Assembly (NCBI RefSeq): GCF_020151015.1
Contig: NZ_CP083746.1
Location: 5,163,382-5,227,381 of the forward strand
Length of the DNA: 64,000 nucleotides
Direction of reading: 5' to 3'
From: Pseudomonas sp. p1(2021b)
Lineage (GTDB): Bacteria > Pseudomonadota > Gammaproteobacteria > Pseudomonadales > Pseudomonadaceae
Position 1 is the stretch's first letter, and each line of letters opens with the position of its first letter. Of the stretch, positions 1 to 64,000 are shown piece after piece. The position numbers and the translations under genes are program-made. The notes beneath the pieces are model-generated. The model was not told the DNA's origin. It worked only from the letters and a program-made list of their open reading frames with translations, and made no database searches.

Positions 1-10
1 GATGGGTCAT
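1..10 (-). CDS. merA: Mercuric reductase MerA, first three codons only
   Basis: The reverse strand reads ATG ACC CAT C, giving M-T-H, preceded at a normal distance by AAGGATC as ribosome binding site. MTH is the start of Tn501-type MerA, the flavoprotein that reduces Hg(II) to Hg(0) with NADPH. The gene follows merT and merP with a spacer of about 70 bp, as in mer operons that lack merC and merF. Only the start is inside the window, so the call rests on context plus three codons. Confidence 0.6.
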
Positions 11-81
11 GCAACAGATCCTTTATCGTTTGTGGCGCCAGACAATGACGTCCGTTGTGCTGCGGTGCCGTTTTCAGTGAC

Positions 82-357
82 TCACTGCTTGACGCTGGAC
101 GGATAGCCCGCGTCTGCGGTTGCCTTGGTCAGCTTCTGCACGCTGGTCTTGGCATCGTCGAAGGTGACGACCGCTTGGCGTGTCTCGAAAGTCACGTCAA
201 CTTTGCTGACGCCTTCGACCTTGGAAATCGCCTTCTTGACAGTGATCGGGCAGGCGGAGCAGGTCATGCCCGGTACGGACAGCGTGACGGTCTGGGTGGC
301 GGCCCAGACGGGGGCAACAACGGCGGCGAGGGCGAGGGAGGCAAACAGTTTCTTCAT
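82..357 (-). CDS. merP: Periplasmic mercury-binding protein MerP
   Basis: This 91-residue protein has an N-terminal signal peptide (MKKLFASLALAAVVAPVWA) followed by one heavy-metal-associated domain with the GMTCSAC metal-binding motif. MerP captures Hg(II) in the periplasm and passes it to the inner-membrane transporter MerT. The length and motif match the family exactly. It sits 12 bp downstream of merT in the same operon and ahead of merA, and should be expressed from the MerR-controlled promoter at 756-786. Confidence 0.97.
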   Translation of the reverse strand: MKKLFASLALAAVVAPVWAATQTVTLSVPGMTCSACPITVKKAISKVEGVSKVDVTFETRQAVVTFDDAKTSVQKLTKATADAGYPSSVKQ

Positions 358-369
358 GGTGAACTCCGA

Positions 370-720
370 TCAGTAGAAAAATGGCATGACGTAGGGAAAT
401 CCGAGCGCGACCAGAACCAGCGCGGCCACGATCCAGAAAATGAGCTTGTAAGTAGCTCGCACTTGGGGAATCGCGCAGACCTCACCCGGTTTGCAGGCCG
501 CTGCCTGCCGGTAGATGCGCCGCCAGGCGAAGAACAACGCCACCAGCGCCACGCCGATAAAGATGGGGCGATAGGGTTCCAACACCGCCAAGTTGCCGAT
601 CCAAGCGCCGCTGAACCCCAAGGCGATCAGAACCAACGGCCCGAGGCAGCAAGCCGAGGCGAGGATGGCGGCAAGCCCTCCAGTGAAGAGCGCGCCGCGC
701 CCGGTTTTTGGTTCAGACAT
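370..720 (-). CDS. merT: Mercuric ion transporter MerT
   Basis: This 116-residue inner-membrane protein has three predicted membrane segments. The vicinal cysteine pair in ASACCLGP lies in the first helix, and a second cysteine pair (CKPGEVC) lies in the loop after helix two. MerT imports Hg(II) handed over by MerP for reduction by MerA. The start at 720 ([12 protein letters not shown]) is chosen because it matches Tn501-type MerT; an upstream in-frame ATG would place the start inside the mer operator. First gene of the merTPA operon. Confidence 0.96.
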
Positions 721-755
721 GCGCTTGTCCTTTCGAATTGAAATTGGATAGCGTA

Positions 756-786
756 ACCTTACTTCCGTACTCATGTACGGAGTCAA
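756..786 (-). promoter_or_regulatory. MerR-controlled mer operator/promoter
   Basis: On the minus strand a -35 box TTGACT (781-786) and a -10 box TAAGGT (756-761) are separated by 19 bp. The spacer carries the GTAC dyad centred near 770. A 19-bp spacer is the hallmark of MerR-family promoters, which are activated by DNA distortion. The arrangement is the same as in Tn501/Tn21-type mer operons and drives merT-merP-merA. Confidence 0.92.
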
Positions 787-791
787 GCGAT

Positions 792-1226
792 ATGGAAAAC
801 AATTTGGAGAACCTGACCATTGGCGTTTTCGCCAAGGCGGCCGGGGTCAATGTGGAGACCATCCGTTTCTATCAGCGCAAGGGCTTGTTGCTGGAGCCTG
901 ACAAGCCCTATGGCAGCATCCGCCGCTATGGCGAGGCGGATGTAACGCGGGTGCGCTTCGTGAAATCAGCCCAGCGGCTGGGCTTCAGCCTGGATGAGAT
1001 CGCCGAGCTGCTGCGGCTGGAGGATGGCACCCATTGCGAGGAAGCCAGCAGTCTGGCCGAGCACAAGCTCAAGGACGTGCGCGAGAAAATGGCTGACCTG
1101 GCGCGCATGGAGGCCGTGCTGTCTGAGTTGGTGTGCGCCTGCCATGCGCGAAGGGGGAACGTTTCCTGCCCGCTGATCGCGTCACTACAGGGTGGAGCAA
1201 GCTTGGCAGGTTCGGCTATGCCTTAG
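792..1226 (+). CDS. merR: Mercury-responsive transcriptional regulator MerR
   Basis: This 144-residue MerR family regulator has an N-terminal winged helix-turn-helix ([20 protein letters not shown]) and a dimerisation coiled coil. It carries the mercury-ligand cysteines in THCEEAS, near residue 82, and in [12 protein letters not shown] in the C-terminal part. It binds the adjacent operator, represses merTPA without metal and activates it with Hg(II). The start at 792 is used because the upstream in-frame ATG would read through the operator. It is divergent from merT. Confidence 0.96.
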
Positions 1227-1407
1227 CGTGCTTTATTTTCCGTTTTCTGAGACGACCCCTTAGAAAGCCTAGTCAAAGAGCTGTCACGAGAACACCGTTA
1301 GCTTAGCGTACGATTTTTTCCGAATTCTGCGGTTCCCCCAAGCACGTCGTGAGTGCCTGGCGAATGATCCCAGGAGATCCACTCCACTAGCTCAAGTAGG
1401 TTCAGCG

Positions 1408-1758
1408 ATGGCTTGGATCATTACGAAGTACCTGGTCACTGCCGCGATAGTGATTATCGTGTCTGAGCTGGCAAAGCGCAGTGACAAGCTGGGCGGCTTG
1501 GTTGCCGCCCTGCCATTGGTCACCGTCTTGACGCTCATCTGGCTCTACTTGGAGAACCAGAGCATGGAGAAGATTTCCAATCATGCCTGGTACACGTTCT
1601 GGTATGTGATTCCAACGCTGCCGATGTTTATCGCGTTTCCGGCACTGCTGCCCAAGTTGGGATTCTGGCCAACACTTATCTCCAGCATCCTCATCACCAT
1701 GGCGAGCTTCGGAGGATTTGCCCTACTTCTAAGGCGATTGGGCATCGAGTTGCTTTGA
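1408..1758 (+). CDS. DUF3147 family small membrane protein
   Basis: This 116-residue protein is almost entirely hydrophobic, with four likely membrane helices. It begins with ITKYLVTAAIVIIVSE and has a central GGLVAALPLVTVLTLIWLYLE stretch typical of the DUF3147 family. The family has no established biochemical role but is often found near metal-resistance or transport genes. The gene stands alone, with about 180 bp without recognisable genes before it and the DUF2790 gene convergent behind it. The function is unknown. Confidence 0.75.
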   Translation: MAWIITKYLVTAAIVIIVSELAKRSDKLGGLVAALPLVTVLTLIWLYLENQSMEKISNHAWYTFWYVIPTLPMFIAFPALLPKLGFWPTLISSILITMASFGGFALLLRRLGIELL

Positions 1759-1790
1759 GTCGGGTGTAGAGGAAAGCACTCGGTCACCGC

Positions 1791-2117
1791 TTACCGGCTG
1801 TTGATGCACTCACCTTTCACGAGGTAGCGAACCATGTGCAGTTCGCCCTTGGAATCCTCGTAAGTCATCATGCTTCTCACATTCCCGCAGTACCGCACGC
1901 TAGGCGAGACGTACACCAACTTGCCAACGTCCAAATCCATACCGTATGCGTAATCTTCAAGCTCGGGCATGGGTTTCTTCACGCTCTGTGCATAGCGTTC
2001 TGTAGCCTTCCTGGCAGACTGCTCAAGATCGTCGTTGATCTGAACGCTACTTTGGGCATTTGTCGACAGTGCAGAGAAAAGCATGAACGCGGCAATAGCC
2101 GATATAGTTGTTTTCAT
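1791..2117 (-). CDS. DUF2790 family small secreted protein
   Basis: This 108-residue protein has an N-terminal signal peptide (cleavage probably after ALSTNAQ). It has the DUF2790 core: KPMPELEDYAYGMDLDVGK, a central Cys, the MTYEDSKGELHMVRY strand pair and a C-terminal Cys (GECINSR). The two cysteines probably form a disulfide in the periplasm. Related proteins are metal-induced in pseudomonads, but their activity is not known to me. It is one of three DUF2790 genes in the window (also 9369-9692 and 34844-35176). A terminator-like hairpin lies 16 bp upstream of the start codon, inside what must be its leader. Confidence 0.8.
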   Translation of the reverse strand: MKTTISAIAAFMLFSALSTNAQSSVQINDDLEQSARKATERYAQSVKKPMPELEDYAYGMDLDVGKLVYVSPSVRYCGNVRSMMTYEDSKGELHMVRYLVKGECINSR

Positions 2118-2132
2118 GAGAAGTCCATTAAT

Positions 2133-2199
2133 AAAAAAGCGCCCATGGCGGGGCGCTAAAATTCACCTTACCAAAGGAGCGTATGGTTCCAAGGTGAAT
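2133..2199 (-). promoter_or_regulatory. Structured leader: stem plus terminator-like hairpin upstream of a DUF2790 gene
   Basis: Reading the minus strand: ATTCACCTT (2199-2191) pairs with AAGGTGAAT (2169-2161) and encloses GCTCCTTTGGTAA. This is followed by a GC-rich hairpin (arms 2157-2151 and 2144-2138) and a run of six T. Only 15 bp separate the T-run from the ATG at 2117, so any promoter for the gene must lie upstream and the hairpin is in the leader. A very similar element follows the porin gene at 17464-17536. Attenuation is an inference. Confidence 0.55.
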
Positions 2200-2816
2200 G
2201 CATTGGCGTGAGCAGGGTATCGTTACTCCCGCCATGCTGCTTCAGATGAGACTGGCCCAAAGCAGCGCTGCCTGTGTGCTGTTCTTAAACTAGCAAAAGC
2301 GGCTAACGACAAGATGATTGTGAAATTACAATTTGGACATGTAATAGATTGTAAAGTAATTATTCTTGCCCAATTAAGATGAAAAGCCATGCATGCTGGC
2401 CGGTTTAAGCCCGTTATCAAAGGGGCGAACGATCGGTGGCTTGCTACCACTCGGAGCTTGAGCTTGTAGGATTGAACGCCATAAATGCTGAGCAGCTTGG
2501 CAGAAACGCCACCCCTCTCGGCCGAATCCTCCTGTCAGTCCTGAGGACTGATAACCGCTGCAAGCCACAGAATCCGCTAAGCTCAGTAGGGAAAGCCGTC
2601 ATGACTGTCAGCAATCTTGCGGCTACATTACAAATTTGTAGGATTTCGCCGCGGCCAGCGTCTTCGCGTTAAGATTCAAGCGTCCTCAGGTGACCCCGGC
2701 GTATGGACAGAGGTAGCGACTACCAGATGTCATGCACTCAGCCGAACCTTCAAACTGCCTGCAACCACAGTCTTGGCGGATTAGGCCAATTCCTTCCTCA
2801 CACCTTGAGATAAGTT
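2200..2816. other. Gene-free stretch with putative metal-regulator boxes
   Basis: No protein gene could be supported on either strand. The stretch contains one half-conserved box at 2325-2340 (ATTACAATTTGGACAT, followed by GTAAT) and a better one at 2627-2642. It is AT-rich around 2310-2380, unlike the flanking coding DNA, and probably holds the promoters of the leftward DUF2790 gene and of czcR. Confidence 0.5.
2627..2642. promoter_or_regulatory. Putative CzcR/CopR-type box upstream of czcR
   Basis: ATTACAAATTTGTAGG fits the ATTAC-N6-GTAAT pattern shared by many promoters of the island. It lies 175 bp before the czcR start, suggesting autoregulation. Confidence 0.5.
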
Positions 2817-3491
2817 ATGCGCGTTCTAGTTGTGGAAGACGAAATTAAAACTGCCGAATATCTTCAGCAGGGCCTATCCGAAAGCGGGTATGTCGTAGAT
2901 ATCGTGCACAATGGTGTTGACGCCCTGCACTTGTTCAATACTAACGTCTATTCGTTGGTTCTGCTGGACGTAAACCTTCCTGGCATCGACGGTTGGGACC
3001 TTTTGGAAACCATCAGGAAAACCAGCCGGGTCCGCATCATCATGCTGACCGCTCGTGGTCGCATCAACGACAAGCTCAAAGGCTTGGATGGCGGAGCCGA
3101 CGATTACCTTGTCAAACCCTTCGAATTCCCGGAGCTGCTCGCTCGAATCCGTTCGCTGCAGCGGCGTGGTGATGAATTAGTCGAGAAGAGTTCGCTGAAA
3201 ATTGCCGACTTGGAACTCGACTCAGTGCGCCATCGGGTTTTCCGCGCTGGCACACGCATCGATCTCACCACAAAGGAATTTACGCTCCTGCACCTGCTTA
3301 TGAGCAGGACGGGCGAAGCGCTGACTCGTTCTCAGATCATTTCGTTGGTCTGGGACATGAATTTTGACTGCGATACCAACGTCATCGATGTCGCTATCCG
3401 GCGCCTTCGCTCAAAGATCGATGACCCGTTTGAAACCAAGCTCATTCACACGCTTCGTGGCGTAGGGTACGTTTTTGAGGAACGCGCATGA
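2817..3491 (+). CDS. czcR: CzcR-type heavy-metal response regulator
   Basis: This 224-residue OmpR/PhoB-class regulator has a receiver domain (MRVLVVEDE start, phospho-acceptor Asp in LVLLDVNLPG, conserved Lys in [10 protein letters not shown]). A C-terminal winged helix follows, ending in LIHTLRGVGYVFEE. It is closest in character to CzcR, which activates zinc/cadmium/cobalt efflux. The stop codon overlaps the start of czcS, giving a translationally coupled pair. A second czcR-like gene lies at 17895-18569 and a CopR-type paralogue at 28467-29144. Confidence 0.88.
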   Translation: MRVLVVEDEIKTAEYLQQGLSESGYVVDIVHNGVDALHLFNTNVYSLVLLDVNLPGIDGWDLLETIRKTSRVRIIMLTARGRINDKLKGLDGGADDYLVKPFEFPELLARIRSLQRRGDELVEKSSLKIADLELDSVRHRVFRAGTRIDLTTKEFTLLHLLMSRTGEALTRSQIISLVWDMNFDCDTNVIDVAIRRLRSKIDDPFETKLIHTLRGVGYVFEERA

Positions 3492-4906
3492 GGCCATTCA
3501 GCCTGGCTGCAAAGCTGGGATTAAAGGTGGGGTTGATGAGCGCAGCGTTGCTGCTTCTGTTCGCCACCTTCGGGTATCTGATGGTGGGTCAGGCGCTAGA
3601 GCGAAATGCCCGCAGTGACCTGGAAGTGAAGATGGCGGGCATGGCTCACAACCTGTCCATGATTTCCGACATCTCAGGAGTCAACGCAGACGCACATCAG
3701 CTTGTGGATCTGGTGATGGGCCACAACAACCTGTACGTCAGCATTTTCGAGTCGGCGCAGAGTGAAACGCCCCTGCTCTCGATTGGCTCGAAGCAGGTCA
3801 ACGTGGAGGTGCACAAGTTTCAACCATCCGCACAGCCGAAGGAACATGAGTGGCGCGACACCCAGGACCGCCCCTTGCTGACAGCTTCTCGCACCATGAA
3901 TTTGGGCGACGGAACCGAAGTCAGCGTGTACATGACTATGGACCAGTCGTCCAATGAAGCGCTGCTTGATGCATTGCTCACCTGGGCCCTGATGATTTCC
4001 CCGCTCATCATCGCGCTGATCCTCGCAATCGGCTGGTGGACCGTACGCAGAGGTCTGCTGCCTCTGACCAAGTTCCTGAAAGTCGCCTCGAAGATCTCCA
4101 CCGAGAGTCTTGACCATCGTCTGCCGACTAATGGAATGCCAGCAGAACTCAAAGAGCTCGCCGACGGTATCAACATCATGCTGGCTCGCCTGGATGACGG
4201 GGTTCAGCAGCTCTCGCAGTTTTCTGACGATCTTGCTCACGAACTGCGAGCGCCGCTATCCAACCTGATGGGTAAAGCCCAAGTTGCACTGACCAGAGAG
4301 CGATCCCTTCCCGAGTACAGGGAAGTGCTGGAGTCGTGCACAGAAGAGCTGGACCGCATGAGCCGCATGGTTTCCGACATGCTGTTCCTCGCTCAGGTCA
4401 GTCATCCGGCATCCATGGTGGAGTTCGAACCTGTGTCCCTGGTCGATGAAGTTCAGCGGGTGTGTGATCTCTTCAGCATTTCGGCAGAGGATGGCGAGAT
4501 CCAGCTGCAGATCTCTGGCAGTGATGACGTGGTGCGCGGTAACCGCCTGATGATTCAACGAGCCGTCTCGAACCTGGTGTCAAATGCGATTCGCTACTGC
4601 CCTCGCGGTCGCACGGTCTACGTGAAAGTGCAACGCGGTGGTAGCGGCACGACCTTGAGCGTCGGCAACCCGGGCCGCGGGATCGCCAAGGAACACCATG
4701 CGCATTTGTTTGAACGGTTCTACCGCGTAGATAAGAGCCGAGCACGAAGCGAAGGGGGGACCGGTCTTGGCCTTGCCATCGTGCAGTCGATCATGAGCCT
4801 GCATCAAGGCTCGGCGAGCGTGGAAGTGACCGAGGAAAATTTCACCTGGTTCCACCTTCACTTTCCCGAAGCCCAGCTAAAGCAGTCGGCAAAGACCGCT
4901 GCTTGA
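3488..4906 (+). CDS. czcS: CzcS-type heavy-metal sensor histidine kinase
   Basis: This 472-residue inner-membrane kinase has a first membrane helix near residues 12-32 and a periplasmic sensor region of about 130 residues. The second helix, near residues 165-185, is followed by a HAMP linker and a phosphoacceptor motif DDLAHELRAPLSN. The ATPase domain has an N-box (RAVSNLVSNAIRYCP) and a GGTGLGLAI glycine box. It would sense periplasmic Zn/Cd/Co and phosphorylate CzcR. It overlaps czcR by 4 bp and is followed by a strong terminator. The exact metal cannot be read from sequence. Confidence 0.88.
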   Translation: MRPFSLAAKLGLKVGLMSAALLLLFATFGYLMVGQALERNARSDLEVKMAGMAHNLSMISDISGVNADAHQLVDLVMGHNNLYVSIFESAQSETPLLSIGSKQVNVEVHKFQPSAQPKEHEWRDTQDRPLLTASRTMNLGDGTEVSVYMTMDQSSNEALLDALLTWALMISPLIIALILAIGWWTVRRGLLPLTKFLKVASKISTESLDHRLPTNGMPAELKELADGINIMLARLDDGVQQLSQFSDDLAHELRAPLSNLMGKAQVALTRERSLPEYREVLESCTEELDRMSRMVSDMLFLAQVSHPASMVEFEPVSLVDEVQRVCDLFSISAEDGEIQLQISGSDDVVRGNRLMIQRAVSNLVSNAIRYCPRGRTVYVKVQRGGSGTTLSVGNPGRGIAKEHHAHLFERFYRVDKSRARSEGGTGLGLAIVQSIMSLHQGSASVEVTEENFTWFHLHFPEAQLKQSAKTAA

Positions 4907-4920
4907 AGCGCGCCCACTTG

Positions 4921-4948
4921 AAAAGGCCCGTCAATCGACGGGCCTTTT
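4921..4948 (+). terminator. Rho-independent terminator after czcRS
   Basis: A perfect 12-bp stem, AAAAGGCCCGTC / GACGGGCCTTTT, encloses the loop AATC and starts 15 bp after the czcS stop codon. It also lies just downstream of the leftward interrupted gene and could serve both directions. Confidence 0.9.
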
Positions 4949-5076
4949 GTCTATGCAATGCCTCAGTGCCTAAGCACCACAGGGTCCATAGGTGACCGCA
5001 GAATTACCGACTTTATGATCTTTTGCTCTTCTGGGTTGGCGTTTCGTAAGCGAGCCGCGAACACACCTTGCGCTCG

Positions 5077-6610
5077 TTAAGCAGGCGTCCACTGATGCGG
5101 CAACAAGGCCTCGATCTCGCTCGCCCGTTGAGTAGGCAGTCGTGTCAGCACGTCCTTGAGGTAGGCATACGGATCATGTCCATTCATACGCGCCGACTGG
5201 ATCAAGCTCATGATCGCAGCCGCGCGTTTGCCACTGCGCAGTGATCCAGCAAACAACCAATTGGCACGTCCAAGTGCCCACGGTCGTATTTGGTTCTCGA
5301 CGTGGTTGTTATCGATGGGCAACGCGCCGTCGTCCAGGTAGCGCGTCAGCGCTACCCAACGTTTCAAGCTGTAATCGAGAGCCTTGGCGATGGCCGAGCC
5401 TTCTGGCACCAGCTCGCGCTGGGTCAGCATCCAGTCATGCAGTTTTTCAGCGATGGGAACCGCATCCTGCTGACGTATTCGTCGGCGGTCTTCTTCGCTC
5501 ATGTCCTTGGCCTGTCGTTCGACCTCGTAGAGCGCACCAATCGTTAGAAGCGCCTGCTCGGCCAACTGACTCTTGTTCGCCGCATGCAAGTCAAAGAACT
5601 TGCGGCGCGCATGGGCCATGCAGCCAACCTCGACGATGCCTTGTTCGAAACTGGCCTTGTAGCCGGCAAAGTCATCGCACACCAACTTGCCGCGCCAGTC
5701 GTCCAGGAAGTTACGCGCATGCTCGCCGGCACGGCTCGGGCTGAAGTCGTAGACCACGGATTTCAGCTCTGCGTAAGCAGTGCTGCTGTAGGCCCACACA
5801 TAACTTCGATGGGTTTTCTTTTCACCTGGTGCCAGCATCTGAACCGGTGTTTCATCGGCATGGATGACCGGTTGCGCCAGCACCGCTTCACGCAGTGCAT
5901 CGACCAATGGTTGAAGCTGAACACCTGTTTGCCCAACCCAGCGGGCCAGTGTCGAACGGGGAATGGCCAAGCCGGCGCGGCCAAAGATCTTTTCCTGCCG
6001 GTACAGCGGCAGATGGTCAGCGAACTTGGCCACCATCACATGGGCCAACAGGCCTGCGGTGGGGATGCCTTTGTCGATGACTTGTGCCGGAACCGGCGCC
6101 TGGATCAGGGTTTCGCAAGCTCGGCAGGCCCATTTGCCACGTACATGCTGCTCGACCGTGAACACACGGCGTGTAATCGAGCTTTTCGCTGACATCTTCA
6201 CCGATGCGTTGAAGCTCGCAGCCACACGCGCATTGGGTGTTGTCGGGTTCATGGCGGATAACCGTACGCGGAAGCTGTGCTGGCAGTGGTGCGCGCTTGG
6301 GCTTCTGGCTTGGCTCTTTTGGGGCCGGGTCGGGATGAAGTGCGTTCAGCTCAGCTTCGATGGCCTCAAGGTCGACGTTGAGCAAATCATCGAGCAGACG
6401 GCCTTGCTCTGGGCTGATTTGTTCGCTGCGCTTGGCGTACTTATGGCGTTTGAGAACGGCAATCTCGTGCGTGAGTTGCTCGATGATGATTTTGTCGTTT
6501 TGGATCTTGCGACTCATCGCCTCGACTTGAGACTGCAATGTCAGCGTCTGCGCGAGCAGCGCACGCAGCTCTGCTGGAGTCAGTTGGTCGAGGTCGGGTA
6601 AGGAAGTCAT
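5077..6610 (-). pseudogene. tnpC: IS66 transposase TnpC, frameshifted
   Basis: The intact gene would encode about 511 residues starting at 6610 (MTSLPDLDQLTPAEL). The first frame runs through an N-terminal coiled coil and a CACGCELQRIGED segment to EKLDYTP. The second frame resumes at VFTVEQHVRGKWACRAC and continues through the DDE transposase domain (VIHADETPVQ, CDDFAGYKA, DNNHVENQIRP) to the stop. The break is near 6163-6170, where CCGTGTGTTC replaces the expected CCGGGTGTGTTC, a loss of two bases. Unless this is a sequencing error, the element cannot make a full transposase. Confidence 0.85.
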
Positions 6611-6671
6611 GCCGCCAATTGTGCCAGAGCACCGCACTGGCGGCGATTGGCGGTTATGCCAATGGCAAGCA

Positions 6672-7007
6672 CTAAAGCCGTGTGATGGTGCTGTTGGCCC
6701 CCATGCGCTGCCAAGGTAACCCCATGATGAGCGCCTGAAGTTGCTCGCTGTCCAGTTCCACTTGAGCGCCGTGACGAATACCCGGCCAGTGGAATTTACC
6801 CTGGTTGAGTCGGCGTGCTGCCAGCCACACGCCAACGCCGTCATGTACCAGCACCTTTATCCGGTTGGCGCGACGGTTGGCGAAGAGATAAGCGCAGTGC
6901 GGCTTCGCCGCACCGAAGACCGCGACAACACGGGCCAAGGCCGTTTCGGTGCCGGCGCGCATGTCCATGGGCTCGGTGGCCAGCCAGATGGTATCGATAC
7001 GGATCAT
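6672..7007 (-). CDS. tnpB: IS66 accessory protein TnpB
   Basis: This 111-residue protein matches the IS66 Orf2/TnpB family, with the characteristic MDMRAG motif near residue 14, CAYLFANRRANRIKVLVHDG and the C-terminal QLQALIMGLPWQRM. TnpB is required together with TnpA and TnpC for transposition of IS66-type elements, but its biochemical role is not settled. Its start overlaps the tnpA stop by 4 bp, indicating translational coupling. Confidence 0.92.
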   Translation of the reverse strand: MIRIDTIWLATEPMDMRAGTETALARVVAVFGAAKPHCAYLFANRRANRIKVLVHDGVGVWLAARRLNQGKFHWPGIRHGAQVELDSEQLQALIMGLPWQRMGANSTITRL

Positions 7008-7327
7008 TTGACGAGGCCGCGAATGAAGCGGGCGCAGCCATCGGGATCGACAGTGGGCCAGATCACTGTGAGTGTGTGTTGTTTGAACGGAATTTCGATA
7101 CGCGCCAACGTTGGTTGCGCAGGCGCAGATTCAGTCTTCATCGTCAGCGGCACGAATGCAGGTAACGCGTCAGGTTGGCGGTCACGATAGAGCGGAATCC
7201 ATTTGCGCACTAGGTTGGCATTGATGCCATGGCGCAGCGCGATGCTGGCTATCGACACGTCAGGTTGAAGACATTCCTGGACGACTTGGGCTTTGAACGG
7301 TTTTGGATAAGAGGTGCGCTGGCGCAT
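7004..7327 (-). CDS. tnpA: IS66 accessory protein TnpA (helix-turn-helix)
   Basis: This 107-residue IS66 Orf1-type protein starts at 7327 (MRQRTSYPKPFKAQVVQEC) and has an N-terminal helix-turn-helix (VSIASIALRHGINANLVRKW) like other IS3/IS66 small DNA-binding subunits. A longer reading from 7360 would place the start inside the large palindrome at 7342-7389 and is less likely. It overlaps tnpB by 4 bp. Confidence 0.88.
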   Translation of the reverse strand: MRQRTSYPKPFKAQVVQECLQPDVSIASIALRHGINANLVRKWIPLYRDRQPDALPAFVPLTMKTESAPAQPTLARIEIPFKQHTLTVIWPTVDPDGCARFIRGLVK

Positions 7328-7341
7328 GGTGATCCTTGCGA

Positions 7342-7389
7342 TAAGGGCGATGGTGTCCACGTATTTTTAGGTGGACACCATCGCCCTTA
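7342..7389. repeat. Perfect 19-bp inverted repeat just inside the IS66 right end
   Basis: Arms at 7342-7360 and 7371-7389 are perfectly complementary around the 10-base loop GTATTTTTAG. The palindrome lies between the terminal repeat and tnpA, 15 bp upstream of the chosen tnpA start. It could form a strong hairpin in tnpA mRNA or in single-stranded DNA. Confidence 0.9.
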
Positions 7390-8097
7390 ATGCTGGGATT
7401 CTGAAGGTGTGTTGGCTGGCCGCTTACGGCGTTTCTCCACAGGTGGGAGAAGTATTGGGCATTCACTTTTTCCTGAGCGCTCACACTGCCGGCGGCCTCA
7501 ATGAACTGCATGGTCGAGTACACACAGATCAGTGCCAGGATGAAGAATGCTGTCGCCACCACCATGACATAACGTTTGGCCAGCACCGGTGCCCGCTTTA
7601 GCTCCAGGATCGAGGCATCCGCTAATTTTGTCGCGGCAGTAAGCTCCGAAATCAGCGGTTGGATGGCGGTCTCGACTCCACGAGCGGCAGCGGAATATGC
7701 CTCTGCCGCAGCGCGGATGACGACCTCTTCGGCATTGGACCAGGCTTTCTCAGCCTTTCGTACCTCCTCCTGAATCTGCCGACTGACAAGGTCAACCTCC
7801 TCCACCAGCTCGTTCGACTTTTCCAGAACAGCGTTGCAGGCCCTGGTCTGGGAGGCCAGCTCATCGAGCTGAACAGTGAGTTTTTCAGTGCTTCGGCGGA
7901 AGTCACCGATGGCAACTGACCAAGGCTCTATGTCATTCATGGCTATCTCCTAGAGCGGCCGGTGACGGCGCACGGTTTTATTTTGTTAGATATCAAAAAT
8001 GTAATTTACGGAACAGTTTGAAGTCAGCCTCGACACAAGCGAGATAGACATGATCCTTCCAGATTTGCAGATTGGGCGCATCCGGCCAGCCGCCTAA

Positions 8098-8113
8098 ATT
8101 ACGGAATTGTAAT
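8098..8113. promoter_or_regulatory. Putative CzcR/CopR-type box upstream of a PtrA-like gene
   Basis: ATTACGGAATTGTAAT is a near-perfect instance of ATTAC-N6-GTAAT. It ends 93 bp before the start of the small secreted protein at 8207 and is followed directly by TTGACT, a possible -35 box. Confidence 0.6.
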
Positions 8114-8206
8114 TATTGACTCACCTTGTCGTTAGCTTCGCGTTCCTAAACTACAAACCAACAAAGGCCGTCAGTCAGGCAGGCCTAGTAAGAACCGAGG
8201 CACACA

Positions 8207-8428
8207 ATGAAATTTGTCAAATCTATCGCTATTGGCAGCCTGCTGCTTGGTCTCGTGGGTACCGCTTACGCTGAAGGTGGTTACGAACGAGCGAAACAGT
8301 TCCAGGAAAACTTCCGAAATGAACAGGCTCGCTTATGGAGCGACGATTCTTCGGACCAGAACAAACAACAAGTCGCTCAAGAGCAAAAGAAAGAAAGCAA
8401 GGATGGTAAGGAACAAGCCGATAACTAA
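8207..8428 (+). CDS. Small secreted PtrA-like protein
   Basis: This 73-residue protein has a signal peptide ending at AYA. The mature part begins EGGYERAKQFQENFRNEQ and ends in a highly charged Lys/Gln/Glu tail. The 'EGG..R' start of the mature chain resembles the N-terminal region of PtrA, a copper-induced small periplasmic protein of P. aeruginosa, and the protein at 29310-29516. The biochemical role is not known. The start is supported by genomic context (box at 8098, terminator at 8477) rather than by a strong ribosome binding site. Confidence 0.65.
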   Translation: MKFVKSIAIGSLLLGLVGTAYAEGGYERAKQFQENFRNEQARLWSDDSSDQNKQQVAQEQKKESKDGKEQADN

Positions 8429-8978
8429 ACGGCGGTTAAATAGGACTTTAAATGACGAAAGCAATCGACAAAAAAGCCAGGGTAAAACCTGGTTTTTTTG
8501 TGTCTGGAATTTTACCTTCGTTTGTACGAGGCGTTTCCGCATTACTGTCTCCGACCAGACCTTCGGTACCTTGCTTGGCGTCTTTCCAACGGCACAGCAA
8601 CAGCTGACTGGCGTTCGCTTCGGTGATCTCGACACAGCCCAGGTTGGCAGGCAGCTCAGCATTGCTGTCGAGTAAGCGCCGGGACAGGTAGAATGAGCTG
8701 TCACGAGGCCACTTTGCTGGGTACTGGATGTTTTCGGACTTCCCGCTGCTGTAGAACTCCGAGGAATTCGAGCGGCGACCAGGGTAGATCAGAGGGGCCG
8801 ATTGAGCACATTCAACCAGGCCTGAACGACATCTCGCTGGTTCTGAGGCCTCTGCATCAACACCCCGGCATAGATGATGTCGACGCCGATGATTGGCAGT
8901 ATCAACGCTCGCGGCGGCGCCCTGGTGATCCTTCGGCCAACCTCATTGATCCGACCGGACAGGAGCAACGCCGAGACA
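8420..8978 (-). pseudogene. Unrecognised frameshifted coding remnant
   Basis: On the minus strand two protein-like segments run head to tail in different frames. The first contains SGRINEVGRRITRAPPRALI and DIIYAGVLMQRPQNQRDVVQ and stops after VLNRPL. The second continues from about 8785 with IYPGRRSNSSEFYSSGKSEN and CVEITEANASQLLLCRWKDA. They would join with a single frameshift and look like remains of one gene. I do not recognise the family. No intact start or promoter was seen. Confidence 0.4.
8477..8498 (+). terminator. Rho-independent terminator after PtrA-like gene
   Basis: The stem CCAGG / CCTGG with loop GTAAAA is followed by a run of seven T. Confidence 0.8.
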
Positions 8979-9162
8979 GGTACAGAACCAGCGGCAGCCA
9001 GTCGATCAGCCCTAGTTTTCCTGCGAGCGCTCCGGCTCCGAGCAGGGCACCACAGATCAGCGCGAAAACCAGCTCGGTGTTCATGCCAAAGATGCCGTCG
9101 TGCTCATGGCTCAGCCCTTCATGCTCTGCTTGGTCATCTGGGCGTTCAAGCGAACTTTTCAT
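8979..9162 (-). pseudogene. N-terminal remnant of a heavy-metal P-type ATPase (CadA/ZntA type)
   Basis: An ATG at 9162 opens a frame reading MKSSLERPDDQAEHEGLSHE, then DGIFGMNTELVFALICGALL and a second hydrophobic run ending WLPLVLYL. This resembles the region leading into the first membrane helices of P1B-type Zn/Cd-exporting ATPases. After about 60 residues the similarity stops abruptly and the frame runs into unrelated sequence, so the gene is a stub. A palindromic operator-like sequence precedes it at 9193-9209. Confidence 0.5.
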
Positions 9163-9192
9163 AACTCGTCCCTTCTGGGGGGCAAGACTATA

Positions 9193-9209
9193 AACTGCTC
9201 TATGCAGTT
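9193..9209 (-). promoter_or_regulatory. Palindrome resembling a MerR/CadR-type operator before the ATPase stub
   Basis: AACTGCTCTATGCAGTT is a perfect 6-bp inverted repeat around five bases. On the minus strand it is followed by TATAGT, a possible -10 box, with a weak -35 about 20 bp before it. MerR-family promoters of cadA/zntA genes have such a dyad in a long spacer. It is probably a relic of the lost gene's promoter. Confidence 0.35.
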
Positions 9210-9310
9210 GAAAGACATTACTGTTGTGTAGTTGAGATTTATTTCACAGCTAACCCAGGGGCAGTCATTAAGGCATCTAGCCTAAATGACGTTCATCGAG
9301 CTCAATAAAA

Positions 9311-9333
9311 AATGCCAGGCACTGCCTGGCATT
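9311..9333 (-). terminator. Terminator after DUF2790 gene
   Basis: A perfect 10-bp stem, AATGCCAGGC / GCCTGGCATT, has a 3-base loop. On the minus strand it is followed by a T-rich run, 36 bp past the stop codon of the DUF2790 gene. Confidence 0.85.
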
Positions 9334-9368
9334 TATGAATTCTCTAAGTATTCTACTCACAGCAATTA

Positions 9369-9692
9369 CTACTTGTTGTTGATGCATTGCGAGTACATGG
9401 AGTAGCGAACCGTCTTAAGCGTACCCTGAGAGTCCTCGAAGGTCATCAATCGCGGGTAAACTTGGCAGGTACGCGGGTCTTGGGACTGACGCACGAATTT
9501 CGCAACATCGATCTTCATGCCGTAATTGTAGTCCTGGATCTCCGGCATCGGTTTGCCATTTCTCTCGGCATAGTTCGCTACAGCAGTCTGATGCTCCTTG
9601 ATGTATTGCAGCTGCTTGCTTTCAGAGTAAGTATAAGCCTGCGAAGCCATCGAGAACATAACAAGTGCAGCAGCAACAATTAGCTTTTTCAT
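9369..9692 (-). CDS. DUF2790 family small secreted protein
   Basis: This 107-residue protein has a clear signal peptide (MKKLIVAAALVMFSMASQA) followed by the DUF2790 core: KPMPEIQDYNYGMKIDVAKF, a central Cys, MTFEDSQGTLKTVRYSMYSQ and a C-terminal Cys. The layout matches the genes at 1791-2117 and 34844-35176, including the conserved 'PMPE..DY.YGM..DV' block. It lies downstream of a putative metal-regulator box (9766-9781) and next to czcCBA, which suggests metal induction. The activity is unknown. Confidence 0.82.
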   Translation of the reverse strand: MKKLIVAAALVMFSMASQAYTYSESKQLQYIKEHQTAVANYAERNGKPMPEIQDYNYGMKIDVAKFVRQSQDPRTCQVYPRLMTFEDSQGTLKTVRYSMYSQCINNK

Positions 9693-9765
9693 AGGAACCT
9701 CTCAAATTCAAATCATCTCGGGCGTAACTTTAGCAACGCAGAGGCATCACCGGCATGACGAGAAA

Positions 9766-9781
9766 CTTACAATTTTGAAAG
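9766..9781. promoter_or_regulatory. Putative metal-regulator box upstream of DUF2790 gene
   Basis: CTTACAATTTTGAAAG (minus strand CTTTCAAAATTGTAAG) keeps one clear half of the ATTAC-N6-GTAAT pattern. It lies 74 bp before the start codon at 9692. Confidence 0.4.
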
Positions 9782-9810
9782 GTAAGTGCATCTATTTCAT
9801 ATAAAACAAA

Positions 9811-9836
9811 AAACCCACAACGCGTGTTGTGGGTTT
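9811..9836. terminator. Bidirectional terminator after czcCBA
   Basis: An 11-bp stem, AAACCCACAAC / GTTGTGGGTTT, encloses the loop GCGT. It has A-runs on the left and T-runs on the right, so it can end transcription on either strand. It lies 16 bp past the czcA stop codon. Confidence 0.9.
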
Positions 9837-9851
9837 TTGTATCTGGGGGGA

Positions 9852-13019
<3,168 letters not shown>

Positions 13020-13037
13020 TCATCCTGTCAGTTCGCA

Positions 13038-14318
13038 TCAGTGACTGTGCTCGGCAGAGGCTTTGCCGAGCTCAGACTTGAGTGTGAAGCTGCCATTGGT
13101 AGCCACTTGAGCGCCCGCTTCGATGCCGTCCGTGATTTCCACGTACCCACTGTCACGGCGGCCCAGCTTTACTGGGCGGGTGTCGAAGCCCTCGGCGGTG
13201 CGTACGAAGACCGATGGTTTGTCCTCAACGGTCTGCACGGCGTGTTCCGGGACAGCCACCGCCACGCGATCAGTCTGGGACGTGACTGCGATGTTCACGA
13301 AAAGACCAGGACGCCAGGCCCCGTTGGGATTGGTCAACGTAACGCGGACGGTCGCTGCTCGGTTTTGCTCGCCCAACAGGCTGCCGACATAACCCACCTT
13401 GCCCTCGACCTCCACGTTCATGTCAGGTGAGGAAACCTTCACGGCGCGGCCGGTAGTGACCTTGGCCAAATCGGTAGGCGGTACAGCGAAAGTGGCCCAA
13501 ACTTGGTTAAGGTCGGACAGAATAAAGGCGTTAGTCGCCTCGCTGACGACTTCCCCGACGGTCAAGTGTTTCTCCACCACTACGGCGTCAAAGGGAGCCC
13601 TGAGTTCGTAACGGTTACCGCCTACCGAATTGACCGAGGCACCGATCGCGCTGACTTTTTGCTTGGCGTTGGCCAGAGAGATTTCGGCTTCCTGCAGCGC
13701 CTGGCGAGCCTGGAGGTAGTCCTGCTCCGCAGAAATCTTGTCCTGCCAGAGCTGCTTCTCTCGGCTAAAAGTCACGCGCGCAAGTTCGACACGACGCTGA
13801 GCGGCTTGTTGCTCGCTGCGCAGGTCAGAGATCTGCTGGCTGGCAATCACCGCAAGGACTTGACCCTTCTTGACGGACTCACCCAAATTCGCCTGGACTG
13901 TTTCGACAACGCCTGGAACGCGAGGAACAACGTGCGCAGTGCGGTCCTCGTCAAAACGAATCTCACCCGGGAAGCTCACGACGGTTCCCAAATCACGAGG
14001 CGCTGCCGATTCCAGAGTCACGCCAGCTGCTTTGATCTGTTCAGCACTAAGGGTTAGCTTACCTTCTTCCTCACCGCCCTCTTCACTGTGGCCCTCCTCG
14101 CCATGACCTTCTTCACCGTGCCCATCTTCACTATGCTCCGCTTCACTGTTCTCTTTGTTAGCTGATCCGGCCTTCTTGTCATGGCCATGACCATCGTCAG
14201 CACCATGTTCTGCGTTAGTCGCCGCTTGTTGATCGGAACTGCTGTTCCAGGCGAGGCTGCCAAATCCAAGGATTGCCACAGCGGCTACCGCGAGGGCGAT
14301 CTTGCGTTTGTTTTCCAT
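13038..14318 (-). CDS. czcB: CzcB membrane-fusion (periplasmic adaptor) protein
   Basis: This 426-residue HlyD-family adaptor joins CzcA to the outer-membrane channel CzcC. It has one N-terminal anchor or signal helix (KIALAVAAVAILGFGSLAW). A low-complexity His/Glu/Asp/Gly-rich stretch, about residues 35-85, probably binds zinc. The rest is the lipoyl / alpha-hairpin / beta-barrel body (VVPRVPGVVETVQANLGESV, then a coiled-coil hairpin rich in Gln and Ala). The C-terminus again ends in His (SAEHSH). Middle gene of the operon. Confidence 0.93.
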   Translation of the reverse strand: MENKRKIALAVAAVAILGFGSLAWNSSSDQQAATNAEHGADDGHGHDKKAGSANKENSEAEHSEDGHGEEGHGEEGHSEEGGEEEGKLTLSAEQIKAAGVTLESAAPRDLGTVVSFPGEIRFDEDRTAHVVPRVPGVVETVQANLGESVKKGQVLAVIASQQISDLRSEQQAAQRRVELARVTFSREKQLWQDKISAEQDYLQARQALQEAEISLANAKQKVSAIGASVNSVGGNRYELRAPFDAVVVEKHLTVGEVVSEATNAFILSDLNQVWATFAVPPTDLAKVTTGRAVKVSSPDMNVEVEGKVGYVGSLLGEQNRAATVRVTLTNPNGAWRPGLFVNIAVTSQTDRVAVAVPEHAVQTVEDKPSVFVRTAEGFDTRPVKLGRRDSGYVEITDGIEAGAQVATNGSFTLKSELGKASAEHSH

Positions 14319-14387
14319 TGCTACTCCTGCTGATCGTAGGCACCGGCAGGTTTAAACGCCGAGTGCCGAGAAAAATGTATGCCCCGT

Positions 14388-15680
14388 TCAGCGTGCGCCG
14401 GCGGTCGAGCCTACTTCGCCATAAACCCTTTCTACTTGCGCACGCGCATTGGTCGCCGCTGCCAGCGAGTCGAGATACTGGCCACGAGCAAGGATCAAGG
14501 TGCGCTGGGCGTCCAGTACTTCGATAAAGCCGAATTTCCCCATCTCGAATCCGCGGGTTGCGGTATCCACGGCCTGCTGGGCTGAGGGCAGAATGGTCTT
14601 GTCGTAGGACTCAACTTCTTGCATGGCGGTGGACCACTGGTTCAGCGCGGTTTGGGTTTGGGCGCGCAATCTCAACTCGACAGCGTTACGCAGGTCGCGG
14701 GCCTGATCGGCACGTCGAGAAGCGGAAAGAATGTTGCCTTGGTTACGATCAAACAGCGGCAAAGGCATGGACAGACCAACGACATTGACTCGCTCGCGCA
14801 CCGAGCGGTCGTACTGGCTACCCACGCTTACCGTGAGGTTTGGAATACGCTGAGCTTTTTCTGCGCCAAGCGAGGCATCGCTCTTATCAATCTCCACCAC
14901 TGCCTGCCGCATTTCCGGAGTCTGATCGAGCTTTGCCAGCAACTCTTCAGTGCGCGGCGGCAAGCCAGGAGACAAGGTTGGTGATTCAAGGCGATCGAAT
15001 ATGGTCACAGAACTCCCCGTGACTTGGGCGAGTTGCTGGTAAGCATTCGCTTTTTCCGTTTCGGCGCGACGGACCTGCAACCGGGCTTCAGCCAGTTGAA
15101 CCTGGGCGCGGGTAGCCTCCACAGGTGAAGATTTACCTGCGCGAACTCGACCATCGACAATGCGAAGGCCGCGCTCAGTAAGTTCAAGGGATTGTTTAGC
15201 GAGGTCGAGTCCGGTTTGGGCTCGTAATGCAGCGTAAAACGCCTGCACGACGTCTGCACGCAGACCATTCACGCGTCGGTCCAGTTCCAGTTGTGCAACA
15301 CTCTGGCCGTATGTGGCGACATCTACGCGGGCTCCCCGCTTACCACCGAGCTCCAAGGTCTGACTTAGCGTAACGGTCGTTGTGCTGGTGTTACGCCGTG
15401 TGTCCTCCATCTCATACGAGATTTCGGGGTTTGGAATCAGCCCGGCTTGCTTGCGCGCACCGTCCGCGATGCCGATTTCCTGACGTGCCGCCGCGAGGTC
15501 TGGGTTGGCATCCATTGCCGTCGACAGCGCTTGGGGCAAGCTGATGCTTTGGGCAAATGCGGTGGGTGCCAGCAACCCGGAAATCACCGCACAGAGAGCG
15601 GCAATTTTCCACGGTGAGACGTAGGTCTTGGATAAGACATTGCGGTTATACCGGAGCACTTTCTTGGTCCTCGTGCACAA
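14388..15680 (-). CDS. czcC: CzcC outer-membrane efflux channel
   Basis: This TolC/OMF-family protein of up to 430 residues has a signal sequence (KIAALCAVISGLLAPTAFAQ) and two OEP repeats rich in Ala, Gln and Leu, such as SLPQALSTAMDANPDLAAAR. It forms the outer-membrane exit duct of the Czc pump. The first ATG (15680) gives a long charged leader before the signal. A GTG at 15659, preceded by GAGG at a suitable distance, may be the true start. First gene of czcCBA, with a metal-regulator box about 100 bp upstream. Confidence 0.9.
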   Translation of the reverse strand: MCTRTKKVLRYNRNVLSKTYVSPWKIAALCAVISGLLAPTAFAQSISLPQALSTAMDANPDLAAARQEIGIADGARKQAGLIPNPEISYEMEDTRRNTSTTTVTLSQTLELGGKRGARVDVATYGQSVAQLELDRRVNGLRADVVQAFYAALRAQTGLDLAKQSLELTERGLRIVDGRVRAGKSSPVEATRAQVQLAEARLQVRRAETEKANAYQQLAQVTGSSVTIFDRLESPTLSPGLPPRTEELLAKLDQTPEMRQAVVEIDKSDASLGAEKAQRIPNLTVSVGSQYDRSVRERVNVVGLSMPLPLFDRNQGNILSASRRADQARDLRNAVELRLRAQTQTALNQWSTAMQEVESYDKTILPSAQQAVDTATRGFEMGKFGFIEVLDAQRTLILARGQYLDSLAAATNARAQVERVYGEVGSTAGAR

Positions 15681-15781
15681 ACTTCGTTAGCTTGGCCAGA
15701 ACGCCGAAATAGCTGCCAAGCCCCACTGGATTAGGTGATGGCACTCTAAAGAGCGGTAGCTATCAGAGGGGTGGCTAGAAA

Positions 15782-15797
15782 ATTACAATTTCGTAAG
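15782..15797. promoter_or_regulatory. Putative CzcR box upstream of czcCBA
   Basis: ATTACAATTTCGTAAG fits ATTAC-N6-GTAAT with one mismatch and lies 102 bp before the czcC start. It shares the divergent region with the box at 15907. Confidence 0.6.
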
Positions 15798-15906
15798 AAA
15801 AGCTTGTAATGCCCGAAAACGCTGATGACACAGTCGAACCACCGAATTTCATTGCGAACGCGAGAGATGGCTAGCATGCGGCGTCAATGACCAAAATAAC
15901 GACCAG

Positions 15907-15922
15907 ATGACGAAATTGTAAT
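15907..15922. promoter_or_regulatory. Putative CzcR box upstream of the OprD-family porin
   Basis: ATGACGAAATTGTAAT carries the GTAAT half exactly and ATGAC in place of ATTAC. It lies about 140 bp before the porin start. The region 15681-16060 holds no gene. Confidence 0.55.
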
Positions 15923-16060
15923 TTTCCTATCACCATCCCGTTATCTTCCGCCTGCAAATATGAGCTCGGCGCTACGCGAGGCGCGCCGCCGGCTCAGAAC
16001 TTATAACGACACCCGCGCCGGAAACATAATAAAAACTGCCGTAAATCAAAGGAGCATCGG

Positions 16061-17404
16061 ATGAAAATCAAAGTACCACTGTATTTGGCGGCAGTTTCGG
16101 CGCTGTCTGGAAGCTATGCAGTTACTGCTCAAGCTGAAGATAAGCCCGAAGGTTTCATCGAAGGTAGCAGCCTTACAGTGCTCAACCGCAACTTCTATTT
16201 CAATCGTGATAACCGCGACAGCTCAGCTCCCACTTACAACAGCGGCAAGGGCAACACCAATGGCTACTCCGAGGCCTGGGCGCACGGGATCATCACCAAA
16301 TTCAACTCTGGTTTTACCCAAGGGACGGTCGGCGTTGGTGTTGATGCCTTTGCCATGATAGGGCTTAAGCTCGATACTGGTGACGGGCGCAACGGCGGTC
16401 GTAGTTCATTCGACGTCATGCCTGTTGATAACAAAGGCGAAGCTCGCGACGAATACACCAAGGTTGGCGGGGCGGCTAAAGTTCGCTTGTTTGATACGGT
16501 CGTGAAAGTGGGTGATGTTTTCCCGTCGACGCCAGTTGTTGCATCAGGCGACTCGCGCCTGTTGCCTGAAAGCTTCCGCGGTGTGACCGTTGAGAACACC
16601 AGCATCCAGGGCCTCACCCTGCAGGGTGGCCGACTGCATGCGATGAGCCAGCCGGTCTCCAGCAATCTGAATGATAACTTCGCAACTTTCTACGGTGGCC
16701 CGGTTAACTCGCCTTGGGTAGGCTACGGTGGCGGTGATTACGCGATCAACGATAACTGGACCGTGAGCGTATACGCCAGTCAGTTGAAAGAAGTCTGGAA
16801 CCAGTACTACGCTGGCACCAGCTTCGCCTATCCACTGAATGACGACCTTGCGCTGATTGGCGGCTTCAACTATTACAAAGCCGTGGATGAAGGGAAGCAG
16901 CGCCTAGGCGAGTTTGACAACGATATCTGGAGTGCCAAGGTCGGGGTCCGTTACGGCGCTCACACCCTGGCCCTGTCGCACCAACGCAACAACGGCGACG
17001 ATGATTTCGACTACCTGCGTCAGTCAGACTCGATTTTCGTCGACAACTCTATCCAGTACAGCGACTTCAACTCGCCGAAAGAGCGTTCCTGGATGCTGCG
17101 CTACGACCTGAACTTCACCAGCTACGGCATTCCTGGTCTGACGTTCATGACCCGCTACGCTAGAGGCTCGGGCGCAGACTACTCGAACGCCAACCAGTTC
17201 TACATGCGCACCGACGCCAACGGTGATCCGCTCACCAATCAGAAACGTTGGGAGCGTGACGTAGAGGTTAAATATGTCGTGCAAACTGGTCCAGCAAAAG
17301 ACCTGTCCTTCCGGTTGCGCCAGGCCACCACGCGTGCCACTGCATTCGAATCGGATCTGGATGAAACTCGTGTGATCATTGAGTACCCGCTTTCGATCCT
17401 GTGA
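16061..17404 (+). CDS. OprD-family outer-membrane porin
   Basis: This 447-residue protein has a signal peptide ending at VTAQA and a mature chain starting with the OprD-type block FIEGSSLTVLNRNFYFNRD. The rest is beta-strand repeats and the C-terminal aromatic-rich strand VIIEYPLSIL. OprD porins are 18-stranded channels for small carboxylates, basic amino acids or other solutes; this one's substrate cannot be read. It is divergent from czcCBA with a regulator box of its own, suggesting joint control by metal. An AAAGGAGC ribosome binding site supports the start. Confidence 0.9.
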   Translation: MKIKVPLYLAAVSALSGSYAVTAQAEDKPEGFIEGSSLTVLNRNFYFNRDNRDSSAPTYNSGKGNTNGYSEAWAHGIITKFNSGFTQGTVGVGVDAFAMIGLKLDTGDGRNGGRSSFDVMPVDNKGEARDEYTKVGGAAKVRLFDTVVKVGDVFPSTPVVASGDSRLLPESFRGVTVENTSIQGLTLQGGRLHAMSQPVSSNLNDNFATFYGGPVNSPWVGYGGGDYAINDNWTVSVYASQLKEVWNQYYAGTSFAYPLNDDLALIGGFNYYKAVDEGKQRLGEFDNDIWSAKVGVRYGAHTLALSHQRNNGDDDFDYLRQSDSIFVDNSIQYSDFNSPKERSWMLRYDLNFTSYGIPGLTFMTRYARGSGADYSNANQFYMRTDANGDPLTNQKRWERDVEVKYVVQTGPAKDLSFRLRQATTRATAFESDLDETRVIIEYPLSIL

Positions 17405-17463
17405 TTCTCTAAGGGGATCAGTTTATTCGTAAACTGGTCTCTTCAGAAAAATGTGCATTACGA

Positions 17464-17536
17464 ATTCACCTTGAGTGGCTTAAGTGCTCCTTTGGTAAAA
17501 GGTGGATATTTGGCGCCCTTTGGGCGCCTTTTTTTT
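17464..17536 (+). terminator. Structured terminator element after porin gene
   Basis: ATTCACCTT (17464-17472) can pair with AAGGTGGAT (17499-17507) around GCTCCTTTGGTAA. Then comes the hairpin GGCGCCC-TTT-GGGCGCC (17512-17528) and eight T. The order and bases match the leader element at 2133-2199. The hairpin with its T-run is a convincing terminator for the porin gene. Confidence 0.75.
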
Positions 17537-17538
17537 AC

Positions 17539-17688
17539 CTAAAATTCAATCAACCGTTCGAGTGTACGCATTGCATGCCGGTGAAACTCATGGCTGCACC
17601 AATGACCAGTTTCCTCGACATGAGTAACTTCGCCGTCATCTGAACGGAACAAACTCAACACAAAGAAGAAAACAACCACATACTTCAT
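17539..17688 (-). CDS. Possible 49-residue small protein
   Basis: An ATG at 17688 opens a 49-codon frame: hydrophobic start (MKYVVVFFFVLSLF), then a short polar region rich in His and Glu with one Cys (HVEETGHWCSHEFHRHAMRT), ending in a TAG at 17539-17541. The His/Cys/Glu content would suit a small metal-binding secreted or membrane-anchored peptide, but no family is recognised. The ribosome binding site is weak. It lies between the porin terminator and the box before the second czcR. Confidence 0.35.
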   Translation of the reverse strand: MKYVVVFFFVLSLFRSDDGEVTHVEETGHWCSHEFHRHAMRTLERLIEF

Positions 17689-17782
17689 AAGGTCAAATTA
17701 CCTATTGGAGAGAGGGCCCGCACCTGTCGAACCCAAACCGCGAAAAGATATACCTCCAGACTATCAATCATATTACCTGGAA

Positions 17783-17798
17783 ATTACAAATCCGTCAT
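17783..17798. promoter_or_regulatory. Putative metal-regulator box upstream of second czcR
   Basis: ATTACAAATCCGTCAT fits ATTAC-N6-GTAAT with one mismatch (GTCAT) and ends about 96 bp before the start at 17895. It may also serve the leftward small frame at 17688. Confidence 0.5.
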
Positions 17799-17894
17799 TT
17801 AGGCCCCACCCAGCTCATTTTGATTTACCATTCCTTTCAATAATGCCGGCGCGCGTGCGCGGTTAATTGCTCAGTGATATCGAGACAAAATCCC

Positions 17895-18569
17895 ATGCGA
17901 ATTCTGGTAATTGAGGACGAAGTAAAAACTGCGGAATATGTGCGTCAAGGCCTTACAGAATGCGGTTATGTCGTCGATTGCGTGCATACCGGGTCAGATG
18001 GGCTATTCCTAGCCAAGCAACACGAATACGAGTTGATTATTCTTGATATCAATCTGCCAGAAATGGATGGGTGGCAGGTACTTGAGCTTTTGAGGCGTAA
18101 AAATTGCCCCTCCCGCATCATGATGCTCACGGCGAGAAGTCGTTTGGCAGATAAGGTCCGGGGTTTGGAGAACGGTGCAGATGACTACCTGATCAAACCA
18201 TTTGAGTTCCCAGAACTGCTAGCCCGGGTTCGCGCCTTAATGCGCAGGTCTGAACACCCTGCATCTGTGGAGATCATTCGTGTCGCTGACCTGGAGCTAG
18301 ACCAGAGCCGTCACAGGGCCTTCAGGGACGGCCAGCGTATTGATCTGACGACGAAAGAGTTTGCACTTCTGCACTACCTAATGCGCAATACCGGCGTGGT
18401 GCTCAGCCGCACACAGATCATCTCACAGGTCTGGGATATGAACTTCGACTGCGATACAAACGTTGTAGAAGTGTCGATTCGAAGACTTAGAGCCAAGATC
18501 GATGACCCTTTCGAGACGAAGCTGATCCATACGCTTCGCGGTGTGGGCTATGTGCTTGAGAAGCGTTGA
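17895..18569 (+). CDS. Second CzcR-type response regulator, no adjacent sensor
   Basis: This 224-residue OmpR/PhoB-class regulator is clearly paralogous to the one at 2817-3491. The receiver starts MRILVIEDEVKTAEYVRQGL and has its phospho-acceptor in IILDINLPEMDGW. The DNA-binding domain shares [20 protein letters not shown] and LIHTLRGVGYVLE with it. The start at 17895 is preferred to 17874 because the family begins at MRIL. No histidine kinase gene follows; instead there is about 240 bp without genes and a dead transporter, so it may depend on the CzcS at 3488. Confidence 0.85.
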   Translation: MRILVIEDEVKTAEYVRQGLTECGYVVDCVHTGSDGLFLAKQHEYELIILDINLPEMDGWQVLELLRRKNCPSRIMMLTARSRLADKVRGLENGADDYLIKPFEFPELLARVRALMRRSEHPASVEIIRVADLELDQSRHRAFRDGQRIDLTTKEFALLHYLMRNTGVVLSRTQIISQVWDMNFDCDTNVVEVSIRRLRAKIDDPFETKLIHTLRGVGYVLEKR

Positions 18570-18814
18570 TCGCCCGCTACTTAGTCATGAAAACAGAGCC
18601 AGGGATCATGCATGTAAGTCGAGCCATACTGTTTTTGACCCTTAGCGCGCGTTTCCTCACTAAACGTATGAGGTGTGCTGGACATAAGGTATAGCATAGA
18701 TTATCAACAGGTAACGGAAGGCCAAGCGTATGCCAGAGCTGACGCACGCTCAGCGGACATTGTTTTTAACAGCGCCATGGCTTACCTCTGATACTGTGCG
18801 CCGGCGATGAGGTT

Positions 18815-19414
18815 AACCTCCCGACTACAGCACCAAGCAGGCTCAGTCGCCGCTCAACGATGATGGCGCCCGCCGGCTTTTCTGGTTCGTTGCAGGGCTA
18901 CTCACGGTCATTGCCTTCGTCATGGCCACCCTCTCTGTGCATCTTCTCACCTCGCTCAAGGAACTTGGCCTTCCAACGGTCACGGTGTTGACGGTGGGGA
19001 TGGTCCTTGGGCCGGCCCAGGTGGTGGCAAGAGTATTGGAGTTCTCGCTTGCTCGGCATCTTCACCCAACCTGGTCGGCCGTGCCGGCGTGTTGGTGAGC
19101 TTCATCGGCATCTGCTTATTCATTCCTGGCGTGCCTTGGCTGGCATTCCCTGCAGCAGCGCTGTAGGGCGCCGGCATCGGGATTCTCACTATTGCCAGAG
19201 TCATCTTGCCTCTGGTGCTGTTTGGCAAGGGTATCGCGCACGCATGGGAGCATTAGCTCGCCCAATGGTCTTGGCGCAGGCCACGGGGCCGTTTGCTACG
19301 GCCTTTGTGCTGAGTACTCAAGGCGCACCTGTGCTCTTGCTCATGGCGGCGATGGTCGCTGTCGCGCTAGATAGCAGTTTCAAACTGCCCCTCAACCCAG
19401 TGCAACGTAGGTGA
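18815..19414 (+). pseudogene. Degenerate MFS transporter
   Basis: Three frames in succession give one MFS-like protein. The first contains FWFVAGLLTVIAFVMATLSV and VLTVGMVLGPAQVVARVLEF and stops at about 19095. The second contains GVPWLAFPAAAL, an in-frame TAG and GAGIGILTIARVILPLVLFG. The third contains RMGALARPMVLAQATGPFAT and ends at 19414. At least two frameshifts and one nonsense codon disable it. The original substrate is unknown. The 240 bp before it hold nothing recognisable. Confidence 0.75.
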
Positions 19415-19887
19415 AGCTGGTGATTCTGCCCTCAAATCGGGGTACCCGCTAGATTTCCCCCCTAGCTTTGCCTTTGACTCTGCCTGGGGGTATACCGCCA
19501 GGGGATAATCGGCCTGCTTTGTCTTTGCGGATTGCCCTGCCAATTGACGGGGCCTACATAAGCCGTTTCCAATGCCCTCGACGTAGAACCATTCGCTCCG
19601 GCCGAAGCTGGCTGGTGGGCGTGAGCCAAGAGGCGTATCCTACAAATGCTTGCTCCGAGACTTGTTGGCCTACAGCCTCCCCTGGGAGACATCTGATAGC
19701 CCGCCGCCGAGGCGGGCTTTTTTGTCATCAGATCCGTAAGGCAGCGCCTTGGTGAATGGCTGCCCAAGCTAGGCTCCGCCAGAGCGCATGCTCAACATCA
19801 GCGGTCTACCCGTCTCCCTAGCCAGACGGTTAACGACGTATCCATATCCTTTGTCAGGCGCATGGAAAGCTGACTGGGCGAAAACGC
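19415..19887. other. Gene-free stretch with a terminator
   Basis: No coding region could be supported on either strand. A convincing terminator (AGCCCGCC / GGCGGGCT at 19698-19718, then T-run) shows that a rightward transcript once ended or still ends here. Confidence 0.5.
19698..19723 (+). terminator. Rho-independent terminator
   Basis: An 8-bp GC stem, AGCCCGCC / GGCGGGCT, with a 5-base loop is followed by six T. It is downstream of the degenerate MFS gene. Confidence 0.8.
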
Positions 19888-20214
19888 TTACGCAGCCATT
19901 GCTTCGCAGGATGCAGCGCAGGCCAAACAGGTCTGTGCGCAATGCTGACAGTGGTCTGCCTTATGCTTACCGCACGCCTCCCCGCAGGCGCGGCAAATCC
20001 TTGCGCACAACGCACAAAATTCCTTGGCGAGCATGCTTTCTCGTGTCATCAAGGTAGCCGCCAGCTTGCACATATCTGCGCAATCCCTGTCCAGCTTGAT
20101 GCAGTCAGCCATCATTTTTACGTCCTGCTCTCGCAGGCAGGCTGACGCGCAGACTTCACAGGCCAGCGCGCAGCGCATGCATTCCGAGATGCATTCATCA
20201 AAGCTACTGTTCAT
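19888..20214 (-). CDS. Four-helix-bundle copper-storage protein (Csp type, DUF326)
   Basis: This protein of about 108 residues has cysteines at regular helical spacing: CISECMRCALACEVCASAC, CIKLDRDCADMC, CALCARICRACGEACGKH and CQHCAQTCLACAASC. This pattern lines the core of Csp copper-storage bundles, which hold many Cu(I) ions per monomer. There is no signal peptide, so it resembles the cytosolic Csp3 kind. The second ATG (20214) is chosen because GGAG lies 8 bp before it; 20220 is also possible. A metal-regulator box lies about 90 bp upstream. Confidence 0.9.
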   Translation of the reverse strand: MNSSFDECISECMRCALACEVCASACLREQDVKMMADCIKLDRDCADMCKLAATLMTRESMLAKEFCALCARICRACGEACGKHKADHCQHCAQTCLACAASCEAMAA

Positions 20215-20304
20215 GATCATATCTCCGGTATCGGGTCGATGAGATGCCAGTGCACCGTCTCATGACGGTATGTAGCGTTCGACCTGACGGGGGCCTGAAG
20301 ATTG

Positions 20305-20320
20305 ATTACATTTCTGTAAG
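20305..20320. promoter_or_regulatory. Putative metal-regulator box upstream of copper-storage gene
   Basis: ATTACATTTCTGTAAG fits ATTAC-N6-GTAAT with one mismatch. It lies between the cusF stop codon and the start of the leftward copper-storage gene, 91 bp from the latter. Confidence 0.55.
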
Positions 20321-20374
20321 CTTGTCCGAATCATCTCGGTATGAAGGCGTGCCCGATCATTCAAGGCTTTTCAA

Positions 20375-20728
20375 TCACTGCTTCTGGATGCTCACGATTT
20401 TCGCGACACTTCCCTCCATACGGAACCCAAATTTCACCTTGTCTCCTACGTTCAAGCCCTTCAGCTGTGCAGGCTCAGCTTGGAAGCCCATGGTCATCGC
20501 CGGCCATTTGAGCTCTGCTACCGGGCCGTGCGCCAAGGTGATTTTCCCGCTTTGAGGATCCAGCGCCTTAATTGTCCCTTCCGCATGCGCAGTGGGCGCC
20601 GCCTGGCTGCCTTGGCCACCCTCGGCGGAGGCTGGCATTTTCTTCATGTCCATACCATCCATGTCCTGGGCATGCACACTGGCGGCGAAAGCTGTGACCA
20701 GGCCTGCGATGACAATTAGCTTTTTCAT
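20375..20728 (-). CDS. cusF: CusF periplasmic copper chaperone
   Basis: This 117-residue protein has a signal peptide ending at SVHA, a Met/Asp-rich linker ([11 protein letters not shown]) and a small beta-barrel. The CusF copper site is complete: His67, Trp75, Met78 and Met80 in [18 protein letters not shown]. CusF hands Cu(I) or Ag(I) to the CusCBA pump. Its start overlaps the cusA stop by 4 bp, so it is the last gene of cusCBAF. Confidence 0.93.
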
Positions 20729-23700
20729 TGGATTTCTCCTGAGAGGTTGGGGGTAGTTACAGCAAGTTCGCGGCGACGGATCAGCCAGTACGCCGCAGGG
20801 ATTACAAAAAGTGAAAGCAAGGGGGCGGTGAGCATGCCGCCCACCATGGGCACCGCGATGCGGCTCATGACCTCGCTGCCGGTACCGCTGCTCCAGAGGA
20901 TGGGCAGCAGGCCTGCAACGATGACTGCCACAGTCATTGCCTTGGGCCTGATGCGTTGCACCGCGCCCTCACGGATCGCGTCGAGCAGCGCTGCTCGTGT
21001 AGTTTCGCCGTTGGCCTGACGCTCAGCCCAAGCGTTATTCAGGTAGATGAGCATGATCACTCCGAACTCCGCCGCTACGCCGGCCAGGGCAATGAAGCCA
21101 ACGCCTGTGGCCACTGAAAGGTTGTAGCCCAGCAGGTAGAGCAGCCAGACGCCCCCGGTCAGGGCAAAAGGTAAAGTGCCCATGATGAGCAGTGCTTCAC
21201 CGAGGCGGCCGAAGGTCAGGTAGAGCAGCACGAAGATGATGGCCAGCGTCGCTGGCACCACCCAGGCCAGACGGGCGTTCGCCCGCTCCAGGTATTCGAA
21301 CTGGCCGGAGTAGCTCAAGCTCATGCCTGAATCGAGCTTTACCTCGCTGTCGATCGCCTGACGTAAGTCTGCAACAACAGACGAAAGGTCCCGGCCGCGC
21401 ACGTCGATGTACACCCAGCCCGAGGGGCGAGCATTCTCGCTCTTCAGCATGGGCGGGCCATCAGCAATACGTATGCGGGCCACGCTGCCGAGCGTCAGCT
21501 GGCCGCCCTGCGAGGTGTAGATCGGCAGCTGACGCAACGCCTCCACCGAATCACGCCATTCGCGTGGATAGCGCACGCTAATGGGATAGCGGGCCAAGCC
21601 TTCAACTGTTTCCCCGATGGTTTCGCCACCAATGGCGCCGGCCACGATGGCCTGTACGTCGGTGATGTTCAGACCGTAACGGGCAGCGGCATGGCGGTCG
21701 ATATCCAGATCAATGTAGCGGCCACCAGTCAAACGCTCTGCCAGCGCCGAAGTCACTCCAGGCACCTTTTTCGCGGCCCGCTCCACAGCGAGAGTGGCCC
21801 GGTCTATCTGGCCTAGGTCGCTGCCGGCCACCTTGACGCCGATTGGGCTCTTGATGCCGGTGGCCAGCATATCGATGCGGTTGCGGATGGGCGGGATCCA
21901 GATGTTGGTCAGCCCAGGCACACGCACAGTGCGATCAAGCTCCTCGATAAGCTTGTCCGTGGTCATTCCTGGACGCCACTCACTCTTGGGCTTGAGCCGA
22001 ACGGTGGTCTCGAACATCTCCAGCGGTGCCGGGTCGGTAGCTGACTCGGCGCGGCCGGCTTTACCAAAGACACTGGCCACTTCGGGAACAGTTCGAATCA
22101 GACGATCCGTTCGCTGCAACAGCTCTGAAGCTTTCTGCGCCGAGAGTCCAGGCAAGGCTGAAGGCATGTAGAGCAGATCACCTTCATCGAGCGGAGGAAG
22201 GAACTCGCCCCCAAGATGATTCAAGGGCCACAGACTGCTGAGCAGGATCACCAATGCTGCAGCGAGGGTAACCAGAGGCCGGCGCAGGACGACCTCCAAT
22301 GCCGGACGGTATAGCCGGATGAGGCCCCGGTTGAGCGGGTTGCGCTGTTCCGCAGGCAGTGGCCCTCTGATCCAGTACCCCATCAGCACCGGTATCAGGG
22401 TCACCGATAGCGCAGCTGCCGCAGCCATTGCGTAGGTCTTGGTAAAGGCCAAGGGTGCAAAGAGGCGTCCTTCCTGGGCTTGCAGCGTGAACACCGGGAT
22501 GAACGAAAGCGTGATGATCATGAGGCTGAAGAACAGTGCCGGCCCTACCTCGACGGCCGCCTCCGTCATTACCCTCCAATGCGCTTCTCCCCGCAAAGGT
22601 TGACCAGGATGCCGGATATGCCAGGCCTCAACACGTTTGTGGGCGTTCTCGATCATGACCACGGCAGCGTCCACCATTGCACCGATGGCAATAGCGATTC
22701 CGCCAAGGGACATGATGTTGGCGTTGATGCCCTGATGACGCATGACGATCAGCGCTATCAGGATTCCCACGGGCAGCGAAACGATAGCCACCAATGACGA
22801 GCGCAGGTGCCAGAGAAAGGCTGCGCATACCAACGCCACTACCAAGAACTCCTCGATCAGCTTGTGACTGAGGTTCTCCACGGCACGGTCGATCAACTGG
22901 CTGCGGTCGTAGACGGTGACAAGTTCCACCCCGGCTGGCAGGGCTTTCTTCAGGGTTTCGAGCTTAGCCTTGACGTCCGCGATGGCCTCACGAGCATTCT
23001 TCCCGCTGCGCAGGATCACCACACCTCCTACGGCTTCGCCGAGGCCGTCCAGTTCGCCTATGCCTCTGCGGGCTTCCGGACCTATCTGCACCGTAGCGAC
23101 GTCGCCTAATGTCACCGGCACGCCCTTGGTAGCCAGTCGCAGGGGTATCGCTCTGAAATCATCCAGCGATCGCAGGTAGCCGGCCGCACGTACCATGAAT
23201 TCCGCTTCGCCTTGCTCCAGTACACCGCCACCGGTCTCCTGGTTGGCCTTGCCTATAGCCTCCACCACCTCAGCCTGGGTGATACCGAGGCTGGCCATGC
23301 GCAGCGGATCGAGCACGACCTGATACTGCTTGACCATACCGCCGATGGTGGCCACTTCAGCGACATCCGGCAGCGTCTTGAGCTCATAGCGCAGGAACCA
23401 GTCCTGCAGGCTGCGCAGTTGCGACAGGTCATGGCCGCCGTTACGATCGACCAGCGCATATTGATAAATCCAGCCCACCCCGGTGGCGTCCGGGCCCAGT
23501 ACCGGCTTGGCTGCGGCAGGTAATCGCGATTGCGCCTGGCTCAGGTACTCAAGAACCCGAGAGCGCGCCCAATACAGATCGGTGCCGTCCTCGAACAGCA
23601 CATAGACGAAGCTGTCACCGAAGGCGGAGAAGCCGCGAACCGTTTTGGCCCCCGGAACCGAGAGCATGGTAGTGGTCAGCGGATAGGTCACCTGATTCTC

Positions 23701-23883
23701 AACGATCTGGGGAGCCTGGCCTGGGTAGGACGTGCGGATGATCACCTGCACGTCCGACAGGTCGGGCAAGGCGTCGATTGGTAGGCTACGCACCGAGACG
23801 AAGCCCCATGCCACCAGAAACAGCGTGGCGAGGAGCACCAGCACACGGTTGCCTACCGACCAGCGGATCAGTTTGGCAATCAT
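20725..23883 (-). CDS. cusA: CusA copper/silver RND efflux pump
   Basis: This 1052-residue HME-RND transporter has its fourth membrane helix reading [19 protein letters not shown], the Cu/Ag-type proton-relay motif. The periplasmic metal-site methionines are visible in [15 protein letters not shown] and [10 protein letters not shown], matching the three-Met site of characterised CusA. It moves Cu(I)/Ag(I) from periplasm and cytoplasm to the CusC channel. It overlaps both cusB and cusF by 4 bp. Complete and full length. Confidence 0.95.
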
Positions 23884-25343
23884 GGTTGGCCCTCCAACAC
23901 TTTGATCTGCTCAACGACCATGCCCTCGTCGCGTTCGCGTATGCCAAAGCGAATCTGCGCACCGATCTTGAGGCCATCAAGGAGAGACTGCTCAGCCACA
24001 GGGAAGGTCATGGTCATCCCTGGCATGCCCAGGGTGATGAAAGGACCGTGGGCAACGGTGAGCTGTGTGCCGTCTATCTGCACGACACGGCCATCCGCTT
24101 CATGCAGGGCTGGCCCCGCATTAGGCTGACTATCCTGCACCGTCGCCGCCTCGATGCCTTTCAAATTAGCGTCGGAGTCCAACAGGAATTGCCCGGACGC
24201 GACGATGCGCTGTCCTGCCTGAAGACCCTGCAACACCGCAACTTGGCCTTTGCTCTCCTGGCCCAACACGACTTCCACCGGCCGGAAGCGACCACCGTCT
24301 TCAGCCAGCATCACCAGGTCTCGCTTGCCGGTGCGGATGACCGCCTCGGCAGGCACCAAGAGGCTTTGCTTGGCAGACTCGCCGGGATGGAGAGCCACTT
24401 GAGCGGTCATCCCAGGACGAAGCCGCCCATCTCGGTTGGGCAACTCGATACGCAGGCGCAACGTGCGGCTCTGCAAATCGGCATCGGCCAATAGCGCAGT
24501 CAACTTGCCCGGTATGGGATCGCCTGGGAACGCTGGCAATTGCGCCTGCACAGGCTGGCCTTCGCGAAGGCCTTGAGCCTGGGCTTCCGGCACAGCCGCT
24601 TCCAGCCAGACGTTGGCCACTCCATTGATCCTTGCTAAGGTAGCGCCCGGCGTCAGCGTCATGCCGGGTCGCAGATCGAGAACCTGGATTACACCGGCAG
24701 TGGGTGCGGAGAGTGTGACCGAGAGCTGCACCTTCCCAGTGCTCGCGACCCGGTTGATCAGGTCGGCCGGCATGCCGGCGAGCACGAGCCGCTGTCGTGC
24801 CGCCGCCGTCAGCTGAGCGTCGCCAGAATGCCGCAACGCCAGGTATTCCTCCTGCAAACCAGCCCACTCCGGGGTCAGCACATCGGCTAGAGGAGCCCCT
24901 TTGGCAACGATGTCCCCCGTCGCTCGACCATAGACGCGTTCGACGTAACCGCCAGTACGGGCCTGCAACACGCTGAAGTCGCGTTCGTCGAACGTCAGAA
25001 CGCCGCTCACACTTAGGGTCCGTTCTAGCCGGCCAGCCGTCACCGTTGCCAATCGAATCCCAAGGTTTTGCTGGAGCCCAGCCGAGACCTGAACCGCAGG
25101 CTGCTCCTCGCCAGCCGTGTCATCCGAATACTTGGGCACGAGCGGCATGTCCATGAACGGCGATTTTCCGGGCGCCGGGAAGTGCTGCTGGGGATACATC
25201 GGGTCGTACCAGTACAGCGCTTTTTTTTCCTGACCTAAGGGCTGCGATGGCGAATACGCACCTCTCCCACCTAGCCAGAAGCCAGCGCCTATTCCAATAG
25301 CAAGGGCAGCAGCCACGACGAAACCAATCGACCTATTCCTCAT
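23880..25343 (-). CDS. cusB: CusB adaptor with C-terminal CusF-like domain
   Basis: This 487-residue membrane-fusion protein has an N-terminal anchor ([20 protein letters not shown]) and a heavy-metal-binding segment with three Met ([21 protein letters not shown]) like the Met site of CusB. The lipoyl / hairpin / barrel body follows. The last 75 residues add a CusF-like barrel ([20 protein letters not shown]). It keeps the His and two Met but has no Trp at the expected position. E. coli CusB lacks such a fusion, though fused forms are common in other proteobacteria. It overlaps cusC and cusA by 4 bp. Confidence 0.93.
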
Positions 25344-26590
25344 GCCCGCACCTCTCCATAAACGAAATGCAGACGCGCTGCTGTTGCCGCCAACTGTCCT
25401 TGCAGGTCCACATCCTGTAGTAGTGCCTCCACACGCTGCCGGCGTGCCGACAGCACTTCACTCAACGGCGACTTACCGGCGCGGTAATCCGCCAGAGCGA
25501 GGCGTACCCGGTCCTCGGCCAGGGGCAAAAGTGTTTCGCGACTGCGCCGCACTGCCCGTTGCAAGCGTTGGTACTCGACAAGGTCTGTTTCAAGCTGGGC
25601 TTGATGCTCGCGCAGGGCAGCGTCCTGCTCATCTTCCAATTGGCGAACTTGTGCGCGTCGTGCCGCAATCATCGGGTCTTGCCGTGAGCTGGTAAACAAT
25701 GGCAATTGGAAGCTGACTTGCAGGCTGACCATGTTGCTGAAGTCCGGACCACGGCGCTGATAATCCACTCCCCAGGACCAATCCGATTTCTTTTCCGCCT
25801 GAGCCTGGTGTACCTGGGCTTGAGCCTCGCGTGTCATGGCGTTGTAGGTATTGAGCTCCGGATGGGCATGGACGGAGTGCAAGTATTCAGCTGCGTCTAC
25901 AGGCCAGACAGGGAAGGTCGGCGCGCCTACTTCGGCGTCCTGCCCAATCCAGCGCTTCAGCGCGGCTCGCGCCTGAGCTGACTGACTCAATAGAACGTCT
26001 TTCTGCTCGTCCAACTGCGCGGCTTCTTGCTTGGGAGCCAGCGTATCGGCGCTGGAGCCTGCGCCTCCGGCCAGGCGGGCCCGCACCGTGGAAGCCAGCA
26101 GCTGGTTTTCTTTGTAGAAGGCGTCGAACTGTTCAAGCTTTCGCTGCACGGTGTACGCAGTAACCCAAGCCTGTGCGGTTGCCGCCCTAACCTTCAAGCG
26201 TTCGAAGATCGCCTCGGCATCGGCTCGCTCGACCGTGGCCTGCGCTGTCTCTATGCGAGCTTTGCGTTTGTCCCGGTTCGGTACTTCTTGGGACAGGCCA
26301 ACCACCTGCATGGTCATGAAGTCTCTGTTCATGCTCCAGCGATCGGTGCCTTCAATCGGCAGGTTTTGTACCCCGAGATTCAGGCGCGGATCGGGTAGTT
26401 CGCCCGCTGGAATGACTGCGCTGCGCGCAGCTGATGCCTGCTCCTGGCGGGCCTGTAGAGAGGGAGCGTTACGTTCAGCCAGTTGCAGCGCCTCATCCAG
26501 CGACAGCGTTGCAGCCTGTGCCGAGACAGCCGGCAGCAGTATGAACAGGACGGCCGTGGTTATCCGTCCCTGAAAACGTTGGGGAGTCAT
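25340..26590 (-). CDS. cusC: CusC outer-membrane channel of the copper pump
   Basis: This 416-residue OMF-family protein starts at 26590 (MTPQRFQGRI). It has a signal peptide ending at VSAQA and two OEP repeats (SLDEALQLAERNAPSLQARQ and a second block ending [17 protein letters not shown]). It forms the exit duct for CusAB. The longer reading from 26632 adds 14 residues before the signal and is less likely. It overlaps cusB by 4 bp. The operon probably begins further upstream with copRS. Confidence 0.9.
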   Translation of the reverse strand: MTPQRFQGRITTAVLFILLPAVSAQAATLSLDEALQLAERNAPSLQARQEQASAARSAVIPAGELPDPRLNLGVQNLPIEGTDRWSMNRDFMTMQVVGLSQEVPNRDKRKARIETAQATVERADAEAIFERLKVRAATAQAWVTAYTVQRKLEQFDAFYKENQLLASTVRARLAGGAGSSADTLAPKQEAAQLDEQKDVLLSQSAQARAALKRWIGQDAEVGAPTFPVWPVDAAEYLHSVHAHPELNTYNAMTREAQAQVHQAQAEKKSDWSWGVDYQRRGPDFSNMVSLQVSFQLPLFTSSRQDPMIAARRAQVRQLEDEQDAALREHQAQLETDLVEYQRLQRAVRRSRETLLPLAEDRVRLALADYRAGKSPLSEVLSARRQRVEALLQDVDLQGQLAATAARLHFVYGEVRA

Positions 26591-26676
26591 GAAAATGATT
26601 CCTCGAAAGATCAGCGCCCAGGCGCGTGCCATCGCCCCGCTGCTAGGCGGAACGACGGTGTGAAATTAAGAGGGAA

Positions 26677-27024
26677 TCAGACGCGGGGAGGACGCCACGG
26701 ATCGGGGGGAGAACCTGTCGCTATGCCTACAGCGTAGGTATCGGCAGGTCGTGGCTTGGCGAAAGTCAGCCCAGGCGTCAGGAAGCTAATCTGTACGGTA
26801 CTGGCAGTCCTGCACTCCTGGCCGACCTTGCAGGATTTGGCATGGTCGCCAGTCTTACCCAGGTCTTGGTCCTGGCAGCAGTCATGGTCCATGCCCGCCA
26901 TCATTTCCATGCCCATCGCCTGCATTGGGCAAGGTTCAGTCGCCGAATCGATGCCCGCCATCCCGTTAAGCGGAAGCGCCACGATTAGCATCAGGAGGGT
27001 GAGTAGTCGAATGAGCCGATTCAT
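26677..27024 (-). CDS. Small Met/Cys-rich secreted protein of copper cluster (CopL/CzcI-like)
   Basis: This 115-residue protein has a signal peptide (IRLLTLLMLIVALPLNGMAG). The middle is rich in Met, Cys, His and Asp (CPMQAMGMEMMAGMDHDCCQ, then CKVGQEC). The C-terminal tail SPPDPWRPPRV is typical of the CzcI/CopL-like small proteins that accompany Cus and Czc pumps. A role in periplasmic copper binding or in tuning induction is likely but unproven. It sits between copS and cusC, all leftward. Confidence 0.65.
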   Translation of the reverse strand: MNRLIRLLTLLMLIVALPLNGMAGIDSATEPCPMQAMGMEMMAGMDHDCCQDQDLGKTGDHAKSCKVGQECRTASTVQISFLTPGLTFAKPRPADTYAVGIATGSPPDPWRPPRV

Positions 27025-27060
27025 GATGGGCGAGTATAGGTTACCGGGATGAGTTCAGCA

Positions 27061-28470
27061 TTAAGGGGTTGGGGCTGCACTAACCAACCGCTTGGAGGCT
27101 GGGAGACTGATGAAGAATGTTGTGACACCCTCCGCTGATGTACACCAGATTCGTCCGCTATGAGCCTCGATGATAGAGCGGGTTATCGACATCCCCAGGC
27201 CTGCATTGCTTGGGCCGCCTTCGCGTCTGGCTGGATCGGCTCGATAGAATCGGTCGAAGATCTTGCCAATGTGCTGGGGATCGATGGTTACCCCGCTGTT
27301 ACGCACGGAAAGCGTCACGCTTTCAGGCGTCTGCTCGATCTGCACTGATATCTCGTTGCCTTCCGGGGTGTAGCGCAACGCGTTGGATAGAAGGTTGGAA
27401 AGCGCTCGGTCAATCATCAGGCGATCGCCACGAACCTTACCCTGCCCGTGTAGGGTCAGTTGGATGCCTTGATCCTCAGCCAGGAATTGGTAGTACTCGA
27501 ACAGCTTTGATACGAGTTCGGAGAGCTCCACATCGATCTGCTCGGGCACGATCAGACCGTTATCCGCCTTGGCCAGGAACAGCATGTCGTCGATCATGCG
27601 CGACATGCGCTTGAGGTCTTCCAGGTTCGAATAGAGGTTTTCTTCATAGGCATCCAGGTCACGCTTCTTGGTGAGCACCACTTCGGTATGGGTCAGAAGG
27701 TTGCTGACTGGCGTTCTCAATTCGTGAGCGATATCGGCAGAGAAGTTGGACAACCGAACGAATGCATCCTCCAACCGTCCCAGCATCCCGTTGAAAGACA
27801 GGATGAGCTCCTGAAGCTCTAGCGGTACGGGCTCCAGCGGAATGCGTTCGCGAAGTGATCTTGCCGACATCCCGGTGGCCACTTTGGTGATTTGCCCAAC
27901 AGGCCGAAGCCCGCTTTTGGCCACGACCCAGCCCAAGCCTGCGCTCACAATCGCGCTGATCACCAGACCAATTCCGAACCACCATTGCAGGGTGACAAAG
28001 AAATGGGCGTGAGTGGTGACATCGAGCATCAGCACGGCCGTCACCGGTTCCGGCTCGCCTGCAATGGTCAGCTGGGCGGTAATGCCGCGGAAGTTCTGCG
28101 CTTTATCCTGCCACTCCCAGACCGCACCCCGATGCGCCTGCTCGAACCGCTGAGGAATCTGGGAGGCTTTGGGGTCTGAAAACAGGACCGTTCCGTCAGC
28201 CTTGGTGATTTTCGCCGACAGATCCTGATGTGCGCCGAGCAATGCCCGCAGCTGCTGCTCCTGATCGTCGAGCCCGCCTCGCGCTGCTGAGATGGAAAGG
28301 ATATGACGCGTTGACTCCAGCTTTTCAGAAAGCGCCTGCTCATCCAGCATCCGGAAATGGTGCTGGCTGAGCCCGTAGAAAGCGACGCCGGCAACCACCA
28401 GGACAGCAGTCACCGCGAACATGAACATCAGGGTCAGCCGCTTGACGAGCGATGATTGCGGGCGCATCAC
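27061..28470 (-). CDS. copS: CopS copper sensor histidine kinase
   Basis: This 469-residue kinase has a first membrane helix near residues 14-32 and a periplasmic sensor of about 130 residues. The second helix is followed by a HAMP linker, the phosphoacceptor motif [15 protein letters not shown], an N-box ([19 protein letters not shown]) and a [10 protein letters not shown] glycine box. It pairs with CopR, whose stop codon overlaps its ATGATG start. It senses periplasmic Cu(I)/Ag(I) and controls the divergent copper operon and probably cusCBAF. Confidence 0.9.
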
Positions 28471-29144
28471 TCGGGCACATCCATCATGTAGCCCATGCCT
28501 CGGGCGGTATGGATTAGCTTTGGCGCGAAGTCGTCATCAATCTTGGCCCGCAGTCGGCGAATCGCGACCTCGATCACGTTGGTGTCACTGTCGAAATTCA
28601 TGTCCCACACCTGAGAAGCGATCAGCGATTTGGGAAGCACCTCGCCGCGTCGGCGCATGAGCAGCTCCAACAGGGAAAACTCCTTGGCAGTAAGGTCGAT
28701 CCGCTTGCCGTTTCGCGTAGCTCGACGCTTGAGCAGGTCCACCTCAAGGTCTGCCATCTTCATAGTGGTTTGAGCAGAACCACCGTTGCCTCTGCGCAGC
28801 AACGTACGAACTCGAGCCAGCAGCTCCGAGAACGCAAAGGGCTTCACCAGGTAATCATCAGCGCCCAGTTCCAAACCTTTCACGCGGTCGTCTACGCCGT
28901 CTCGGGCCGTCAAGAAAAGGACCGGCACATCCTGACCCGCCGCACGGATCTTGCGCAGGACATCCCAGCCATCGAGCCCCGGCATCATCACGTCGAGGAT
29001 CAGCAAGTCATACGCTTCGCTCTGTGCCTGTTGCAGGGCGTCAGTGCCTGTCATCACCCGGTCAACGGTGAAGCCAGCTTCTGTTAGACCTTGCTGGAGG
29101 TAGACACCGGTTTTCGGCTCATCTTCGGCCACGAGTAATTTCAT
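28467..29144 (-). CDS. copR: CopR copper response regulator
   Basis: This 225-residue OmpR/PhoB-class regulator starts [20 protein letters not shown], very close to CopR of P. aeruginosa and P. putida. The phospho-acceptor is in [14 protein letters not shown], and the DNA-binding domain includes [20 protein letters not shown]. It should bind CTGAC-N6-GTAAT boxes such as those at 29206 and 29523. First gene of a leftward run copR-copS-(26677 gene)-cusCBAF. Confidence 0.92.
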
Positions 29145-29205
29145 CTGCTCTCATCCACGCGGGGTGCATTTCCAGTTTGCGGGAAAAAAGAAGCCCAACC
29201 AGAAG

Positions 29206-29221
29206 CTGACGGAAAAGTAAT
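29206..29221. promoter_or_regulatory. CopR box in the divergent copR / PtrA-like region
   Basis: CTGACGGAAAAGTAAT fits the CTGACA-N5-GTAAT pattern reported for CopR in P. aeruginosa, with one mismatch. It lies 62 bp before copR and 89 bp before the PtrA-like gene and can serve both. Confidence 0.7.
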
Positions 29222-29309
29222 GTCGAGATCAGTTTTCTGACAGCACCGCGAGGCTAACTTGACCCTGTACCTGACGCCATGAGGCGCAGAACCCACTGAG
29301 GATCTCCAG

Positions 29310-29516
29310 ATGAACATGGTCAAAGCAATTGTGATGGTCGTTACCTTCGGCATGGCAGGCATTGCCCTGGCAGAGGGCGGCGCGGACCGGACCTTTGCAC
29401 GGATGGAAGCGGCTCTCCAAAGCTCCATGCAGGCCTCCCAGGTTGCGCAGGGGAAGAAAGAGCAGGCGCCATTCGCCGCCCAGTCCAGCAAGCACGCGGG
29501 CCACGAAAGCTGCTGA
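29310..29516 (+). CDS. PtrA-like small copper-inducible secreted protein
   Basis: This 68-residue protein has a signal peptide ending at ALA. The mature chain starts EGGADRTFARMEAALQSSMQ and ends with His and Cys (HAGHESC). The EGG-D-R start is shared with the proteins at 8207 and 34844 and with PtrA, a small copper-induced periplasmic protein of P. aeruginosa linked to control of type III secretion and copper tolerance. First gene of the rightward copper operon, between the two CopR boxes. Confidence 0.75.
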   Translation: MNMVKAIVMVVTFGMAGIALAEGGADRTFARMEAALQSSMQASQVAQGKKEQAPFAAQSSKHAGHESC

Positions 29517-29522
29517 TCCTAG

Positions 29523-29538
29523 CTTACAGAAAAGTAAT
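29523..29538 (+). promoter_or_regulatory. Second CopR box, upstream of copA
   Basis: CTTACAGAAAAGTAAT differs from the box at 29206 at only two positions and begins 7 bp after the stop codon of the PtrA-like gene. It suggests a separate CopR-controlled promoter for copA. Confidence 0.65.
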
Positions 29539-29697
29539 CATCCCGGAATCTGAACTATGGCTGTTTCAGAGTACGGCCTCTCATCAGCCTCGCGTAGTGG
29601 CGAAAGTCTACGAGACTGGTGAGAGCTCCAATGAACCCAAGGGCTGCACCATCTAGCAGCCTGGATATCAGCGATCTACCTGACTGGACGCAACGGC

Positions 29698-31707
29698 ATG
29701 CAAAGCAAAACCACGAGACGATCTTTCGTCAAAGGCCTGGCCGCTACCGGACTTCTGGGTGGGCTCGGCATGTGGCGCGCGCCGGTCTGGGCCGTGACCA
29801 GCCCTGGCCAACCGAACGTGCTCAGCGGCACGGACTTCGATCTGTATATCGGCGAACTGCCCGTCAACATCACGGGTGCAGCTCGTACGGCCATGGCCAT
29901 CAACGGCTCCGTGCCAGGGCCGATCCTGCGATGGCGCGAAGGCGACACCGTGACGCTGCGCGTACGCAACCGGCTGAAACAGGACACCTCCATTCACTGG
30001 CACGGCATCATCCTGCCCGCCAACATGGACGGTGTGCCGGGCTTGAGCTTCCACGGCATCGCTCCCGATGGCATGTACGAATACAAGTTCAAGGTCCACC
30101 AGAACGGCACTTACTGGTATCACAGCCACTCAGGCCTCCAGGAACAGTCCGGGGTCTATGGGGCGTTGGTGATCGATGCCAAGGATCCGGAGCCGTTTGT
30201 GTACGACCGTGATTACGTCGTCATGCTCAGCGATTGGACGGATGAAGACCCGGCGCGGGTGCTCTCCAAACTCAAGAAGCAATCTGACTACTACAACTTC
30301 CACAAGCGCACTGTAAGCGACTTCGTTGACGATGTGAGCGAGAAAGGCTGGTCGGCCGCTGTAGCGGATCGGAAGATGTGGGCTGAAATGAAGATGAGCC
30401 CCACCGACCTCGCTGACGTGAGCGGGTATACCTACACCTACCTCATGAACGGCCAGGCTCCGAACGGCAACTGGACGGGACTCTTCAAGCCCGGCGAGAA
30501 GATCCGCCTGCGCTTTATCAACGGCTCGGCCATGACCTATTTCGATGTCCGGATTCCTGGGCTCAAGATGACGGTTGTGGCTGCTGACGGCCAGTACGTC
30601 AAACCCGTATCGGTCGATGAGTTCCGGATCGCCGTTGCCGAAACCTACGATGTCATCGTCGAACCTGAAAACGAGCAGGCCTATACGATCTTCGCGCAAT
30701 CCATGGACCGTACCGGGTACTCCCGAGGCACCCTGGCAGTTCGTGAAGACTTGCAAGCGCCCGTACCGGAGGTAGATCCACGCCCGATCATCGCCATGAG
30801 CGATATGGGCATGGACCACGGCAGCATGGGCGGAATGGATCACGGCGGCATGGCTGGCATGGACCAAGGGAACATGGCCGGCATGGATCACAGCAAGATG
30901 GCTGGGATGGACCATGGCAGCATGGCCGGCATGGACCACAGCAAGATGGCTGGAATGGATCACGGCAACATGGCCGGCATGGACCACAGCAAGATGGCTG
31001 GAATGGACCATGGCAACATGGCCGGCATGGACCACAGCAAGATGGCTGGAATGGACCATGGCAGCACGGCCGGCATGGACCACAGCAAGATGGCTGGAAT
31101 GGACCACGGCAACATGGCCGGCATGGATCACAGCAAGATGGCTGGGATGGGTCATGAGGGCATGGCCGGCATGAGCGGTGCAATGCAGAGCCATCCGACT
31201 TCCGAGACCAACAACCCGTTGGTCGATATGCAGACCATGTCGCCGACCCCGAAGCTGAACGATCCGGGAATTGGCCTGCGCAACAACGGGCGCCGAGTGC
31301 TGACCTACGCCGATTTGCGGAGCACCTTCATCGATCCCGATGGTCGAGAGCCTGGACGCACAATCGAACTGCACCTTACCGGCCAAATGGAGAAGTTCGC
31401 ATGGTCGTTCGACGGTATCAAATTCTCCGACGCTGAACCGCTGCGGTTGAAATATGGCGAGCGTCTTCGCATCACCTTGGTCAACGACACCATGATGACT
31501 CACCCCATCCATCTCCACGGTATGTGGAGTGATCTGGAGGACGAGAACGGCAACTTCATGGTTCGCAAGCACACCATCGACATGCCACCTGGCTCAAAAC
31601 GAAGCTATCGCGTCACCGCAGATGCCTTGGGACGTTGGGCCTATCACTGTCACCTACTGTTCCACATGGAAATGGGCATGTTCCGAGAAGTCCGTGTGGA
31701 CGAATGA
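29698..31707 (+). CDS. copA: CopA periplasmic multicopper oxidase
   Basis: This 669-residue protein is exported folded by the Tat system ([10 protein letters not shown] signal). Copper-site motifs of multicopper oxidases are intact: [40 protein letters not shown] and [13 protein letters not shown]. Residues about 372-497 are a tandem Met/His/Asp repeat ([16 protein letters not shown] and variants) that binds extra copper. Such PcoA/CopA enzymes oxidise Cu(I) to the less toxic Cu(II) and sequester it. It is followed at 14 bp by the Met-rich 115-residue protein and by copB. Confidence 0.96.
30811..31190 (+). repeat. 24-bp tandem repeat in copA encoding Met/His-rich units
   Basis: About 15 imperfect 24-bp units, mostly arranged as alternating 48-bp pairs encoding GMDHSKMA / GMDHGNMA. 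Near-identical units make the copy number prone to change by slippage. Confidence 0.9.
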
Positions 31708-31721
31708 ACTGGAGATTTGAG

Positions 31722-32069
31722 ATGAGCAAACCAATGAAACGAAGCGCCTTTTTCCTCTCTGCTGCGATGGTCGGCATGTTGGCTGTTTATGCCCCGTCGT
31801 CGTGGTCTAGCGACAACCACGATCAGCATTCCCAGAAATCCACCGAGGCCGGTAAAGCCAAAGGTTCGCAGGACAAGCAGGGCCAGGGCATGAACCATGA
31901 AGGCATGGACCATGGGTCCATGGAAGGTATGGACCACGGCTCGATGAAGGGGATGGACCATGGCTCGATGAAGGGGATGGACCATGGCTCGATGGAAGGC
32001 ATGGACCACGACAAAATGATGGAATCGCATGGCAGCGACAAAGCTAAGGCAGGGAAAGATGGTCAATAG
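31722..32069 (+). CDS. Small Met/His-rich periplasmic protein of cop operon
   Basis: This 115-residue protein starts at 31722 ([11 protein letters not shown]), with GGAG before it and a signal peptide ending near SSWS. The mature part is mostly copies of GMDHGSM ([16 protein letters not shown]) between Lys/Gln-rich segments. The motif is shared with CopA and CopB on either side, so it is probably a copper buffer or the remains of a duplicated CopB N-terminus. It overlaps the copB start by 11 bp. Confidence 0.8.
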
Positions 32070-33174
32070 CCTTGGGCGGCCTTCGCTGCTGGCCCTGACT
32101 GTTTCAATCGGCATGCTGGGCGTAACGCCCAGCTTCGCCGCTGAAGAAATGGATCACTCGGGCATGGATCATTCGAAAATGGGGCACGGTTCCATGCAAA
32201 TGGATGCTGCTCCGTCCGAATCGATGCCGGCGATGGATCACAGCAAGATGGGGATGAGCAAACAGCAGAAACAGCCTGCCCCTGTTGATCACAGCCAGAT
32301 GGGGCATGCTCAAAGCCAGAGCAAATCCAGCCCGGTGGACCATAGCAAGATGGACCACAGCAAAATGGGCCATGGAAACATGAAGGGCATGGATCACGGT
32401 TCGATGAAGGGCATGGACCATTCCCAGATGAATCCTGGTTCAGCGACTTCTCCGACCACAACGAGCCGCACGCCGATTCCAGTGCTCACTGATGCCGACC
32501 GCGAGGCAGCCTTTCCGCCTTTGGGTGGCCACCAGGTGCACGACAGCGGAATCAACAGCTTCTTTCTGTTGGACCAGCTCGAATACCAGGACGCCGATGA
32601 GGGCAGCACCCTGGCTTGGGATGCATCTGGCTGGGTAGGTAGCGACATCAATCGACTCTGGGTTCGGTCGGAAGGCGAGCGCACCAACGGGGTAACCGAA
32701 GATGCTGAGCTGCAACTGCTATACGGGCGCTCGGTCAGTCCTTGGTGGGACGTGGTCGCCGGGGTCCGTCAGGATTTCAAACCGGAATCACCGCAGACCT
32801 GGGCAGCCTTTGGTATTCAGGGCATGGCCTTGTATGACTTCGAGGCCGAAGCTACGGCGTTCATCGGCGAAAACGGCCAGACTGCTGCGCGTCTTGAAGG
32901 CGAATACGACATCCTGCTGACCAATCGCTTGATTTTGCAGCCCACGGCTGAGGCGAACTTCTATGGCAAGAACGATCCTGAGCGCGGTGTTGGATCGGGT
33001 CTGGCCAATACCGAAGTCGGGCTGCGTCTACGGTATGAAATCGTCCGCCAGTTTGCCCCGTACATAGGCGTTACCTGGAGCCGCTCCTACGGCAACACCG
33101 CTGACTTCATCCGAGACGAGGGTGGAGATGTTGATGAGGCACGCTTCGTTGCCGGTATCAGGATGTGGTTCTGA
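32059..33174 (+). CDS. copB: CopB outer-membrane copper resistance protein
   Basis: This 371-residue CopB/PcoB-family protein starts at 32059 ([13 protein letters not shown]) and has a signal peptide ending at SFAAE. The N-terminal 100 residues are rich in MDHSKM motifs. The rest is the conserved beta-barrel domain ([36 protein letters not shown], and the C-terminal [12 protein letters not shown] with a terminal Phe). It acts with CopA in the outer membrane. It overlaps the preceding gene by 11 bp. Confidence 0.93.
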
Positions 33175-33184
33175 GAATTCCAAC

Positions 33185-33967
33185 ATGAAAAGAACAATTA
33201 CAACGCTGCTTGTGGCCGGTGCTGTCGGAAGTGCTGCGGTATTGGGCACCGCGTATTTCGGCTTGGTGAATGTCGGCGCCGATGATCCTCACTTCCCGGC
33301 TGTCCATTCGTTTCTCGCCATGGCTCGCGACCGGTCGATTGAGGTTCGAGCGCGAGACATTGAAGTGCCTGACCTGAAGAACGCTGCGTTGATCAAGGCA
33401 GGCGCAGGCAACTACAACGCCATGTGCATTGGGTGCCACCTCGCCCCTGGCGTTGGAAAGACAGAACTCAGCCAAGCGCTATACCCGTCGCCACCTGACC
33501 TCACCAAGGTGGGTGTCGGAGACGATCCGGCTGCCGCATTCTGGACGATCAAGCACGGCATCAAAGCCACCGGCATGCCCGCCTGGGGCAAGAGCATGGG
33601 TGATGAGTACATCTGGGGAATAGTCGCGTTCCTTGACCAACTGCCCCAAATGAATTCTGAGCAGTACAAGGCGTTGGTGGCCACGAGCGGCGGCCATCAG
33701 CACGGCGGCGGTGAAAGCGATATGCATAATCATGAGGGCCAGCACGGCGGGAGCGGTCATGCCGAGCGTGGCGATCACGACGAAGCGGCAGATGACGACC
33801 ATGCTCAGACAGCTCACGACCATGGAGCTGCACCCGCAGGCGCCGCCCAAGCGGCAGATCATCACGGTGACCACAATGCGGCCGAAGCCCATTCGGACGC
33901 CCACCCGAAATCGTCGACAAAGACGCATGTTCACAAAGACGGTAAGGAGCACACTCATGCCAACTAA
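33185..33967 (+). CDS. Mono-haem cytochrome c with His-rich tail
   Basis: This 260-residue protein starts at 33185 (MKRTITTLLVAGAVG) with an N-terminal signal or anchor helix. A cytochrome c domain has the haem-binding motif CIGCH at about residues 81-85 and a likely distal Met in GMPAWGK. The last 75 residues are rich in His, Asp and Ala (HNHEGQHGGSGHAERGDHDE and similar) and could bind copper. A redox partner of CopA is a plausible role, by position. It overlaps the DUF411 gene by 11 bp. Confidence 0.82.
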   Translation: MKRTITTLLVAGAVGSAAVLGTAYFGLVNVGADDPHFPAVHSFLAMARDRSIEVRARDIEVPDLKNAALIKAGAGNYNAMCIGCHLAPGVGKTELSQALYPSPPDLTKVGVGDDPAAAFWTIKHGIKATGMPAWGKSMGDEYIWGIVAFLDQLPQMNSEQYKALVATSGGHQHGGGESDMHNHEGQHGGSGHAERGDHDEAADDDHAQTAHDHGAAPAGAAQAADHHGDHNAAEAHSDAHPKSSTKTHVHKDGKEHTHAN

Positions 33968-34412
33968 CCGGATACTCGTTCGGCTAGCCGCAATCGCTGG
34001 GCTGCTGGTGGCCTCGGCGGCCTACGCCGCAGAGTCATTGTCCATCGACGTTCACCGAGATGCGAACTGCGGTTGCTGCAAGAAGTGGATCGCGCACCTG
34101 GAAGCCAATGGTTTCAAAGTGACCGACCATGTTGAGACGGACATGAGCGCAGTGAAACAGAAGCTGGGCGTAGCGCCACGGTTAGCCTCCTGCCACACAG
34201 CCGTGATTGACGGAAAGTTTGTTGAAGGTCACGTGCCAGCTGAGCAGATTCGAGAACTCAAGGAGCGGAACGATCTGGTAGGGATCGCCGTGCCAGGAAT
34301 GCCAGCTGGATCCCCAGGCATGGAGGTTGATGGTGTAAGCCATGCCTACCAGGTTATTGGTTTGACCAAAAGCGGCGAGGACCAAGTAGTCGCCAACTAT
34401 CCAGCCAAATAA
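33957..34412 (+). CDS. DUF411 metal-binding protein (CopG-like)
   Basis: This 151-residue protein has a signal peptide ending at AYA. It has the DUF411 motif DANCGCCKKWIAHLEANGFK, further conserved Cys and His (ASCHTAVIDGKFVEGHVPAE), and VGIAVPGMPAGSPGME. Members (CopG, PcoG) bind copper through a Cys pair in the periplasm and are thought to interconvert Cu(I)/Cu(II). It is the last gene of the rightward cop operon and starts inside the cytochrome gene. Confidence 0.9.
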   Translation: MPTNRILVRLAAIAGLLVASAAYAAESLSIDVHRDANCGCCKKWIAHLEANGFKVTDHVETDMSAVKQKLGVAPRLASCHTAVIDGKFVEGHVPAEQIRELKERNDLVGIAVPGMPAGSPGMEVDGVSHAYQVIGLTKSGEDQVVANYPAK

Positions 34413-34426
34413 CCCACCGACCAGAA

Positions 34427-34452
34427 GGACGGCAGTAGGCTGACTGCCGTCC
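34427..34452 (+). terminator. Hairpin after cop operon
   Basis: A 10-bp stem, GGACGGCAGT / ACTGCCGTCC, lies 14 bp past the DUF411 stop codon. It has no clear T-run, so it may be a weak terminator or an mRNA-end stabiliser. Confidence 0.5.
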
Positions 34453-34517
34453 CATAAATCCCCGCTAGAAAGTTTCATCAGCTCAACACGACGACACAGA
34501 GGGCCTGCAAAGCGTAG

Positions 34518-34706
34518 CTAATCAGATTCACGGCGCTCGCGGACTGGCTTGAGTACGATATCGCCGTTGATAAGCTCGATGGAGAGTCTGTCGCCCGTCG
34601 TGACCCCGAGCTCGCTCAGAATGTCGTCGGGTAGTTCCACAATCACATCGCCGGAGCCGTCGCCGGGATCAAGGCACTTGACCGTGGTGCGCGCTGATTG
34701 AGTCAT
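34518..34706 (-). CDS. AbrB/MazE-type antitoxin-like DNA-binding protein
   Basis: This 62-residue SpoVT-AbrB swapped-hairpin protein has the typical core VIVELPDDILSELGVTTGDR followed by LSIELINGDIVLKPV. Such proteins are antitoxins or small regulators. The usual toxin partner next to such a gene was not found: the neighbours are the cop operon (convergent) and a DUF2790 gene. It may act alone as a regulator, or its toxin has been lost. Confidence 0.8.
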   Translation of the reverse strand: MTQSARTTVKCLDPGDGSGDVIVELPDDILSELGVTTGDRLSIELINGDIVLKPVRERRESD

Positions 34707-34843
34707 TGGGCTGTCCTGCCTGAGCTACCAATTCTCATCGTACTCCACCAGTCATGAAAGCCGGTAACCAGGCGATCAATCGCCGGAATTGACGCTTCAA
34801 CCCGGCTTTTTATCAGCGTAAGTCCTGCCCGCTCGATCAGTGC

Positions 34844-35176
34844 TCAGTTCTGGCCCCGGCAACCGATACCAGCGGTCCGGTACTCAAGGATTTTCAGGTC
34901 TCCATTGGAATCCTCGTAGTTCATCTGTGCTGGCATCACGTCACAGCTCGCCTTGGTCGATGTCATGCTGATTACTCTCGCCACGTCGAGCCGCATCCCG
35001 TAGCGATAATGGATCACCTCCGGTGGCTTCATATCATTGACGGCCGCATAAGCTCGCATAGCTTGCTCATTGGCCTGAATCATCTTCCCGTATAGACGGT
35101 CGGATCCTCCTTCGGCGAGCGCGGTTGAGGAGGCCACTATGGCCAGGATGGCCGCGATGCTTTTGATGACTTTCAT
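34844..35176 (-). CDS. DUF2790 protein with PtrA-like N-terminus
   Basis: This 110-residue protein starts at 35176 (MKVIKSIAAILAI), supported by GGAG 8 bp upstream; a GTG at 35185 is less likely. The signal peptide ends at ALA. The mature chain starts EGGSDRLYGKMIQANEQAMR, like the PtrA-like proteins. It continues into the DUF2790 core (MKPPEVIHYRYGMRLDVARV, a Cys, MNYEDSNGDLKILEYR, and a terminal Cys). It combines features of both small-protein families. A regulator box lies 67 bp upstream. Confidence 0.8.
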   Translation of the reverse strand: MKVIKSIAAILAIVASSTALAEGGSDRLYGKMIQANEQAMRAYAAVNDMKPPEVIHYRYGMRLDVARVISMTSTKASCDVMPAQMNYEDSNGDLKILEYRTAGIGCRGQN

Positions 35177-35242
35177 TTCAATCACTCCAATAGACGTGAC
35201 TGAAGATTAGGATTTTGTCGCTGTCAATTGAGTGATACGGGG

Positions 35243-35258
35243 ATTACAAGGTTGTAAG
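35243..35258. promoter_or_regulatory. Putative metal-regulator box upstream of third DUF2790 gene
   Basis: ATTACAAGGTTGTAAG fits ATTAC-N6-GTAAT with one mismatch, 67 bp before the start codon at 35176. Confidence 0.6.
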
Positions 35259-35319
35259 TCCGGCTTGCAGATGGAGGTAGCGTTGCGTCTACACGGCATA
35301 CCAATTCCCCTCAGGCACA

Positions 35320-35790
35320 CTACTGATAGACACCCAGGCGAAGACGCTCAAGATAGTCCGCTACCACGCTGAATCCGAGCGACGTGTCGAGCATCTCGAA
35401 GGGTACAAACCCCATCAAACGGCCGCACGGCCGACAAAGCCACTGCTCCGCGAGCATCTGAGAGCCAAATACCTTCGACGCAAGCTCCAGTCCTTTCGCA
35501 TATTGAAACGCCACCGCGCTCTGCTGGGCATCCAGGCGATGGGCCTGAACGGAATGGCTCAGACGGTGAACGCTTCTGGTCGATATTCCTGTGATTCGCC
35601 TGACGAGGTTACGAGCCTTGAATAGGCTTGAGGACTCGACCATGCATTTCACGTCGCTGAAAAAAAATCCTGTTTGGACAAGACGCAGGAGCTCCAGCTG
35701 GCTCAACTCATCAAGGTCGGTATGAACCAAGTGGAACGTTGGTGCAAAAGCCTGCGATTCAACAGGTGGGGGCGTGCTTGTAGGATTCAT
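35320..35790 (-). CDS. Antitoxin of Xre/MbcA/ParS toxin-binding type (DUF2384), orphan
   Basis: This 156-residue protein starts at 35790 (MNPTSTPPPVES), with a strong AGGAGG about 8 bp upstream. The N-terminal part is variable. The C-terminal 60 residues have the toxin-binding pattern AKGLELASKVFGSQMLAEQW, CGRLMGFVPFEMLDTSLGF and a terminal LERLRLGVYQ. These antitoxins normally sit beside a RES-domain NAD-degrading toxin, but no such gene is present on either side. It lies between the cargo and the transposition genes. Confidence 0.75.
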   Translation of the reverse strand: MNPTSTPPPVESQAFAPTFHLVHTDLDELSQLELLRLVQTGFFFSDVKCMVESSSLFKARNLVRRITGISTRSVHRLSHSVQAHRLDAQQSAVAFQYAKGLELASKVFGSQMLAEQWLCRPCGRLMGFVPFEMLDTSLGFSVVADYLERLRLGVYQ

Positions 35791-35963
35791 TGCATCGACC
35801 TCCTCTTGTGCGTTGGCTGTCAGACTAGATCGAATTTGATTCCCAAGCACGCCCGACGCCCTTTAACCTTCACACCTTAGCCCAAAACGATCACTAATGT
35901 GTATGCAGTACCGGTGTCTTCTAACTAAAATGCCATACCACTCGTCTTCCAGAACATCATTGC

Positions 35964-36887
35964 ATGAAAATTTTCACACCATTACCTGGAGAATATATCG
36001 CATCTGCGCTTAAGCGCGGCAATGAGCTCCTAGGCATTAAATCGTTGAAAACTGAAGATTTCTATATAAAAGCGAAACCTCGTATTGGGTTCGGAATTAA
36101 TAAGACTTTGGGGAAGTTGCAAACAGAGTGGCGGCCGCATCAAGAATTCTATTACCCAAAGCTGCTAGACGAGCACAAGATTTCGGACCTAGCCTTAAGC
36201 GATCACACTTTGTATCCTATGATAGCTGCCCTCGGGCGTCATCGAGCGACCGCAATCGTCACACCGAAAACTTGGGAAAAGGTTTGTCCAGATTGTGTTC
36301 GCGAAGACTTGGATAATTGCGGAAGCCCCTATATTCATCGCAGGCACGTATTGGGTTCCGTACAGGTGTGCAGTACTCATGCCTGCGCTCTAATCGAGAC
36401 ATGTCCGACCTGCTCAATACCAATGAAAAAGCACGAGATTAATCACCTAGCCAAGTGCAGCAAGCTTAACACATGGTCAAAACGTCAAAAGCGAGAATTC
36501 GGATCAAACCGTCATATGTATGCCAAATTTGTCGCAGACCTTTTGGACTATAGCGGCCCTATGATCAAGGATGGAATGGCAGACTTTGTCGCATATGCAA
36601 GCCTCATGATAAATCGAACTAGCGCATTCGAAAAAACCCAGCTGAATATTTCCAAACTGATCAACGAAGAAATGGGCATAACTTCGAGACTCACCCATGT
36701 CAGTATCTCTACCAGCGACAAATATCCTATCTATGTGTTTCTTGGATGCCACACCGCTGAAAATTATTTCAACTTGCTAAATAATAAGGATGAGCAAGAC
36801 GTGCTGCGGGAGAAGAAAACAGTCATATTCAATAAACTTTTGCACGAAGCCATGAAAACTAATCCATATCGTCACGTATCTGCGTAA
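35964..36887 (+). CDS. Second, short TniQ-family protein
   Basis: This 307-residue TniQ-type protein starts MKIFTPLPGEYIASALKRGN. It has a zinc-binding module CPDCVREDLDNCGSPYIHRR followed by CSTHACALIETCPTC, the arrangement used by TnsD/TniQ target-selection proteins. It is much shorter than the TnsD at 36859 and runs toward it, with 29 bp of overlap at the 3' ends. The gene is strongly AT-rich compared with its neighbours. It may steer the transposon to a second target class, the job TnsE does in Tn7, or act as an adaptor. Confidence 0.8.
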   Translation: MKIFTPLPGEYIASALKRGNELLGIKSLKTEDFYIKAKPRIGFGINKTLGKLQTEWRPHQEFYYPKLLDEHKISDLALSDHTLYPMIAALGRHRATAIVTPKTWEKVCPDCVREDLDNCGSPYIHRRHVLGSVQVCSTHACALIETCPTCSIPMKKHEINHLAKCSKLNTWSKRQKREFGSNRHMYAKFVADLLDYSGPMIKDGMADFVAYASLMINRTSAFEKTQLNISKLINEEMGITSRLTHVSISTSDKYPIYVFLGCHTAENYFNLLNNKDEQDVLREKKTVIFNKLLHEAMKTNPYRHVSA

Positions 36888-38337
36888 AGACTTCATCTTC
36901 GGATACGCGAGATATTCTTATTCCTGCATAACGGTATAAAACACTCATCGCACAGTTTTCAGTCAGCGAGTATTCTCGAATTGCCCACCGGATTTTACGT
37001 AGCTGATGGTCATGAGTAGACTCAAGTAAACCCGCCATCAACCTAGTGCTCATCGGAAAGTGGTCCGGCATCTTGAGGAAAGCATGAGCGTTTAGGACAC
37101 GCCTACATAGAGCAGCGCGGGTGACCTGCTGAGGCTTTCCGTCTACAGAAAGAATCATCGTCTTCGCTTTAGCGAGCTCCAACGCAAGGGCCGAGTCCCT
37201 GGATTGCCAATCGATCAAAATTCTTCGGTCTCTGTGGTAGGGGTTCCCAGCAACATAACGGGCCAACCATTCCCTGTCGTGGCGGTACAACCACTGATAG
37301 CCCGGCTTGTCATGACATTTGAGATTCGTACTCTTCGCAAACGCTATTCGCCGGGCGTGAAGGTCATCGTCAGGGATGAGGTTATTCGGTTCATCAGGCC
37401 GGACCACAATACCAGCGCGATTAACGTCCTCTAGACGGTAGGTCTTCAGGTGCTCCAGCTCTAGATCAAGGAGCCAGCAGAGAAAATAGAACTTGAAAGG
37501 CTGCACGGTTCGACCTTGTCGCCGCAATATCTGAAAGACCCACTCAGCGGATCGAACCATTTCTTCGAATTCGGCGGCGCTAGGACTGCACCGAAGTCGC
37601 CTGGTTAAAAAATCTCTCAGCATCTGCTCTCTAATTCGTCCAGACCTGATAAAACCCATCTCGTCCAAACGGTTCCTGAGCAAATTTCCAGCCAGAATCG
37701 TTTTCATCTCATTGGGATGGTCTAGCCCCCACAGCTGCATGTGGGCAATGGCAACGGCCCCGCTGTGGTCACCACAGTCCATAACCGGCGTTCCAGCAGA
37801 TTCCCCCGGAAGCAACATACAACGCCAATCTGACCATCCGGGGAATCTAATCGCCTGTAGTACTTCGCTGTGGCGTGGACAAATGCAAGTGCCCGATGCT
37901 TGGTGAATACGATGCCAATAAGCTGAGCCGCACTCCAGAATGTCCTCTCTGACGCAGCTCTCGCAATACCTAAACGAGGCGTGTTGGAGGAAACGCGATG
38001 CTGTAATGCCCAAGGCCATCTTGAGGCCTGTACCTCGATTACCTCCCATTAGAACGGCAGCATCGCGGCCCTTCTCGTCGTCCAAAAAAGGCAGAAAAAG
38101 CGGTAAAAGCGTGAAGCGCTCGATCAGCTCTCCTACAGAGAAGGCGCCTCTGAGACGTTCAGACAGAGCCTCTAAGCAGCACGGCAGGATGGAACCGCAG
38201 GTACGCGAGTAGCTACCGAACAGCTCTTGGCTGGTCGCTCGGTATCCCTGATTCGCTGCTAGCTTGTGATAGCGCACGGCCAGGCTATAGAGCGACTCAT
38301 CCGGAAACGGCTGGGGGAAGAACAGAAGGTTAGCCAC
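36859..38337 (-). CDS. tnsD: TnsD target-selection protein
   Basis: This 492-residue TniQ/TnsD-family protein starts LLFFPQPFPDESLYSLAVRY and has the zinc module CESCVREDILECGSAYWHRI, then CICPRHSEVLQA. A C-terminal region of about 250 residues probably recognises DNA. TnsD binds the 3' end of glmS and recruits TnsC, directing insertion to attTn7. The element does sit next to glmS, so this protein is presumably functional. It follows tnsC by 24 bp. Confidence 0.9.
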   Translation of the reverse strand: MANLLFFPQPFPDESLYSLAVRYHKLAANQGYRATSQELFGSYSRTCGSILPCCLEALSERLRGAFSVGELIERFTLLPLFLPFLDDEKGRDAAVLMGGNRGTGLKMALGITASRFLQHASFRYCESCVREDILECGSAYWHRIHQASGTCICPRHSEVLQAIRFPGWSDWRCMLLPGESAGTPVMDCGDHSGAVAIAHMQLWGLDHPNEMKTILAGNLLRNRLDEMGFIRSGRIREQMLRDFLTRRLRCSPSAAEFEEMVRSAEWVFQILRRQGRTVQPFKFYFLCWLLDLELEHLKTYRLEDVNRAGIVVRPDEPNNLIPDDDLHARRIAFAKSTNLKCHDKPGYQWLYRHDREWLARYVAGNPYHRDRRILIDWQSRDSALALELAKAKTMILSVDGKPQQVTRAALCRRVLNAHAFLKMPDHFPMSTRLMAGLLESTHDHQLRKIRWAIREYSLTENCAMSVLYRYAGIRISRVSEDEVFTQIRDDMD

Positions 38338-38361
38338 TGCCCTGAGCTCCCCTGCGTCAAA

Positions 38362-39810
38362 TTACCAGGAAGAATCCCTATCCACCCAGCCGCGCTGTTC
38401 GAGCTGAGCCTGAAGGTCTTCGTCCTTCGAAAAATGCACGTTAGTTAACGCGCCGTCAGCAACCGGTACGACCGTACGACTCGGAGCCTTCGGCACCGAT
38501 TTTTCCTTTGCTAGAGGTGAAGGTGCTATTGCGGTCTGTGTAAGTAGCGAAAGATGAGCCCGGTCCGCCCGGCGAGCCAAGTCGTAGCTCATCATCTGAG
38601 CGATTTGGTCTTTTGTAGGCATCATGTCCTCGAAATCAGCAATCTGAAGAGGATCACCGCTTCGAAGGGCCTCGATGGGCTTGTGCAAAAGCCTCATTTG
38701 ATTGTCATACACCTGCTGAAGCACGGCTGGCGTAATGGCGTCGATTCCTTCCCAAATAACATGACGCTGCGCAAGCATAAGCAGTTTCGCTAGGAAATCT
38801 GTATTGCCCTGGGTGAGATCATAGATCTTGGACAGGAGGTCACTCGTCAGGGGAGCGCAAGATTCCGTCCAGTCATAGGCCCAGAGTTGGGACACCAAGT
38901 GATGCCAAAACGGATCGTCTTCGCTGAAACGGTCAAAGGCGATTGGTCCCATCCCCGCCGCTCTTCGGGCATTACGCAACACACCAGAAAAAAGCGGAAG
39001 CATTGCGTTGGTCCCTACATAGACAAGCGGAACGCCCGCATCATTGGATAAAGTTACGAAGAAATTCAGTAACTTTTCCCGATCCTGCCCCCCTCGCGAC
39101 GAGCAAAGATGCTGCATTTCATCAATTATCAAAGCACCGATAAAAAAGGTTTTGCACAGCTGACTGATGTGCTGGAGCATTACGCTGATGCTGTTGGCGG
39201 CACCGCCCCTGCGAGAGTATTTTTCGACACCTAACGCAGCGTCCAGTGCAGAGAAGAATGCTGCGCAAAAACCGCGCAACGAGCCATCGTGAGGGCACTC
39301 AATCTTTAGCCACACAACCTGGGTTTCGATGAGAATCGCGTCTTTATATCTGCTGTGACTGATCACCTGCGGATAAAGCCTTGCTATGGAATTAAGCGCT
39401 GTGGTCTTGCCCATACCACTCAAGCCAATCAGGGTCATCGTCTCAGCGGTGGACATGAATCCATGGCGCTTGGCATCTGCTGAGGAAGGCAATCGATGCC
39501 TAACAGATGAGGCCAACAGCGGATTGCGGCCCGAATAGCCGTAGCGGATCAGCTGGCTGAATAGGTCTTCGAGGCGCAAGTGGATTTCGAATGGAACCAC
39601 AACATCTTTGAGCCGGTTGATCCCATGGCCGCGAAGCTTCGGTGGCAACGCTCGTTCGGCCTCGTCGGGCTTCGGCGGAAGGTTCCCAACACGCCTCACC
39701 ACATCAACATCCGAGAGAATTCTAGGCAAGCATTCAATCAGCGGGTTGCCATCATATTGAGGCATGCCTGTAGGAATATATTCTGCGGGGGAGAAGGTCA
39801 AATCGTTCAT
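38362..39810 (-). CDS. tnsC: TnsC AAA+ transposition regulator
   Basis: This 482-residue AAA+ ATPase has a Walker A at about residues 129-137 (GLSGMGKTT) and a Walker B ALIIDEMQH followed by a sensor-like LVYVGTNAM. N- and C-terminal extensions are expected to contact TnsD and TnsAB. It bridges target selection and the transposase and gives target immunity. Its start overlaps the tnsB stop by 4 bp. Confidence 0.93.
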   Translation of the reverse strand: MNDLTFSPAEYIPTGMPQYDGNPLIECLPRILSDVDVVRRVGNLPPKPDEAERALPPKLRGHGINRLKDVVVPFEIHLRLEDLFSQLIRYGYSGRNPLLASSVRHRLPSSADAKRHGFMSTAETMTLIGLSGMGKTTALNSIARLYPQVISHSRYKDAILIETQVVWLKIECPHDGSLRGFCAAFFSALDAALGVEKYSRRGGAANSISVMLQHISQLCKTFFIGALIIDEMQHLCSSRGGQDREKLLNFFVTLSNDAGVPLVYVGTNAMLPLFSGVLRNARRAAGMGPIAFDRFSEDDPFWHHLVSQLWAYDWTESCAPLTSDLLSKIYDLTQGNTDFLAKLLMLAQRHVIWEGIDAITPAVLQQVYDNQMRLLHKPIEALRSGDPLQIADFEDMMPTKDQIAQMMSYDLARRADRAHLSLLTQTAIAPSPLAKEKSVPKAPSRTVVPVADGALTNVHFSKDEDLQAQLEQRGWVDRDSSW

Positions 39811-41975
39811 GTCTCTGTCTCGCTACCCTCGCTGACTACCAGTTTCAGAAACGCCGCGCTTCTTGTGGAACTGGGCCTGCCGGTGACTGGCCTAGAATTT
39901 TCTCCCGCAAGGGGCGTGTGATCCACAACGCGTAGCTGATTCAGATCAGCGGTATGGGAATCGCGCTCGGTCTGAGCTTCGGTCGCACGCTTGGCACGTT
40001 TGTCCCGCTTGAAATCTGCATTCGATTTCGGGTCACCCTGTGCGGCACGTTTGGCTTTGGCCCGGTCAAGGATTTCCTCTTGCCGCCCCCTTACCAGCGC
40101 CGCAGTATTGTCACTGTCATAACGGGCATCCGGCGATACTTGGTTCAAGACATGGACCATATCAAGAACCTCCTCCATACGGAGTCCACCATATTTCTGC
40201 CGTTGCTGCGGTACAATAGTTAAAGCCTCAAAACCTGCTTCGGACTTGATCCAACAATTTTCAATAGAGTTAGGATCGTAGAATACTCGAACATACTTCG
40301 TCCGCAGATTGTGTGAGCGCTCCAACCACTCCTCACGCAAGGCTGTTTGACATGTATATTGGACGCCTTGGAAAACAATACCGCCTCGACTGATACGACA
40401 CTCTTGAGAGGGCAGTAAAGCAATTTTCAACTCAGCCGGAGAAACCACTTTAGAATTGATAGGACTATTAGCTTTAGACCAATTCCAAACTGCTATAGGC
40501 GTCGCTTCTATACCGTCGGCAATCATCTCGCGACTTAATAGGTGTGGTATGCGTAGGCTCTTATTGTGCGCCAAGACCCCTACAATAACCATTTCTGTGA
40601 ACTCGTCGATATCCAAAATCGCATCGAGTTGGTAGTCCCTATCACCACGCTCCATTTTACGAGCATCTACTCCGCCTGGAACAAATTTCAAGTCCAGGTG
40701 TTCATTGATCAGACGGAAGCGGCTTTCGATGATCCCTTTCCAATCAGGCCTAAAGGGGGGCAAAATTTGCACCGCTAGTCCCAAGCTTTGCGACAGCGTT
40801 GCCCCAGCCTCACTTAGAAGTTCGGCCCGGTCAGCAACAATTTCGACTGGCAAGTGCGAGCACGGCCAGTCAGCCTCATCTATTTCAACATTGTATCGCT
40901 TGCAAAAATCGACCTTTGGGGTGCAAGCATTGTATATCGCGTGTCGAGCCCCATTCCAACTGGGACCCTCAAGGCCCACGTGAATCCCTACAATCATTCT
41001 AGTAAAGGTATCGACGACCACATAAAGTATGGGGCGTCCTATGAGCCATAGCCTGTTAACGCGATGCACTAAATATACATCAGCGATGGTGGAATCTATC
41101 TCATATCGATGGGTCGCACCCATCAGGCCTTGGGAAGCTGCGCCAACGATAGCACGATGATCTTTGTTGTATCGAACAGAACCGCCACGCACCTTAAGTT
41201 TATAAAGATCATCGAAAAAAAGCTTACCGTGATATCTGAGCTGGGTAGTAGTCGGGTAACTGCCGCGTACAATATTCCCTTTCGAGCCGTCTGGCAGAGT
41301 CTCTCTATAAAATTTGTTTAACATCCACTTATGTGCATCTTTCAGGGTGCCGCATTTGCCGCTAGCAACCCGCCCGTAAGCCAAACGGATATGAGAGAGA
41401 TGGCGCGGTTCGAGCGTGATAGCACCACCATCATTGACAACGACACCACGATACTTACGCGGCCTACCGGGGATAATGCCTGAGGATCGATCCTTTTTCT
41501 TTCCCCGACCACCGCAAGCACTAGTGTTCCATAGAAACGCGTTAGGTGTCTGCCCCATGCTCCAGTAGCGGTATAGAAGCCGGTATATCTGTTTACGCTC
41601 TACTCCTGCCTCTAGGGCATGCCTAGCAACCAGCTTTCCAAAACCCGGTCCAAGAATTTCCAAGGCGGAGCGATCTTCTACTAACCCTCTTATAAGGCTC
41701 CAGTTACGATTTCGGCTCGATTTTTCATTTTCACTAATTTCATCATCACTTCTGAGCAGATGTAAGGGCACCATTTCTCGACTTAAGATTGCGCGCCCTG
41801 CGTCAATATCGTCAATCAAAACGGACCGCTCGATCTGCCACGGCTTGCTGGGATTCGTACTCAGCTCAATCACAATTACAGAAGCATCATCTATGCCTAA
41901 AATCCGAACCGCTTTTTTTAGTAGGCTAGGTTCTTCGCCAGGAGTGACAATGCTGTTGATTTTAAGATCAAGCAT
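39807..41975 (-). CDS. tnsB: TnsB DDE transposase
   Basis: This 722-residue transposase of the retroviral-integrase superfamily has catalytic residues at Asp294 (YEIDSTIADVYL), Asp382 (IVADRAELL) and Glu417 (GIIESRF). The spacings of 88 and 35 residues are, to my knowledge, those of Tn7 TnsB. It binds the terminal repeats and cuts and joins the 3' ends. The C-terminal 100 residues are charged and probably contact TnsC. It overlaps tnsA by 8 bp and tnsC by 4 bp. Confidence 0.95.
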   Translation of the reverse strand: MLDLKINSIVTPGEEPSLLKKAVRILGIDDASVIVIELSTNPSKPWQIERSVLIDDIDAGRAILSREMVPLHLLRSDDEISENEKSSRNRNWSLIRGLVEDRSALEILGPGFGKLVARHALEAGVERKQIYRLLYRYWSMGQTPNAFLWNTSACGGRGKKKDRSSGIIPGRPRKYRGVVVNDGGAITLEPRHLSHIRLAYGRVASGKCGTLKDAHKWMLNKFYRETLPDGSKGNIVRGSYPTTTQLRYHGKLFFDDLYKLKVRGGSVRYNKDHRAIVGAASQGLMGATHRYEIDSTIADVYLVHRVNRLWLIGRPILYVVVDTFTRMIVGIHVGLEGPSWNGARHAIYNACTPKVDFCKRYNVEIDEADWPCSHLPVEIVADRAELLSEAGATLSQSLGLAVQILPPFRPDWKGIIESRFRLINEHLDLKFVPGGVDARKMERGDRDYQLDAILDIDEFTEMVIVGVLAHNKSLRIPHLLSREMIADGIEATPIAVWNWSKANSPINSKVVSPAELKIALLPSQECRISRGGIVFQGVQYTCQTALREEWLERSHNLRTKYVRVFYDPNSIENCWIKSEAGFEALTIVPQQRQKYGGLRMEEVLDMVHVLNQVSPDARYDSDNTAALVRGRQEEILDRAKAKRAAQGDPKSNADFKRDKRAKRATEAQTERDSHTADLNQLRVVDHTPLAGENSRPVTGRPSSTRSAAFLKLVVSEGSETET

Positions 41976-42867
41976 GATGGGAAACCTCGTTTGGCAGAGA
42001 CAAAGCCGCTGACCTTTGATTCGGCCATACGTGCAACGGCTGCGACATGCTTATTATTTTCGAGGTAAGATCTGACTCTAAACGACCGTTCCATAGCAGG
42101 TGATGGAAGAGGCGCTTTACCCCCATATATTCAATGTAAAGGTCACGAGACGCTTTATCCAAAAGAATTTTTAACGGTATTTGATCCGTCTTTGCCTCCT
42201 CAATGTATCCAAGCAAATTGCCGATGTTCTTCTCCGTCGGTAACGAGGGATGAATACTGGCGTATGTCCTGAGAATCTTGAGGTTCGCTAATTTTATCTT
42301 TGAGAGGTTTTCATGCAGGACCAGCTTCCAGTCCACCCCCCTCATTGCCCAGTATTTTTCTTCGATGGCTAGCTTTTCTGCTATTCGATTACGCGCCTGA
42401 AGATCAGCTTGCTCAAACTCTTTTCGGTATTTCACTGATCGAGCAGCTAGCCTTGTTTCGCCAGAGGAATCTAAGAAGGTAACGAGAAAGTCCGTCGTCA
42501 TAACGACAGGTATTTGCGTGCCAGGATATACAGGGTGGCGACAGTTAATACTTGAGGCAATTGCTTGGGTCTCAGCCTGTGTCAGCAGAGGATACTGCTC
42601 TCGGATATCGATGATCGAGGCATCGTGCTCAAGTACAGTTAAGTAATCTCGCTCTGCATTGGACAGCAGGTGGTGTGTGCGGTGAATTTTAACTCCCGCG
42701 ATCATATGAGAGACACCCTTTGATTTGATCTCCCACACTTTGATCCATGGCTTATAGGAATCTCTGACTCCACACCCACGACCCGATTGAATTTTCTTAT
42801 CTATTTTTGCCTGGGTCATCAGCTTGCGATGTGCAGCCTTGACCGGAGCTATGGGCATGGATGCCAT
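41968..42867 (-). CDS. tnsA: TnsA endonuclease subunit of transposase
   Basis: This 299-residue TnsA-family protein has an endonuclease active site visible as Glu72 (LLSNAERDYL), Asp126 (VVMTTDFLV) and Lys146 (ARSVKYRKEF). The order and spacing are close to Tn7 TnsA. It cuts the 5' ends, making transposition cut-and-paste together with TnsB. The C-terminal part (from about residue 170) is the winged domain that contacts TnsC. First gene of tnsABCD, about 175 bp inside the right end. Confidence 0.94.
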   Translation of the reverse strand: MASMPIAPVKAAHRKLMTQAKIDKKIQSGRGCGVRDSYKPWIKVWEIKSKGVSHMIAGVKIHRTHHLLSNAERDYLTVLEHDASIIDIREQYPLLTQAETQAIASSINCRHPVYPGTQIPVVMTTDFLVTFLDSSGETRLAARSVKYRKEFEQADLQARNRIAEKLAIEEKYWAMRGVDWKLVLHENLSKIKLANLKILRTYASIHPSLPTEKNIGNLLGYIEEAKTDQIPLKILLDKASRDLYIEYMGVKRLFHHLLWNGRLESDLTSKIISMSQPLHVWPNQRSAALSLPNEVSHHA

Positions 42868-43043
42868 TGTTCGAGTCGCTCAAAATTGGGCGACCCGCTC
42901 GACCGGGACGAGGACAGGTGTCGTGCACAGGGGACACCCCAGAGAGCGGGCTAAGCCAGGACAACAGTCACAGCGTTGGGTAGAGGATTGTCACCCGAAT
43001 CTCCAAGGCCTGGCTCCGGCCCGATGTGCGGTCAGAGCCTGCC

Positions 43044-43116
43044 TTGTGACAACCTTTATTACGTTGTGACAACCTTTATTGTTTTGTGACAACCTTTATT
43101 ATTCAAAAACAGCACA
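43044..43116. repeat. Tn7-type right end with three TnsB-site-like repeats
   Basis: TTGTGACAACCTTTATT occurs three times, at 43044, 43064 and 43084, with a strict 20-bp period. A last stretch ends ...AACAGCACA at 43116; read outward-in, the terminus begins TGTGCTGTTTTTG. Tandem TnsB sites at the end next to glmS are the pattern of Tn7 right ends. Confidence 0.85.
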
Positions 43117-43121
43117 ATGGG
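43117..43121. other. Likely 5-bp target duplication / attTn7 junction
   Basis: ATGGG follows the presumed terminus and lies 15 bp from the end of glmS. Tn7 elements duplicate 5 bp. The matching copy at the far end is outside the window, so the exact bases are inferred. Confidence 0.5.
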
Positions 43122-43136
43122 CTGCGAAGCAGCGCC

Positions 43137-44972
<1,836 letters not shown>

Positions 44973-44974
44973 GA

Positions 44975-45751
44975 TTATTGCTCCTGGCTGATCGCGGCGC
45001 AGATCAGGTTGATGCCGCGGGCTTGAATCTGTTCGCGTGCCTCCATCGGCAGGCGATCATCTGTAATGAGGGTGTTGACGCTGCCCCAAGGCAGCTCGAG
45101 GTTCGGGATCTTGCGCCCTACCTTGTCCGACTCGACCATGACGATCACTTCCCGCGCCACCTCTGCCATCACCCGGCTCAGGCCGAGCAACTCGTTGAAG
45201 GTGGTGGTACCACGAGCCAGGTCGATGCCATCGGCACCGATGAATAGCTGATCGAAGTCGTAAGAGCGTAGTACTTGCTCGGCGACCTGGCCCTGGAAGG
45301 ATTCAGAATGGGGGTCCCATGTGCCGCCGGTCATCAGCAGCACCGGTTCATGCTCGAGTTCGCTGATGGCGCGGGCCACGTTCAGGGAGTTGGTCATCAC
45401 CACCAGGCCAGGCTGGCGGCCCAGTTGGGGAATCATGGCAGCCGTGGTGCTGCCGCTGTCGATGATGATGCGCGCGTGTTCGCGGATACGCCCTACCGCC
45501 GCCTTGGCGATCGCCTGTTTGTGGCTGGACACCGGCTGCACGGTTTCCACCAGCATCTCCTGGGGGACGGGAATCGCGCCGCCATAGCGGCGCAGCAGCA
45601 GGCCGTTGGCTTCGAGCGCGGCCAGGTCCTTGCGGATGGTCACCTCGGAGGTTTCGAAACGCTTGGCCAAGGCGTCCACGCTCACCTCGCCCTGCTCGTT
45701 GAGCAAGGCCAGGATGTTGTGCCGACGTTGGGGGGTGTTTCGTTTCGACAT
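44975..45751 (-). CDS. DeoR-family transcriptional regulator between glmU and glmS
   Basis: This 258-residue protein has an N-terminal DeoR winged helix ([40 protein letters not shown]) and a sugar-phosphate-binding C-terminal domain ([34 protein letters not shown]). The start at 45751 ([10 protein letters not shown]) fits the family; a start at 45790 would add 13 residues. Its place between glmU and glmS suggests control of amino-sugar synthesis. The effector is not known from sequence. Confidence 0.88.
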
Positions 45752-45840
45752 TTCGGGCTTAAGTTTCGATTCGAAAGATAATGGTTGCAATCAAAACCTA
45801 AGATGAGGGATTCGTCAAGCGATCTGCGCTTTTAGGTCCA

Positions 45841-45890
45841 GGGGCTGCTCTGCAGCCCTTTCACGGCGCGAGGCCGCTCCTACGGGAATC
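45841..45890. repeat. REP-like intergenic repeat
   Basis: GGGGCTGCTCTGCAGCCC and the following GGCGCGAGGCCGCTCCTACG look like the REP elements scattered between genes of the P. putida group. The short hairpin after glmS (43121-43136) may be part of another, cut by the transposon. Confidence 0.4.
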
Positions 45891-45903
45891 CGAAAAAACA
45901 AAA

Positions 45904-45927
45904 GCCGGCTTATTCACATAAGCCGGC
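45904..45927 (-). terminator. Terminator after glmU
   Basis: A 10-bp stem, GCCGGCTTAT / ATAAGCCGGC, has a 4-base loop and a T-rich run on the minus strand, 26 bp past the glmU stop codon. Confidence 0.85.
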
Positions 45928-45952
45928 CTGTGCATAACTGATTGTGGATAAA

Positions 45953-47320
45953 TCAGTCCTTCTTGATTTTCTCCGGCCGCTTCCAGCCGTCGATGTTGCG
46001 CTGGCGTGCACGACCAACCGCCAGCTGCCCAGCTTCAACGGCCTGGGTAATGGTCGAACCGGCAGCCGTAGTGGCGCCGGCGTGAATTTCCACAGGTGCG
46101 ACCAGCGAATTGTTCGAACCGATGAACACGTCCTCGCCCATCACGGTCTTGAACTTGTTGGCGCCATCGTAGTTGCAGGTAATGGTGCCTGCGCCGATGT
46201 TGGTGCGCGCGCCGACCTCAGCGTCGCCCAGATAAGTCAGGTGACCAGCCTTGGCGCCCTCGCCTAGGTGGGCGTTCTTCAGTTCGACGAAGTTACCCAC
46301 ATGGGCCTTGGCCTCCAGCACGCTGCCCGGACGCAGGCGGGCGAATGGGCCGGCATCGCTGCCCTCTCCCATCACAGCACCTTCAAGGTGGCTGTTAGCC
46401 TTGATGATCGCGCCCTTGCGCAGGGTGCTGTTCTTGATGACGCAGTTCGGGCCGATCTGGACGTCGTCCTCGATCACCACCTTGCCCTCGAGGATCACGT
46501 TGATATCGATCAGCACATCGCGACCAACGGTCACTTCACCCCGCACATCGAAGCGCGAGGGGTCGCGCAAGGTCACACCCTGGGCCATCAGGCGACGGCC
46601 TTCGCGCAACTGATAGTGCCGTTCCAGCTCGGACAGCTGGCGACGGTCGTTGGCGCCCTGCACTTCCATCGGGTCGTGGGGCTGTTCGGTGGCGACCACC
46701 AGTCCATCGGCCACGGCCATGGCGATCACGTCGGTGAGGTAGTACTCGCCCTGGGCATTGTTATTGGACAGGCGGCCCATCCAGTCGGCCAGGCGCGCCG
46801 CAGGCAGAGCGAGGATGCCGGTGTTGCCTTCCTTGATCGCCTTCTGCGCTTCGCTGGCATCCTTGTGCTCGACGATGGCCGCCACCTGGCCCTGTTCGTC
46901 GCGAACGATACGGCCGTAACCCGTCGGGTCCTCGAGGTTGACAGTCAGCAGGCCCAGCTGGCGGTCGCTGGCCTTGGCCAGCAAGCGCTGCAGGGTTTCT
47001 ACCTCGATCAGCGGTACATCACCATAGAGCACCAGCACGGTGTCTGCGGTAATCGCCGGCAGCGCCTGGGCCACCGCATGGCCGGTACCCAATTGTTTGT
47101 CCTGCATGACGAAGTTCAGGTCGTCCGCAGCCAGGCGCTCGCGTACTTGTTCCGCCCCATGGCCGATGACCACGTGGATACCCTTGGGCTGCAGCTGGCG
47201 AGCGCTGTGGATAACATGGCCCAGCATGGAGTTGCCGGCGACCGGGTGCAGTACCTTGGGCAACGCCGAACGCATGCGGGTGCCTTGGCCGGCGGCGAGA
47301 ATAACGATATCGAGAGACAT
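45953..47320 (-). CDS. glmU: Bifunctional UDP-GlcNAc synthesis enzyme GlmU
   Basis: This 455-residue protein has an N-terminal uridyltransferase ([20 protein letters not shown]) and a C-terminal left-handed beta-helix acetyltransferase with hexapeptide repeats ([18 protein letters not shown], [19 protein letters not shown]). It acetylates glucosamine-1-phosphate and couples it to UTP to give UDP-GlcNAc. Length and domains are as usual. It lies between atpC and the DeoR-type gene, separated from each by a terminator. Confidence 0.97.
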
Positions 47321-47380
47321 TGACTGGCTACCAATCCTGGGCGGTCAGTGGCATGACCGTGTTATGGGGATTCAAAAAAG

Positions 47381-47409
47381 AAAAAGGGTAGCCGATGGCT
47401 ACCCTTTTT
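47381..47409 (-). terminator. Terminator of atp operon
   Basis: A 13-bp perfect stem, AAAAAGGGTAGCC / GGCTACCCTTTTT, has a 3-base loop. On the minus strand it is followed by a further T-rich run, 26 bp past the atpC stop codon. Confidence 0.92.
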
Positions 47410-47434
47410 CTCAATCTGCATGAAGCCTGCGGTA

Positions 47435-47860
47435 TCAACCGCCGAACTTCTTGCGGATCTGCTGGACGGTACGCAGCTGGGCTGCGGCCTCGGCCAGACG
47501 TGCGGATGCGGCACTGTAGTCGAAATCCGCGCCTTTCTCATGCAGGGCCTTCTCAGCAGCCTTGACGGCATCCTGAGCGGAGGCTTCGTCCAGGTCGGCT
47601 GCACGCTGCACGGTGTCGGCGAGAACCTTGACCATGTTCGGCTGCACTTCCAGGAAGCCACCGGAGATGTAGAACACCTCGCGTTCGCCACCCTGCTTGG
47701 TCAGCGTGATCGGACCAGGCTTGAGATTGGTGATCAGCGGCGCGTGGCCTGGAGCGATACCCAGATCGCCCAGGTTGCCGTGCGCTACTACCATCTCGAC
47801 CAGGCCGGAGAAGATTTCTCCTTCCGCGCTGACGATATCGCAATGGACTGTCATAGCCAT
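47435..47860 (-). CDS. atpC: ATP synthase epsilon subunit
   Basis: This 141-residue subunit of the F1 central stalk has an N-terminal beta-sandwich ([34 protein letters not shown]) and a C-terminal helical hairpin ending IRKKFGG. It couples rotation and inhibits ATP hydrolysis. GAGG at 7 bp supports the start at 47860. Last gene of the atp operon, ahead of the terminator at 47381. Confidence 0.97.
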
Positions 47861-47904
47861 CTGCTTGCCTCAACCTGATTAGCGCCCCTTGCGGGGCGCC
47901 GGGA

Positions 47905-49308
<1,404 letters not shown>

Positions 49309-50169
49309 TTAAACCGCGGCAGCGCCGCCGACGATTTCCGAGATCTCCTGGGTGATCGCAGCCTGACGCGCCTTGTTGTAGATCAGCTGGAGTTCGCTGA
49401 TCAGGTCACCGGCGTTGTCTGTGGCGTTCTTCATGGCGATCATCCGGGCCGCTTGTTCAGCAGCGTTGTTCTCGACCACCGCCTGGTACACCTGCGACTC
49501 CACGTAACGCACCATCAAGCCGTCCAGCAGCTCTTTTGCGTCGGGTTCGTACAGGTAGTCCCAGTGATGCTTGAGATCCTGATCCGGGGTTGCCACCAAC
49601 GGTACCAATTGCTCGACCGTCGGCTTTTGGGTCATGGTGTTGATGAACTTGTTCGAAACCACCGAGAGGCGATCGATACGGCCGTCCAGGTAGGCGTCCA
49701 GCATCACCTTGACGGAGCCGATCAAATCGTTGATCGATGGCTCTTCGCCCAGGTGGCTGATCGCGGCTACGACGTTGCCGCCAAAGTTGCGGAAGAAAGC
49801 CGCACCCTTGCTGCCGATCACGCACAGGTCGATTTCCACGCCCTGTTCGCGGTTTTCGTTCATGTCCTTGACCAGGGCCTTGAACAGGTTGGTGTTCAAG
49901 CCACCGCACAGACCACGGTCACTGCTCACCACGATATAACCGGCACGCTTTACAGGGCGCTCGATCATGAACGGGTGGCGGTATTCCGGGTTGGCGTTGG
50001 CCAGATGACCGATCACCTGGCGGATACGCTCCGCGTAAGGACGGCTAGCAGCCATGCGCAGTTGAGCCTTGCGCATCTTGCTGACCGCCACTTTCTCCAT
50101 GGCGCTGGTAATTTTTTGCGTGCTTTTGATGCTCGCAATCTTACTGCGAATCTCTTTTGCGCCTGCCAT
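49309..50169 (-). CDS. atpG: ATP synthase gamma subunit
   Basis: This 286-residue rotor shaft subunit has long coiled-coil N- and C-terminal helices ([20 protein letters not shown] at the start, [15 protein letters not shown] at the end) and the conserved [12 protein letters not shown] segment. It transmits rotation from the c-ring to the alpha/beta hexamer. Lies between atpA and atpD with normal spacing. Confidence 0.98.
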
Positions 50170-50217
50170 GTATCACCTATCAGGTTAGCAAGCGGGGGCC
50201 AGGGCCCCCGCTGCGGC

Positions 50218-51762
50218 TTACCAGGTCTGGGTGGCCTTGAACTTCTCGATACCGGCTTTGATGCCAGCGTCGATTTCGTCGTTGAAGTCACCCTTCACGT
50301 TGATCTTCGCCATCAGTTCGGCGTGATCACGGTGGAAGTAGGCGATCAGTGCTTGCTCGAAGCTACCGACCTTGGAGACTTCTACGTCGGTCAGGAAGCC
50401 ACGCTCAGCGGCGTACAGCGACAGCGCCATGTCCGCGATGGACATCGGAGCGTACTGCTTCTGCTTCATCAGCTCGGTAACGCGCTGACCATGCTCCAGC
50501 TGCTTGCGGGTAGCCTCGTCCAGGTCAGAAGCGAACTGGGCGAATGCCGCCAGTTCACGGTACTGAGCCAGAGCGGTACGGATACCACCGGACAGCTTCT
50601 TGATGATCTTGGTCTGAGCGGCACCACCTACGCGGGATACCGAAACACCGGCGTTCACTGCAGGGCGGATGCCCGAGTTGAACATGGCCGATTCCAGGAA
50701 GATCTGACCGTCGGTGATCGAGATCACGTTGGTCGGAACGAACGCGGAAACGTCGCCAGCCTGGGTTTCGATGATCGGCAGCGCGGTCAGGGAACCGGTC
50801 TTGCCAGTTACAGCACCGTTGGTGAACTTCTCGACGTACTCTTCGGAAACGCGCGATGCACGCTCCAGCAGACGGGAGTGGAGATAGAACACGTCGCCTG
50901 GGTACGCTTCACGTCCTGGTGGACGGCGCAGCAGCAGGGAGATCTGACGGTAGGCAACGGCCTGCTTGGACAGGTCATCGTAAACGATCAGTGCGTCTTC
51001 ACCGCGGTCACGGAAGTATTCGCCCATGGTGCAGCCGGCGTACGGAGCCAGGAACTGCAGTGCGGCGGATTCCGAGGCGCTGGCGGCAACAACGATGGTG
51101 TTGGCCAGGGCGCCGGCTTCTTCCAGCTTGCGAACGACGTTGGCGATGGTCGACTGCTTCTGGCCGACGGCCACGTAGACGCAGAAGATGCCGCTGTCTT
51201 TCTGGTTGATGATCGCGTCGACCGCCATGGCAGTCTTACCGATCTGACGGTCACCGATGATCAGCTCGCGCTGGCCACGGCCAACCGGGATCATGGCGTC
51301 GACCGACTTGTAGCCGGTCTGTACAGGCTGGTCTACCGACTTACGCCAGATAACGCCCGGAGCGACCTTTTCGACCGCGTCGGTTTCGGTGGTGGTCAGA
51401 GGACCTTTACCATCGATCGGGTTGCCCAGCGCGTCAACGACGCGGCCCAGCAGGCCCTTGCCGACCGGCACTTCGAGGATACGACCGGTGCACTTGGCGC
51501 TCATGCCCTCGGCGAGGGAGGTGTACGCACCCAGTACCACCGCACCTACGGAGTCTTGCTCCAGGTTCAGTGCCATACCGTATACGCCGCCCGGGAACTC
51601 GATCATTTCGCCGTACATGACGTCGGCCAGACCGTGGATCCGCACGATACCGTCGGAAACGCTTACGACGGTACCTTCGTTACGGGCTTGGGAGCCGACA
51701 TCGAGCTTCTCGATGCGACCCTTGATGATTTCACTAATTTCGGAAGGATTGAGTTGCTGCAT
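50218..51762 (-). CDS. atpA: ATP synthase alpha subunit
   Basis: This 514-residue non-catalytic nucleotide-binding F1 subunit has a P-loop [15 protein letters not shown], the signature [17 protein letters not shown] and an N-terminus ([20 protein letters not shown]) that contacts delta. Complete. It lies 21 bp after atpH. Confidence 0.98.
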
Positions 51763-51783
51763 TGCTCTGCTGCCCCTTCAAAC

Positions 51784-52320
51784 TCAAGATTTCAATGCTT
51801 CGGCCAGTTTCGCGATCTTGCCGCGAACCGAGCCATCGATTACCAGGTCGCCGGCGCGGATGACGACGCCGCCGATCAGGCTGGCATCCTCCGACGCGTG
51901 CAGGCGCACTTCCCGGCTGAGCCGTGCACTGAGAACCTTGGCGAGTTTGTCTTGCTGTTCTTGGTTCAACGCAAAAGCACTGGTGACTTCCACGTCCACG
52001 GACTTCTCTTGCTCGGCCTTGTACAGGTCGAACAGAGCCGCAATCTCCGGCAGAAGCAGGAGACGGTCGTTTTCCGCGGCAACATGAATGAAATTCTGTG
52101 CCTGTGCATCGAACTTGTCACCGCAGACTTCAATGAATGCGGCGGCCTTTTCTGCGCTTGTCAGTCGCGGGGCCTTGAGCAGGCGCTGCATGGTGTCGTC
52201 TTCCGACACCGCAGCAGCCAGGCCGAGCATGGCTGACCAATTGGCCAGTTGCTGATGGGCCTGGGCATGCTCAAAGGCAGCCTTAGCGTAAGGTCGGGCC
52301 AACGTGGTCAGTTCTGCCAT
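51784..52320 (-). CDS. atpH: ATP synthase delta subunit
   Basis: This 178-residue OSCP/delta subunit links F1 to the peripheral stalk. It has an N-terminal helical bundle starting [20 protein letters not shown] and the conserved C-terminal [20 protein letters not shown]. Lies 12 bp after atpF. Confidence 0.97.
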
Positions 52321-52332
52321 GATCGCCCTCGC

Positions 52333-52803
52333 TTAAATTTCAGCGGCCAGTTTGTTAACCAGCTCCGCATGCGCGTTTTGATCGATTGTGGCGCCAAGGA
52401 TCTTTTCAGCACCGCCAACGGCCAGGGCACCCACTTGGGCACGCAGGGCGTCTTTGACGCTGTTGAGTTCCTGTTCGATCTCGGCTTGAGCCTGAGCCTT
52501 CACACGGTCAGCTTCGACGCGAGCCTGTTCACGGGCTTCCTCGACAAGCTGAGCAGCGCGTTTCTTGCTTTGCTCAATGATTTCGGCTGCCTGTGCCTTT
52601 GCTTCACGCAGTTGCTGACCCGCTTTCTCTTGGGCCAGCTCCAGGTCGCGAGCTGCGCGGTTGGCAGCGTCCAAGCCGTCGGCAATCTTCTTTTGGCGCT
52701 CTTGCAGGGCAGTGATGACCGGAGGCCATACGTACTTCATGCAGAAGAGCACAAAAATCAGGAAAGCAACGGATTGGCCAATCAGGGTTGCATTAATGTT
52801 CAC
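52333..52803 (-). CDS. atpF: ATP synthase b subunit
   Basis: This 156-residue peripheral stalk subunit has one N-terminal membrane helix ([20 protein letters not shown], then [16 protein letters not shown]) followed by a long Ala/Glu/Gln/Arg-rich right-handed coiled coil. It holds F1 against the stator. It lies 57 bp after atpE. Confidence 0.97.
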
Positions 52804-52860
52804 GCCAACACCTCGCTCGGTCTTTGTCCATCACACCAATCAACTCGTGGGAACGAGTGA

Positions 52861-53133
<273 letters not shown>

Positions 53134-53261
53134 TTACGTCGTATTGGTTAGGTTTTTAGTTTGAAGCGGTAAAACAAATCGTTTGGTACAGCTGCCCTTG
53201 CGGACGTTTTTGGCCTTCCCCCCAAACAGGCGAGGAAGGCTATCAGACACGCGAGGCGGTC

Positions 53262-54555
<1,294 letters not shown>

Positions 54556-54703
54556 CACAACTGCTCCTCGAAAGTCGACCGTCAAGTCAGCAATGACTTG
54601 GCATAATTTGTGCCGACAAAATGCGCGCAGAGTATAGGGGTGGTTTAACCCCTATTCAACTCTTCGTAGTGATTTCCGACTGCGCGCTACAACGGGAATT
54701 GTT

Positions 54704-55576
54704 TCAGCGGATGTGAGCAAGCACGCCTTGCAACTCATCGAGGGAGTTGTAGCGAATTACAAGTTGGCCCTTGCCCTTGTTGCCATGGCGTATCTGCACG
54801 GCCGAGCCCAGGCGCTCTGCCAGACGCTGTTCCAGGCGTGCGATATCCGGATCAGGTTTGGCCTGTTCGACCGGATCAGATTTGCCGTTGAGCCACTGGC
54901 GTACCAGCGCTTCGGTTTGGCGTACGGTCAGCCCACGTGCGACAACATGCCGCGCCCCCTCTTCCTGGCGATCTTCCTCCAGCCCAAGCAGTGCACGAGC
55001 GTGGCCCATCTCCAGGTCGCCATGGGCGAGCATGGTCTTGATCGCCTCGGGCAGCGAGATCAGCCGCAGCAGGTTGGCCACGGTGACCCGCGACTTGCCC
55101 ACGGCATCGGCGACCTGTTGCTGAGTCAGCTCGAACTCCTGCTGCAGGCGCTGCAACGCCAGGGCCTCTTCCAGGGGGTTGAGGTCCTCGCGCTGGATGT
55201 TTTCGATCAGCGCCATGGCGATGGCCGCTTCGTCGGGCACCTCGCGGACCATGGCCGGGATGGTGTCCAGGCCAGCCTGCTGGGTGGCACGCCAGCGGCG
55301 TTCACCGGCGATGATCTCGTAGCGGTTCTCACCGATCGTGCGGACCACGATCGGTTGCATCACGCCCTGGTTGCGAATCGAGTGCGCCAGTTCTTCCAGC
55401 GCTTCGGGGTCCATGTCACGGCGTGGCTGGTACTTGCCACGCTGGATCAGCTCGACCGGCAGGTGTTGCAGTTCCTTCTGGTCGACCTTCACAGCCTGCT
55501 CTTCGAGCGCGCTGACGGAGGGACCACTGAGCAGTGCATCCAACCCACGTCCGAGACCCCGTTTCTTAACGGCCAT
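54704..55576 (-). CDS. parB: Chromosome-partitioning protein ParB
   Basis: This 290-residue CTPase and DNA-binding protein has an N-terminal KKRGLGRGLDALLSG, a ParB/Srx domain with GERRWRATQQAGLDTIPAMV, a helix-turn-helix (LTQQQVADAVGKSRVTVANL) and a C-terminal dimerisation part. It loads at parS sites near the origin and spreads. It lies 9 bp after parA. Confidence 0.97.
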   Translation of the reverse strand: MAVKKRGLGRGLDALLSGPSVSALEEQAVKVDQKELQHLPVELIQRGKYQPRRDMDPEALEELAHSIRNQGVMQPIVVRTIGENRYEIIAGERRWRATQQAGLDTIPAMVREVPDEAAIAMALIENIQREDLNPLEEALALQRLQQEFELTQQQVADAVGKSRVTVANLLRLISLPEAIKTMLAHGDLEMGHARALLGLEEDRQEEGARHVVARGLTVRQTEALVRQWLNGKSDPVEQAKPDPDIARLEQRLAERLGSAVQIRHGNKGKGQLVIRYNSLDELQGVLAHIR

Positions 55577-55585
55577 GCGGATTCC

Positions 55586-56377
55586 TTAAGTTGTTTGTGC
55601 AGTGCGTGATTGACGGCGTTGACGGCGAACCAGTTCCCCGGCCAGGGCCAGGTAGGCCAGCGCGCCACGCGATTGTTTGTCGTAGGCCAGGGCCGGCATG
55701 CCGAAGCTCGGCGCCTCGGCCAGGCGGATGTTGCGCGGGATGACCGTGTCGTACAGCTGGCTGCCGAAATGTTCCTTGAGCTGGGCCGAAACGTCGTTGT
55801 TCAGGCTCAGGCGCGGGTCGTACATGGTCCGCAACAGGCCCTCGATCTTCAGCTCCGGGTTCAGGCGGGCAGCGATGCGCTTGATGTTATCCACAAGGTC
55901 GCTGAGACCTTCCAGTGCGTAGTACTCGCACTGCATCGGGATGATCACGCCATCGGAGGCGACCAGGGCGTTGAGGGTCAGCATCGACAGCGACGGCGGG
56001 CAGTCGATGAGGATGAAATCGTAGTTGTCGCGGATCGGCGCCAATGCATTGCGCAGGCGGCTCTCTTTCATCTGCATCTCGAGCAGCACCACTTCCGCGG
56101 CGGTCAAGTCGCGGTTGGCCGGCAGCAGCTGGAAACCACCGTGCTCGGAGAAATGCATCGCCTGGGCCAGGTCGCACTCCCCGATCAGCAGGTCATAGAC
56201 CGAGTGCTCGAGTTCGTGCTTGTCCACACCGCTGCCCATGGTGGCGTTGCCCTGCGGATCGAGGTCGATCAGCAGCACGCGGCGCTTGGTCGCAGCCAGC
56301 GATGCGGCGAGATTGATACAGGTGGTGGTCTTACCCACACCACCCTTCTGGTTCGCGATTGCGAATACCTTAGCCAT
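55586..56377 (-). CDS. parA: Chromosome-partitioning ATPase ParA
   Basis: This 263-residue deviant Walker A ATPase (IANQKGGVGKTTTCINLAAS) has switch segments LLIDLDPQGNATMGSG and FILIDCPPSLSMLTLNALVA. With ParB it moves the origin region apart after replication. It lies 18 bp after rsmG in the conserved mnmG-rsmG-parA-parB order. Confidence 0.97.
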   Translation of the reverse strand: MAKVFAIANQKGGVGKTTTCINLAASLAATKRRVLLIDLDPQGNATMGSGVDKHELEHSVYDLLIGECDLAQAMHFSEHGGFQLLPANRDLTAAEVVLLEMQMKESRLRNALAPIRDNYDFILIDCPPSLSMLTLNALVASDGVIIPMQCEYYALEGLSDLVDNIKRIAARLNPELKIEGLLRTMYDPRLSLNNDVSAQLKEHFGSQLYDTVIPRNIRLAEAPSFGMPALAYDKQSRGALAYLALAGELVRRQRRQSRTAQTT

Positions 56378-56395
56378 TGTTGCGTGTGTTCCCAG

Positions 56396-57042
56396 TCATG
56401 CCTTGCGGCGCAGTATCAGCAGATGGCGCTGGCCCTGGCAACCCGGAACGGTCAGGGCCTGCTCGCTTTCCACTGTGAAGTCTGCGGGCAATGCTACCAG
56501 TTCATCGGCAGGATGCAGCCCCTTCATTGCAAGCCATTGCGTCCGCGCGTCGCCCAGGTGGCGCGTCCAGTTGGTGAAATTCTCCATGCTGCTGAAAGCC
56601 CGCGAGATGATGCCGCAGAACGGTTGCGGGGGCTGGAACGCCTCGACCCGGCTGTGGATAACCTCCAGGTTGTCCAGCTTCAGCTCCATTTTCACCTGAG
56701 TGAGGAAGCGGGTTTTCTTGCCGTTGCTGTCGAGCAGCGTCACCTGCTTGTGTGGATGCAGGATCGCCAGCGGGATGCCAGGCATGCCGCCACCGCTGCC
56801 GACGTCGAGCCAACGTTGCGTGTCGCTGTGGATAAACGACATCACGCTCAGGCTGTCGAGCAGGTGACGCGACACCATCTCGTCAGGGTCGCGCACCGCG
56901 GTGAGGTTGTAGGCCTTGTTCCATTTGATCAGCAGAGCCAGGTAACCCAGCAACTGCTCGTGCTGCTGCGGGCTCAACTCGACACCGAGCTGGCGCGCAC
57001 CTGTGGACAACTCTTCTGCGTGTTGCGGGGTGACCAGGGAAC

Positions 57043-57046
<4 letters not shown>
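56396..57046 (-). CDS. rsmG: 16S rRNA m7G527 methyltransferase RsmG
   Basis: This 216-residue SAM-dependent methyltransferase has a SAM-binding loop [18 protein letters not shown] and the following [15 protein letters not shown]. It methylates G527 of 16S rRNA, and its loss gives low-level streptomycin resistance in several bacteria. Its start overlaps the mnmG stop by 4 bp. Confidence 0.96.
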
Positions 57047-58938
<1,892 letters not shown>

Positions 58939-59410
58939 GCACCTCGTGCCTGTTTTTGCGAATAGAGAAGGTAAGCGGACAAGTATAGGGACTTCCCCCC
59001 GCTTAAAGAAACCTTTTGCGCAAATTTTGACCAGGCTGTGGATGAGTGGCGGGCAAAAGAAAACAAAGAGGAAAAATTTAAAAAAGCTTTGTTTTTATGT
59101 TTATTCTTAGGCAGCCATCCACATGTGGATAACTGGAAGCAGCCCAGTAGCAGCAAGGCTTAGAGCGATTCATAACCCTGTGTTGGACCGGGGTTGAGGG
59201 TTCTGGATAACGGCGTTTAAGCTGTGGATTAAAGTACTGTTTACCCACAGCCCGGTTTGTCCTCAGCAAAAAAGGCCGGTTATCAACGGAGCTGAAGGCG
59301 AGTTTTCCACAGACCTCCTGCGGGTAACATTCGGCCTGTGAATGAAATTGAGCAGGTCCCCTTGAGCTGATTCGCGGGGAACCACGCGCCCACCTGGTCA
59401 GATCGCAGGT
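58939..59410. other. Origin-like spacer with DnaA-box-like repeats between mnmG and mnmE
   Basis: No gene is present. The spacer has an AT-rich block (59080-59107) and several DnaA-box-like 9-mers: TGTGGATAA at 59124, TGTGGATTA at 59223, TTACCCACA at 59241, TTATCAACG at 59280 and TTTTCCACA at 59303. GATTCATAACCCTGT (59167), TGTGGATTA and TTACCCACA occur in the same order and with the same spacing (54 and 20 bp, start to start) in the dnaA-proximal origin at 63677-63759. It looks like a duplicated origin module. Confidence 0.7.
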
Positions 59411-59418
59411 AAAAAAAA

Positions 59419-59438
59419 GCCGCTCCAGAAGGAGCGGC
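59419..59438 (-). terminator. Terminator after mnmE
   Basis: An 8-bp GC stem, GCCGCTCC / GGAGCGGC, with loop AGAA is followed on the minus strand by eight T, 23 bp past the mnmE stop codon. Confidence 0.9.
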
Positions 59439-59461
59439 CTTGAGCCTTGCCGGGCTGTGGA

Positions 59462-60832
59462 TCATTTACCGATGCAGAAACTCGAGAATATCCGCCCCAG
59501 CAGGTCGTCCGAGCTGAAGGCCCCGGTGATTTCACCCAGCGCCTGCTGCGCCTGGCGCAGGTCCTCGGCCAGCAATTCCCCGGCGCCCGCCAGCGTCAGC
59601 TGGGCACGACCATGCTCGAGGTGAACGCTGGCCTGGCGCAGGGCTTCCAGATGCCGACGTCGGGCGCTGAAGCTGCTTTCGGCGGTCTGCTCATAACCCA
59701 TGCAGGCTTTGAGGTGATCACGCAGCAGGTCCAGCCCCAAGCCAGTATCGCGGGCGCTCAAAGTGATGGTCACATGGCCATCGTCGCACTGCTCCAAGCC
59801 GACCTGCTCGCCACTGAGGTCGGCCTTGTTGCGGATCAGGGTCACCTTGGCGACATCCGGCCGTTGGTCGAGGAATTCCGGCCATAGGGCGAATGGATCG
59901 CTGGCCTCGGGCGCCGTGGAGTCCACCACCAGAAGCACACGATCGGCCTCGCCTATGGCCTTGAGCGCCCGTTCCACGCCAATCTTTTCCACATGGTCGT
60001 CGGTGTCGCGCAGGCCTGCCGTGTCGACCACATGAAGCGGCATGCCATCGATGTGGATATGTTCGCGCAGGATATCCCGGGTGGTGCCGGCGATATCGGT
60101 GACGATTGCCGCCTCACGCCCCGCCAGCTGGTTGAGCAGGCTCGATTTGCCGGCATTCGGCCGACCGGCGATGACGACGGTCATGCCGTCGCGCAACAAG
60201 GCGCCCTGCCCAGCTTCGCGCTCGACTGTGGACAACTCACCGCGAACCGCATCCAGCATGGACAACACATTGCCATCGGCAAGAAAGTCGATTTCTTCCT
60301 CAGGAAAGTCGATAGCCGCCTCTACGTAGATGCGCAAGGCGATCAGGGCTTCGGTGAGCGCATGCACGCGCTTGGAGAATGCCCCCTGCAACGATCGCAA
60401 TGCATTGCGCGCAGCCTGGGTGGAACTGGCCTCAATCAGGTCTGCGATCGCCTCGGCCTGGGCCAGGTCGAGCTTGTCGTTGAGAAATGCCCGCTCGCTG
60501 AATTCGCCCGGGCGCGCCAGGCGGCAACCCAACTGCAGACAGCGCTGCAGCAGCATGTCCATGACCACCGGGCCACCATGGCCTTGCAGCTCCAGGACGT
60601 CCTCGCCGGTGAAGGAGTTCGGCCCCGGGAAGAACAAGGCGATGCCTTCGTCCAGTACCAGCCCGTCGCTGTCGCGGAACGGTCCGTAATGGGCATGACG
60701 TGGCGCCAGCGTGCGGCCGGTGATGGCCTGCCCAGCCTGGCTGGCCAACGGGCCCGACAACCTGACGATGCCAACCCCACCTCGCCCTTGGGCGGTGGCG
60801 ATGGCCGCGATGGTTTCACGCACAGTGTTCAT
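59462..60832 (-). CDS. mnmE: tRNA modification GTPase MnmE (TrmE)
   Basis: This 456-residue protein has an N-terminal tetrahydrofolate-binding domain ([20 protein letters not shown]) and a helical domain. The inserted G domain has [24 protein letters not shown] and [10 protein letters not shown]. The C-terminus is the conserved FCIGK with its essential Cys. It works with MnmG on U34 of tRNA. Complete, with its own terminator. Confidence 0.97.
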
Positions 60833-60870
60833 GCTCGAAAACCTCTAGGGAAAATACACAGATAGCAAAA

Positions 60871-60889
60871 ACGCCCCACAAGGGGGCGT
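60871..60889 (-). terminator. Terminator after yidC
   Basis: The stem ACGCCCC / GGGGCGT with a 5-base loop is followed on the minus strand by a T-run, 29 bp past the yidC stop codon. Confidence 0.8.
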
Positions 60890-60917
60890 TTTATTCACAG
60901 ACCAGCGTAGCCGTCCG

Positions 60918-62600
60918 TCAAGCAGCGGCTTTCTTGGTCGCGGCCTCGATGCTGCGAGTGATGTACCACTGCTGCGCGATGGACAGGCAGTTGTTCACAA
61001 CCCAGTACAGCACCAGGCCAGCCGGGAACCACAGGAAGAAGAAGGTGAAGATGATCGGCATCATTTTCATGACCTTCGCCTGCATCGGATCCGGCGGCGT
61101 CGGGTTCAGGCGCTGCTGGATGAACATGGTGGCGCCCATGATGATCGGCAGGATGAAGAACGGATCCTTGATCGACAAGTCGGTGATCCACAGCATCCAC
61201 GGAGCCTGGCGCATCTCGACGCTTTCCAGCAGTACCCAGTACAGGGCCAGGAATACCGGCATCTGCACCAGGATCGGCAGGCAGCCGCCCAGCGGGTTGA
61301 TCTTCTCTTTCTTGTACAGCTCCATCATCGCCTGGGACATCTTCTGGCGATCATCGCCGAAGCGTTCCTTGAGCTGGGCCAGTTTCGGCGCCACGGCACG
61401 CATGCGCGCCATCGAACGGTAGCTGGCGGCGGACAGCGGGAAGAACAGGCCCTTGATCAGCATGGTCAGGACGATGATCGACCAGCCCCAGTTGCCCAGC
61501 AGGCTGTGGATATGTTGCAACAGCCAGAAGATCGGCTGGGCGATGAACCACAGGAAGCCATAGTCGACGGTCAGTTCCAGGCCTGGGGAGAGTTCCTTGA
61601 GCTTGGACTGGATCTTCGGACCGGCGTACAGCATGGCGCTGGTTTCGGCCTTGGCGCCGGCAGGTACGTTCAATGCCGGGCCGGTGTAGCCGATGATGTA
61701 GTTGCCCTGGCTGTCCTTGCGGGTCTGGACGACGTTGTTGTCCGACTTGCTTGGGATCCAGGCGGTTACGAAGTAGTGCTGCAGCCAGGCAACCCAGCCG
61801 CCGGACACATTTTCTTTCAAACTGCCCTTGTCGATGTCCTTCATCGACACTTTCTTGTACGGCTCCGAAGCTGTCCACAGGGCAGCACCCAGGTAGGTGG
61901 CGGTGCCGGTGGCGGTGCTCGACGAAGGATCGGAACTGGCGTCACGCTTGAGCTGGGCAAACAGGTTGCCGGTCCAGGCCTGGGCACTCTGGTTGTCGAT
62001 CAGGTAGCTGACGGTCAGGTCGTACTCACCGCGCTTGAAGCTGAAGCGCTTGATGTAGTTGACACCGTTCTCGCTGAACTTCAGGTCGACCACCAGCTGA
62101 TCCTGGCCGTCGGCCAGCTGGTAGCTCTTGCGTTCGGACGCATACAGCGGGCGACCGGTGGCACGGGCATCCGGGCCGTTGGCGCCGGTCAGGCCGCTCT
62201 GTGCCAGGTAAACACGCTCGCCGCCGTTATCGAACAGCTGGAACGGAATGTCCGGATGGTCCTGACGACGCGGGTACTTGGGCAGGGTCAGCTGGACGAT
62301 GTCACCACCCACCGGGTCGATAGCCAGGTCCAAGACATCGGTCTTGATCCGTACCAGGTCCTTGCTGACCGCAACTGGCGCCAATTCGGCTGGGCTGGAT
62401 TCAGCATTGGCGCTCGGCACATCGGCACTGGCGCCGTTATTGCCGGCCGGCACGGTGTCCGGCAACGCCGGGGCAACATTGCTGGCAGCAGTATTCTGAG
62501 TCGGCAAGGCAGCCTGGCCGTAGTCCTGGTTCCATTTCAGGACCATGACGTAGGACACGATTGCCAGGGCGACGATCAGGATCGTGCGTTTAATATCCAT
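60918..62600 (-). CDS. yidC: Membrane protein insertase YidC
   Basis: This 560-residue protein starts at 62600 (MDIKRTILIVALAIVSYVMV). The first helix is followed by a large periplasmic P1 domain with a low-complexity Ala/Ser/Pro/Asn linker and five C-terminal membrane segments (for example YGFLWFIAQPIFWLLQHIHS, GCLPILVQMPVFLALYWVLL). It inserts membrane proteins alone or with SecYEG. The longer reading from 62708 runs into yidD and is not used. It lies 2 bp after yidD. Confidence 0.97.
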   Translation of the reverse strand: MDIKRTILIVALAIVSYVMVLKWNQDYGQAALPTQNTAASNVAPALPDTVPAGNNGASADVPSANAESSPAELAPVAVSKDLVRIKTDVLDLAIDPVGGDIVQLTLPKYPRRQDHPDIPFQLFDNGGERVYLAQSGLTGANGPDARATGRPLYASERKSYQLADGQDQLVVDLKFSENGVNYIKRFSFKRGEYDLTVSYLIDNQSAQAWTGNLFAQLKRDASSDPSSSTATGTATYLGAALWTASEPYKKVSMKDIDKGSLKENVSGGWVAWLQHYFVTAWIPSKSDNNVVQTRKDSQGNYIIGYTGPALNVPAGAKAETSAMLYAGPKIQSKLKELSPGLELTVDYGFLWFIAQPIFWLLQHIHSLLGNWGWSIIVLTMLIKGLFFPLSAASYRSMARMRAVAPKLAQLKERFGDDRQKMSQAMMELYKKEKINPLGGCLPILVQMPVFLALYWVLLESVEMRQAPWMLWITDLSIKDPFFILPIIMGATMFIQQRLNPTPPDPMQAKVMKMMPIIFTFFFLWFPAGLVLYWVVNNCLSIAQQWYITRSIEAATKKAAA

Positions 62601-62602
62601 GA

Positions 62603-62848
62603 TTACTCGGCTATCGAAGAAGTTCGGGAGGAAGGAGCGGGTGGAACGGGATCGAAACCACCGTCGTTCCACGGATGACAACGCCCCAGGCGACGAACGG
62701 CCAGCCACCCACCACGCATGAGGCCATGGTTTTCAATGGCTTCATAGGCGTAACAGGAGCAACTGGGGTAGAAACGACAGTGGCTGGCCATCAGTGGACT
62801 AATGGCATAACGGTAAAACTGGATCGGAACGAGTGCCAGTTTACGCAT
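62603..62848 (-). CDS. yidD: Membrane protein insertion efficiency factor YidD
   Basis: This 81-residue protein has the YidD/DUF37 core: [20 protein letters not shown], then [15 protein letters not shown] and a C-terminal [14 protein letters not shown]. It is a small membrane-associated helper of YidC-dependent insertion. It overlaps rnpA by 8 bp. Confidence 0.96.
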
Positions 62849-63245
62849 CGTGACTGTCTACCCCTGCGGAATCGGCATTAACCGCTGGAGAGGGCCGACT
62901 GCGTACCAGTCGCTTCCAGAGCTTGCCAAAGTGTTGGTGCAATTCTGGGTTTTCAATCTCGCCCAATCCCTTGCGCGCGACGATCACGATGTCCAGCCCA
63001 GCGAGCATTTGCTGGTTCAGACGGAACGAATCGCGCATCAAGCGCTTGAGGCGATTGCGTTGAACGGCGAGCTTGACGCTCTTCTTGCCGATCACCAGGC
63101 CGAGGCGTGGATGATCGAGGCCGTTCTCGCGAGCAAGGATAAGCAGGTTTTTCCCTGGAACCTTGCCGGTTGGGGAGTCGAAGACCGCTTTGAAATGCCG
63201 GGGTGTAAGCAGTCGCTTGTCCCGACTGAAGTCCTGACTCACCAC
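62841..63245 (-). CDS. rnpA: Ribonuclease P protein component
   Basis: This 134-residue protein is read from a GTG at 63245 ([14 protein letters not shown]). It has the RNase P signature [20 protein letters not shown], and helps the catalytic RNA cut 5' leaders from pre-tRNA. An earlier in-frame ATG at 63338 would overlap rpmH almost entirely and is rejected. It lies 13 bp after rpmH in the universal rpmH-rnpA pair. Confidence 0.93.
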
Positions 63246-63258
63246 CTGTGCCGAAAAA

Positions 63259-63393
63259 TCAAATTGCCAGACGCTTACGGCCTTTGGCACGACGACGCGA
63301 CAGAACAGCGCGGCCGTTCTTGGTAGCCATACGGGCACGGAAGCCGTGGGTGCGGGCGCGCTTGATGGTGCTTGGTTGGAAAGTACGTTTCAT
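63259..63393 (-). CDS. rpmH: Ribosomal protein L34
   Basis: This 44-residue protein reads [20 protein letters not shown] and onward to a Lys/Arg-rich end finishing KGRKRLAI. The extreme basic content and length are diagnostic for L34 of the large ribosomal subunit. The start at 63393 fits the family, and the stop is at 63259-63261. It heads the rpmH-rnpA-yidD-yidC group next to the origin. Confidence 0.97.
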
Positions 63394-63973
63394 GGCGTGT
63401 TACCTGGGTTTGTCGACAACGGGCCGGAATGGCCCCCTTTTTAAGAGATCGGCGATTCTAGAGAAAGCAAGCCCATAGGTCAATTTCCAACCAACGTTTG
63501 CTTATGGAAGGCGTGACCCGGCGCTCGCGCCTTTGGCTTGATCGGACACCTCACGGGAAGACAGCATGAAAAAAAAGAAGGACATATAAAAAGCTTTTCT
63601 GAAGAACTTATAAAGCTTAGGTGGATAACCTTCTGTGGGTAACCACCGCTAGGCCTTTATTCATGCGTTGTACAGAGATTCATAACCCTGTCGGTAAGGC
63701 GTGCTCCCGCTGTGCTGTGGCCGCGGAAAAGCTGTGGATTAAATATAGTGTTACCCACAGCAAGGTTATCAACAGGCCTGAGGTTAGGGTTGTGCATAGA
63801 CCTCAGGCATGGTTATCCACAGACCTTATTCACACGCCAAGAGCTCATTTGGGTGGCGTTTTGGCGGATTGGTCCGGGTTCAAGTCGTTGCCACATGTGG
63901 ATAAGTGGCTGACCTCCCGGTACAATGGCGGTTTGTTTTTTGCCTCATCCGGCTTTCAACTCAGGGGATATCC
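63394..63973. other. oriC: Chromosomal replication origin region (oriC) upstream of dnaA
   Basis: This gene-free spacer between rpmH and dnaA has an AT-rich block at 63563-63620 and a cluster of DnaA boxes. They are TGTGGATTA 63733, TTACCCACA 63751, TTATCAACA 63766, TGTGCATAG 63791, perfect TTATCCACA 63813, TTATTCACA 63826 and TGTGGATAA 63896. This matches the location and make-up of Pseudomonas origins. The dnaA promoter must lie in the last 100 bp or so. Confidence 0.9.
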
Positions 63974-64000
63974 GTGTCAGTGGAACTTTGGCAGCAGTGC
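63974..64000 (+). CDS. dnaA: Replication initiator DnaA, first nine codons
   Basis: A GTG start at 63974 opens MSVELWQQC, the N-terminus of Pseudomonas DnaA, preceded by AGGGGAT as ribosome binding site. The gene leaves the window after nine codons. Context (oriC, rpmH and rnpA on the other strand) confirms it. Confidence 0.9.

Follow-up and report, generated by a model that had tools for sequence, protein, structure and literature searches.

Most metal promoters of the island in this window (the whole 64-kb stretch of Pseudomonas sp. p1(2021b) DNA analysed here) are marked by boxes that, judging from their letters, are CzcR/CopR-type operators. We consider it likely that these boxes follow a two-dialect, tandem-operator model serving the metal regulators of the island. 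The original prediction proposed one overlapping CzcR/CopR regulon; boxes of this type do occupy most metal promoters, but the word "one" does not hold, as no single undifferentiated motif was found at all promoters and two weight matrices separate zinc from copper sites. With two spellings and, usually, a longer double site, the system therefore resembles a pair of related switches more than a single one. The motif as such is already known, corresponding in sequence to the CzcR3 site of P. putida KT2440 and overlapping the CopR "cop box".

Boxes and genes along the island

All 11 originally listed positions carry the sequence ascribed to them, confirming the ATTAC-N6-GTAAT placements, and the gaps to the originally assigned start codons span 61–207 bp, close to the claimed range of about 60–210 bp. 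The features are given below, with mismatches counted against ATTAC-N6-GTAAT; second boxes and downstream scores refer to the tandem layout described later.

1791..2117, minus: DUF2790 gene 1 (Pfam PF10976)
2325..2340, minus: zinc-type box toward DUF2790 gene 1; 2 mismatches; weak second box 2303–2318, downstream score 4.5
2627..2642, minus: zinc-type box upstream of czcR; 2 mismatches
2817..3491, plus: czcR, OmpR-family response regulator (Pfam)
3488..4906, plus: czcS, sensor kinase (Pfam)
7990..8005, plus: additional, weaker zinc-type site absent from the original list; czc score 16.7, downstream score -3.3
8098..8113, plus: zinc-type box toward PtrA-like gene 1; perfect palindrome arms, 0 mismatches; array score 40.4; second box 8120–8135, predicted -10 at 8147–8152
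8207..8428, plus: PtrA-like gene 1, 73 aa (no Pfam match; name from the original prediction)
9369..9692, minus: DUF2790 gene 2 (Pfam)
9766..9781, minus: weak box toward DUF2790 gene 2; 3 mismatches; array score 32.1, over half of it supplied by the flank; second box 9744–9759
9852..15668, minus: czcA, czcB, czcC efflux operon (ORFs and czcC relatives; czcA and czcB named by order; czcC start codon uncertain)
15782..15797, minus: zinc-type box toward czcC; 1 mismatch; array score 53.0; second box 15760–15775, predicted -10 at 15743–15748
15907..15922, plus: zinc-type box toward the OprD-family porin gene; 1 mismatch; array score 39.5; second box 15929–15944
16061..17404, plus: OprD-family porin (Pfam)
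17539..17688, minus: 49-aa ORF under protein-level constraint; conserved motif HWCSHE(F/L)HR
17783..17798, no strand assigned: zinc-type box (by matrices) separating the second czcR (plus) from the 49-aa ORF (minus); 1 mismatch
17898..18569, plus: second CzcR-like response regulator, no adjacent kinase (Pfam, alignment)
19888..20220, minus: DUF326 Cys-rich gene (Pfam; copper-storage reading from the original prediction)
20305..20320, minus: copper-type box toward the DUF326 gene; 1 mismatch; cop score 31.7
20375..29144, minus: cusF, cusA, cusB, cusC, an ORF without Pfam match, copS and copR (ORFs, Pfam; cusA and cusB assigned by gene order and sequence)
29206..29221, plus: copper-type box with copR (minus) on one side and PtrA-like gene 2 (plus) on the other; 2 mismatches; array score 39.8 on the plus strand; second box 29228–29243
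29310..29516, plus: PtrA-like gene 2, 68 aa (no Pfam match)
29523..29538, plus: copper-type box toward copA; 1 mismatch; cop score 28.8; different flank
29698..31707, plus: copA multicopper oxidase (Pfam)
34844..35185, minus: DUF2790 gene 3 (Pfam; clade)
35243..35258, minus: box of ambiguous dialect toward DUF2790 gene 3; 1 mismatch; czc 9.9, cop 7.5, array score 19.3; second box 35221–35236, downstream score 2.8 (above the 99th but below the 99.9th percentile)

Having three mismatches, the box at 9766 was missed by a two-mismatch scan. By their flank scores, two further one-mismatch matches are probably chance occurrences: 9217, and 42632, which lies within a tnsA-like gene. Before czcC, the box at 15782 fits the ATTAC-N6-GTAAT inverted repeat with an A/T-rich spacer, and CTGACA-N5-GTAAT-like sites precede copR (29206) and copA (29523). 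No box was found in 26601–27080, before cusC, so this gene is possibly read from copR, and the genes from cusF to copR would form a single transcription unit. Next to the island lie genes for Tn7-like transposition and a GlmS-like gene.

Enrichment and conservation of the motif

A motif search with a shuffled control, as the original prediction had proposed, gave 19 matches with at most two mismatches in the 64-kb window against 8.8 ± 2.8 in shuffled sequence, a count reached by 0 of 100 shuffles. At no more than one mismatch, the entire 5.57-Mb genome holds 28 places (26 for the backwards pattern), nine of them in the window (1.15% of the genome), where the backwards pattern occurs once. The density in the window is ~41-fold above that of the rest of the genome, with a binomial P of about 2e-11 for nine sites and about 3e-8 for the seven that remain when 9217 and 42632 are left out.

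Weight matrices trained only on czcC and copA promoters of other genomes returned 10 window sites with a score of at least 13, compared with a mean of 0.37 and a maximum of 3 in 60 shuffled windows. All 10 are intergenic by our own gene list, although ~85% of the window is coding. The boxes at 9766 and 35243 (both 9.9) were missed at this threshold and appear only at a score of at least 9, where 15 window sites are found, 13 of them intergenic, against 1.73 in shuffles.

The boxes also recur in other loci. Of 80 named Pseudomonas loci, 75 have one with at most one mismatch upstream of czcC (reversed motif: 0/80 at one mismatch, 7/80 at two), and one with at most two mismatches to the palindrome lies upstream of copA in 30/30 loci, the window's own among them. 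Across 170 loci, comprising the copA locus of the window and 169 foreign ones, the matrices give 250 sites, of which 237 precede a homologue of an island gene by no more than 330 bp; since orthologous promoters share descent, these raw counts overstate independence. That the boxes are chance AT-rich matches has a negligible probability: outside the window the strict motif is indeed no commoner than its backwards control (19 vs 25), but enrichment, intergenic placement and conservation contradict this explanation and refute it for the main sites, a verdict that covers neither 7990, 9217 nor 42632.

Zinc and copper dialects

The two spellings have the approximate consensus AT(A/T/G)AC-nnAnTT-GTAAT (zinc-type) and the consensus CT(T/G)AC-aGAAA(T/A)-GTAAT (copper-type). 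The foreign matrices classify 2325, 2627, 7990, 8098, 15782, 15907 and 17783 as zinc-type and 20305, 29206 and 29523 as copper-type, with 9766 and 35243 near-neutral. In other genomes the dialect tracks the neighbouring metal module: among promoters outside the training genes, all eight zinc entries (seven distinct sites) score above 0 and 19/22 copper sites below 0. Within the OprD family, 5/5 distinct sites near copper genes are copper-type and 6/6 near czc genes are zinc-type. As far as the sequences tell, OprD-family genes adopt the dialect of their neighbours, and DUF2790 genes mostly do so; as a counter-example, three of 10 distinct copper-side DUF2790 sites lean slightly zinc-ward, including the sequence of island gene 3. 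In the training genes, spacer position 5 is A in 5/5 distinct copA sites and T in 17/17 distinct czcC sites. However, no lone base sets the dialect, as this position is T in just three of six distinct zinc-side OprD sites and A in one of six copper-side PtrA-like sites.

DUF2790 genes with metal-type neighbours carry an upstream box (at most one mismatch) in 21/28 cases, and those lacking such neighbours in 1/32. We rejected DUF2790 as a CzcR/CopR regulon family in general, the boxes being confined to one clade in the sampled genomes.

It is improbable that there is one undivided CzcR/CopR regulon, with every regulator reading all boxes equally and the spacer differences neutral. The common box arms, the nearly identical recognition helices of CzcR and CopR and the good scores of 15782 and 20305 with both matrices would agree with it. 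So would the report from P. paraeruginosa that CzcR, CopR and CusR act on one palindrome with cross-regulation, so that the dialect cannot be absolute; the same report assigns the three their own regulons with just a few shared targets (PMC11195947). Against an undivided regulon, the split follows the metal module even inside the OprD family, and no distinct copA site has the same base at spacer position 5 as a czcC site.

We give similarly low probability to ancestry as the sole cause, each dialect preserving the letters of one ancestral promoter without selection for regulator choice. In its favour, the promoters used for training are orthologues, promoters may have been copied along with gene families, and the zinc-side OprD sites lie in intergenic DNA that also contains czcC training sites. 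Yet copper DUF2790 boxes drift at spacer positions 1–4 while position 5 is A in 7/10 distinct sites, each dialect is common to different gene families, and one family shows both.

Probable tandem layout of the operators

At most promoters the box forms the upstream half of a tandem operator. It is followed, at a start-to-start distance of exactly 22 bp, by a weaker second box (roughly TCAC-N6-GTTAT or GACAG), so that four nTnAn half-sites recur every 11 bp along the same face of the helix. A predicted -10 follows ~11 bp past the second box, many promoters having a TANNNT-like sequence at positions 49–55. When 12 promoter groups were aligned on the box, positions 24–26, 34–38, 50–51 and 55 were conserved, with a maximum of 1.46 bits (0.93 being the 99th percentile of a shifted-register null) and a top-eight average of 1.05 vs 0.49, reached by 0/2000. 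Extra half-sites phased by 11 bp accompany the inverted repeat, as in AgrR, except at copA 29523 and DUF326 20305, both without a second box. Just two of 208 array matches in the fetched loci precede copA.

A 58-bp array matrix, built from promoters that four gene families have in other genomes, picked the expected strand at seven of the eight boxes having one expected direction (czcC, OprD, PtrA-like 1, copA and all three DUF2790 genes). It failed at DUF326 20305, where the wrong strand scores higher and the downstream score is -25.8 (99.9th percentile of the window, 3.9). Among 16 places outside the window, with neighbours checked for eight and tblastn run for all, it accepts the three before metal genes (5.8, 14.0 and 19.4) and rejects the other 13 (best -3.1).

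Once operator direction is read, several of the originally proposed targets change. The box at 2627 points away from czcR (downstream score 10.2 minus, -4.8 plus). That at 17783 does lie upstream of the second czcR, but the 49-aa ORF direction fits better (total 28.7 minus, 18.2 plus), as in 19/20 other loci. Similarly, 29206 lies before copR, as proposed, but its strong direction is that of PtrA-like gene 2, the better fit; an offset reading at 29228 toward copR scores 15.6.

Alternatively, the downstream element could belong to the core promoter, for instance as an atypical -35 or as the site of another factor; we regard this as unlikely. It does occupy the place of a -35, and the CzcR3 footprints reported on czcC1 and czcC2 of P. 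putida span only about 25 bp, so a second box is not visibly bound there in vitro; the footprint given for czcR3, however, covers 36 bp and three motifs (PMC8469834). A second regulator box is favoured by the exact 22-bp distance, the shared N6 spacing and nTnAn arms, and the blind pattern scan, which matched 15929 itself, as well as by the in-phase repeat of AgrR, described as contributing to binding and activation (PMC7380067). In the proposed tandem operator, box 1 would be the upstream, high-affinity half and the second box would cover the -35 place.

Comparison with known operators

The cop box, or CopR site, of Pseudomonas is reportedly the subject of Mills et al. (1994), and Garber et al. 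(2018) are said to have worked on P. stutzeri in a study that may already cover part of the dialect split. The PhoB pho-box consists of head-to-tail repeats phased by 11 bp that end ~10 bp before the -10 and replace the -35; the island shares this phasing and would share the -10 distance, with a palindromic pair instead of head-to-tail repeats.

CzcR3 of P. putida KT2440 is reported to footprint on aTTAC-N6-GTAAT, the same inverted repeat with an A/T-rich spacer, located 5' of two czcC genes and with related motifs before czcR3; the second box, the -10 spacing and the copper dialect have no counterpart in the available description of that system (PMC8469834). The cop box, cited as CTGACA-N5-GTAAT (PMC11195947), resembles 29206, 29523 and the copA sites. 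Unlike it, the copper-type box described here is also found ahead of DUF326 as well as copper-side OprD and DUF2790 genes, in most cases within a tandem operator. On the P. paraeruginosa ICE, acquired metal genes are likewise described as wired to several related regulators through one box type, but with one shared site rather than about a dozen in two dialects (PMC11195947).

AgrR of Cupriavidus metallidurans is described as binding a 16-bp inverted repeat (ATKACA-N4-TGTMAT) with an in-phase direct repeat, both aiding binding and activation, and as working by type II activation at the majority of the promoters examined (PMC7380067). The 16-bp inverted repeat, the additional in-phase half-site, the stronger promoter-proximal half and, as proposed, type II activation are shared with the island, which differs from this regulator of another genus in having a whole second box, a fixed 22-bp register and several gene families. 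The motifs given for P. aeruginosa CzcR, GAAAC-N6-GTAAT (PMC10581170) and GAAABCTWHGVGYAAY (PMC13209446), agree in the GTAAT half and spacing, while the left arm differs from the zinc dialect; this CzcR is also reported to repress some targets, including oprD.

Proposed model and its implications

We hypothesize that the operators serve the OmpR-family regulators encoded on the island, namely CzcR, CopR and the second CzcR-like protein, which has no adjacent kinase; receiver (PF00072) and Trans_reg_C (PF00486) domains are present in all three. Each of them would be able to recognise the ATTAC and GTAAT arms, in keeping with the near-identical recognition helices. The spacer and left arm would tilt a given promoter toward either CzcR or CopR, some leakage being expected at sites whose scores overlap. 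Once phosphorylated, a regulator would first occupy box 1, spread from there to box 2 and bring in polymerase in the manner of a class II activator. In acquired copA promoters, what follows the copper box downstream is laid out differently. Alongside the observed sequences, enrichment, dialect split and spacing, we infer regulator–box pairing, cooperativity and activation. More tentatively, a small spacer and left-arm code on a common tandem operator of four 11-bp-phased half-sites might separate the regulons of paralogous zinc and copper regulators across Pseudomonas despite their almost identical recognition helices, with accessory genes (OprD porins, the DUF2790 clade, PtrA-like proteins and the 49-aa Cys/His ORF) joining the zinc or the copper side by gaining the matching box.

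In place of a loose list of motifs, the model gives a mobile zinc/copper island a promoter scheme that can be tested, stating which box would answer which regulator and predicting a second binding site that published footprints may have missed. It offers a predicted regulatory context for one clade of DUF2790, a family of unknown function, and for an uncharacterised 49-aa ORF, and it would provide a natural setting for asking how cross-talk among paralogous response regulators is prevented or permitted.

Occurrence of the boxes in the island

Most metal promoters of the zinc/copper island in the window (bases 5163382–5227381 of contig 1, in a genome of 5.57 Mb) carry an inverted repeat, ATTAC-N6-GTAAT, a predicted CzcR/CopR-type operator; sites are named below by their start in the window. 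The relatives of the window, found by a czcC search and a genus search, are Pseudomonas. Each box sequence of the original prediction was found at its place, with three mismatches to the motif in box 9766 and two in boxes 2325, 2627 and 29206. The strict motif (at most one mismatch) occurs at 28 places in the genome and the backwards pattern at 26; the window holds 9/28 and 1/26 of them, respectively. Density of the strict motif is ~41-fold higher in the island than outside (binomial P ~2e-11), where it occurs at background frequency.

Two 16-bp matrices, chosen against circularity, were trained on other genomes only: a zinc matrix from 54 czcC promoters (37 distinct stretches) and a copper matrix from 24 copA promoters (18 distinct), all with protein identity of at most 90% to the genes of the window. 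These sets were drawn from 72 czcC and 28 copA loci, the rest being excluded for identity, an absent site or an edge. A score of at least 13 is reached at 10 window places, compared with a mean of 0.37 and a maximum of 3 in 60 shuffles, and all ten are intergenic by our own gene list. Nine were already predicted and one (7990) is new; predicted boxes 9766 and 35243 score 9.9 each, below 13. A chance origin of the main boxes is rejected by the enrichment of the strict motif in the window and by the matrix sites as compared with shuffles.

Conservation within the genus

The box (at most one mismatch) lies within 450 bp upstream of czcC in 75 of 80 named Pseudomonas loci, one of which (L059) offers 128 bp upstream only; the reversed motif is found in 0/80 at one mismatch and 7/80 at two. 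Before copA, the box is present in 30/30 loci at up to two mismatches and in 16/30 at up to one, and the reversed motif in 0/30 at one and 1/30 at two. Matrix sites stand within 330 bp before a homologue of an island gene in 237 of 250 cases (170 loci), a figure that describes placement and not genome-wide precision, since the loci were fetched for holding such genes. The window's own copA locus (L132) is included in the fetched-locus counts, namely copA 30/30, 237/250, and the 12-group alignment and 208 hits described below.

A proposed tandem operator extending beyond the box

Promoters of unrelated genes, read towards the gene, share more than the box. With box 1 numbered 1–16, TCAc or TCAg is found at 23–27, GTTAT, GTTAG, GATAG or GACAG at 34–38, and a putative TANNNT-like −10 element at 49–55. 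The two downstream elements amount to a weaker repetition of the box at an offset of exactly 22 bp. Half-sites thus begin at 1, 12, 23 and 34, with the −10 element ~11 bp further on. Across 12 promoter groups, conservation peaked at 1.46 bits, whereas random re-registration has its 99th percentile at 0.93 (the null spanned a slightly narrower stretch than that observed, the maximum at position 26 lying inside both). The mean of the top eight positions was 1.05 versus 0.49, reached in 0/2000 re-registrations. The alignment leaves out copA because its layout differs, and it is partly circular, as five of its groups, each a single window promoter, and a sixth, a single promoter elsewhere in the genome, were picked and oriented after the layout had been seen.

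A held-out test used a 58-bp matrix built from foreign promoters of four families with at most 85% identity. Window boxes score strongly in one direction, with the exception of 20305.

Scores of window boxes with the 58-bp operator matrix (site, strand, location, score)
15782, minus, before czcC, 53.0
8098, plus, before PtrA-like gene 1, 40.4
29206, plus, between copR and PtrA-like gene 2, 39.8
15907, plus, before the OprD-family porin gene, 39.5
9766, minus, before DUF2790 gene 2, 32.1
17783, minus, between a 49-aa ORF and the second czcR, 28.7
2627, minus, before czcR, 26.8
29523, plus, before copA, 20.8
35243, minus, before DUF2790 gene 3, 19.3
2325, minus, before DUF2790 gene 1, 18.7

The downstream part alone exceeds the 99.9th percentile of the window (3.9) in 8 of these 10 boxes, the others being 35243 (2.8) and copA box 29523 (−1.9). 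Box 20305, before the DUF326 gene, fails the downstream test (−25.8), and its wrong strand scores higher. The candidates at 9217 and 42632 were rejected as operators on their flank scores.

Outside the window, all 16 places matching the two spelling patterns described in the next section were scored. Three pass, before a core PtrA-like gene/czcRS (5.8), a second czcC (14.0) and the core copA (19.4), and the other 13 fail the operator test (best −3.1). One zinc-type box (ATAACAAAAATGTAAT, G000:C1:1868217-1868232) has no metal genes nearby and stands close before a reading frame judged by eye to be aldolase-like; the flank of this box does not match the operator model. The fetched loci, 1.12 Mb in total, contain 208 operator hits, of which 184 precede an island-type gene on its own strand. 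Among the remaining 24, 10 distinct hits were inspected by eye, at least 4 being placed before a CzcC-like and 1 before a PtrA-like reading frame.

Zinc and copper dialects

The box is spelled in two dialects, with the consensus gAT(a)AC-ggAaTT-GTAAT in czcC promoters (zinc) and CT(g/t)AC-AGAAAT-GTAAT in copA promoters (copper); their separation needs the whole matrix, as no single base separates them. The zinc matrix scores higher at 8098, 15782, 15907, 17783, 2325, 2627 and 7990, the copper matrix at 20305, 29206 and 29523, while at 9766 and 35243 the difference is just ~2 bits.

Judged by matrix score, the dialect of a box follows the metal neighbourhood of its gene. Distinct OprD-family sites are copper-type in 5/5 cases adjoining copper genes and zinc-type in 6/6 adjoining czc genes; PtrA-like sites adjoining copA are copper-type (6/6), and DUF2790 sites near copper are copper-type in 7/10 and slightly zinc-ward in 3/10. 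Seven loci in this comparison were labelled copper by hand, as copA lies on the same contig. With the training genes czcC and copA excluded, 8/8 zinc entries were positive (7 distinct sites, because L187 counts under both OprD and DUF2790) and 19/22 copper sites negative (Fisher 3e-5), the sites not being fully independent, with some zinc-side OprD sites in the same intergenic DNA as training promoters. The test also omitted the second czcR, because its site is that of czcC in divergent loci, copR, because its site is that of PtrA-like gene 2, and loci labelled 'none'.

Predicted targets of individual boxes

The box assigned by the original prediction to the second czcR is indeed present at 17783, but the minus strand fits better, towards a small reading frame:
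17539–17688, minus strand, 49-aa ORF between the porin gene and the second czcR, with a conserved HWCSHE(F/L)HR motif

In 19/20 loci the total score is higher towards the ORF; with the flank alone scoring −7.5 to 7.2 (30 loci), the predicted operator fit towards this ORF is moderate. The ORF falls below ORF lists of at least 70 aa. It has matches in 30 loci, 17 distinct in DNA and 15 full-length. Of 14 comparisons with the window, 13 give a pN/pS of 0.17–0.35; in the remaining one (L054) there are three replacement changes but no silent ones, and the ATG is missing. On these codon changes, the ORF is under protein-level constraint. A protein search returned six entries, whose displayed source names are hypothetical or incomplete.

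Site 29206 fits PtrA-like gene 2 best; shifting the reading by 22 bp, which makes the strong box the proximal one, also gives a score towards copR (15.6). At 2627, the minus strand fits better than the czcR direction. Neither a box nor a CueR-like dyad (simple pattern) was found upstream of cusC in 26601–27080; cusC may be expressed by read-through from copRS, upstream on the same strand.

The DUF2790 family

The source genome has seven DUF2790 genes, three of them in the island. Upstream of these three, the zinc matrix reaches at best 15.2, 9.9 and 9.9, and the 58-bp operator matrix gives 18.7, 32.1 and 19.3; no matrix score exceeds 0 before the remaining four. Among 60 DUF2790 loci of the genus, picked by hand among the matches listed, the box (at most one mismatch) is present in 21/28 with a metal-type neighbour (a loose class, taking in any OprD-like protein above 45% identity) versus 1/32 without; the reversed motif is absent from both groups. 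In a tree of 100 sequences (87 distinct), the 20 boxed members all fall within one 26-row clade (support 98/89), and the box label changes 5 times versus 18.3 in shuffles. DUF2790 genes 1 and 2 of the window form long branches adjoining this clade and are scored there as unboxed (two and three mismatches). Membership of the whole family in the regulon is rejected, as most sampled members lack the box.

When solved structures were searched for the fold of DUF2790 gene 3, the single match at E < 0.001 was family member 4f98 (PA3229), and no functional hint emerged. Several DUF2790 members respond to lanthanides, and the passages describing them make no mention of CzcR (PMC11520305).

Setting of the island

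The following features accompany the island:
1–1226, mercury-resistance-like genes (judged from reading frames and sequence) adjoining the island; the strict motif was not found here
1700–20300, matched over 87% of the stretch at 96% identity by a Pseudomonas sp. XWY-1 plasmid, and over 75–78% at ~85% by five more plasmids (P. putida twice, P. kurunegalensis, P. luteola, Pseudomonas sp. HD6515)
5077–6844, IS66-family transposase genes inserted between czcS and PtrA-like gene 1
29698–31707, CopA-like multicopper oxidase with a long Met/His-rich array of MDHGxMAGMDH-type repeats
35964–44972, TniQ-like, TnsD-like, TniB/TnsC-like and TnsA-like genes beside a GlmS-type-domain gene (43137–44972); the gene at the TnsB position has a sub-threshold Mu-transposase-C match

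Because Tn7-like transposition genes adjoin the GlmS-type-domain gene, the zinc/copper island as a whole appears to be cargo carried by a putative Tn7-like transposon that occupies the glmS attachment site.

Regulators and proposed mechanism

In P. putida KT2440, CzcR3 footprints cover aTTAC-N6-GTAAT in front of two czcC genes; a 36-bp footprint with three motifs before czcR3 is described there as having no obvious regulatory effect (PMC8469834). One palindrome is reported to serve CopR, CusR and CzcR in P. paraeruginosa, yet the regulons are mostly separate (PMC11195947). The P. aeruginosa CzcR motifs are reported from ChIP-seq (PMC13209446; cited in PMC10581170). A box of this 16-bp type, accompanied by direct repeats in phase with it, is described for AgrR of Cupriavidus, as is type II activation (PMC7380067). 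The box is thus already known and the extended operator has precedent. What may be new is limited to the comparison of dialects across the genus, the constant 22-bp register shared by Pseudomonas gene families and the added predicted targets. Part of these findings may already be contained in Garber et al. 2018.

The recognition helices of CzcR and CopR differ little (DTNV-x-V-A/S-I-RRLR), and such near-alike helices would fit the arms common to both dialects. The DNA-binding domains of the two groups differ at several positions; no specificity residue is claimed, because the CopR rows are few and near-identical (8, including that of the window, all at least 93% alike). We hypothesize that the dialect would tune regulator preference, and that the tandem site would render activation cooperative, with the downstream dimer sitting over the −35 position.
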